DNA of 34,391 bases from Bacillus sp. UNC41MFS5 (lineage in GTDB: Bacteria > Bacillota > Bacilli > Bacillales_B > DSM-18226), in contig NZ_JMLP01000031.1 of NCBI RefSeq assembly GCF_000686805.1, positions 1 to 34,391 of the forward strand, read 5' to 3'. Of this stretch, positions 1-34,391 are shown in pieces. The stretch's first letter is position 1; each line of letters begins with the position of its first letter. The position numbers and the translations under genes are program-made. Below the pieces are notes generated by a model. That model saw only the letters and a program-made list of their open reading frames with translations. It searched no databases and had not been told where the DNA came from.

Positions 1-779
1 CTTAGGTAACCTCGGATTCGGGCTGCGGTATCAATTTGCTGTTGATAACCACGTGCAATATGAACCTCTTCAGCAAAGGCATCAATAATCCCTTGTAATC
101 CTTCAATAGTCATCGAGGAAATTAACTCACTTTGGTATGCGAGTTGTTCTGCTTCTAGATAGCCGACAACTCCCATTGCAGTCATTGCTTGGGTTCCATT
201 GATAAGAGCAAGGCCTTCTTTTGCCTCCAGTGTTACTGGGAAAATTCCTTCTTGCTGTAAGGCTTCAAGTGAATCCATTTGATTTCCTTTATAAAATACT
301 TCTCCTTCCCCGATTAGCACTAACGCCAAATGTGAAAGCGGTGCCAAATCTCCGCTTGCTCCAAGTGAACCTTGCTGTGGAATTACAGGGATAATATCCT
401 TGTTTACTAAATCTAGTAACCTTTCAATAACAAGCGGCCTAATTCCAGAATAGCCCTTTAAAAGTGCGTTAGCGCGAAGAAGGACCATTGCTTTTGCGAC
501 AACCTCTGGGAACGGCTCTCCTACGCCGCAAGCATGTGAACGAATTAAATTAAGCTGAAGATCTTGAACATGATCTTTATTAATAAGGACGTCACTAAAT
601 TTTCCAAACCCTGTTGTGATTCCATAAACTACTTTTGATTCTGAAACTATTCTTTCTACGGCTTCACGACTCTTTCTAGCAGCCTCCATACTCATTTCTG
701 AAGCGCTTACCTTTTGATTCCCGAATAAAATCTCCTTCATTTGTTTCAATGTTAAATTTTGACCTGTTAATGTTATCAT
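1..779 (-). CDS. hutH: Histidine ammonia-lyase (partial; C-terminus beyond window)
   Basis: Deaminates L-histidine to trans-urocanate, the first step of cytoplasmic histidine use. About 259 residues are present. The ASG triplet that cyclises into the MIO electrophile is at residues 141-143, within [14 protein letters not shown]. The motif [10 protein letters not shown] (about 52-61) and the motif [13 protein letters not shown] (77-89) are also typical of the family. The start is ATG at 779, with GAGGAG about 8 bases upstream. A sigma-A promoter and a strong leader hairpin lie upstream, so the gene is probably transcribed on its own promoter with possible attenuation. In B. subtilis HutP acts on a hut leader terminator, but no hutP gene is visible here. 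The reading frame runs off the left edge, so the rest of the hut operon cannot be judged. Confidence 0.95.
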
Positions 780-815
780 TAATTCCACTCCTCTATCACT
801 TTAGTATAATAAAGA

Positions 816-862
816 AAGAGGCTGGATTCCGATTCCTATTAGAATTGGAGTCCAGCCTCTTT
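816..862 (-). terminator. Strong hairpin in hutH leader (terminator or attenuator)
   Basis: A long stem, AAGAGGCTGGA(T/C)TCC paired with its complement, has a short loop and T-rich sequence on both sides. It lies between the promoter at 955-984 and the hutH start. It could end transcripts from the amidohydrolase gene, act as a regulated attenuator of hutH, or both. Confidence 0.7.
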
Positions 863-954
863 TATTCCCATTTTTGAATATGTAACTATTTTTATGCGCT
901 GCCTCATGCGTTTTCCTTCCCTTCTTCATAGTCTATAATCCTATTACCATGATA

Positions 955-984
955 ATTATATGTGATATAAATCTTAATAGTCAA
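955..984 (-). promoter_or_regulatory. Sigma-A promoter for hutH
   Basis: On the minus strand TTGACT (979-984) and a perfect TATAAT (955-960) are separated by 18 bases. The promoter lies downstream of the amidohydrolase gene and about 170 bases upstream of hutH. The transcript would therefore include the hairpin at 816-862. Confidence 0.75.
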
Positions 985-1049
985 CACAAAAATGACAAAT
1001 TTTACCACGATAATACTTTAGCACAATAGCTAATGAAAGAAACTAACCA

Positions 1050-1949
1050 TTAAGTTAAATGTCGACTTTCATTAAGAAATATGGGGTCAGTCCCAATCAA
1101 TGATAAAAAGTTTTTCCCCAGAATATATTCCTTTTGGTAATCAGGAATCTCAAGAGAATCAATCCATTTTTTCTTTGCGGAGTAGTCATATTCATTGAAT
1201 TTTTGCATTCCATAGGGTCCGTCGCAGCCATAAAGAACTTTCCGATATCCCAGTGCTTCTACTGTGCTCTTTACAATCGCCGGAGTAAGATAATCACTTG
1301 ATAAATCAACAAAGATATTTGGCTGATCTTTCGCGTATTTCCATAATTTTTTCCAAAAAGGAAGACCGGCATGAGCGTAAATTAATTTAAGGCCTGGGTA
1401 TTTTTCTGGTAAATATCGATAAGAGTTTCGTTCGGAAGCAAGATGAATAATGATAGGAACGCCTTTTGTTTCACACAATTCAGCAACCTGGTCAAGTGCA
1501 CTGATACTATATTGATGCATAAACGGATGGGCTTTCACCCCAATGAAACCAGGCTTGGTAAGATAGGATTCCAGTTCTTCAACTGATTCAGGAATCATAG
1601 GATTCACGGCAGCCCAACCTAGAAAGCGGTCAGGAAATTGTTTAATGGCTGCTGCAACTATATCATTGTCGGGTTTACTAAAAATCTTGTATGAAGAACC
1701 ATAAAGATTAAAATAGCCCTCCTTTACCAACCCATCATAAATTTTATGGCCCACATGCGGTACATTTAATATTAATGAACGGAAAAGACGCTGCAAATGA
1801 TGTTGAAAGGCACTATCCACCTCAAACATGGTTTCATTCATGGCGGCAATCAACACAGTTTTATTGACACCATTTTGGTCCATGCACTCTATCATTTTTC
1901 CAAGAGTCAGCATGGTTTCATCCACATGAAAATGGCAGTCTATTATCAT
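1050..1949 (-). CDS. Amidohydrolase family 2 (ACMSD-like) metal-dependent hydrolase
   Basis: A 299-residue TIM-barrel hydrolase of the amidohydrolase-related family 2. The N-terminal metal motif CHFH follows the first strand. KAHPF in the middle, IIHLAS, then YAHAG and the C-terminal YGCDGPYG provide the remaining expected metal and catalytic positions. The family includes decarboxylases and hydrolases of cyclic or aromatic acids; the substrate here cannot be read from sequence. I chose the ATG at 1949, reading MIIDCHFH, because GGGGAGG lies 6 bases upstream. The in-frame ATG at 1967 would bury that Shine-Dalgarno site. The gene has the same direction as hutH but is separated from it by a promoter, so a shared pathway is not implied. 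Confidence 0.8.
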   Translation of the reverse strand: MIIDCHFHVDETMLTLGKMIECMDQNGVNKTVLIAAMNETMFEVDSAFQHHLQRLFRSLILNVPHVGHKIYDGLVKEGYFNLYGSSYKIFSKPDNDIVAAAIKQFPDRFLGWAAVNPMIPESVEELESYLTKPGFIGVKAHPFMHQYSISALDQVAELCETKGVPIIIHLASERNSYRYLPEKYPGLKLIYAHAGLPFWKKLWKYAKDQPNIFVDLSSDYLTPAIVKSTVEALGYRKVLYGCDGPYGMQKFNEYDYSAKKKWIDSLEIPDYQKEYILGKNFLSLIGTDPIFLNESRHLT

Positions 1950-2192
1950 TTTCATCCTCCCCTTCAAAAGGTAAAATTTTTACATGATTGATGTTTTCTT
2001 TCTTGTGTTTTCTTATGATTTGTAATATTAAACTATGATCAAAAATATTAGCATACTTTAAAATTAAATTTGTGTTCATATCTAAATAAATCACTGCGAT
2101 CAAGGCTGTAGCCCTTTTTCATTTATAATAAAGTCAATCCTTTCATGGAAAACCCCAAGAGTCATTTCTGCTCTAGACATCTTTTACGCATA

Positions 2193-2224
2193 CAAAAAAC
2201 CTTCAAATTTAAGTAATTTGAAGG
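2193..2224 (-). terminator. Rho-independent terminator after the Gp49-like gene
   Basis: A perfect 10-bp stem (CCTTCAAATT / AATTTGAAGG) is followed on the minus strand by six U residues. It lies about 130 bases after the Gp49-like stop codon. The rest of 1968-2354 shows no gene that I can support. Confidence 0.85.
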
Positions 2225-2354
2225 CTCTGAACATACCCAGTCTTTACTTCTCTGTCTCCTATATTTTCCTTAACCGCTTCATCTTAATCAACTTTTTCTA
2301 TTACTTCATTAGCCAAAAAATTTAGAAATTTTTTCCTTTTTCAGCTCAGCAATT

Positions 2355-2825
2355 TTATTTTCCCACATTCTTATTACTTGACTGTATCGCTAAACTTTGA
2401 GTTTTGTAAGCTTCAAGCTCACTAATTTTATGTTTAATCCGTTCCAAACAAACCTGAGTATTTGTTTCTTCGTTAAAGGATGCCTCATCTACACTGGATA
2501 TCGATTCGGTGATGATAAACCCATTGGGCAGCCTGACTGCAACCATTGTGCATCTTCCAAAAGCCTTAACAACTTTAACCTGAGATTTTTCGATTATTTC
2601 ATTGATATCCGCTGGTACGCTATGATTTATCATTAGTGCCTTTGCTTGTTGTTTCACCATAGAGGAATAATCTGAAATTGGTTCAAATGCCATTTCAAAA
2701 GCTTGCACTGTTGTTTCAATGACCTCACCATTGTTGATATCCCTAACCTTGACTTTCCCATTCGCTGTGATTTCCAACAATTCCATTACACTATCTGGCG
2801 ACCCTTTCACTTTGTATATCTTCAA
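2355..2825 (-). CDS. Gp49-family (HK97 gp49-like) protein
   Basis: A protein of about 156 residues resembling the phage Gp49 family. The conserved part reads VKVVKAFGRCTMVAVRLPNG, FIITESISSVDEASFNEE, then CLERI near the end. Its role is unknown; the family is common in Firmicute phages and chromosomes. I prefer the TTG at 2825 (product MKIYKVKG) because GGAGG lies 8 bases upstream; the ATG at 2843 has only a weak AAAAGG. Just past the stop, a different frame encodes a charged tail (MWENKIAELKKEKISKFFG). The original C-terminus may therefore have been changed by a frameshift. No other phage gene is nearby. Confidence 0.65.
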   Translation of the reverse strand: MKIYKVKGSPDSVMELLEITANGKVKVRDINNGEVIETTVQAFEMAFEPISDYSSMVKQQAKALMINHSVPADINEIIEKSQVKVVKAFGRCTMVAVRLPNGFIITESISSVDEASFNEETNTQVCLERIKHKISELEAYKTQSLAIQSSNKNVGK

Positions 2826-3224
2826 GCTCTTTCCCTCCACCATGCCTTTTAAATAAGCTTCCGTTAAATTAGTCTATTCAGCATATAGAAAAGCTGTGAA
2901 ACTTGAGGGTGTTGATGAGTTTACACTTGTTTTAAAATAATTTTAGTTTAGAGCTCAACCAATTCTTTCATTTTTTATACAGTTATTCCCATATAAGAAT
3001 AACTCATTTCTTGCTTCCAGATTCGGGTGTATAATAGACTCTTACCCAATTGTTATACGCCTTAGTTAATATAATTCAATAATCTAATTTAATTAAGACG
3101 GGGGCAGACTTCAATTTAGCCAAAAATCGAATTTACATTTTTCAAAAAAATAACTTCAATATAGAAAAAGCAGTCAAAATCTAGTAAGATATCCACATGT
3201 GATATTAGATAAGGGGTTAAAAAA
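2826..3224. other. Intergenic region, divergent Gp49-like and ABC-F genes
   Basis: AT-rich and without a supported gene. It must hold the promoters of both flanking genes, but I see no convincing -35/-10 pair. AAGGGG about 9 bases before the ABC-F ATG is its ribosome binding site. Confidence 0.5.
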
Positions 3225-4778
3225 ATGAGCGTATTAAACGTAAAAAATTTAAGTCACGGTTTCGGTGATCGTGCGATTTTTAATGATGTGTCTTTTCGAC
3301 TTTTAAAAGGAGAACACGTTGGACTAGTTGGGGCAAATGGTGAGGGTAAGTCTACTTTCATGAATATTGTTACCGGGAAGTTGCAACCCGACGAGGGGAA
3401 AGTGGAGTGGTCACGAAAAGTTCGTGTTGGTTATTTAGATCAGCATGCTGTACTTCAAAAAGGTACTACGATGCGTGACGCTTTGAGTACTGCTTTTCAA
3501 TATCTTTTTGATGCTGAAGCAGAGATCAACGAACTTTATGCAAAAATGGGTGATGAAGGTGCTGATATCGATGCATTACTTGCAGAGGTTGGAGAGCTCC
3601 AAGAAACTTTAGATAGTAATGATTTCTATCAAATTAATTCAAAAGTTGAGGAAGTTGCCCGTGGTCTAGGATTAGACGAAGTTGGACTTGATCGAGATGT
3701 TGATGATCTTAGCGGTGGGCAGCGTACGAAAGTTTTGCTAGCTAAGCTTTTGCTAGAAAAGCCTGAAATCCTTTTACTAGACGAGCCTACGAACTATTTG
3801 GATGAACAGCATATCGAATGGTTGAAGCGCTATTTACAGGAATATGAGAATGCATTTATCTTGATTTCACATGATATTCCATTCTTGAACAATGTGGTTA
3901 ACTTGATTTATCACATGGAAAACCAAGAGTTAAACCGCTATGTTGGTGACTATGACAACTTCTTAAACATTCATGAAATGAAGAAGCAACAGCTAGAGTC
4001 TGCTTACAAGCGTCAGCAACAAGAAATTGCTGATTTGAAGGATTTCGTTGCTCGTAACAAAGCAAGTGTTGCGACTCGTAATATGGCGATGTCTCGTCAG
4101 AAGAAGCTCGACAAAATGGAAGTAATTGAATTAGGGAAAGAGAAGCCGAAACCAGAGTTTAACTTCAAAGAAGCTCGTGCAGCTAGTCGTTATATTTTCA
4201 CGGCTGAAGATCTTGTTATTGGTTACAATGAACCACTTTCTCGACCTCTGAATTTAAAAATGGAACGCGGACAAAAAATTGCATTCGTGGGTGCAAACGG
4301 TATTGGTAAGTCTACTCTTTTAAAAAGTATTCTTGGGTTGATTGATCCAATTTCGGGTAAAGTGGAGCGTGGTGAGTATCAACACATTGGTTACTTCGAA
4401 CAGGAAGTTAAACAGTCTAACTACAACACTTGTATTGAAGAGATTTGGAGCGAGTTCCCAAGTATGAATCAGGCGGAAGTCCGAGCTGCTCTTGCAAAAT
4501 GTGGATTAACGACGAAACATATTGAAAGTAAAATCGAAGTCCTTTCTGGTGGCGAAAAAGCCAAAGTTCGATTGTGTAAAATTATTAACACACAAACGAA
4601 TTTATTAATCCTAGACGAACCTACCAATCACTTGGATGTGGACGCAAAAGAAGAATTGAAGCGGGCTTTAAAGGCCTATCGTGGAAGTATCTTGATGGTA
4701 TCCCACGAACCTGATTTCTATCGTGAAATTGCGACCGATATTTGGAATTGTGAGGATTGGACTACGAAAGTGTTTTAA
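3225..4778 (+). CDS. ABC-F family ATPase (translation-associated)
   Basis: A 517-residue soluble protein with two ABC ATPase domains and no membrane segment, which is the ABC-F plan. Members bind the ribosomal E site and help stalled or antibiotic-bound ribosomes, or regulate translation. Domain 1 has Walker A GANGEGKST (about 37-45), signature LSGGQ and Walker B ILLLDEPTN. A charged linker rich in K, Q and R (about 250-310) follows. Domain 2 has GANGIGKST, LSGGE and LLILDEPTNHLD. Both domains keep the catalytic Glu and the switch His (ISHD, VSHE). The order and length match the YkpA/YbiT-like group more than the known resistance proteins. The gene stands alone and ends in a strong terminator. 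Confidence 0.9.
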   Translation: MSVLNVKNLSHGFGDRAIFNDVSFRLLKGEHVGLVGANGEGKSTFMNIVTGKLQPDEGKVEWSRKVRVGYLDQHAVLQKGTTMRDALSTAFQYLFDAEAEINELYAKMGDEGADIDALLAEVGELQETLDSNDFYQINSKVEEVARGLGLDEVGLDRDVDDLSGGQRTKVLLAKLLLEKPEILLLDEPTNYLDEQHIEWLKRYLQEYENAFILISHDIPFLNNVVNLIYHMENQELNRYVGDYDNFLNIHEMKKQQLESAYKRQQQEIADLKDFVARNKASVATRNMAMSRQKKLDKMEVIELGKEKPKPEFNFKEARAASRYIFTAEDLVIGYNEPLSRPLNLKMERGQKIAFVGANGIGKSTLLKSILGLIDPISGKVERGEYQHIGYFEQEVKQSNYNTCIEEIWSEFPSMNQAEVRAALAKCGLTTKHIESKIEVLSGGEKAKVRLCKIINTQTNLLILDEPTNHLDVDAKEELKRALKAYRGSILMVSHEPDFYREIATDIWNCEDWTTKVF

Positions 4779-4790
4779 ATAAAGATTAAA

Positions 4791-4833
4791 GGGTACCCAA
4801 TGAATAAAATTTCACTTGGGTACCCCTTTTTTA
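4791..4833 (+). terminator. Terminator of the ABC-F gene
   Basis: Perfect 10-bp stem GGGTACCCAA / TTGGGTACCC followed by CTTTTTTATT, 13 bases after the stop codon. Confidence 0.9.
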
Positions 4834-4847
4834 TTAACTATCCAAAA

Positions 4848-4884
4848 TTATTAAAAAAACTCATCCAAACTAAAGTTAGAATGA
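4848..4884 (-). terminator. Second terminator downstream of acoR
   Basis: On the minus strand CTCATTCTAACT pairs imperfectly with AGTTTGGATGAG and is followed by seven U residues. It backs up the hairpin at 5013-5062 as an end for acoR transcripts. Confidence 0.6.
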
Positions 4885-4920
4885 GCTTCTATCTATTTCA
4901 ATATTAATTTTGCAACAGTT

Positions 4921-4934
4921 TCCACACGTGTGGA
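4921..4934. repeat. Perfect 14-bp palindrome
   Basis: TCCACAC/GTGTGGA, a perfect palindrome in a gene-free stretch of 370 bases. It could be an operator. No adjacent gene start explains it. Confidence 0.5.
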
Positions 4935-5012
4935 GTCTGGGAACAATTAATTAATTTTATTAATTAATACTTGAATATCCATTGGTAGATTCGTGTTATA
5001 CTGTTTCTACAT

Positions 5013-5062
5013 AAGAAAGAGGGTGCATCTAATAATTATACTTTTGGGACACCCTCTTTCTT
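5013..5062. terminator. Hairpin with 13-bp perfect stem downstream of acoR
   Basis: AAGAAAGAGGGTG pairs perfectly with CACCCTCTTTCTT across a 24-base loop. T-rich stretches on both strands suggest a bidirectional terminator at the end of the aco locus, 87 bases after the acoR stop. Confidence 0.7.
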
Positions 5063-5148
5063 CTTGAAATGCACCCCGTTAGGACAATACAAAAATCCGC
5101 CTTCATGGCATTCTTAGTTAGTAAATATTGTTTGAACAAATGTCATCC

Positions 5149-7029
5149 TTACATTCCAAACTTTTGGAGCCTTTTATAAAATGTACTCCTTGGTATTTCT
5201 AGTAATTTCGCGGCTGCGGTTACATTACCTTTTGTCTTTATTAATGCATCCACCATTAGGTCCTTTTGTATTTTTTCTCGGGCATTTAACTTCTTTTCAG
5301 CATCTTCTTTATTTACTTGAGAATTTGACGAAGAACTGGATGGATGTCTTATTTTTAAAGAATCAAAGCTATTAACAAAAATATTCTGACTTGACTGTTC
5401 ATCAAGAGACATAATGTACAGCCGCTCTAAAACGTTTATTAATTCTCTTATGTTTCCTGCCCATTCATAGTCTTTCAATCTAGAAGATAGATCATCCATA
5501 TTAGGGATGTTCCATCCATTTCTTTTACAGAAATACCTGATAAGGTGCGGGATATCTTCTTTTCTTTTTCTAAGAGAAGGAACATCAATTGGAAAAACGT
5601 TCAAACGATAATAGAGGTCTTCCCGAAAAATTCCGTCTTCTACAAGTTTCGTAATATCACGGTGGGTTGCTGTAATAACACGAACATCCAATGGGATTTC
5701 CTTCGTACTCCCAATCGGGGAAACTTTCTTTTCCTGAAGTACACGCAATAAGGCCACTTGCATGGAATGCGGAATTTCACCTATCTCATCAAGAAAGATC
5801 GTCCCCTTCAGAGCCTGTTCAAATTTCCCTTTATATCCTTGCCGCCTTGCTCCAGTAAAAGCCCCTTCGACATAGCCAAAAAGCTCACTTTCCATAAGTT
5901 CTTTCGGAATCGCTCCGCAGTTTAATGAAATAAATGGGCCATCCTTTCGGGGGCTGTTGTCATGTATTGCTCGAGCAATCAGCTCTTTTCCTGAACCGGT
6001 TTCACCTGAAATAAACACGGTGGTATCTGTTGGAGCAACAAGCTTAACCTTGGCTAACGTATTTTGAAAAACCTCACTTGTTCCACACTCTCCTTTAAAG
6101 ATAAAGGGTTTTGAATGACTTTGTACTTGAATTGATACGTTTTTACGATGTGTTAGCACTTCTGAAATAAAATAGCAGCTTCCGATGATCCTGTTGTTTT
6201 CATTTGAATGAAAAGGCATTTCAACATCAACTTGGTATCCGTTATGTAATAGTTCGTATAGGTTCATTCCGATCGATTGAGGGAACCTTTCGCGAAGCGG
6301 TTTACTCGCGGATATAATCATTTGTTTTTGATTACATACCAAGAAGGGCTGGTTTTGATAGGTCTCTGCCAGGTGGCCTGCTTGCTGGAAAAGTGTTATT
6401 TCTTCTAGGTAGGACCGTTTGCTGATTTCTTTTTCAATGGCATAAGAAATCGATGTGACCATTCCAAGCATAAAAGGGTGAGAATAGTTAACTGGGCATG
6501 AAACATCAATGACGCCCATTAGGTTTCCATTATCGTGAAAAATAGGTGTGGCCGAACAGCTCCATTGATGGGAAGCGACGGAATAATGCTCAGCCCCATT
6601 AATATTCACCGCTTCTTTTGTCTGTAACGCTGTCCCAATTGCATTTGTACCGACATCACCCTCAGTCCAGCGCACCCCTTCAACAAAATTAATTTTTCTT
6701 GCATCTGATAAGGTTTGTTCGTTTCCTGTTAATGATAGAACATATCCATCCGGATCGACCAAAAGTGCCATCATTCCAGAATCTTTTATTGCCTGATCCA
6801 TCTTTTTTATATAAGGGGAGGCTATTTCGATCAGCAAAGAATTCTTTTCTTTTTTGACATCCAATTCTTCTTTTGATAATAAATCAAGACCTTTATTTAA
6901 ATAAGGGTTTACCTTTTCTTTTTTACAGCGGTGCCAGGATTCCAAAATTCGTTTGTTCAACCGTGCCGGATCAAGAATTCCTTCTTTTACAAATCGCTTC
7001 CAAGCATCAAAATAAAAAGTAGTATTCAT
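5149..7029 (-). CDS. acoR: Sigma-54-dependent activator of the acetoin operon
   Basis: An enhancer-binding protein of about 626 residues that drives sigma-54 RNA polymerase at the acoA promoter. The N-terminal third has the AcoR-type start (LNKRILESWHRCK) and a GAF-like sensor with DVGTNAIGTAL. The central AAA+ domain has Walker A GETGSGKE, the sigma-54 contact loop GAFTGA, Walker B FLDEIGEI and the arginine-finger region YYRLNVFPI. The C-terminus is a Fis-type helix-turn-helix (GNVTAAAKLLEIPRSTFYKRL). I chose the ATG at 7029 after AGGAGGG; the in-frame ATG at 7047 precedes that site. It lies after the structural genes, as in B. subtilis, and has its own promoter with a cre site, so glucose should repress it through CcpA. 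Confidence 0.93.
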   Translation of the reverse strand: MNTTFYFDAWKRFVKEGILDPARLNKRILESWHRCKKEKVNPYLNKGLDLLSKEELDVKKEKNSLLIEIASPYIKKMDQAIKDSGMMALLVDPDGYVLSLTGNEQTLSDARKINFVEGVRWTEGDVGTNAIGTALQTKEAVNINGAEHYSVASHQWSCSATPIFHDNGNLMGVIDVSCPVNYSHPFMLGMVTSISYAIEKEISKRSYLEEITLFQQAGHLAETYQNQPFLVCNQKQMIISASKPLRERFPQSIGMNLYELLHNGYQVDVEMPFHSNENNRIIGSCYFISEVLTHRKNVSIQVQSHSKPFIFKGECGTSEVFQNTLAKVKLVAPTDTTVFISGETGSGKELIARAIHDNSPRKDGPFISLNCGAIPKELMESELFGYVEGAFTGARRQGYKGKFEQALKGTIFLDEIGEIPHSMQVALLRVLQEKKVSPIGSTKEIPLDVRVITATHRDITKLVEDGIFREDLYYRLNVFPIDVPSLRKRKEDIPHLIRYFCKRNGWNIPNMDDLSSRLKDYEWAGNIRELINVLERLYIMSLDEQSSQNIFVNSFDSLKIRHPSSSSSNSQVNKEDAEKKLNAREKIQKDLMVDALIKTKGNVTAAAKLLEIPRSTFYKRLQKFGM

Positions 7030-7160
7030 AAACCCTCCTGTAATCATAGGAAATATTTTCTACAGTAATTTGTGATAGATTACTTGTTGTAAATCTTGCG
7101 AAGAAAAAAGAAGTATTAGTAGAAATCCGTCAAAACGTGGTGAGTAAACGTACAGTTCTT

Positions 7161-7189
7161 ATTATACAAAACTAAGAATGCGCTTTCAA
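7161..7189 (-). promoter_or_regulatory. Sigma-A promoter of acoR
   Basis: TTGAAA (7184-7189) and TATAAT (7161-7166) on the minus strand, with the optimal 17-base spacer. The expected start is near 7153, about 125 bases upstream of acoR. Confidence 0.8.
7175..7189 (-). promoter_or_regulatory. cre (CcpA) operator overlapping the acoR -35 box
   Basis: TTGAAAGCGCATTCT on the minus strand matches the consensus WTGNAANCGNWNNCW at every position. It covers the -35 box, so bound CcpA would block polymerase. Catabolite repression of acoR by CcpA is established in B. subtilis. Confidence 0.8.
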
Positions 7190-7269
7190 TCAGATAATTG
7201 TCATTATATAGAAAATTCAAAAAAGCCACGCGCAATAAACGCATAGCTTGATAATTTATAGAATAATTA

Positions 7270-8325
7270 TCATGAAGGATCTACTAGGATCTTAATTTGG
7301 TTCTTGTTTTTAGTTAATTCTTCAAATCCTTCAGAAACGATTTGATCAATAGATATTTTTTTAGTCACTAATTCTGCTGCTTGAATTTGCCCATTGGCGA
7401 TCAGTTGAATCACTTGCGGAAAAATGTTGCGATAAGCTATTATACTAGTCATTTTTCTCTCAGTTAAAATGAAATTATTTACCGGGATACTGGCTGGCTT
7501 TTCCCATATGCTGATATTCACCACATTACCTTCTGCTTTTGTTGATTCAATTGCGGTATTAATAGTGGCTTCGATTCCAGCTACTTCAAAAGCTACATCA
7601 ACCCCAAGTCCATTTGTATACTCTTTTATCGCTGCAACAGGATTAATTTCAATAGGGTCAATGACGATGTGGGCACCAGCTTGTTTAGCAATCTCACGGC
7701 GTTCAGCTGAAACCTCTACTGCAATAATTTGACTAGCCCCTGCAGCTTTGGCAGCTTGAATAACTAATAATCCAATGGGTCCTGTACCGATCACTGCGAT
7801 TGAATCGCCAATCTTCATATCACTTTGGCGAACGGCGTGAACGGCAACAGCTGTTGGTTCAACAAGCGCTGCTTGTTCCCATGACATATGGTTTGGGATT
7901 TTATGCACCATCTTTGATGGTACAACGCTATATTCTGAAAAACCGCCCAAGCCTCCGGACAGACCAATAAAACCTAATTGTTCACAAACATTATAGTGAC
8001 CTTTCTGGCAAGAAGAACATTTCCCGCAGCTGTAAATCGGTTCTACACATACTCGGTCCCCTACTTTAGTACCTGTTACAGCTTCCCCAACTGCTGTCAC
8101 TTCCCCGGAATACTCATGCCCCATAACAATTGGAGCTTTATCCTTAGAAATTGGATGGGGTTCTTCTACTGGAACGAAAATAGGGCCAGCCAAATATTCG
8201 TGTAAATCTGAACCACAAATGCCACAATAAGATACTTTTATTTTCACCTGATCTTTTTCAATAGAAGGTTCTGGAATGTCTTCGACTCTTATATCTTTTT
8301 GGTTATACCAAAGAGCAGCTTTCAT
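7270..8325 (-). CDS. bdhA: (R,R)-2,3-butanediol dehydrogenase / zinc alcohol dehydrogenase
   Basis: A 351-residue zinc-dependent MDR dehydrogenase interconverting 2,3-butanediol and acetoin with NAD(H). The catalytic zinc motif CGICGSDLHEY is at about 35-45 and GHEYSGEV at about 68-75. The structural zinc site has four Cys in CGKCSSCQKGHYNVC, and the Rossmann motif is GTGPIGLL. The long insert before GHE is typical of butanediol dehydrogenases. I chose the ATG at 8325 because GGAG lies 8 bases before it. It starts 17 bases after acoL ends, so it is the last structural gene of the aco operon and would feed butanediol into acetoin cleavage. In B. subtilis this gene is elsewhere. Confidence 0.88.
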   Translation of the reverse strand: MKAALWYNQKDIRVEDIPEPSIEKDQVKIKVSYCGICGSDLHEYLAGPIFVPVEEPHPISKDKAPIVMGHEYSGEVTAVGEAVTGTKVGDRVCVEPIYSCGKCSSCQKGHYNVCEQLGFIGLSGGLGGFSEYSVVPSKMVHKIPNHMSWEQAALVEPTAVAVHAVRQSDMKIGDSIAVIGTGPIGLLVIQAAKAAGASQIIAVEVSAERREIAKQAGAHIVIDPIEINPVAAIKEYTNGLGVDVAFEVAGIEATINTAIESTKAEGNVVNISIWEKPASIPVNNFILTERKMTSIIAYRNIFPQVIQLIANGQIQAAELVTKKISIDQIVSEGFEELTKNKNQIKILVDPS

Positions 8326-8342
8326 AAACATTTCTCCTTTTC

Positions 8343-9722
8343 TTAAACATGAACCGCATGTCCAACGGCACTAAGTAATGCCTCATGGATTGCCTCAGAA
8401 AGACTTGGGTGGGCAGCAATAAATTGTTCCATACTGTCCGTTGTCAACTCCGCATGGAGCATGATGGTACCTTGCCCTATCAGTTCAGTGGCGTGGGGCC
8501 CGACAATCGAAACGCCAACAATTTCCCCATACTCAGGTTCAACCAACACCTTTACCTTTCCAGATTGTTCATTGGAAATTAACGCCTTCCCGTTTGCGGA
8601 GAACGGAAACTCCCCAACTCGTATGTCACCATATTGGTCGATAGCCTGCTTTTCCGTTAAACCTACGCTGGCAATCTCAGGTGAGGTATAAATGCAGCGG
8701 GGAACAGCTCGATAATTTACCTGTGTATCCATCCCGCAAGCGTTTAAAGCGGCAACTGTTCCCTCATGGAAAGCCACATGGGCCAATTGAATCCCGCCGA
8801 TGACATCTCCACAGGCATAGATATTTGGAATGTTTGTTTGCATTTGCTCATTTACTACAATTCCTTGTCTTGAAAAATCAATGCCGATGTTCTCAAGACC
8901 CAAGCTATTTACCCTTGGCTTGCGGCCAATCGAAACGAGGACCAAATCTGGCTCAACCTCATGGAGACCTTTATCGTTTTCTATAAACGCCTTCTTCTGA
9001 TCATTGTTTAAATCTTTTAGTCTAGTCGAAGAAAAGATAGTAACACCGTCGTTTTCAAGCTCCTTATGTAAGATCGCAGCTACATCTTTATCTTCTCCCG
9101 GCAGCAGCTGATCCTCCATCTCCACAATGGTGACTTTTGTTCCCAATCTGCTATAAATACCAGCAAACTCACAGCCGATCACACCTCCGCCGATAATTAG
9201 CAACGAGGAAGGAATGGACTGTAGCGACATCGCCTGACCACTATGAATGATCCAATCGCCGTCAAACGGTGCAAATGGCAGCTGGATCGGTTCAGAGCCA
9301 GCTGAGATAATTATTTTGTCTGCAGTTATCTCTTCTTGGTTCCCATTATGCTCAATTCGTAAAACCCGGCTCGTTAGGAAAGACGCCGATCCCTTTACTA
9401 CCTTCACTTTATTTTTCCTCATTAAATATTGGATTCCTTGAACCAGCGTCGAAACAATCTTGTTCTTACGACCCTGGACGGTATTCCAATCAATCTCAAT
9501 GCTACCGGAGTGCAGACGAATCCCAAACTCACTCGCATGTTGAAATTTATTGTACACTCCAGCACTTTCTAAGAGGGCTTTCGTAGGCATGCACCCTTCA
9601 TTTAAACATGTACCTCCAAGCGGTCCCTGGTCTATTATTGTCACTTCATGCCCCTGCTGGGCTGCAGTAATTGCAGCCACATATCCAGCAGGACCACCAC
9701 CTATAATTGCGATCAGAGTCAT
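8343..9722 (-). CDS. acoL: Dihydrolipoamide dehydrogenase (E3) of acetoin cleavage
   Basis: A 459-residue flavoprotein that reoxidises the lipoyl group of AcoC with NAD+. It shows the FAD-binding GGGPAGYVAA at the start, the redox disulfide in GGTCLNEGCMPTKA (Cys about 40 and 45), the NAD-binding GGGVIGCEFAG and the second FAD motif IYACGDV. The C-terminal dimer-interface His-Glu pair is in HPSLSEAIHEAL. Length and order match the E3 family. It is 16 bases from acoC, with a good Shine-Dalgarno site (AAGAAGGGA). The position within acoABCL supports the aco-specific paralogue rather than PdhD. Confidence 0.93.
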   Translation of the reverse strand: MTLIAIIGGGPAGYVAAITAAQQGHEVTIIDQGPLGGTCLNEGCMPTKALLESAGVYNKFQHASEFGIRLHSGSIEIDWNTVQGRKNKIVSTLVQGIQYLMRKNKVKVVKGSASFLTSRVLRIEHNGNQEEITADKIIISAGSEPIQLPFAPFDGDWIIHSGQAMSLQSIPSSLLIIGGGVIGCEFAGIYSRLGTKVTIVEMEDQLLPGEDKDVAAILHKELENDGVTIFSSTRLKDLNNDQKKAFIENDKGLHEVEPDLVLVSIGRKPRVNSLGLENIGIDFSRQGIVVNEQMQTNIPNIYACGDVIGGIQLAHVAFHEGTVAALNACGMDTQVNYRAVPRCIYTSPEIASVGLTEKQAIDQYGDIRVGEFPFSANGKALISNEQSGKVKVLVEPEYGEIVGVSIVGPHATELIGQGTIMLHAELTTDSMEQFIAAHPSLSEAIHEALLSAVGHAVHV

Positions 9723-9738
9723 AAGAGTTCCCTTCTTT

Positions 9739-10971
9739 CTATAAAAGCATGGTTATCGGCTCTTCTAAATACTGCTTGACCGTTTGTAAAAATGCTGCAG
9801 CAGGAGCGCCATCAAGTACACGGTGGTCAAATGTCAAACTGAGCGGAAGAATACTTCTTCTTTCTAAATTTTCTCCAATATAGATTGGGGTATCATAAAC
9901 AGCACCGACACCAAGGATCCCTGTTTCAGGTGGATTTAAGACTGGTGTGAAATGCTCAACACCATAGGCTCCGAGATTACTAATCGTAAACGTGGAACCT
10001 TGCATTTCCTCGTGAGTAAGCTGAGTTTGTCTTGCTTTTTGTGCCAGGGTTTTAATACTTCGAGACAAATCAATAAGTGAACAACTTTCAGCATTGCGGA
10101 TGACTGGAACCATTAACCCTTTTTCAAGCGCAACTGCCATGCCAAGATGAACGTTCTTGAACAAATGAATTTTATCGTCCATATACGCACTATTCATCTC
10201 TCCGTGCTTCTGCAGTGAGAGCACAACGGCACGAGCAATAAAGTCGGTCACCGTTATTTTTTGATCATAACGATTTTGAACAGTTTGGGCAATTTGCTTT
10301 TGTAAAGCCATTAAATCCGTCACATCGGCCTTCATGTTAATCGTTAGCTGTGCTGTTTTTTGTAGGCTGTCAAACATTCGTCCAGCAATCACTTTTCGAA
10401 TTCCACTGAGAGGGATTTGCTGGGTCTCCTCTATTGGGTTCACCGGAGTTTCGACTGTTTCCTTTTTCTCCTCTGCCTGAGGCGAAGCTGAATTTTTTAT
10501 GGCTGTCTCTACATCTTCCTTTGTTATTCTTCCTCCAGGCCCCGTTCCTTTGATATTTTCAATAGTAAGGTTGGCTGCTTCCACGATTTTCCTTGCGACT
10601 GGGGAAATTTTCACGCGATTCCGAGCCGCTTTTACTGAAGTGATAGACTCTTGTTTTTCATTTACAGATGTGGCATTTTCCACTTCAGTTTTTTGGGCTT
10701 CTTCGACTGCCAACGCAGCAGCTACTTCTTCACCCGGGATTCCGATATAACAAATCACAGTCCCAGGAGGAACCCCTTCTCCTTCGGGAACAGCAATTCT
10801 CAATACTGTTCCCTCCGCAGGAGATTCCACATCAATTTCAATTTTTTCTGAACTGACGCTTGCAATCGGTTCACCCTTTTCGACAGGGTCTCCAACTCCT
10901 TTATTCCATATCGATACAGTGCCTTCTTTCATGGCCATTCCCAATTTCGGCATCACAACTTCTACCGCCAT
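9739..10971 (-). CDS. acoC: Acetoin cleavage system E2, dihydrolipoamide acetyltransferase
   Basis: A 410-residue E2 that accepts the acetyl group from AcoAB on lipoate and passes it to CoA. The order is one lipoyl domain (1-80, lipoyl Lys in SSEKIEIDVESP), an Ala/Glu/Lys-rich linker, and a peripheral subunit-binding domain (SPVARKIVEAANL...GTGPGGRITKEDV). A second linker leads to the catalytic domain, which ends with the active-site motif DHRVLDGAPAA. It lies 27 bases after acoB and is cotranscribed with it. The single lipoyl domain and the operon context separate it from PdhC. Confidence 0.93.
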   Translation of the reverse strand: MAVEVVMPKLGMAMKEGTVSIWNKGVGDPVEKGEPIASVSSEKIEIDVESPAEGTVLRIAVPEGEGVPPGTVICYIGIPGEEVAAALAVEEAQKTEVENATSVNEKQESITSVKAARNRVKISPVARKIVEAANLTIENIKGTGPGGRITKEDVETAIKNSASPQAEEKKETVETPVNPIEETQQIPLSGIRKVIAGRMFDSLQKTAQLTINMKADVTDLMALQKQIAQTVQNRYDQKITVTDFIARAVVLSLQKHGEMNSAYMDDKIHLFKNVHLGMAVALEKGLMVPVIRNAESCSLIDLSRSIKTLAQKARQTQLTHEEMQGSTFTISNLGAYGVEHFTPVLNPPETGILGVGAVYDTPIYIGENLERRSILPLSLTFDHRVLDGAPAAAFLQTVKQYLEEPITMLL

Positions 10972-10998
10972 GTCTATCTCTCCTTCCCGCTCTCTGAT

Positions 10999-12027
10999 TT
11001 ATACTTCTAGGGGTGCACCTACTAGTTCTGTTGCCACTTTAATTACTGTTTCTGCTTTAGGCAGATAAATATCCTCGAGCACCGGTGAGAAAGGTACAGG
11101 CGTGTGCGGTGCCGTAATTCGTTTAATTGGAGCATCAAGTGTATCGAATCCTTTATCGGCAACAAGTGCTGCGATATCCGTAGCAATACTGCATCTTGGA
11201 TTTGCTTCATCGATTACGATTAGGCGGTTGGTTTTTGCTACAGACGAAAGAATCGTTTCTTCATCCATAGGTGACAAGCTGCGCGGATCAACGACTTCCA
11301 CTTCAATTCCTTTTTCTGAAAGTTGCTCAGCAGCTTCCAATGCGGTATGTACCATCTTGCCAACCGCTACAATGGTTACATCTGACCCTTCCCGCTTGAT
11401 ATCTGCTTTACCAATTGGAATCGTATAATAGCCTTCTGGAACATCGCCTGTCATATTATAAAGTGTTTTATCCTCAAAAAAGATGACAGGATCATTATCT
11501 TCGATCGCAGCAAGTAATAGTCCTTTCGCTTCATAAGGGGTGGATGGGACAACCACTTTCACACCTGGAATCGCAGTAAACAATGCATATAAACTTTGAG
11601 AGTGCTGAGCAGCCGCTCTAAATCCCGCACCATGCATGGTTCGAATGGTAACTGGAACCTGTGCCTTGCCCCCAAACATATAGCGGAATTTTGCCCCTTG
11701 ATTTAATACTTCATCTAAACAGCTTCCAATAAAGTCGTTAAACATTAATTCAGCAATTGGCCTTAAACCGGTTGATGCAGCCGCCATCGCTGCGCCCATA
11801 TAACCTGCTTCTGTAATTGGGGTATCCAAAATTCTCTCCCGTCCAAACTCCTGAACAAGCCCTTTCGTGACCCCGAGAACTCCGCCCCATGCATCTTCGT
11901 CCTGTAAGTGATCCACTTCAGCACCGCCGGCCACGTCCTCACCTAATAAAATGACATTTTCGTCCTTACGCATTGCAAGTTTCATAGCCTCATTAATCGC
12001 TGCTGACATACTCAATTTCCTTGCCAT
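10999..12027 (-). CDS. acoB: Acetoin cleavage system E1 beta subunit
   Basis: A 342-residue beta subunit of the thiamine-diphosphate E1 that splits acetoin to acetaldehyde and an acetyl group. It carries the conserved N-terminal LLGEDVAGG. The region DTPITEAGYMGAAMAAA contains the Glu that activates TPP. It also has FNDFI, the conserved HGAGFRAAAQHSQS segment and, in the C-terminal domain, VDPRSLSPMDEETI. It starts 117 bases after acoA with a good AAGGAGG site. The gap is longer than others in the operon but holds no promoter I can support. Confidence 0.93.
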   Translation of the reverse strand: MARKLSMSAAINEAMKLAMRKDENVILLGEDVAGGAEVDHLQDEDAWGGVLGVTKGLVQEFGRERILDTPITEAGYMGAAMAAASTGLRPIAELMFNDFIGSCLDEVLNQGAKFRYMFGGKAQVPVTIRTMHGAGFRAAAQHSQSLYALFTAIPGVKVVVPSTPYEAKGLLLAAIEDNDPVIFFEDKTLYNMTGDVPEGYYTIPIGKADIKREGSDVTIVAVGKMVHTALEAAEQLSEKGIEVEVVDPRSLSPMDEETILSSVAKTNRLIVIDEANPRCSIATDIAALVADKGFDTLDAPIKRITAPHTPVPFSPVLEDIYLPKAETVIKVATELVGAPLEV

Positions 12028-12144
12028 AATCGAATTCCTCCTTTTAATTAGTCGATCAATAAAATTACTAAATTCTAAACTTATTAATCGGGGCTGCTCC
12101 TATAAGCCGTCCTTTTTGAATCACCAATTTCAGGGTTCTTCATT

Positions 12145-13137
12145 TTAATAAGACACATAAACATCGGTTAACAACTCAGAAGGACTTGGGTACGGGCTCT
12201 CTTCACTGAACTTCACAGCTTGATTTACCGCTTCTTCAACTGAGTTTTCTAATTTGGTTAATTCGTTTTCAGCTAACAGCCCCTCGCTTAGCAAGTGATT
12301 TCTAAAAAGTAGAATGGCATCTTTATCCGTTTTATGCTCGACCTTTTCTTGGTCCGTTTTGTATTTTTGAGCATCTCCTTCGAAATGGCCATAATTTCGA
12401 TACGTCACACATTCTATTAGTGTTGGACCTTCCCCGCGGCGTGCCCTCGCAACAGCTTCTTCTGCTGCTTGGTAGACTGCGAGAACATCTTTTCCATCTA
12501 CCTTAATACCTGGGATATTATATCCAATCGCCCGATCAACAATGGATTTACAGCTTGACGCATAGGTAAATGGAGTAGCCTCTGCATAGCCGTTATTTTC
12601 GGCAACAAAAACGACTGGAAGATTCCATATAGCAGCAAGATTAATTCCTTCATGGAAAGTCCCGTGGTTTTGGGCGCCATCTCCAAAGAAACAAACGCTT
12701 ACATCCTCAGTCTTCTTATACTTAGCTGTTAAAGCAGAACCGCATGCGAGAGGAAAGCCACCGCCGACAATTCCATTCGCACCCAGCATCCCTTTATCAA
12801 GGTCGGCAATATGCATAGATCCGCCCTTTCCTTTGCATAAACCAGTTACTTTCCCGTAAATTTCCGCCATCATCCCATTTAAATCACAGCCTTTGGCAAT
12901 ACAATGACCGTGTCCGCGATGGGTACTTGTTATACTATCTTTATCAGTTAAATGGGCACAAACGCCCACAGCAACAGCTTCTTCTCCTGCGTATAAATGA
13001 ACAAATCCTGGCAAGATTCCCTGTGCAAATAACTCATGCACACTGTCCTCAAAGTTTCGGATTTCTAGCATTTTTTGATACATCCATTGTGCTTTTTCCT
13101 TTGTTAAAGCTACATCTTTACTATCCATCGTTCTCAT
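12145..13137 (-). CDS. acoA: Acetoin cleavage system E1 alpha subunit
   Basis: A 330-residue TPP-binding alpha subunit of the acetoin E1. The TPP/magnesium motif begins with GDGAQNHGTFHEG and ends with NN about 30 residues later. HRGHGHCIAKG and KGGSMHI, which contact the cofactor and substrate, are present. The frame is open upstream to 13209, but that extension contains the sigma-54 promoter. The correct start is therefore the ATG at 13137 (product MRTMDSKD), with AGGAGG 7 bases upstream. It is the first gene of the acoABCL-bdhA operon. Confidence 0.94.
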   Translation of the reverse strand: MRTMDSKDVALTKEKAQWMYQKMLEIRNFEDSVHELFAQGILPGFVHLYAGEEAVAVGVCAHLTDKDSITSTHRGHGHCIAKGCDLNGMMAEIYGKVTGLCKGKGGSMHIADLDKGMLGANGIVGGGFPLACGSALTAKYKKTEDVSVCFFGDGAQNHGTFHEGINLAAIWNLPVVFVAENNGYAEATPFTYASSCKSIVDRAIGYNIPGIKVDGKDVLAVYQAAEEAVARARRGEGPTLIECVTYRNYGHFEGDAQKYKTDQEKVEHKTDKDAILLFRNHLLSEGLLAENELTKLENSVEEAVNQAVKFSEESPYPSPSELLTDVYVSY

Positions 13138-13177
13138 TTTTTCAGCCTCCCTGGAAAAATTTATTACAACTTTATTA

Positions 13178-13195
13178 ATGCAAGAACCGTGCCAA
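13178..13195 (-). promoter_or_regulatory. Sigma-54 (-24/-12) promoter of the aco operon
   Basis: On the minus strand TGGCACGGTTCTTGCA matches the consensus TGGCACRNNNNTTGCW. The GG of -24 and GC of -12 are intact (GTGCCA at 13189-13194 and TGCAA at 13179-13183 on the plus strand). It is 41 bases upstream of the acoA ATG. Confidence 0.92.
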
Positions 13196-13242
13196 AAAAC
13201 GGAAGACATATTCTCAATGCCTTAACGAAAATTCAGGTACAA

Positions 13243-13286
13243 AAAAAGAGACAAAACGAAACAACTGTCTCGTTTTGTCTCTTTTT
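13243..13286. promoter_or_regulatory. Long palindrome, candidate AcoR upstream activating site
   Basis: Two 21-base arms (13243-13263 and 13266-13286) match with one mismatch; the core is GAGACAAAACGA / TCGTTTTGTCTC. Its centre is about 95 bases upstream of the expected sigma-54 start, a normal enhancer distance. The A/T ends could also make it a bidirectional terminator, but no gene on either strand obviously needs one here. Confidence 0.55.
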
Positions 13287-13287
13287 G

Positions 13288-13549
13288 ATTACTTTCCAGG
13301 TAGCTACTAAATTAATTTTCCATAAAGCCTTAGTAAATTTGCTTCTTAGCCTTTTTATTGCAAGAGGTTGGAGAAAATATATTCTTATCTAGTGATCTCA
13401 TCTTATCGATTGTTGAATATGACACTTGCTGCTGAATCTCTGCATCTGAATTTCTTTTCACTTTTTTTAAATATCATAGTGACTTGTCATGAAAACCAGC
13501 ATTCTATGTATATTAAAAAAGGACCGTTCAACTAAATAGAGATTCTCTC
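13288..13549. other. Gene-free stretch
   Basis: AT-rich; I see no supported gene, repeat or strong hairpin. Confidence 0.4.
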
Positions 13550-13687
13550 TTATTGTTTTTTAATATGCGTAACTACCGCGAATAAATTTTCACTTGGATC
13601 CGAGACCTTGATCTCAACAATTTTATATCCATTCCCTCCATTTTTGCAGTCTTGTTCCCTTGATGTTTTGAATTGAATGTTATTCAT
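13550..13687 (-). CDS. Small hypothetical protein (45 aa)
   Basis: The frame opens at ATG 13687 with GGAAGGAAG about 8 bases upstream and encodes MNNIQFKTSREQDCKNGGNG, then YKIVEIKVSDPSENLFAVVTHIKKQ. The second half alternates hydrophobic and polar residues as a beta hairpin would. I do not recognise it, and the function is unknown. It stands alone between the aco promoter and the repeat-rich region. The good ribosome binding site and normal composition favour a real gene. Confidence 0.5.
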   Translation of the reverse strand: MNNIQFKTSREQDCKNGGNGYKIVEIKVSDPSENLFAVVTHIKKQ

Positions 13688-13903
13688 TGTCCTACTTCCT
13701 TCCTAGAAAAATTTCTCACAGAAGTTACTATATGCTGTATGTTTTAAATATGTGCATGAATTTTTTTCAAATTGCTATTGTTTTTCATTTATTTAAATTA
13801 GATTTTTTCCATTCAAACGTATTTTTCTTCACAACAAAAAAGCAGCCTCTTTAAGACTAAGCCGTTCTCTTTTGGAGTACCCGCACCTATAAAAACACGT
13901 ATT

Positions 13904-13946
13904 AAAGCAGTGCATTTCTCATAAGAAATTGCACCGCTTTTTTTAT
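13904..13946 (+). terminator. Hairpin followed by T run
   Basis: GCAGTGCATTTCT pairs with AGAAATTGCACCGC around CATA, with a run of seven T on the plus strand. No clear gene precedes it. The overlapping 66-codon minus-strand frame (13813-14013) has no ribosome binding site, so I do not call it. I see nothing else in 13688-14111. Confidence 0.6.
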
Positions 13947-14111
13947 TGATATAACAAGGTTTCTTCACCTTTTTGGATATAAATAGCGGGTATAAAAACC
14001 ATATTGTTAACACTAATCATAATTTAAATTATGGTACTTGCTAAATAGTATGCGATTAGAATGCTAATGTAGTTTTGGTAAAAAGCTGTAAAGATATTAT
14101 TCATATGTAAT

Positions 14112-14171
14112 AAAAACAGCGACAAGTTTAATTTCACTTGTCGCTGTTTTTAAACTAAAGCTACCCGTTAG
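14112..14171 (+). repeat. L-U-T repeat copy 1 (unit only, interrupted by IS110 element)
   Basis: Unit with a perfect 16-bp stem (AAAAACAGCGACAAGT / ACTTGTCGCTGTTTTT), then TTAAACTAAAGCTACCC and GTTAG (14167-14171). The IS110 left end begins at 14172. The left arm is not recognisable. Confidence 0.65.
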
Positions 14172-14425
14172 CCATCCATGAAGCGCAAAATCGGCGCTTC
14201 ACCACAAAGAATGAAAATGTATTGAATCCGTCCATACTGCTTCTAAGGCTGGGAGAGGAAGGTCGATAAACTATGGTGCCTTAGAGCCCATCCGTTAGTC
14301 TGACTCCAACGACCACGGTGCACCACAAACTGTCGCTCCCTTACGGGAAGCACTCATGGTAGATTAATCCTAATTCTGATTGTTGCACCAGCCTCCAATT
14401 TTCAAGCCTAGAAAGGAAGATTTCA
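14172..14425 (+). ncRNA. IS110 non-coding left end, candidate bridge RNA
   Basis: A 254-base structured, gene-free segment between the GTTAG of a repeat and the IS110-type transposase start. It opens with CCATCCATG and a stem GAAGCGC-loop-GCGCTTC, and later holds GTCTGACTCCAACGACCACG. For IS110 elements such as IS621 the bridge RNA is known to lie in the left non-coding end. The assignment rests on position and on a conserved second copy at 17876-18127 lacking the transposase. Confidence 0.6.
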
Positions 14426-15050
14426 ATGGATGTAATCATTGAAAGTGCATGTGGTTTGGATGTCCATAAGGACAATATCACTGCTTGTATTATGACTTCA
14501 GAAGGAAAGGAGGTTCAAACATTTTCTACTAAAACAGTTTTTCTATTAAAGTTATTGGACTGGATTAAGGAGAATAATTGTACTCATGTAGCTATGGAAA
14601 GTACGAGTGTTTATTGGAAACCTATTGTTAACTTATTGAGTCCGAAGGAATAGAGTTTTTAGTTGTAAATGCCCAACACATGAAGGTACTTCCGGGACGC
14701 AAAACGGATGTTAAAGATGCCGAATGGATAGCCCAACTTCTTCGATGGACTACTGAAAGCAAGCTTCATTCCTGATCGGAATCAACGAGAATTGCGGGAA
14801 CTTGTACGCTATCGAAATTGGTACGAACGTTGGAAACCAATTCCCGACTGCCGCACATTTGTGTTCATGGGCAGCCTTGGTTCCTGGACACAATGAAAGC
14901 GCAGGTAAAAGGAAATCTAGCAGATCAAAAAAGGGAAATAAGTATTTAAGATCCGCATTAACAGAAGCAGCTCAATCAGTAAGAGGGTCAAAAAACTATC
15001 TCGGTGCACTGTATAGACGCACATCTGGACAAAAATTGCAGGAATCATAA
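14426..15050 (+). pseudogene. IS110-family transposase remnant
   Basis: Decayed DEDD-type transposase/recombinase. It begins with ESACGLDVHKDNITACI after GAAAGGAAG, as in intact IS110 enzymes, and includes VAMESTSVYWKP. One lost base near 14640 shifts the frame into a stop; the true sequence continues as EGIEFLVVNAQHMKVLPGRK and KTDVKDAEWIAQLL. A second shift falls near 14745, before LKASFIPDRNQRELRELVRYR. A large internal deletion near 14820 then joins directly to the C-terminal FPTAAHLCSWAALVPGHNES and KKGNKYLRSALTEAAQSVRG, which carries the conserved Ser region. The end of the protein is missing. It is therefore inactive, but its left non-coding end is intact in appearance. Confidence 0.85.
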
Positions 15051-15054
15051 TTAG

Positions 15055-15273
15055 TAAGAGATATATAAAGTATGTTGTTTCATGACTAAGTAAACCACCA
15101 TCTTTTACTTTCCAAAGGTGGAAATTCAATAAAGCATTTATTTTATATATAAGATTTCCAACTGTAACATACGCCAAGGTAGGGTAATATATTTTGAAGT
15201 TTCTCCAGTCTCCCCATTTCCATGAGGATAGTAAACTTAAGATTGCTACAACAATTTGAAATATTGTCCTCAC
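15055..15273 (-). pseudogene. CBO0543-type membrane protein, truncated
   Basis: The N-terminal part (about 73 residues) of a small membrane protein like the one at 15461-15928. A hydrophobic start is followed by SWKWGDWRNFKIYYPTLAYV, a family-like motif, and then a second hydrophobic stretch. The frame continues past 15055 only into antisense IS110 sequence, so the C-terminal half is missing. The function of the family is unknown. It is separated from its neighbour by repeat copy 2. Confidence 0.6.
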
Positions 15274-15344
15274 ATCTCATTTTTGTCATTACGAGATATT
15301 ATCTCAAATTTTCATTTTTTAATTCTTTACTACTTCATATTCAA

Positions 15345-15430
15345 TTATTCTGCCACGTTATTACAACAAGAAAAGGGATTGCCACAGCAGTCCCAAACTT
15401 AAACTCTTGCTTCCGTAAGTTGAACAAAAG
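15345..15430 (+). repeat. L-U-T repeat copy 2
   Basis: Left arm CTGCCACGTTA, ACAACAAG, stem GGGATTGC / GCAGTCCC, then TTAAACTCTTGCTTCC and GTAAG-TTGAACAAAAG, the start of a second unit. On the minus strand the stem is followed by CUUUUCUU and can terminate the CBO0543-type gene. Confidence 0.75.
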
Positions 15431-15460
15431 TTCTATTTTATAATAGGTTTCGAATGAATT

Positions 15461-15928
15461 TTACTTAACATTTTCCTTTTCAAAGATTTCTTCCTGCCAT
15501 AACTGATAAAGATATAGAATGACGGCTAAAATTGTCATTGCTAAAAGATTTTTTAAAGGAGAGAAACTACCAGTTTCTCTTATCTCTAGCTTGTTTAACA
15601 TTTTAGTAAGACCCATCCCATACAAGAGGTCAATAATTAAATTAACAATTATATAAATCCAAAATTTACGAAATGAAAAATAAAATATCCATATAGTCCC
15701 CACCAAAAAAACACCATAAACAGTAAATAATGGTGCTAATTTGTCCCATGTAAAAAGAGTCTCTTTAAATTTCCACCAGTTATATGACCAAGCCATTTGA
15801 GCCAATATTGTGTTTAGCACTGTGGCAAATAGAGCAACAGGCATATATCTTCGAATTGCCGAACCATTTAAAAAGAACAATGAAATCCACGGGATAATAA
15901 ATAAAGACCAAATTACTACCTTAACCAT
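15461..15928 (-). CDS. CBO0543-type integral membrane protein
   Basis: 155 residues with four or five predicted membrane helices: 3-20, 27-48, 64-86, 89-108 and a C-terminal helix near 128-146. The helix-linking segment SYNWWKFKETLFTWDKLAPL and the charged tail (WQEEIFEKENVK) fit the CBO0543 group of Bacillus and Clostridium hypothetical proteins. No catalytic motif is visible and the function is unknown. AAGGG lies about 10 bases before the ATG. A second, truncated relative lies downstream, so the pair may be a duplication. Confidence 0.7.
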   Translation of the reverse strand: MVKVVIWSLFIIPWISLFFLNGSAIRRYMPVALFATVLNTILAQMAWSYNWWKFKETLFTWDKLAPLFTVYGVFLVGTIWIFYFSFRKFWIYIIVNLIIDLLYGMGLTKMLNKLEIRETGSFSPLKNLLAMTILAVILYLYQLWQEEIFEKENVK

Positions 15929-16000
15929 TTTTTTATGTCCCTTCTGTGAGCTTTAATGTAGTATGCCATTTCTGGTTAGGTAATATGATTTTTTTATTTA

Positions 16001-16090
16001 ACTATCCTGCCACGTTAGCATAATAAGAAAAAGCTGCCACTTAGACAGCACTGGTTTTTCGTTAAAACAACAGTCAGTTCAATAAAAATG
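16001..16090 (+). repeat. L-U-T repeat copy 3 (one and a half units)
   Basis: Left arm ACTATCCTGCCACGTTAG, AATAAGAAAAA and stem GCTG / CAGC. A second unit start, CAGTTCAATAAAAATGCAG, follows about 50 bases later. Same orientation as the other copies. Confidence 0.7.
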
Positions 16091-16104
16091 CAGTTGGGAA
16101 TCTT

Positions 16105-16142
16105 AAAAAGAGCAATCAGGCTAATCCCATTTGCTCTTTTTT
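16105..16142. terminator. Bidirectional terminator
   Basis: Stem AAAAAGAGCAA / TTGCTCTTTTT, with T runs on both strands. It is downstream of the His-rich spore protein gene (minus strand). The remaining bases to 16381 hold a 32-codon minus-strand frame without a ribosome binding site, not called. Confidence 0.7.
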
Positions 16143-16381
16143 CATATTATTGATTAGCCTGTTTAACCCATTTAGCACCTATTTTGTGCGTTTACCTTGA
16201 TCTCCACATCCAATACCATATCGCCTTTTTGCACTACTGGTGCATTTGTTAAAACGGTTTTTCCCAACATAAATAGCAGGATAAGTGGAAAAATTCCCCG
16301 ATAAGACAAATGTTTATTTTTAAAATAACGTCATGTGCAAAATTAACTAATATTAATTAAAGAGTCTAGTAAGAACAATCT

Positions 16382-16597
16382 CTAACAGCAGCCACCATAT
16401 CCATGATGAAATGGATAGCCGCTATATCCATGATGGAATGGATAGCCACCATAACCATGATGGAATGGATAGCCACCATATCCATGATGGAATGGGTGAC
16501 CACCATATCCATGATGGAATGGGTGACCACCATAACCCATTCCATAACCAGGATAACCTCCATAACCCATACCGCTTCCAAAGAAATCTCTTTCCAT
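16382..16597 (-). CDS. Gly/Tyr/His-rich repeat protein, probable spore coat protein
   Basis: 71 residues. After MERDFFGSGMGYGGYPGYG come five tandem copies of a nine-residue unit, GYGG(H/Y)PFHH, and the protein ends in GGCC. Eleven His and many Gly and Tyr residues suggest an insoluble, possibly metal-binding surface protein. Such compositions are common among Bacillus coat and crust proteins, but I recognise no named orthologue. GAGGAGGGG lies before the ATG. YjcZ-type peptides lie about 500 bases away on the other strand, which supports a spore role. The DNA repeat has a 27-base period, so copy number can change by slippage. Confidence 0.7.
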   Translation of the reverse strand: MERDFFGSGMGYGGYPGYGMGYGGHPFHHGYGGHPFHHGYGGYPFHHGYGGYPFHHGYSGYPFHHGYGGCC

Positions 16598-16664
16598 TTA
16601 ATATCCCCTCCTCAAATTGTTTCAAAAATAGTGTATGTGTCCATTTTTAAAGAGGAATAGATAT

Positions 16665-16892
16665 TTGCCTAATTGTAAGTGTCTTCTTGGCTGTTATTTT
16701 ATTTGCTGTATAGTCATAACCCTCATTGTACTTGTGTTAATGCTTTTTATATCGTGGGTTTTATTTACTATTTCTTCGTATGTACCTGTGCGTACAAAAA
16801 ATAAAAATAAAAAAGCCCTTTTTAGGGGCTTGGCTTTAATAATCAGCACTTGTCCCATTCAGCTTTATTCTGAGTGCATATGTTATTATTAA
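16665..16892 (+). CDS. Possible small Cys-rich membrane protein
   Basis: An open frame from a possible TTG at 16665 (ATG at 16635 also in frame). It encodes a Cys-containing start (PNCKCLLGCYFICC), one strong membrane helix (IVITLIVLVLMLFISWVLF) and a basic tail (RTKNKNKK). AGAGG lies about 9 bases before the TTG, and a good terminator follows 34 bases after the stop. The last 25 codons read through a weak inverted repeat (16813-16832) and look less protein-like. I am unsure it is expressed. Confidence 0.35.
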   Translation: MPNCKCLLGCYFICCIVITLIVLVLMLFISWVLFTISSYVPVRTKNKNKKALFRGLALIISTCPIQLYSECICYY

Positions 16893-16925
16893 GTCAGCCA
16901 GACATATATAATTACCTCAGAAAAG

Positions 16926-16956
16926 GCGTTTGCATGTATTGCAGACGCTTTTTTAT
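16926..16956 (+). terminator. Terminator
   Basis: GCGTTTGCA / TGCAGACGC stem (one G-T pair) followed by TTTTTTATTTTT. Confidence 0.8.
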
Positions 16957-17093
16957 TTTTAGAAATTGTTTAAGTAAAACGCATATTTTGTCTTATCCCT
17001 TATGACAATTGTCCAATCCCTCCTTGTCTTAAGAAATATATATACATAGTGAGAGTTTTTTCCTTCAGATATTCCAACAGGAGGTGAAATGAT

Positions 17094-17225
17094 ATGTGGG
17101 GCTTATGTGGCGGTTACGGATATGGCGGCGGATATGGCTACGGCGGTGGCTATGGCGGCAGTACTTTTGTATTAGTCGTTGTATTGTTCATTCTGTTAAT
17201 CATCGTACTTGCTAGTTTTTGCTAA
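17094..17225 (+). CDS. YjcZ family sporulation peptide (43 aa)
   Basis: A short spore protein of the YjcZ family. A Gly/Tyr-rich head ([19 protein letters not shown]) leads to the typical hydrophobic tail ([19 protein letters not shown]), a single membrane helix ending in Cys. GGAGGTG lies 7 bases before the ATG. The family is made late in sporulation in Bacillus; its exact role is unsettled. The gene is followed 74 bases later by a second, shorter family member. Confidence 0.88.
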
Positions 17226-17299
17226 TGTTTGATAAACCAAATAGATGGATTTTGGCTGAGTAAAGTAAATTTAAATAAGAATAGTTGGAGGCGTTATAC

Positions 17300-17392
17300 A
17301 TGGGTGATGGAATGGGAAGTGCTTTTGCGTTAATCGTTGTATTGTTCATTCTGCTTATCATTGTCGGGACTTCGTTTATGAGCGGCTACTAA
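17300..17392 (+). CDS. YjcZ family sporulation peptide (30 aa)
   Basis: Very short relative of the preceding peptide. MGDGMGS replaces the Gly/Tyr head; the helix [19 protein letters not shown] is almost the same, and the end is SGY. GTTGGAGG lies about 10 bases upstream. This is the minimal form of the family, common as multiple copies in Bacillus. The two genes probably arose by duplication and may share a transcript. Confidence 0.85.
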   Translation: MGDGMGSAFALIVVLFILLIIVGTSFMSGY

Positions 17393-17472
17393 ATTGTACG
17401 GAACAAAGGGCAGGTTAAGTTAATCTATCCCTTTGTTATAGAGACTTCTGAAATGAATGGAGGATGAAGCAA

Positions 17473-17607
17473 ATGCCATTTGATCGAAGAGATCGATTTT
17501 TTCGTGACGACTTTAGAAGAAGACGATTTTTACCCTTTGAATTCTTATTTTTCCCCTTTTTCCCTTTTGACTTCGAAAGAGAAAGAAGAAGAAGACGCAG
17601 ATTCTAA
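17473..17607 (+). CDS. Arg/Phe-rich small protein (44 aa), possible spore protein
   Basis: Starts at ATG 17473 with GGAGG 10 bases upstream and encodes MPFDRRDRFFRDDFRRRRFL, then PFEFLFFPFFPFDFERERRRRRRF. Of 44 residues, 15 are Arg and 14 are Phe; a hydrophobic Phe/Pro core lies between two basic ends. I recognise no family. It follows two YjcZ genes in the same direction and precedes a terminator, so it is probably a third gene of a late-sporulation unit. It could be a coat or DNA/RNA-binding peptide; that is a guess from composition. Confidence 0.55.
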   Translation: MPFDRRDRFFRDDFRRRRFLPFEFLFFPFFPFDFERERRRRRRF

Positions 17608-17716
17608 TTAAGCAAATGATTTAAACAGTCTTTTCAGAAGCCTACGGGTAAAAACGTGCTTCATCATAGGCAGCTGTTCTTATTGAGCTAAGAAGCTGGT
17701 GGAAGAAGGCTATTGT

Positions 17717-17741
17717 AGGACCTAAATAGGTCCTTTTTGTT
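17717..17741 (+). terminator. Terminator of the spore-peptide cluster
   Basis: AGGACCT-AAAT-AGGTCCT followed by TTTTGTTTT, 110 bases after the Arg/Phe-rich gene. Confidence 0.85.
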
Positions 17742-17800
17742 TTGAGTAATTATCAACATTAATATTTAACACAGCTTTTATTAAAAAAATCCCTCCTTTC

Positions 17801-17875
17801 ACTAACCTGCTCCTTTAGTCGATCAAAAAAGCTGCTAAAATTAGCTGCTGGTTCTTCAAGAAAAACACCCGTTAG
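17801..17875 (+). repeat. L-U-T repeat copy 4 (right end interrupted by IS110-like element)
   Basis: ACTAACCTGCTCCTTTAG, GATCAAAAAA, stem AGCTGCTAA / TTAGCTGCT (imperfect), AACACCC and GTTAG (17871-17875). The solo IS110-like element begins at 17876. Confidence 0.8.
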
Positions 17876-18127
17876 CCATCCATGACGCGCAATAACCGGC
17901 GCTTCACCACAGAGAATGAAAATGGATCAGGCAGTCTATACTGTTTTAATGCTGGCGAAGAAGGTCTTTGAACTATGGTGCCTTTGAGCCCATCCGTTAG
18001 TCTGACTCCAACGACCACGGTGTACCACCGACTGTCGCGCCCATTTAGGGGTAGCACTTATGGGAGATTAATCCTTTTTCTGGTTGTTGCGCTAGCTTTC
18101 CTGATTTTATTTTAAATAGAAAGGTAT
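17876..18127 (+). ncRNA. Candidate orphan bridge RNA locus
   Basis: Homologous over its whole length to the candidate bridge RNA region at 14172-14425. Differences are concentrated in blocks (for example around 17935-17965 and 18035-18055), while flanking stems are kept. This is what one expects if guide loops drift and the scaffold is conserved. There is no adjacent recombinase, and expression is unknown. Confidence 0.5.
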
Positions 18128-18250
18128 TACTATTTCGTTTTGCCAGCTAACCTTATACTCATTCTTCAAGAGGCTCAGCCTTTTTTTAAAAACTGGTTTT
18201 TCTGGGTCTATTTTTTCATGCCATTATTTCATTTTTTATTTTCATGGGAG
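17876..18250 (+). mobile_element. Solo IS110-like element without transposase
   Basis: The first 250 bases are a clear homologue of the non-coding left end at 14172-14425: the same CCATCCATG start, the stem GCGC-loop-GGCGC, a shared run CCATCCGTTAGTCTGACTCC, and a Shine-Dalgarno-like AGAAAGG at the end. No transposase follows. After about 120 AT-rich bases comes TTCATGGGAG, then TTGAACAAG, the sequence that normally follows GTTAG in the repeat. It therefore looks like a non-autonomous IS110 derivative inserted between GTTAG and TTGAACAAG. Confidence 0.65.
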
Positions 18251-18269
18251 TTGAACAAGTAAATATCAT

Positions 18270-18749
18270 TTAACTTTGATTTTCCATAAAACTTTCAGCT
18301 TCATAACCATCAACTGGATAATCATCAATGGTAACAGAATTATAATAAAATTGTTGAATAGAACATTCGAGGCTAATGTAAATTTCTCTCGGATCTACAT
18401 CTTCATCCTCCTATAACTCATCGTGAAAAACATAACCTATGTTTCTTGTATTTAAATCGATTACAATCGGATCTCCATTAAGTCCAGAACCAATTATAAA
18501 CAAACCATTATCAATACAACGTTTGTGTTCTTCATAAAGATTGTTTTCGGGCATTTCATTTACATTATTAAAATAAACATGCTTAAATTTTATGTTTTCT
18601 CTAAAAGAAAACTCTTTTAAAAAAGAAATTACATCTTCGGGAATTTGATAATCTTTCAAAAATTTATTTGTGCTTGAACTAAAGTCAACTTTTATAAGAT
18701 TGTGTTTATCAATTTTCTCTAATGCTTTTCTAAATAATCCTATATCCAT
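18270..18749 (-). pseudogene. SMI1/KNR4 (SUKH) immunity-type protein with an internal stop
   Basis: A SUKH-superfamily protein, probably antitoxin or immunity in contact-dependent or polymorphic toxin systems. The N-terminal part contains YQIPEDVISFLKEFSF, and the core has GLFIIGSGLNGDPIVIDL and IGYVFHDEL. A TAG stop at 18411-18413 ends this frame. The same frame then continues without a break for 47 codons of family-like sequence (EDEDVDPREIYISLECSIQQ to FMENQS) to TAA at 18270. TGG to TAG is the likely single change. The start is ATG 18749 after GAAGG (ATG 18758 is also possible). It is inactive unless the stop is read through. Confidence 0.75.
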
Positions 18750-18802
18750 TTTCAACATCCTTCATCAATCATTTTAGCTATATTTTTATCATGTTCTTGT
18801 TC

Positions 18803-18925
18803 AACTAAACTGCTTCGTTACTTCAAAAAAAAATAGCTGCCAAGTTGGCAGCTTGATCTTAAACTCTTGCACCCGTTACTTGAATAAGAAAAATGCCTTG
18901 CTTCCCTGTTAAAGCAAAGCACTTT
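18803..18925 (+). repeat. L-U-T repeat copy 5 (two units in tandem)
   Basis: Left arm AACTAAACTGCTTCGTTAC and first unit with stem AGCTGCCAA / TTGGCAGCT, TTAAACTCTTGCACCC. GTTACTTGAATAAGAAAAA then starts a second unit with stem TGCCTTGCTT / AAGCAAAGCA. The two units share flanks but have unrelated hairpins. It separates the two SUKH genes. Confidence 0.85.
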
Positions 18926-18958
18926 TGAATAAAGCTATGTAATCATCAGCCGTTAATC

Positions 18959-19417
18959 CTATAGAGAATTATTTAATAACTCTGATAAAAAGTCTCCAAA
19001 GTTCTCTGCAATCATTTCAAATGATTGTTCCTTTATTGGAAGTCCACTGATAAACGAAACAACAGGTGCATTGTCATCATTATTACTTTGTACTTTGGAG
19101 CAATCTAGGCAAAAATACTCGCCATCATCAGCGAAATAAAAGCAAATTAGATTATTAGGTAAACCTTCTGTTTCTCTTAACTCTTTGGTAATCCAAATCA
19201 TATTCGGGATTCCTGTTTCATCTGTTCCTAGACCATAAATTTCTTGTCCAAAAATATCTCCCAAACCATATTTCTTTAAAAATGTCCTATAACTTTTAGG
19301 AAATTTCACCTTTAATTTATTTTCAGCATCAATAATTGTTTGTTCATCGATTTCACCTATAAAATCAGCTTCTTCTTGATTATCTTCTATAATTTCTAGT
19401 GCTTTATTTATCGACAT
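18959..19417 (-). CDS. SMI1/KNR4 (SUKH) family protein, probable immunity protein
   Basis: 152 residues of the SUKH-1 type. The hallmark start of the domain, IDEQTIIDAENKLKVKFPKSY then RTFLKKYGLGDIFG, is at about 23-57. It is followed by YGLGTDETGIPNMIW and CFYFADDGEYFCLDCS, and a C-terminal segment ending in FGDFLSELL. Such proteins neutralise cognate nuclease or deaminase toxins in Firmicutes; no toxin gene is adjacent. GGAGGAG lies before the ATG. It is the intact neighbour of the broken SUKH gene at 18270-18749, but the two are not close paralogues. Confidence 0.85.
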   Translation of the reverse strand: MSINKALEIIEDNQEEADFIGEIDEQTIIDAENKLKVKFPKSYRTFLKKYGLGDIFGQEIYGLGTDETGIPNMIWITKELRETEGLPNNLICFYFADDGEYFCLDCSKVQSNNDDNAPVVSFISGLPIKEQSFEMIAENFGDFLSELLNNSL

Positions 19418-19471
19418 TTATTCTCCTCCATACCAATCCATTATTAATTATTTTAACACCATTCCTTTTTC

Positions 19472-19510
19472 AACTAAACTGCTTCGTTTGTTGAAAAAGA
19501 TTTTGTTCCA
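19472..19510 (+). repeat. L-U-T repeat copy 6 (left part only)
   Basis: AACTAAACTGCTTCGTTTG-TTGAAAAAGA, a left arm and the start of a unit. The hairpin and right tail are not recognisable. Confidence 0.6.
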
Positions 19511-19651
19511 CAAAAATTTTGGTTATATCTGCCTGATTCAAACGTAAATAAAATGCAAAAAAAGATAGAGCTATTTATCAACTCTAAGTTTTTATTCATG
19601 ATTAAATTTTTTATTGGCAATCCAATAAATCGGATCATTTGTCAGCTTAAG

Positions 19652-19682
19652 AAAAAGGAAGGCCTCATATATGACGACCTTC
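19652..19682 (-). terminator. Terminator of the molybdenum hydroxylase gene
   Basis: GAAGG..TCAT-AT-ATGA..CCTTC stem followed on the minus strand by CUUUUUC, 35 bases after the stop. Confidence 0.6.
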
Positions 19683-19716
19683 AAATGGAACTGCACTCCT
19701 TCCCATCGGATAGACT

Positions 19717-22032
19717 TTATTGCTTCTCCTTTGCTTTCCAAATCAATTCTGGAATTAAGGGAAGATTATGAAGCGAAACACCAGCTGCTATGGACAATGC
19801 ATTCCCGAGTGCCCCAGGCATTCCCATTAAACCTAGTTCTCCTATTCCACGAGCTCCGTATGGTGCATCAATCTGTGGATTTTCAACAAATCCAACCAAG
19901 TAATTAGGATTCTCTCCATAGCGAAGTGGACGATACGTCCGAAGCTGCGCATTCAAAACCCTCCCTAAATCATCAAAATAAAATGTTTCTCTCCCAGCGA
20001 ATGCTAGCCCCATGCTCATTGCCCCCATAACCTGACCTAATGCTGTTTTTTCATTCAACACCCTGCCGGCATCCACCACCGCAGCAGCATTAACCAGTCG
20101 ATAAGTATAATCTTTACGATCGAATTCTACCTCTACTCCATAAGCCGCAACAGACCACTCCGGACCAGGCTTCCCGGCTCCAGTTTCGGGATCCAATTTC
20201 GTTATATGACGTAAAATATAATTCCCTCTGCCAATGATTTGACCACCAATAGCGTTACCATTTGGATACTTATACCCATAACCAATATCTTTAAAATGGA
20301 GACCAATGGATGGATCATCCCTCAAAAACACCCGACTATTTGCCACTTCCAAATCTTCTTTCGGTGCTCTTAGTACACTTGAGGCCACTTCTTTTAATTG
20401 CTTAATCACATCTTCTGCGGCATTTAAGGTGGCCCTGCCTGCCATAAATGTTCCCCTGCTGGCAACGGTCTTCCAATGTTCTGGCATTGTCTGAGTATCA
20501 ACTTCCATTCTGACATGAATTTTATCCACATCCATTTTAAGTCTCTCGGCGAGAATTTGAGCAAGCACAGTTTTAGTTCCAGTTCCAATTTCGATAAGGC
20601 CTGACATTAAATTGATACTACCATCTCGATTAAAAGTTAAAGTAACACCGGAGGGAGCGTTGGCATCAATCGTTGACGTTTTCCAACTGCAGCTTACGCC
20701 TTTTACTCTAACAAAACGTTCATTTATCTCTTTAATCGGCCCTTCTTCCCATTTAATTAAATGTTTTACTTTCTCAATACAATGTGGTAAGTCCCCTAAA
20801 TTGCTTTTATTTAAAGGAACCCTTGTCGGTGTTGTATTTCCTGGCCTAATTGCATTTATATTACGAAGTTCTAGCGGATCCTTCTGTAGTTTTTGTGAGA
20901 GTAAGTCCATTGTTCTTTCAATCACAAAGGAAAGCTCGGAATGAGAAAATCCTCTGTATGGGGAGGCATACGGATGATTGGTATACATACAGTATGAATC
21001 ACACCATAAATTCTCCACATTGTAGGGTCCTGTGCAATCGACTGCCCCAGATCTCGTTACATCAATTGCTTTATCCGAATAAGCACCCCCATCCCACAAA
21101 TAAAGGATTTCCATAACTTTAATTTTCCCTTTACGGTCAGCCCCAATTTTAACTGTTGCATCCAAACCAATGTGACATGGAGATGTAATGATATCCTCTT
21201 CACGCGTATTAAAAACCTTTACGGGTCGGCCACCAACAGCCTTCGATGCTAAGTACGCAAGTATTTCAAGCTGAACGGCTGCTTTTCCACCGTAGCCTCC
21301 TCCAACAAACGGCGTGTGAACAACAATTTTCCCTATATCTTCACCAAAGTATTCAGATATCAGTGTTTTGACCATATAAGGTGCTTGAGATGAGGTCATT
21401 ATATTGATTGTTCCTTCTCGTGAAATCTCACAAGTTGAACACCTTGTTTCCATTGCGGCATGATCTGAAGGGCCAAAGGAATAGCTTGCTTCTACTGTTA
21501 CCTCACTCTCAGACCATCCTTTTTCCATATTGCCCTTGCGAATTTTAGTAAGTGCTGCAATGTTTGTTCCCGGAACCGGGCGTGAATCTTTCCCATTTTT
21601 ATATTCGCCTAACCTCTCATGGACGAGGGGAGCATTCTTTTGGAACGCCTGTGTAGGTGAATTTACTACAGGTAATAATTCATAAGAGACCTTAACCAAG
21701 TTAGCTGCTTTCTTTGCTTGTGAAGGAGTATCAGCGACAACTAATGCAACTGGTTCTCCGTGGTAACGGACCTTATCAACAGCAATTGGCGGACGGTCGC
21801 GAATGGTCTCACCTGTAAGTGGAAAATGTTCTCCTGCGATAATCGCCCTAACTCCTGGTATTTTTAGTGCTTCTGTCGTGTCAATCTCAGTGATCCTAGC
21901 GTGTCCATATGGACTGATGACCTTTGTACAAGAAAGCATCCCGACTGATTGGTAATCATCTGTGTATTTCGCGTCTCCTGTTACTTTATCCCAAGCGTCT
22001 TTACGAATGACCCCTTTTCCAATTACATCCAA
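19717..22032 (-). CDS. Xanthine dehydrogenase family molybdopterin-binding subunit (orphan)
   Basis: A 771-residue large subunit of a molybdenum hydroxylase (xanthine/aldehyde/CO dehydrogenase superfamily). The small N-terminal domain (VTGDAKYTDDY, then HARI) is followed by the Moco-binding segments GGGYGGKAAVQLE and YRGFSHSE. IEIGTGTKT and the C-terminal GARGIGELGLMGMPGALGNA, whose Glu is the catalytic base, are also present. I prefer a TTG start at 22032 (product MDVIGKG) because AGGAGG lies 7 bases before it; the ATG at 22038 is only one base from that site. The iron-sulfur and FAD subunits that normally accompany it are absent, and repeats flank the gene on both sides. The substrate is unknown. 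Confidence 0.85.
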   Translation of the reverse strand: MDVIGKGVIRKDAWDKVTGDAKYTDDYQSVGMLSCTKVISPYGHARITEIDTTEALKIPGVRAIIAGEHFPLTGETIRDRPPIAVDKVRYHGEPVALVVADTPSQAKKAANLVKVSYELLPVVNSPTQAFQKNAPLVHERLGEYKNGKDSRPVPGTNIAALTKIRKGNMEKGWSESEVTVEASYSFGPSDHAAMETRCSTCEISREGTINIMTSSQAPYMVKTLISEYFGEDIGKIVVHTPFVGGGYGGKAAVQLEILAYLASKAVGGRPVKVFNTREEDIITSPCHIGLDATVKIGADRKGKIKVMEILYLWDGGAYSDKAIDVTRSGAVDCTGPYNVENLWCDSYCMYTNHPYASPYRGFSHSELSFVIERTMDLLSQKLQKDPLELRNINAIRPGNTTPTRVPLNKSNLGDLPHCIEKVKHLIKWEEGPIKEINERFVRVKGVSCSWKTSTIDANAPSGVTLTFNRDGSINLMSGLIEIGTGTKTVLAQILAERLKMDVDKIHVRMEVDTQTMPEHWKTVASRGTFMAGRATLNAAEDVIKQLKEVASSVLRAPKEDLEVANSRVFLRDDPSIGLHFKDIGYGYKYPNGNAIGGQIIGRGNYILRHITKLDPETGAGKPGPEWSVAAYGVEVEFDRKDYTYRLVNAAAVVDAGRVLNEKTALGQVMGAMSMGLAFAGRETFYFDDLGRVLNAQLRTYRPLRYGENPNYLVGFVENPQIDAPYGARGIGELGLMGMPGALGNALSIAAGVSLHNLPLIPELIWKAKEKQ

Positions 22033-22171
22033 GTACATCCCTCCTAACCGTCGGTTTTCATGAAACCTTTCCCAGTAAATTAATATTCGTGTAAATAAAG
22101 ATAAATACATCTACGTAGAAATAAACCATATGGTTAATGATTTCCACTACAAAAAAATTGTGCTTATTCAA

Positions 22172-22248
22172 GTAAACTGCTCCGTTAGTACAACAAGAAA
22201 AAATGACCGCCGCAGCGATCATCATCCTTAACAGAAGCTCATGTTAAA
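22172..22248 (+). repeat. L-U-T repeat copy 7
   Basis: AGTAAACTGCTCCGTTAG-TACAACAAGAAAAA, stem ATGACCGC / GCGATCAT (C opposite A mismatch), CCTTAACAGAAGCTC, GTTAA. It lies in the gene-free stretch 22039-22340, which shows nothing else. Confidence 0.75.
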
Positions 22249-22340
22249 TGAAAATTAATGAAAGGAGTATCAAATGAAGTAAGTCTTCAATCAAAAAAAT
22301 CTACTGGATATAAGTGTTCTTCATCCTGTTCCACATCTGG

Positions 22341-22655
22341 TTATCGAGTAAAAACAGTCTCAAACTGATCACTTTCTAAAAGGTAGTCAATAACAGCCAA
22401 TATTCTTTCTCGACTTGCAACGTCAATCAGAACCATATCACTTGACCAAAAATATGCCCCACTCATCTCTTCACCTGTTTTTTTATTCTTTTCTGTTAAT
22501 GTTTGGATATTTTCATATGTAAAAAAACTTGCAATCCAGACAGAACGGTTAGTGAAAGTAACTTTGACATCAGTATTGCAATCCACAAAATTCCATTGAC
22601 CTTCTGCCCACTCCTCTGCTTCGATCCATATGTGTTTATTGCATTTTTCTTTCAA
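22341..22655 (-). CDS. Hypothetical protein (104 aa), possible immunity-type protein
   Basis: Starts at TTG 22655 with AAGGAGG 7 bases upstream (product MKEKCNKHIWIEAEEWAEGQ). It is a compact alpha/beta protein with aromatic motifs: EAEEWAEGQWNFVDCNTDVKV, FFTYENIQTL and AYFWSSDMVLID, with a helical end (RERILAVIDYLLES). No signal or membrane segment is present. Similar small proteins occur near toxin-immunity loci in Bacillus, and the SUKH genes here fit that, but I cannot name the family. Confidence 0.6.
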   Translation of the reverse strand: MKEKCNKHIWIEAEEWAEGQWNFVDCNTDVKVTFTNRSVWIASFFTYENIQTLTEKNKKTGEEMSGAYFWSSDMVLIDVASRERILAVIDYLLESDQFETVFTR

Positions 22656-22672
22656 TAGACAACCTCCTTAAC

Positions 22673-22740
22673 CGTTATTGAACTCAAGCACCCTTCGTAT
22701 TAGAAGTTCAGCCAGATATTTCTGGTTGAACATTTTTTAT
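22673..22740 (+). repeat. L-U-T repeat copy 8 (right half of a unit plus hairpin)
   Basis: TTATTGAACTCAAGCACCC (unit end) then TTCGTATTAG and a hairpin. The second IS110-type element lies immediately to the right. Confidence 0.6.
22706..22738 (+). terminator. Hairpin terminator next to IS110-type element
   Basis: Perfect 11-bp stem GTTCAGCCAGA / TCTGGTTGAAC with loop TATT, followed by ATTTTTTAT. It would insulate the element from outside transcription. Confidence 0.7.
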
Positions 22741-22744
22741 ATCG

Positions 22745-22944
22745 TTTTATGATATCGGTAGCCGGGGTAGAACGTAAGCACCCGTGGGGCTTGGATCCCG
22801 TCAACTAAACAGTTCGCCCCCTACTTGTAGAAACATGTTTGAGGCTGGTTGGGACATAGATCTCGTATAACAAGCGAAGCTATGATACTGCAAGAAGGAT
22901 TAGGGGTACCGGTGAATTTAATTATTGGAGGAGGAGATTTAAAA
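22745..22944 (+). other. Non-coding left end of second IS110-type element
   Basis: About 200 bases without a gene, between the terminator and the transposase start. It contains GC-rich inverted segments (GCACCCGTGGGGC, CAGTTCGCCCCC). It is unrelated in sequence to the left end at 14172 but occupies the same place, so it may encode this element's bridge RNA. The exact left boundary is not clear. Confidence 0.45.
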
Positions 22945-24179
22945 ATGAATCCAGTCGTTGGTCTGGATATAGCTAAAGGTGAAAGTCAGGTTCAAGCTTA
23001 CTTGGAAAAGAAAAAGCCATACAAAAGTAGTTTTAAAGTAGCTCATACCCTTGAAGGACTAGATGAATTATACCAATTTCTTAGAGAAATTGAGAGTTTA
23101 ACTAGGGTTAAACCTCCAATTGTACTCGAAGCTAAAGGGCATTATCATACACCCGTAGTTCAGTTTTTTGAGGACAGAAATTATTTATTAATCATTGTTA
23201 ATCCATTAATCTCTTATCGTGCAAAGAGCTCGAGTTTACGCAAAGTAAAAACAGATATTATCGATGCTAATCATCTCTGCGAGCTGTACTATAAGGAGGA
23301 CTTAGAGCCCTATAAAAAACGAGGGATTCAACTTTTAAACCTACGTAATTTGACAAGACAACACGATAACCTAACAGGTATTGTTGTTCAAACTAAACTA
23401 CAATTCCAAGCAATCCTTGATCAGGTTTTTCCTGAATTTAGAGGTGTTTTGGGGACCTATATTCTATTGTTTCTTTACAAACTTTGTCGGTGTACCGTAC
23501 ATCTAACGATGTACTTGTAGCTGGCGAAGGAACTTTAGCAGCTAAAATCAATGAGTTATGTAAAAGTCGTTCTTATAAGTGGGCTGAAACAAAAGCACAG
23601 AAACTAATAGCTGCAGCAGAAAGGAATCCTTTTCAGGAAACCTTATATCAAAGCCATATTTTAACCCTGGAAATGTACATTAAAATGCTTTTAGAATACC
23701 AAAAGCACCTATCTACGTTTGAGGAGGAGATAGATGCTTTAGCAAAAGAAATCAAAGAATATAAGATTATCCAATCAATCCCAGGTATCGGAGAAAAAAT
23801 CGCGGCAACGATTATTTCTGAAATCGGTGAGATTGATCGGTTTAATCACCCTTAAAAGCTCGTAGCGTTTGCCGGAATTGATCCAAGTATATTTGAATCT
23901 GGTAGATTCAAGGGAACCGTCAACAGAATCACTAAAAGAGGGTCCCGTAGGTTACTGCATGCCTTGTTTATGGCTGTTAAATGTGCCATTCGTGATTGTC
24001 GCAAAAAGAAAACGACAGATACACTCATCCCCCGAAATAAGCGATTACGGGAGTTTTATGATAAGAAACGCGAAGAAGGAAAGCCATATAAAGTAGCTGT
24101 AATAACTTGTGCAAATAAACTTTTACAGTGGATATATGCACTTTTAAAAAGCAACTCCACTTTCCAATATATAGCTTAA
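22945..24179 (+). pseudogene. IS110-family transposase, second type, inactivated
   Basis: A nearly full-length recombinase of about 410 codons. It starts at ATG 22945 after GGAGGAGGAG with MNPVVGLDIAKGESQVQAYL. The DEDD N-terminal domain contains VLEAKGHYHTPV and KVKTDIIDANHLCE. One extra base near 23445-23450 shifts the frame after EFRGV; the following frame continues as GDLYSIVSLQTLSVYRTSND. The C-terminal transposase_20 domain begins IIQSIPGIGEKIAATIISEIG and has a TAA at 23853-23855 after FNHP. It then goes on as KLVAFAGIDPSIFESGRFKG and TKRGSRRLLHALFMA with the conserved Ser. Two lesions, no deletion: a recent loss. Confidence 0.88.
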
Positions 24180-24311
24180 ATAAAAAATAAAACCAAACAA
24201 TACAAAACCCTCCAAAAGTTTAGGTTAGGAAGGTTATTAGGCATGCTTATTTTTAGTATATCATGTGATTTTTAGGATTTTTATTGAAAAATATTGACAA
24301 ACTATTAGCTG

Positions 24312-24338
24312 GTTTAGTTTAAGTAGATTATTTCACAA
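24312..24338 (+). repeat. L-U-T repeat copy 9 (right tail only)
   Basis: TTAG-TTTAAGTAGATTATTTCACAA, the right tail as in copies 11, 17 and 18. It is joined on the left to the IS110-type element and on the right to IS1182 sequence. Confidence 0.65.
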
Positions 24339-24467
24339 GAAACTCTTGAACGTGTCTTTCCGGATGCAAAAGAAAAGCATGGTATGCGTTGGACACCCTT
24401 TAGAAACCTAAAAAAAAATTTTCCATGCAAGCGATGCTTACTTTTGCTGCCATGAATTTAATGTGTA
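24338..24467 (+). pseudogene. C-terminal fragment of an IS1182-type transposase
   Basis: Translates as QETLERVFPDAKEKHGMRW then TPFRNLKK, and after a frameshift in an A run as FSMQAMLTFAAMNL. This is the signature C-terminus of IS1182-group DDE transposases. The rest of the element is absent. Its last 30 bases overlap, in antisense, the 3' end of the glycosyltransferase gene. Confidence 0.8.
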
Positions 24468-25154
24468 AAGTAGTTTTCTTTTTTGAACCAATGATTGAAA
24501 ATTCTTAGTATATTCAACCAAGCCCCCCCACCCCATCAAATCCTCGTCTGAAATCTTCCAAGTATGGTTTGCTGAGTCTTGTCGAATAGCAGCAAAATCA
24601 TAACGATCTGTTGAATAGATGCTAAAGCCTTCTTTTTTGCATTGATCGATAAAAAAGTAATCCTCCGCACGATTTACTTTTTCAAAACGGATATTATAAA
24701 ACACATTTTTTCTAAACATCAAAGTTGCACCAGCTACTGTATCGGACATTGAATTTTCGATTCCTGGAACATGAATTAAAGCCTTTTTATTTTTGAAGTA
24801 TATATAAATAGAGCTTTTTCCAACAATGGAGATATTAGGATCCTCAAAGACGGACATTGCATTTGCAATATAATCAGGTCCGTAATAATCATCATCGTCA
24901 AATTTGGCTATAATATCATAATTTGAGTTCAAGACCCCAAAATTTAAACAATCACCTAAAGCAGCCTTTTCATGCAGTTGATAAACCCGAACATTCGGAT
25001 ATTTCTTTGCCTTCTTAATCCATTTATCAATGTCCATGGTATCTTTATTCAATATAATAATTAATTCTTTTTCCCACCATGTTTGCTGTTGATAATTCTT
25101 AAAAACATTATCCATACATTCATCTCTTATGGTACAAGTAATAATAGAGACCAT
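24438..25154 (-). CDS. Family 2 glycosyltransferase (C-terminus altered by IS remnant)
   Basis: A GT-A fold transferase of about 238 residues. It starts MVSIITCTIRDECMDNVFKN, a shortened form of the usual nucleotide-sugar start. KFDDDDYYGPDY (about 98-109) is the metal-binding DXD region and NRAEDYFFIDQC supplies the acceptor-side ED motif. The last residues (LYTLNSWQQK) are read through antisense IS1182 sequence, so the original C-terminus is lost or replaced; the catalytic domain is complete. It is the third gene of a compact minus-strand operon with 15-base and 11-base gaps. A surface or spore glycan is a plausible target; the sugar is unknown. Confidence 0.8.
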   Translation of the reverse strand: MVSIITCTIRDECMDNVFKNYQQQTWWEKELIIILNKDTMDIDKWIKKAKKYPNVRVYQLHEKAALGDCLNFGVLNSNYDIIAKFDDDDYYGPDYIANAMSVFEDPNISIVGKSSIYIYFKNKKALIHVPGIENSMSDTVAGATLMFRKNVFYNIRFEKVNRAEDYFFIDQCKKEGFSIYSTDRYDFAAIRQDSANHTWKISDEDLMGWGGLVEYTKNFQSLVQKRKLLYTLNSWQQK

Positions 25155-25169
25155 TTTTTCACCCCTCTC

Positions 25170-25448
25170 TTATGAATTGATAACAGTTGCTAAAAATTTT
25201 GTTAGGTTCGGAAACCTTTCAAGTTTTTGTATTTGTTGCATATCTCTTTGTAACTCTTTTTTTGCTTCTGAACTAAATCCTGCCGCACCTATTATATTAA
25301 AATGTCGTATATCGACTTCTAGCATCAGAATAATCGTTTCTAGGATATAGATAAATTTTTCCGAGAAAACTTGAAATTGCTCTGGATTAGATTTTAGAAG
25401 CGATTTATACTCCTTTAAGATGTTATTCATCGTGTTCAAATCTGTCAT
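25170..25448 (-). CDS. Hypothetical helical protein (92 aa) between two glycosyltransferases
   Basis: Predicted to be almost entirely helical: MTDLNTMNNILKEYKSLLKS, QFQVFSEKFIYILETIILML, then SSEAKKELQRDMQQIQKLER. No membrane segment or known motif. It starts 11 bases after the upstream glycosyltransferase ends and stops 15 bases before the next begins, so it is cotranscribed and perhaps an accessory subunit. I do not recognise a family. Confidence 0.65.
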   Translation of the reverse strand: MTDLNTMNNILKEYKSLLKSNPEQFQVFSEKFIYILETIILMLEVDIRHFNIIGAAGFSSEAKKELQRDMQQIQKLERFPNLTKFLATVINS

Positions 25449-25459
25449 CCTAGCCAGTT

Positions 25460-26422
25460 CTAATGCAATGCCAAAATTAAGACATCGACATCATGATGTT
25501 TTATTGTGAATAAGCCGAAGTTTCCAACCGCCTCTTTCCACTTTCTTTCCTCGACAGGATGTTCTTGGTGGTATGTGGGCATTTTATTACTCACTACGTA
25601 TTTGACGCCCATTTTATATAACCTGTATCCTAATTCCCAATCTTCATAACCGTAATTAAAAAATTCTTCATCAAACAATCCTGCCTGGGTGATAAGCTCC
25701 TTTTTGATAGAGATATTCCCTGTTAGAAATGCCATCCATGGAAACATGAACCCTTCTAACTTTTCATTGTAATTACTAATTATTTCTTCGAACCATAGGT
25801 ACGCACTATACGATATATCTTTGAAGTGCCCCTGTACTATATCGTCTTTATTAATCAGTGGATATGGGGTTTCGATAGGATGTTTAGAATTTTTGAATCT
25901 CTTATATATTTGGTGATTCTCTTTTGTTAACTTTTCGATTTTATTCGTGAATTGGTCGGAAAATTCGGGGAAAATACAAGAATATAGAGCTTTTGAATGC
26001 ATCGTGCCTGTCACAATCAGATTATCGGTTAAATGGTGATAGTTATAGTGATTTTGTACAAACTCAGGTTCAGTAATCATTTCAGCATCAAGGAAAATAA
26101 GAATCCTGCCGCTTGCTGATTCGATACCTAAATTTCTAACCCTGGCTCTTCCGAGTTTTTGTGTGCTGTGTATATAATTAAAAATATAGGGAGGATGATA
26201 GTTTTTTAATTTTTCTTCTGTTTCATCAGTAGATGCATCATTAATAAAAATTACTTCCATCTTCTTAACGTTAAAGGATTGATTTTCAAGTGAATAAAGG
26301 GTAAATAAATTTAACGGATACTTATTTCGGGAAGGTATTATAATACTTACTTCATTATCATCGTTCGTTTCATTATTGGAGATCTTTTTATTCGCAGTAG
26401 ATTGATGTTTTACATAACGCAT
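25460..26422 (-). CDS. Family 2 glycosyltransferase with galactosyltransferase-type C-domain
   Basis: 320 residues. The N-terminal GT-A domain has SIIIPSRNKYPLNLFTLYSL, VIFINDASTDETEE, GRARVRNLGIESASG and FLDAEM (the DXD position). The C-terminal part has FLTGNISIKKEL and FNYGYEDWELGYRLYKMG, the ED motif of the galactosyltransferase C-terminal domain. I chose the ATG at 26422 (MRYVKHQS) because AAAGGAAG lies 8 bases before it. First gene of a three-gene operon. The acceptor is unknown; neighbouring spore genes make a spore-surface glycoprotein possible. Confidence 0.85.
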   Translation of the reverse strand: MRYVKHQSTANKKISNNETNDDNEVSIIIPSRNKYPLNLFTLYSLENQSFNVKKMEVIFINDASTDETEEKLKNYHPPYIFNYIHSTQKLGRARVRNLGIESASGRILIFLDAEMITEPEFVQNHYNYHHLTDNLIVTGTMHSKALYSCIFPEFSDQFTNKIEKLTKENHQIYKRFKNSKHPIETPYPLINKDDIVQGHFKDISYSAYLWFEEIISNYNEKLEGFMFPWMAFLTGNISIKKELITQAGLFDEEFFNYGYEDWELGYRLYKMGVKYVVSNKMPTYHQEHPVEERKWKEAVGNFGLFTIKHHDVDVLILALH

Positions 26423-26489
26423 GTTTTCACTTCCTTTCAATAAACCTGTCCAAATGGTCTTTATAGAATATGAGTGACATTTATAACTG

Positions 26490-26587
26490 ACTAAACTACT
26501 ACCTATTTTAAAAGATTAAATGCACTTTTTTAGTTAATTGGTGAATTCAAATATTACAAGAAAAAAGAGCCCGTAAGCTCTTTTATA
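26490..26587 (+). repeat. L-U-T repeat copy 10 (degenerate)
   Basis: GACTAAACTACTACCT resembles the left arm; about 55 bases later ATTACAAGAAAAAAGAGC-CCGTAA-GCTCTTTTA matches the unit start with a short stem. Also a plausible bidirectional terminator. Confidence 0.5.
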
Positions 26588-26611
26588 GATGTGTAATAAA
26601 GGTGGTGATGA

Positions 26612-26707
26612 TTGATAGGCTACCAAGGTGGCGGAATGGGCACATTTTTCTTTGATTGTTGTTCTATTCATCCTTTAATCATTGTTGGGGCATCCTTCAT
26701 GTGTTGA
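26612..26707 (+). pseudogene. YjcZ-type peptide gene with two compensating indels
   Basis: GGTGGTGATG precedes a TTG at 26612. The frame reads MIGYQGGGMGTFF, then FDCCSIHPLIIVGASFMC and stop. Head and tail are YjcZ-like, but the middle lacks the helix. One extra T near 26649 and one missing T near 26675 explain this: between them the neighbouring frame gives SLIVVLFIL, the family sequence. The frame is restored but the membrane helix is interrupted by charged and Cys residues. It could be a pseudogene or carry sequencing errors. Confidence 0.6.
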
Positions 26708-26728
26708 GGATACTAATAATCACAACTA

Positions 26729-26763
26729 GAGGGGTTCTAAAAATTATTTTAGAACCCTCTTTA
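26729..26763 (+). terminator. Terminator after the YjcZ-type gene
   Basis: GGGTTCTAAAA / TTTTAGAACCC perfect 11-bp stem followed by TCTTTAATT. Confidence 0.85.
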
Positions 26764-26821
26764 ATTAACTTTTATGTCGCCCTTTGAGTCAAATGCTACG
26801 GTAATATCAATTCCTTCATAA

Positions 26822-26919
26822 ACTAACCTGCTTCGTTAGTGGAACAAGAAAAAAAGAGCCGCAGATTCGACTCTTTGTTACTCAAGCACCCTTTAGTTTA
26901 AGTAGAATCCTTCACAATC
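26822..26919 (+). repeat. L-U-T repeat copy 11 (complete)
   Basis: ACTAACCTGCTTCGTTAG-TGGAACAAG, A run, stem GAGCCG / CGACTC (C opposite A mismatch), TTTGTTACTCAAGCACCC, TTTAG-TTTAAGTAGAATCC, TTCACAATC. A full left arm, unit and tail. Confidence 0.9.
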
Positions 26920-27112
26920 TTTTTTTACACATTAATAAACTCCAATCCCTTAAATGTGTTGCTCTATACAAAGCGCCTTCTTATAAAAGAAAAGCGCCAG
27001 ATTGCGGAATATTGAAAAACAAGAGTAAGCTTCAAAAATAGTTCCTCAGTTATTTTGCTAAAGCCACTCATAGTGAAGTGAAAAATGCTGTAAAGCAATT
27101 TAAAACTTTTTT

Positions 27113-27142
27113 GGATAATAAAATTATGTTCAGGACATATTA
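27113..27142 (+). promoter_or_regulatory. Possible sigma-G promoter of the gamma-type SASP gene
   Basis: GGATA (27113-27117), 18 bases, then CATATTA (27136-27142). The -10 matches the sigma-G pattern CATNMTA, the -35 is one base off GMATR, and the spacing is right. The leader would be short (about 14 bases) but contains GGAGG. Confidence 0.5.
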
Positions 27143-27163
27143 TTGTCGTGGAGGTGATTTATT

Positions 27164-27352
27164 ATGGCTAATAATCAACAACCAAACAAAACTCAAGCTG
27201 GGACTAACGCCCAACAGGTTAGACAACAAAATGCTCAAGGTGGACAAGCTAGAGCTGGTCAATTCGGAACAGAATTTGCTAGCGAAACAAATGCACAAGA
27301 GGTAAGTCGTCAAAACCAACAATCCCAGCAAAATAATAACCAAAACTCTTAA
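27164..27352 (+). CDS. sspE: Gamma-type small acid-soluble spore protein
   Basis: 62 residues, Gln/Asn-rich, no Cys or Trp: MANNQQPNKTQAGTNAQQVR, then NAQGGQARAGQFGTEFASET and a Gln/Asn tail. The stretch FGTEFASETNAQ(E/A)V is the hallmark of gamma-type SASP (SspE), including the GPR protease cleavage context. The protein is an amino-acid store of the spore core and, unlike alpha/beta SASP, does not bind DNA. It has one repeat block instead of the two in B. subtilis SspE, which makes it short. GGAGGTG lies before the ATG. The region is flanked by repeat copies 11 and 12. Confidence 0.93.
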   Translation: MANNQQPNKTQAGTNAQQVRQQNAQGGQARAGQFGTEFASETNAQEVSRQNQQSQQNNNQNS

Positions 27353-27368
27353 TTTGTGACTTTATAAA

Positions 27369-27402
27369 ACACCTCTTATCGCTCGGTAGGGGGTGTCTTT
27401 TT
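27369..27402 (+). terminator. Terminator of the gamma-type SASP gene
   Basis: ACACCTC / GGGGTGT stem followed by CTTTTTAT, 17 bases after the stop. Confidence 0.7.
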
Positions 27403-27546
27403 ATGAACTTTTTTTGAGGTAAAGCAATTTACAAACATTCTTATTTTCAAACTAAACCTTCGATTGAGCAATTTCTTCACAAACTTTTTAAAAAATTAAG
27501 AACTGAAAAATCAGCTTGGTCTTCTATTTTATGATATTGTTGATCA

Positions 27547-27636
27547 TCTAACCTGACTGTTGAACAAGAAGAAAATTACAATATTAAGTCACGGAATCTT
27601 CAACTTTTGCAACCAAGTAGTTCAATAAGAAGTTTT
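27547..27636 (+). repeat. L-U-T repeat copy 12 (diverged, one and a half units)
   Basis: CTAACCTGACTG-TTGAACAAGAAG, a diverged middle, AACTTTTGCAACC, then GTAG-TTCAATAAGAAG, which is the start of a second unit. Confidence 0.65.
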
Positions 27637-27767
27637 GTATGTTATAGCCAATGCTTTTCTGAATATGAAATTAAGTTTTAATCGTAAAATTCTACACAAA
27701 ATTTAAACGACCGTCCTTTACGGGCTTGTCTTAAATGCATAAACTATTAAGATATCATTAGAAAAGA

Positions 27768-28250
27768 GTGAAAATATTGTCAACAAACTTAGTTGCAACA
27801 GTAAGAATTGTCTTGGCTTTAACGGTACAAGCCATTCGATTTGCTAATAGTGCAAAACTGATAATTCAACAACTTGAAGGTTTTGGTTTACCATCCAATC
27901 CAATCAAACCACAATTATATCACGATGCCATGGATAGTCTAACTGATGCTTTTAATACTATTCAAGCTCCCCCTTTAAATATACAATGGACAACTGACCC
28001 TATACTTCCACTTAACCCAATTTATCCTAATGATCCTATAAGAATTAAACTATCAGACAACCGAGCATTGCTGGCATTAGATAGAACCAATGATGCTATC
28101 AGATATATTCACACAGCTATACTATTAAGTGCTGATCCTGACATCACTGAGCAACTGCTTTTAATTAGATTCCAGGTAAAAGCCGCACGACTTGCACTTG
28201 AAGATGGTATAGATGCTCCTCCATTTGCAGGAGATGTTAAGAGTCGATAA
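27768..28250 (+). CDS. Hypothetical protein (about 160 aa)
   Basis: Starts at GTG 27768 or, slightly better placed after AGAG, at TTG 27777. The N-terminal 40 residues form an amphipathic helix (LVATVRIVLALTVQAIRFAN). A Pro-rich middle (PLNIQWTTDPILPLNPIYPN) and a helical C-terminus (NRALLALDRTNDAIRYIHTA, LLLIRFQVKAARLALEDG) follow. Not a signal peptide of standard form. I recognise no family. It lies between spore-protein genes in the same direction, so a role in sporulation is possible but unproven. Confidence 0.6.
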   Translation: MKILSTNLVATVRIVLALTVQAIRFANSAKLIIQQLEGFGLPSNPIKPQLYHDAMDSLTDAFNTIQAPPLNIQWTTDPILPLNPIYPNDPIRIKLSDNRALLALDRTNDAIRYIHTAILLSADPDITEQLLLIRFQVKAARLALEDGIDAPPFAGDVKSR

Positions 28251-28268
28251 TTTATCGGCTGTTTTTAT
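28242..28268 (+). terminator. Terminator overlapping the stop codon
   Basis: AGTCGATAA / TTATCGGCT stem followed by GTTTTTATTT. The TAA of the preceding gene is inside the left arm. Confidence 0.75.
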
Positions 28269-28290
28269 TTAGTTTACAAAAGTTTTTTTC

Positions 28291-29282
28291 ACTAACCTGC
28301 TTCGTTAGTTCATTAAAAAAAGAAGTTGCCACAGCAACCCCTTGTTAATACAGATAGGTAAGGTTTTGAAGTTATCGCTCCCTTTTCCCCCCGTCTACAC
28401 CGTACAAGCAGCTTTCACCGCATACGGCGTTCCAACTATACCAATCCACTTTAACCATAACACTGTTTAGTATTGTGATATTTAATGTGTTTCATTTCTT
28501 CCGTTTCAATAAGTCGGTGCCTCCCGTGGGAGGTGAACCTCTTTTAGTCATACGAGAACCTTTAACCGATAAAGAATTGCCTTGCATGATTAAAGGAATC
28601 TTCAATAGTCTTGTGGCTATCCCTCCATGTTGATTAGACATTTCATCGGTACTGTGCCACTACTTTCACTGATATAAAGAAAAGTTATACGGCAACTATT
28701 ATCATTATCGCTTTTCTTTTCAACGCTTCGTCGGGAGTAAGCCCTCCACGTTATCAGCTTACAATGTTGAATTATATCTATTATAGAATGAACTTAGGTG
28801 CTTCCATTAAGCCTGTTAGCCGTTCATATGCCTGTAACATATCATGGACTTTCATATGAGTTATTTTTACTCATCCACTGCTAACCTCACGCTGTGGCGA
28901 TATACACATTTCCATGTATTGTGCTTGTAGACCCGTACATTCAGAAGTTCGTCAGCTTACCCTTTTCTTGTAGGTTTATTTGCATTCTCACCATATTCTT
29001 TCAACTCATGCATCATGAACTACACCACTCCTTCGAGTAGGATTTCGGCAGCCGAACTGCTACGGTAGTTTCTCACGCCTTTTCGCCGAGCTTATAACAC
29101 TACCATTCTTACTAAATCCAGTGCTATTCGACTAAGAGAGAACCCTTCAGGGCGTTACTCCATCATTTGATTCTTCGATATAATCCTTCAGTTCCGACAG
29201 GAACTGTCTGACCTTTACCTGAGTATTGTAACCAATCTCAATTTAAGCCAGAAACATTTCGCACAACTCAAGCACCCGTTAG
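28291..29282 (+). repeat. L-U-T repeat copy 13, split by a group II intron
   Basis: Left arm ACTAACCTGCTTCGTTAG, CATTAAAAAAAGAA, stem GTTGC-CACA-GCAAC and CCCCTTGTTA end at 28347. AACTCAAGCACCC-GTTAG resumes at 29265. Joined, they form GTTAAACTCAAG exactly as in intact copies. An IS110-like element starts at 29283. Confidence 0.85.
28348..29264 (-). mobile_element. Group II intron without intron-encoded protein
   Basis: 917 bases on the minus strand. The 5' end is GTGCG (29264-29260), the consensus start. Domain V is at about 28396-28431 (GCCGTATGCGGTGAAAGC with TACGG closing the stem), 48 bases from the 3' end, which leaves room for domain VI and ends in AT. Domain I-type segments such as GGCGTGAGAAACTAC and GGAGGGATAGCCACAAG are recognisable. 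No reverse transcriptase frame exists, so mobility would need a maturase from elsewhere. Boundaries are fixed by the interrupted repeat. Confidence 0.88.
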
Positions 29283-29483
29283 CCATCCATGCAGCACAAA
29301 ATCAGTGCTGCACCACAGAGAATGAAAATGGTTAGGAAGTGTCAATACTGTTACTGACCTTAATCCAGTCAACCCTAATTCATAGACTTATTAATTATCG
29401 CTCTCCTCTTTTTTTATGATTGAGCAGGGTCTTCTTAAGTATTGTCATTTTTCTAATGTTGAAGAAACTTAATTTCATGGTAG
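29283..29483 (+). mobile_element. Short IS110-like non-autonomous element A
   Basis: 201 bases. The left 50 bases match the IS110 left end at 14172 (CCATCCATG, stem GCAGCAC / GTGCTGC, CACCACAGAGAATGAAAATG); the rest is different and ends TTTCATGGTAG, followed by TTGAACA. It is about 93 percent identical by eye to 30149-30352. No coding sequence. Confidence 0.7.
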
Positions 29484-29505
29484 TTGAACACGTACATTCT
29501 CTTTT

Positions 29506-29535
29506 ACTAACCTGACGCTTTGTTCTATTCAAGCA
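29506..29535 (+). repeat. L-U-T repeat copy 14 (left arm only)
   Basis: ACTAACCTGACGCTTTG then TTCTATTCAAG. Partial and diverged. Confidence 0.5.
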
Positions 29536-29623
29536 ATGTAAATTTCAAATTTATGAGCATATTAAGTAAGTCGAGTAGACAAAAATATTCGCATAGTACT
29601 TCAATGAAAAGAGGGTTTAAAAA

Positions 29624-29830
29624 ATGACAGTTGGAAAAGATGTTCAAACCGCTTTAGCAAGTTTAAAAAGTGCACAAGCAAGCTTTGAAACTTTTGCTTT
29701 AGCAACCGATAACCAGAATGCAAAGCAACTTTATCAACAAGCCGCACAACAAACAAAATCCGTACTTGACAGCCTTCAACCTCGTCTTCAAGAAATTCAA
29801 GGGGAAGAACCTCAGTACAATCAGCAATAA
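29624..29830 (+). CDS. DUF1657 family protein
   Basis: 68 residues: MTVGKDVQTALASLKSAQAS, FETFALATDNQNAKQLYQQA, then a Gln-rich end. This is the DUF1657 pattern: helical, Ala/Gln-rich, without Cys. In Bacillus, DUF1657 genes often accompany spoVA-2mob spore-germination loci; none is present here. AGAGGG lies about 9 bases before the ATG and a clear terminator follows. It is bracketed by the two near-identical IS110-like elements A and B. Confidence 0.88.
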   Translation: MTVGKDVQTALASLKSAQASFETFALATDNQNAKQLYQQAAQQTKSVLDSLQPRLQEIQGEEPQYNQQ

Positions 29831-29928
29831 AGTGTAAGCGTCTTTATCAAATATGATAAGATATCCCAGATACATTTTCTGGCGGTCGGAATATGATGTT
29901 ATATAAAAAATTCATGTCCATTTTCCTA

Positions 29929-29957
29929 AACCATCCTTTCTAGGATGGTTTTGTTTT
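29929..29957 (+). terminator. Terminator of the DUF1657 gene
   Basis: AACCATCCT-TTCT-AGGATGGTT followed by TTGTTTTTT. The remaining bases to 30082 hold nothing I recognise. Confidence 0.88.
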
Positions 29958-30082
29958 TTAGAACAACATTTATTCTGTTCCATAAGTTTTTAACAAAAAT
30001 ACATCAAAAAAAATCAATTTTATTGCACAATATGGGTCAATTGCGGCATAAATGAGAGATGGATTTTCACCTTTCTTGTTCC

Positions 30083-30148
30083 ACTAACCTGCTCCATTAC
30101 TTTAATAAAAAATGCCTTACTTCGTTGTTGAAGTAAAGCACCCGTTAG
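30083..30148 (+). repeat. L-U-T repeat copy 15 (right end interrupted by IS110-like element)
   Basis: ACTAACCTGCTCCATTAC-TTTAATAAAAA, stem TGCCTTACTTC / GAAGTAAAGCA (C opposite A mismatch), CCC and GTTAG (30144-30148). Confidence 0.8.
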
Positions 30149-30352
30149 CCATACATGCAGCGGAAAAATCGTCGCTGCACCACAAAGAATGAAAATGGTT
30201 AGGAAGTGTCAATACTGTTACTAACCTTAATCCAGTTAACCCTAATCCATAGACTTATTAATTATCGCTCTCCTCTTTTTTTTAACGATTGAGCAGGGTC
30301 TTCTTAAGTATTGTCATTTTTCTAATGTTGAAGAAACTTAATTTCATGGTAG
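30149..30352 (+). mobile_element. Short IS110-like non-autonomous element B
   Basis: 204 bases, near-identical to element A. The first stem is changed on both sides (GCAGCG / CGCTGC), so pairing is kept. It ends TTTCATGGTAG, 12 bases before the stop of the VOC gene. Confidence 0.7.
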
Positions 30353-30364
30353 CTTAAGAAGGTT

Positions 30365-30715
30365 TTAACACTTACACACCATCAAATGATTGCCATCAGG
30401 GTCTTTAAAATTAAACCATTGGTTATGCTCTATTCCTGTTGTTATTTCTACATTCTTTTCCCTCATAAACTCATAAGCATTTTCTATATTATTAGTATTG
30501 AAATGAAATAGTGGGACTTTGAATATATTTTCAACTGAAAAAATCTTGCTATCTAATACAATCCCTGTTCCATTCATAGGTACTATAAACAAATGACCAA
30601 ATAATATTTCGCCTTCTGCTGCTAAACCAAGTATGTCACAATACCAATTACGTGCCTCTTCAATATTACGTACAGGAATAAAAACTGTCCCGATTTGATT
30701 TAGTATAGGATTCAT
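30365..30715 (-). CDS. VOC family (glyoxalase/bleomycin-resistance type) protein
   Basis: 116 residues with the paired beta-alpha-beta-beta-beta modules of the vicinal oxygen chelate fold: IGTVFIPVRNIEEARNWYCD, then ILGL near the start, and GIEHNQWFNFKDPDGNHLMV at the end. FKDPDGN is the signature of the second module. Metal ligands are not fully conserved, and the substrate cannot be predicted. I chose the ATG at 30715 (MNPILNQIG) because GGAGG lies 6 bases before it. Confidence 0.85.
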   Translation of the reverse strand: MNPILNQIGTVFIPVRNIEEARNWYCDILGLAAEGEILFGHLFIVPMNGTGIVLDSKIFSVENIFKVPLFHFNTNNIENAYEFMREKNVEITTGIEHNQWFNFKDPDGNHLMVCKC

Positions 30716-30795
30716 AAATACCTCCAATAAATATGACATTGAATTACTAATTTTATCAATTCGTCGATAGGTCTCTTTTTCCCTTTTCTTATTGT

Positions 30796-30838
30796 ACTAA
30801 ACTGCTTCGTTACTTTAAGTGTATTCCTACACAATCTC
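30796..30838 (+). repeat. L-U-T repeat copy 16 (no unit; apparent empty site)
   Basis: ACTAAACTGCTTCGTTAC joins directly to TTTAAGTGTATTCC, TACACAATC. The left arm and right tail are present, the 60-base unit is absent, and GTTAC occurs once. I see nothing further in 30839-31027. Confidence 0.8.
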
Positions 30839-31027
30839 TACGTTTTCATAAATATCCAAATTTCCCCTGGGTGTTTTTCAGCAATATGGCCCTAGAATGA
30901 AAAATAAGCGCTTATCCTTGTTCAAAGAAAGCGCCCGATTGCTTGATAAGAAAAGCACATTTTTTTATCTGCCTATTTTACATAACTATTTAGCGATAAT
31001 TATAATTTCTTTATCTAAAAGGCTGAA

Positions 31028-31612
31028 TTAAAACCTGAATGATCCCTCAGCTTCTTTGGATCCATTCCGAGCCTCATTCAGCAGTCTATGGCCTGTAAGC
31101 CAAACTGCCACCCCGGTCCCCCACAATATTAGGGCAGAGCCAAAACCGATAGATGTCCACCATACCATAATTTGATGATTCTCCCAGGTAACTCTCACAG
31201 GCAAAGTTAGCAGTGTGATTGCCGAAAGCAGACAGAGGAGAGTACCCGAAATATAATGGATCTTAACCTGAAAAAGGTGCGCTAGAGGAAAGAAATGAGC
31301 ACCTACAATAAGAGCCATCAAAGGGACAAACAAATCCAAGTGATTGGTATACCCACAAATTGCGGCGGTGGCGGCAATCAACACGCCTTCTAAACCGAAA
31401 ATAATACCGAACCATATATTCTTTCGCTTCCAATGATGGGAATCACCTTTTATCATCTCATTTGATAACTCTCTTGAATTTATTATCACTACTATTCCAC
31501 CGATAAGCAGAATAACACCAATTAACAGGGATAAGATCAAAAGCCAGAGAAATCCCCAGCCCTGCAGTCCTTTAATTCCAATTCCCGCCCACATAGTACC
31601 GAAAAATGCCAT
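31028..31612 (-). CDS. Multipass membrane protein; start region disrupted by a G7 run
   Basis: 194 residues with about six hydrophobic helices: 16-43, 68-88, 93-110, 117-137 and 147-172 are clearest. The central part FGLEGVLIAATAAICGY, FPLAHLFQVKIHYISGTLLC suggests a family of uncharacterised Bacillus membrane proteins. The ATG at 31612 has no ribosome binding site. A much better start, ATG 31673 after AGGAGGG, reads MSQTIIPRAAVR and would join this frame in phase if a run of seven G (31633-31639) were six. As it stands, that start gives only 33 residues. The gene is thus frameshifted, phase-variable or miscounted. Confidence 0.7.
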   Translation of the reverse strand: MAFFGTMWAGIGIKGLQGWGFLWLLILSLLIGVILLIGGIVVIINSRELSNEMIKGDSHHWKRKNIWFGIIFGLEGVLIAATAAICGYTNHLDLFVPLMALIVGAHFFPLAHLFQVKIHYISGTLLCLLSAITLLTLPVRVTWENHQIMVWWTSIGFGSALILWGTGVAVWLTGHRLLNEARNGSKEAEGSFRF

Positions 31613-31762
31613 GAAGATAACTCCGGAAGCTGCCCCCCCGCACAGCAGCTCTAGGAATGATGGTTTGCGACATATCTTGAACCCTCCTTTTTCAAATTCA
31701 ATCTAAAATGGAAAAAACTCCAATTCTCCATTATAGGAAATTTTACCATAAAATGTCGGTGT

Positions 31763-31791
31763 TTTTATTTATTTATTTATTTATTTATTTC
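31763..31791. repeat. ATTT tetranucleotide repeat
   Basis: Six consecutive TTTA/ATTT repeats, about 90 bases upstream of the start at 31673. Prone to slippage; may affect promoter spacing. Confidence 0.85.
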
Positions 31792-31874
31792 CGTTTATTA
31801 TCCCTTGTTTGATTTGCAAAAGATTAACATCTAAACAAAACACATAAAAATAATTGAATGGTGCATCTCTGTTG

Positions 31875-31972
31875 CACTAACCTTCCATGTAATGCAACAA
31901 GAAAAAGAGCCGCAGCTACGACTCTTTGTTAAACTCAAGCACCCAATAATTTAAGTACATTTATTCACAAAC
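31875..31972 (+). repeat. L-U-T repeat copy 17 (complete)
   Basis: ACTAACCTTCCATGTAATG-CAACAAGAAAAA, stem GAGCCG / CGACTC, TTTGTTAAACTCAAGCACCC, then ATAATTTAAGTACATTTATT, CACAAAC. On the minus strand it can terminate the MOSC gene. Confidence 0.88.
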
Positions 31973-32012
31973 AAGATTCATTTCACTAAGGTGCAAATAC
32001 GACCGAGCTTGT

Positions 32013-32579
32013 TTAAACACGTTCAAGCTTTTTAAATGGTCTTTGAGGTAATTCAACACGGATATTATCACCTGGTTTCACTTCTCCACTCTGCAATATA
32101 ACTCCCATTATTCCTGCTTTTCTTATTAGATTTCCGTCTGACTCCTTATCCAAAACAGCCTTTAAAAGACCAGGTTTAAAATTATCAATTTGAGCACAAG
32201 GATTCCGTAAACCTGTTACTTTAATAATTGCAGACTCACCTATTGATAATATCGTGTTAGTAGGGAATTCAAGAAGATTTATTCCGACAGTTGTAATATT
32301 TTCACCCATTTGTCCAGGTTTAATTATAAAACAGTCTGCTAACTCTTCGAATAACTCATTGTGAATTAAATGCACTTGTCTTAGGTTCGGTTGGTTTGGA
32401 TTTTGTGCCACTCTCGAGCGATGTTTAACCGTTGAACCAAAGTGTGCATCGCCTTCTACTCCTAAACCCTTCACTAATCTTATAATCTCTTGATTTTCTT
32501 TACTAAACGTATGCTTCTTACTTATACTAACCGCTATGACTGTTCCTAAAATTGAACTCTCTTTTTTTTCATCAAACAT
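32013..32579 (-). CDS. MOSC domain protein
   Basis: 188 residues. The MOSC core runs from VKGLGVEGDAHFG (about 37-49) through RQVHLIHNELFEEL, GQMGENITTVGINLLEFP and GLRNPCAQIDNFKPGL, whose Cys is the expected molybdenum-cofactor sulfur carrier. It ends with KAGIMGVILQSGEVKPGD. MOSC proteins handle molybdenum cofactor or N-hydroxylated compounds. An orphan molybdenum hydroxylase subunit lies 10 kb away, but nothing ties the two. The gene lies alone between repeat copies 17 and 18. Confidence 0.9.
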   Translation of the reverse strand: MFDEKKESSILGTVIAVSISKKHTFSKENQEIIRLVKGLGVEGDAHFGSTVKHRSRVAQNPNQPNLRQVHLIHNELFEELADCFIIKPGQMGENITTVGINLLEFPTNTILSIGESAIIKVTGLRNPCAQIDNFKPGLLKAVLDKESDGNLIRKAGIMGVILQSGEVKPGDNIRVELPQRPFKKLERV

Positions 32580-32652
32580 TCAATCCTCACAGCCTTCCTT
32601 TTTTTAAACTCCCTGTTTCATATTCAATAAAGGTTTAATTATTCCTTCTTCT

Positions 32653-32746
32653 ACTAACCTGCCCAGTCAGTGGAACAACAAAAAGAGCCGCAGCTACGAC
32701 TCTTTGTTAAAAGCACCCGTTAGTATAAGTGCAAACCTTCACAAAC
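32653..32746 (+). repeat. L-U-T repeat copy 18 (complete)
   Basis: ACTAACCTGCCCAGTCAG-TGGAACAAC, A run, the same stem as copy 17, TTTGTTAAAAGCACCC, GTTAG-TATAAGTGCAAACC, TTCACAAAC. Confidence 0.9.
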
Positions 32747-32802
32747 TTTAAAAATCATTCAATAAGAAAAGAGTATTACCCTTGATGGAGTAATACTTTT
32801 AG

Positions 32803-33327
32803 TCAATCTCTTGCTCTTGTTCTTGCCCTCTGTACATCTCTAATATTCTTCTGAACCGTTATGGCTGCAAATAAACTAAGAACAAATGCCATACCATAAA
32901 ATCCCTTTTCGCTTAAAACAATACTTCTTGCATTGTACAAACCGATGCCCATTAATGAAATAGATACAATAAGTGCAATCCAACTAATTCCATAATAAAT
33001 ATTAGTAACTGGTATTCCTTCATTCTTATCTCTTACTGTTTTTTGTAAAGATACCGCTGAAAAGAGTCCGAATACTAAAATTGCAAAGTAATACCCTTTT
33101 TCATTCAGTTGCATCGTTGCGTTATACAAACCTATAAGATAGGCAGTAACACCTACTAACAGCGCTGCCCAAGAAGCCCCTTGGAATGCTGGAGTCGGTT
33201 CTCCCTCTTTCCTTTTTACTTTCATTTTTGAGTCATTTTGTTTACCTTTTTCTAATAAAACCTCATTATCATTAGATATTGAATGTTTCACCTCCATCTT
33301 TTTATCTAATATATTCTTAATTTCCAA
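32803..33327 (-). CDS. YiaA/YiaB two-helix domain membrane protein
   Basis: 174 residues. A charged N-terminal 45 residues (Lys/Glu/Asn-rich) precede two copies of the YiaAB two-helix unit. The first is [20 protein letters not shown], then [20 protein letters not shown]. The second is [20 protein letters not shown], then [20 protein letters not shown]. Each pair is followed by a basic RD-containing loop. The internal duplication is obvious. Function unknown; inner-membrane location is expected. The long N-terminal extension may be overcalled, because GGAGG sits near codon 11. Confidence 0.88.
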
Positions 33328-33354
33328 TTAAGATTCCGAATTCACGACTTGCTA

Positions 33355-33460
33355 AACTATCCTGCTTCGTTAGTGGAACAACAAAAAAAGGCTACCTTAG
33401 CAGCCGAATATTATTGAACTCAAGCACCCGTTAGTTGAAAAAGACCTCTTTTAGGTGAAC
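33355..33460 (+). repeat. L-U-T repeat copy 19 (one and a half units)
   Basis: CTATCCTGCTTCGTTAG-TGGAACAAC, A run, stem GGCT / AGCC, TTATTGAACTCAAGCACCC, GTTAG-TTGAAAAAGACCT, CTTTTAGGT. The last part is the start of a second unit with a small stem. Confidence 0.88.
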
Positions 33461-33519
33461 GGAAACATATTTGGATTTCGGTCTATTAAATAAAGCAACC
33501 TCATAATTTGATAACCAAT

Positions 33520-33678
33520 TCAATTCCCCAATCGACTGAAAATAATCTCATCTGGTTTAGTTGATGAGACAAGTTTTTTAACTATTTCATTACCGTTCTT
33601 ATCCTTGACCACCAAATATATTTCGCATAAATAAAGGTTGTGGTTTATAAAAACTTCAGCTTTATGGTTACGATGGGG
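33520..33678 (-). pseudogene. Coding remnant
   Basis: An open minus-strand frame without a start reads KAEVFINHNLYLCEIYLVVK, then DKNGNEIVKKLVSSTKPDEI and IFSRLGN before TGA. The composition looks like protein but no start codon or ribosome binding site exists. It may be the tail of a gene broken upstream. Unrecognised. Confidence 0.3.
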
Positions 33679-33712
33679 CTACTCTTTGGTTTTTTCCAAA
33701 CATATTCGTTTT

Positions 33713-34099
33713 TTAACTTGCTTTTTTCACACAGTTATAGGCATCATCGAATGGTCTGCTTTCCCAGTTATTTAATTTTATCACCTTATCTATGCCTTGC
33801 TTCAAAATATCCAATATTACCTCTTTTTTCTCTTGGTCCTCTAGTTTAAAAAATCCATTTACATCATAACCAATCTCCACATCACAGAACCCATCTATTA
33901 TTGTTAAAGAAGGAGTTGGGGAGCCATTAACACAGAAGATGTTGATTTGCTTAATATTTTCGGTATTGAATTTTGAAAAACATTTTTCGTAAAGGGTCGT
34001 ATACATCTTGATTGATAAGAAAAATTTGTTTTTACATCTGCAACCCCATCGTCGTTTTCTGAATATAAAAGAAAATGTTTTAATCTCATTATTAATCAC
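33713..34099 (-). CDS. Hypothetical protein (about 128 aa)
   Basis: Possible cytosolic protein with CDVEIGYDVNGFFKLEDQEK and a C-terminal helix DILKQGIDKVIKLNNWES. The frame opens with GTG 34099, which lacks a ribosome binding site. AGGTG seven bases before ATG 34089 belongs to another frame that stays open for 61 codons. This suggests a frameshift near the 5' end, so the true N-terminus is uncertain. Unrecognised; size and setting resemble small immunity-type genes in this region. Confidence 0.5.
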   Translation of the reverse strand: MINNEIKTFSFIFRKRRWGCRCKNKFFLSIKMYTTLYEKCFSKFNTENIKQINIFCVNGSPTPSLTIIDGFCDVEIGYDVNGFFKLEDQEKKEVILDILKQGIDKVIKLNNWESRPFDDAYNCVKKAS

Positions 34100-34140
34100 C
34101 TAAATAAATTTTCTACTTCCATCTATTTTTATCCTTCTTT

Positions 34141-34180
34141 AACTAAGCTGCTTCGTTAGATCAACAAGATTAAAGCAGTA
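34141..34180 (+). repeat. L-U-T repeat copy 20 (left part)
   Basis: AACTAAGCTGCTTCGTTAG-ATCAACAAGATTAAAGCAG. Left arm and unit start; the remainder is diverged. Confidence 0.75.
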
Positions 34181-34299
34181 TTGTCAAACGTATCTGTAAA
34201 AAATGACAAATTTATGAATCTGGTGAAAAACTCTTTTCAATTTCAGTTTTAATTGACATTATTCCTATTAAAGCAGTAGGAATAGTAGGTGTTTTGAAA

Positions 34300-34391
34300 A
34301 TGTCTTTGTATGAAAAATTACCAAGTGATTTTTTGATTCAATTTTATTATGAAGTGAAGAAAATGATTTCAAAAGGATTAGTTTCTAAAAA
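34300..34391 (+). CDS. Hypothetical protein, N-terminal 30 residues (cut by window edge)
   Basis: ATG 34300 with AGGTG 8 bases upstream starts MSLYEKLPSDFLIQFYYEVK and stays open to the edge. The segment YEKLPSDFLIQFYYEVKK is typical of a group of small Bacillus proteins of unknown function. Only the start can be seen. Confidence 0.5.
   Translation, partial: MSLYEKLPSDFLIQFYYEVKKMISKGLVSK

Follow-up and report, generated by a model that had tools for sequence, protein, structure and literature searches.

The window, by which we mean the whole 34,391-nucleotide stretch of Bacillus sp. UNC41MFS5 DNA analyzed here, appears to be part of a gene-cassette array belonging to a cassette system of Bacilli that is self-mobile and driven by a Xer-type enzyme, a reading to which we give a probability of about 0.8. 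Genes and small terminators would be excised and reinserted at one fixed point, most likely by a Xer-type recombinase that is itself a cassette. On the best reading, the system would resemble the integrons of Gram-negative bacteria in its working, though built from other parts, and would lie outside the definition of an integron. Comparison between arrays showed units bounded by joints, changed neighbors, terminators that are separate from the genes, a uniform orientation, and a recombinase inside the arrays.

Joint sites and units of the array

A search of the window for CTAACCTGCTTCGTTAG with up to 3 mismatches returned 11 matches, all on the + strand (0.09 expected from 100 shuffles). Weight matrices trained on sites of Bacillus sp. 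OV166 (threshold score of at least 6; top scores of 1.7 for L and 4.5 for R in 20 shuffles of 2-base blocks) identified 24 joint sites on the + strand, 13 of type L and 11 of type R, spanning 15.3 to 34.2 kb, and none in 1 to 14 kb. With a score cutoff of 12, 23 window sites were retained, every one on the + strand; four extra - strand matches with scores of at least 6 are palindromic echoes of + strand L sites 8 bp away. The same-orientation repeats between genes that a preliminary description had reported, with none before 14 kb, are thus confirmed. Its placement of the array start at 14.1 kb stands only as regards the empty first 14 kb, since at 14.11 kb there is no full site but an IS110-type element (PF01548, ORF 14426-14653) joined to ...ACCCGTTAG at 14163.

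The L-type junction has the consensus CTTCTTnAACTAACCTGCTnC|GTTAG and the R-type junction TCTTnAACTCTnGCACCC|GTTAG, and an exchangeable terminator of approximately 58 bp sits between them. The repeat earlier divided into a left arm, a unit, and a tail is therefore real, but its parts are better described as two junction types with an exchangeable terminator between them. In layout, each joint resembles the core site of a tyrosine recombinase: CTTnAACT forms the left arm and GTTAGTTnAAnAAG the right, and the 9- to 10-nt center between them includes TGC followed by 3 to 4 nt. Degenerate copies were seen by eye near 31.87 and 27.55 kb. When the repeat was compared with Rfam at gathering scores, no family was found and group II intron domains were the only matches; a 26-mer of the repeat had no match in the viral contigs searched. 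The features of the window are as follows, with junction positions and matrix scores in parentheses.

15335..15433, +, L site (15357; 32.1), terminator mini-unit, and R site (15415; 21.5)
15415..16013, -, gene unit with ORF 15461-15928 (no Pfam match); relative of an OV166 unit, 88.1% identical, both flanks different
15992..16032, +, L site (16014; 45.2)
16014..17813, no strand given, unit of small repetitive peptide genes (read from the sequence); OV166 counterpart 91.7% identical over 1801 bp, neighbors different
17792..17889, +, L site (17814; 34.6), terminator, and R site (17871; 16.6), in which an IS110-type end follows GTTAG
18795..18893, +, L site (18817; 44.1), terminator, and R site (18875; 48.4)
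18959..19417, -, SUKH (SMI1/KNR4) cargo gene (Pfam PF14567, 1.4e-25)
19464..19504, +, L site (19486; 35.7)
19717..22110, -, cargo gene for a molybdopterin-binding dehydrogenase subunit; an OV166 array has DNA 88% identical to it
22162..22202, +, L site (22184; 52.3)
22673..22712, +, R site (22694; 8.1), broken by an IS110-type element that extends to ~24.3 kb (PF01548 in ORF 22849-23520)
26813..26910, +, L site (26835; 57.4), terminator, and R site (26892; 30.8)
28282..29296, +, composite of L site (28304) and R site (29278), split by a minus-strand group II intron (28344-29264) within the terminator
30074..30162, +, L site (30096; 40.7), terminator, and R site (30144; 29.7), which carries an IS110-type end
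30365..30739, -, glyoxalase/VOC cargo gene (PF00903)
30787..30827, +, L site (30809; 22.1)
30916..30955, +, weak R site (30937; 17.1)
31867..31963, +, degenerate L site (by eye), terminator, and R site (31945; 32.1)
32013..32579, -, MOSC cargo gene (PF03473)
32644..32737, +, L site (32666; 47.2), terminator, and R site (32719; 18.2)
32803..33327, -, YiaAB cargo gene (PF05360)
33347..33448, +, L site (33369; 47.1), terminator, and R site (33430; 44.7)
34133..34173, +, L site, the last of the window (34155; 42.8)

Arrays of the same kind are present in other genomes, and a genome can hold more than one. In a 120-kb stretch of OV166, one strand carries 217 of the 218 sites, with a median interval of 626 bp. 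In 222 of 258 intervals, the longest ORF and the sites lie on opposite strands. Site strand is constant within an array and mostly flips with the replichore: in three genomes, the sites directed against replication number 60 of 64, 8 of 9, and 8 of 11, counts that omit 17, 13, and 15 near-terminus sites. The pattern that would have spoken against a cassette array, namely, repeats scattered in mixed orientation and unconnected with gene presence, did not appear; sites are clustered, with one strand per array. Many joints consist of a single core site, either L or R. Integrons have a common promoter, Pc, that reads the first cassettes; here, terminators follow many of the units, which are therefore likely to have their own promoters.

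Movement of units and the mode of exchange

Homologous blocks end at junctions far more often than shifted controls do. Among 97 blastn blocks of 250 to 2500 bp, 141 of 388 ends fall within 30 bp of a junction, compared with a mean of 29.8 and a maximum of 47 when the junctions were shifted 300 times; nine blocks have all four ends at junctions (shifted control mean, 0.01; maximum, 1). Removal of 3 IS110- or intron-bearing pairs from 66 homologous unit pairs left 63, of which 22 are recombinase units. The flanks on both sides are unrelated in 53 of these 63 pairs and in 40 of the 45 between-genome pairs, and the units are bounded by C|GTTAG. One example is a 507-bp unit that is 98.4% identical between OV166 and genome G147; the genome pairs compared were of different species throughout. 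Three pairs of terminators (~58 bp) are 97 to 98% identical with different neighbors on both sides, which indicates that terminators travel as mini-units of their own. A search for empty sites between arrays returned mostly differences within IS110-type elements or far from junctions, with ends near junctions in at most 2 rows, cases too weak to count as evidence. The earlier proposal of a recombination-driven cassette array whose terminators double as joints agrees well with these junction-bounded units, changed neighbors, and mobile terminators.

We propose that a Xer-like recombinase of ~280 aa would excise and insert units at C|GTTAG in a single orientation, with two kinds of unit, genes and terminator mini-units of ~58 bp, lying between successive joints. 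Circles would be the intermediates, and the exchange would be an ordinary staggered double-strand one with 3 variable nucleotides within the overlap. Three of 18 pairs and 3 of 14 retain the triplet before GTTAG, against a baseline of 0.19. This sample is small and made of nonindependent pairs of 88 to 100% identity, and even the 6 nt immediately right of the junction agree in no more than 9 of 14.

Alternatively, exchange might follow an integron-like single-strand route, in which the L-terminator-R composite folds like attC and one strand is exchanged at the fixed point. The outer arms and TGC/GCA are indeed complementary at the consensus (75.5% of cells paired, compared with 29.5 to 41.8% when slid), and the crossover lies beside GTT, as it does in attC. 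The layout relative to replication also matches that reported for V. cholerae (PMC11023631). However, neither of two candidate folds shows clear covariation (the share of paired cells was as high in 40 of 500 shuffles for one and in 462 of 500 for the other), and RNAalifold predicted no pairs from the site alignment. Single copies fold into dissimilar structures (eight z-scores, 0.66 to -4.36). The attC-like fold put forward in the preliminary description thus retains the pairing of the arms at the consensus and lacks clear covariation. Moreover, a single-strand exchange ought to leave the triplet before GTTAG with one neighbor, whereas it follows neither, and many joints are a lone core site. 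Together, the lack of clear arm covariation and the behavior of the triplet favor ordinary double-strand exchange over a folded attC, and we regard the single-strand route as unlikely.

A Xer-like recombinase within the arrays

A search for a tyrosine recombinase had been suggested at the outset, and a Xer-like enzyme of 281 aa was found within arrays. The window itself does not contain it (best E value, 0.96), and phage records gave no match at 1e-60. At least one site is present in 28 of the 30 best recombinase loci (~3.8 kb each), with 79 sites in total versus 4 in the control. An automatic call scored 72 of the 79 on the same strand as the gene; the other 7 belong to loci L094 and L120, in which the script misread the gene strand and both genes and sites are on the - strand. 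In most of the 28 loci inspected, the recombinase gene is an array-type unit composed of a leader, the gene, a hairpin, and an R-type end. At its left boundary, identity in 14 close pairs is 0.91 just inside and 0.33 at 20 to 40 nt outside. The identity profile at the right boundary is blurred by varying terminator length. As the gene is usually a unit, the enzyme could spread through and between arrays.

Among 186 genomes of one family, 80 carry the recombinase, whole or partial; across the class, it is present in 28 of the 398 that were sampled. With presence defined by a cutoff of E 1e-70, the median number of sites is 5 in genomes with the recombinase (n = 80) versus 2 in those without it (n = 106; p = 4e-9, ignoring kinship). 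Eleven of the 106 nevertheless have at least 8 sites; among six of these that were rechecked, G141 and G131 contain fragments of 71 to 76% identity and the other four nothing closer than relatives at 28 to 33%. Among six site-bearing genomes found by pattern, the copy in G007 is broken, and in three (G003, G006, and G008) the matches are confined to relatives at 28 to 32%. For recombinases of 50 to 57% identity, seven of nine stretches have a variant site no more than 400 bp away (L151 and L154 have none), and clear variant arrays with the same L|terminator|R plan are present in 3 of 8 genomes. The four stretches from the clade of 63 to 67% identity have no sites within 400 bp of the recombinase. 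Unlike in the main clade, nearby sites in both of these clades lie predominantly or exclusively on the other strand from the recombinase.

We infer that the array recombinase performs the cutting. Alternatively, host XerC/XerD could cut the sites, as these enzymes do at pdif modules, with the array recombinase a mere frequent passenger. Arrays persist without the specific recombinase, and all 12 genomes checked match the recombinase query at E 1e-25, mostly through Xer-like relatives of ~30% identity, both of which speak for a host enzyme. Yet the specific recombinase is located in arrays and its presence tracks higher site number, divergent enzymes accompany variant sites, and the sites of one array all point the same way; cutting by the host enzymes is accordingly a decidedly improbable account. 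Portable REP- or MITE-like terminators inserted singly beside genes, with immobile cassettes, would explain terminator mini-units in many contexts but are very improbable, because whole gene units recur with junction ends and other neighbors, array sites keep a uniform strand, and the boundaries of most recombinase units are junctions of these same kinds. In REP/RAYT elements, a Y1 transposase mobilizes short palindromes, a reading that the movement of whole gene units argues against.

Relation to known cassette systems

We lean, with some reserve, toward a broader view: that besides integrons there is another natural gene-cassette system, independent of them and widespread on chromosomes and plasmids of Bacilli. 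In it, a recombinase of the Xer lineage, itself a cassette, would shuffle genes and free terminators by exchanging both DNA strands at paired core sites, the 3-nt overlap being rewritten in nearly every move. The literature searched contained no account of this system; preprints (bioRxiv) and most subscription journals fell outside its scope, so the system has possibly been published. If our reading is correct, Bacilli own a reservoir of cassettes that programs built on attC would be likely to overlook, and the free terminator units and self-mobile recombinase would be without precedent among cassette systems.

Sedentary chromosomal integrons (superintegrons; IntI/attC) are similar in having long arrays of mostly single genes, one site orientation, a tyrosine recombinase, and genes oriented with replication. 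The Bacilli arrays likewise are made up of single-gene cassettes, uniform in orientation and each closed by a site, and sequence comparison alone indicates that cassettes are gained, lost, and reordered by exchange there. Group II introns and IS110-type elements insert into attC sites, as they do into the Bacilli joints. The enzymes differ: the Bacilli recombinase is Xer-like, with 281 aa, and scores 96.5 bits against TIGR02249 (cutoff, 265), a model that found nothing above its cutoff in any of 12 genomes or in control genomes. The integron integrase needs an insertion in its catalytic domain (PMC8138268), and the array recombinase does not qualify as IntI. No integrase-attI anchor was seen, the Bacilli recombinase gene usually being a unit itself, and in most of the 28 inspected loci no conserved site beyond array-type junctions was noticed beside it. 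The Bacilli system also differs from integrons in its separate terminator units, its several arrays per genome, and its lack of clear arm covariation.

According to one report (PMC9024848), Firmicutes very seldom carry integrons, for unclear reasons, and only a few CALIN (attC clusters without an integrase) and one complete integron are reported from them. The Bacilli system seems to do the job of integrons where these are rare, and its arrays that are distant from or without a recombinase gene resemble CALIN.

The pdif modules use sites of host XerC/XerD in alternating orientation, and the Bacilli core site is, we presume, unlike dif. The pdif modules of Acinetobacter plasmids (PMC7399989) resemble the Bacilli units in that genes are flanked by Xer-type recombination sites; the Bacilli arrays differ from them in that their sites are direct repeats and their recombinase is a dedicated one.

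Organization of the window

A scan with weight matrices trained on copies from Bacillus sp. OV166, the main comparison genome, found 24 junctions in the window, all on the + strand between 15357 and 34155. Thirteen were L-type and 11 R-type, two related joints ending in C/GTTAG (slash, junction) between which a terminator mini-unit of about 58 bp can stand. Scores were 15 to 57 for 23 of the 24 and 8.1 for the remaining one, which is broken by an IS110-type element; the best score in 20 shuffles of the window was 4.5. A degenerate composite site at 27540-27625, visible by eye, was not picked up by the matrices. The same scan found no junction in the first 14 kb, where the five ORFs scanned encode an amidohydrolase, an ABC ATPase, a sigma-54 activator, an E1 dehydrogenase, and a dihydrolipoamide dehydrogenase-like protein. 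The array cargo, for the most part on the - strand, is mutually unrelated (SUKH, a molybdopterin dehydrogenase subunit, glycosyltransferases, a glyoxalase, MOSC, and YiaAB); four cargo proteins had no match in the Pfam scan. In the window sequence, the A-run followed by a hairpin on the + strand reads as a hairpin followed by a T-run on the - strand, and the repeat can therefore act as a terminator for - strand genes.

The L and R consensus sequences have the arm CTTnAACT and GTTAG in common and differ in the centre. In OV166, an R site came next within 100 bp of an L site in 96 cases, and another site or a greater distance followed in 86; the short L-to-R stretch is the location of the terminator. 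Elements have inserted in the window sites as follows.

28344-29264, - strand: group II intron of about 0.9 kb (Rfam domains), inside the terminator of the 28.3-kb composite site
About 14163-15055, 17871, 22694-24310, 29278-29490, and 30144-30360: IS110-type elements or apparent remnants, starting right after GTTAG

The intron has no long ORF listed. IS110-type ends directly after GTTAG recur in OV166 and in divergent arrays. In the window, ORFs at 14.4 and 22.8 kb carry IS110-type transposase domains, and the 14.2-kb copy is missing about 410 bp relative to its relatives.

The 26-mer CTAAMCTGCTYCGTTAGTTGAACAAG was found in 11 stretches from eight genomes of the genome contig collection: Solibacillus, Sporosarcina (3), Bacillus sp. 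OV166, Neobacillus niacini, Paenisporosarcina, and Aquibacillus. Matches to a 17-mer with up to three mismatches numbered 222 in OV166, versus 29 with a reversed control, and cluster; among the matches listed, one array spans about 3.896-4.025 Mb. CTAACCTGATTGGTTAG, with a two-mismatch match in several genomes, lies on the unexpected strand at G139:C1:4716191 and G151:C1:4682693 and is probably an unrelated palindrome.

Geometry was analyzed in 20 stretches of OV166. A single strand held 217 of 218 junctions in a 120-kb part; eight of the nine remaining parts were strand-pure, and the ninth is the meeting of two opposed arrays (10 +, 18 -). The 269 intervals of 100 to 4000 bp had a median length of 626 bp. 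An ORF of at least 50 aa was present in 258 of them, and in 222 of these the longest one and the sites lay on opposite strands; 11 intervals lacked such an ORF. With replichores inferred from 16S genes and the origin placed at coordinate 0, sites pointed against replication in 60 of 64 cases in OV166 (from 81 sites with up to two mismatches listed on the large contig; 135 genome-wide) and, with genome lengths rounded, in 8 of 9 in G139 and 8 of 11 in G151, excluding 17, 13, and 15 near-terminus sites, respectively. Three more genomes (G154, G157, and G119) had a similar layout as judged by eye. Since sites point against replication and ORFs lie opposite to sites, cassette genes tend to go with replication.

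Movement of units and mode of exchange

The ends of blast blocks common to arrays lie at junctions far above chance: 141 of 388 were within 30 bp of a junction (shifted mean, 29.8; maximum, 47; 300 trials), and nine blocks had all four ends at junctions, versus a maximum of one in shifted trials. Cutting at junctions yielded 754 units, among which 66 pairs were homologous (identity of at least 75% across 80% or more of both). Three pairs with IS110 or intron sequence were dropped; 22 of the 63 kept were units of the recombinase, a 281-aa Xer-like tyrosine recombinase found inside arrays of relatives. Both flanks were unrelated (no 12-mer in common within about 95 nt) in 53 of the 63 pairs and in 40 of 45 between-genome pairs. 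A 507-bp core at 98% identity has two different contexts in OV166 and a third in G147. Counterparts of two window units (91.7% and 88.1% identity) stand beside different neighbours in OV166, where these units and a third shared block follow another order than in the window. By sequence comparison, the window holds a gene-cassette array whose units trade positions at a single point.

In three terminator pairs with 97-98% identity, the units on both sides differ; terminators are therefore exchanged separately. One gene unit, block C2_3080:24570-25147, has an R-type (terminator) end before it in one copy; in the second copy, the end at that place is L-type (gene unit).

Site arms are complementary at the consensus level (75.5% of cells paired, versus 29.5-41.8% when slid), and their covariation was not clearly above shuffles, as expected of protein-binding inverted repeats. 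In a small, non-independent set of related units (88-100% identical), the 3 nt directly left of GTTAG were kept in only 3 of 18 with different right neighbours and 3 of 14 with different left neighbours, close to the baseline of 0.19; for comparison, nt -8 to -5 agreed in 15 of 18, and on the right side of the junction the first 6 nt did so in 9 of 14. A fixed crossover would leave the triplet with one side; in a staggered exchange with the triplet inside the overlap, it need follow neither. That it follows neither neighbour appears to favour ordinary double-strand exchange at the sites.

The recombinase and the associated sites

The recombinase had a match at E 1e-70, fragments included, in 80 of 186 genomes of the family; in a class-wide sample it was present in 28 of 398. 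With kinship not corrected for, the median site number was 5 in the 80 genomes with it versus 2 in the 106 without, and at least 10 sites occurred in 26 of 80 versus 5 of 106. One genome (G152) has 32 sites without a main-clade recombinase (best match, 29% identity).

We also analyzed 16 stretches around other recombinases. Three at 79-80% identity have dense arrays, mainly on the gene's strand. In four at 63-67% (L160-L163), sites are few or several; with a single exception they lie opposite to the gene strand, and no site comes within 400 bp of the recombinase gene. Of the nine stretches at 50-57%, which come from eight genomes, seven carry a variant site no more than 400 bp from the gene, always on the opposite strand. 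Clear variant arrays in three genomes of this clade (G506, G218, and G575) follow the plan ...AACTAACCTGCCC/GTTAG-terminator-...AACTAACGTGTCCC/GTTAG. Divergent recombinases thus come with variant sites, so enzyme and site change together. In the variant arrays L150, L148, L149, and L156, the R centre carries CGTGTCCC or CGTTTCCC.

The direction of the recombinase gene relative to nearby sites is clade-dependent: same strand in the main clade, opposite in L160-L163 and in L148-L156 (63-67% and 50-57%). Relatives occur on 8 of 72,556 plasmid records. A stretch of Sporosarcina psychrophila plasmid pSP10-266k (L125) has nine sites, all on the recombinase strand; a Peribacillus plasmid stretch (63% identity) has three on the opposite strand, two adjoining the gene. 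The 37-kb L125 stretch also carries merA/merR, an IS110 transposase, and two group II intron maturases. A self-mobile Xer-type recombinase probably drives the array.

Comparison with integrons

The system works like an integron, yet by its enzyme, which differs in being Xer-type, it is not one. The sites described here and attC, the folded recombination site of integrons, are alike in being hit by both group II introns and IS110-type elements. Insertion at attC sites is a known habit of IS110-type elements. For group II introns, the same habit is described in a published account (PMC7923331). In the Vibrio cholerae superintegron, cassette genes are reported to have the same layout, along replication (PMC11023631); the arrays analyzed here are like it in that their genes tend to follow replication.
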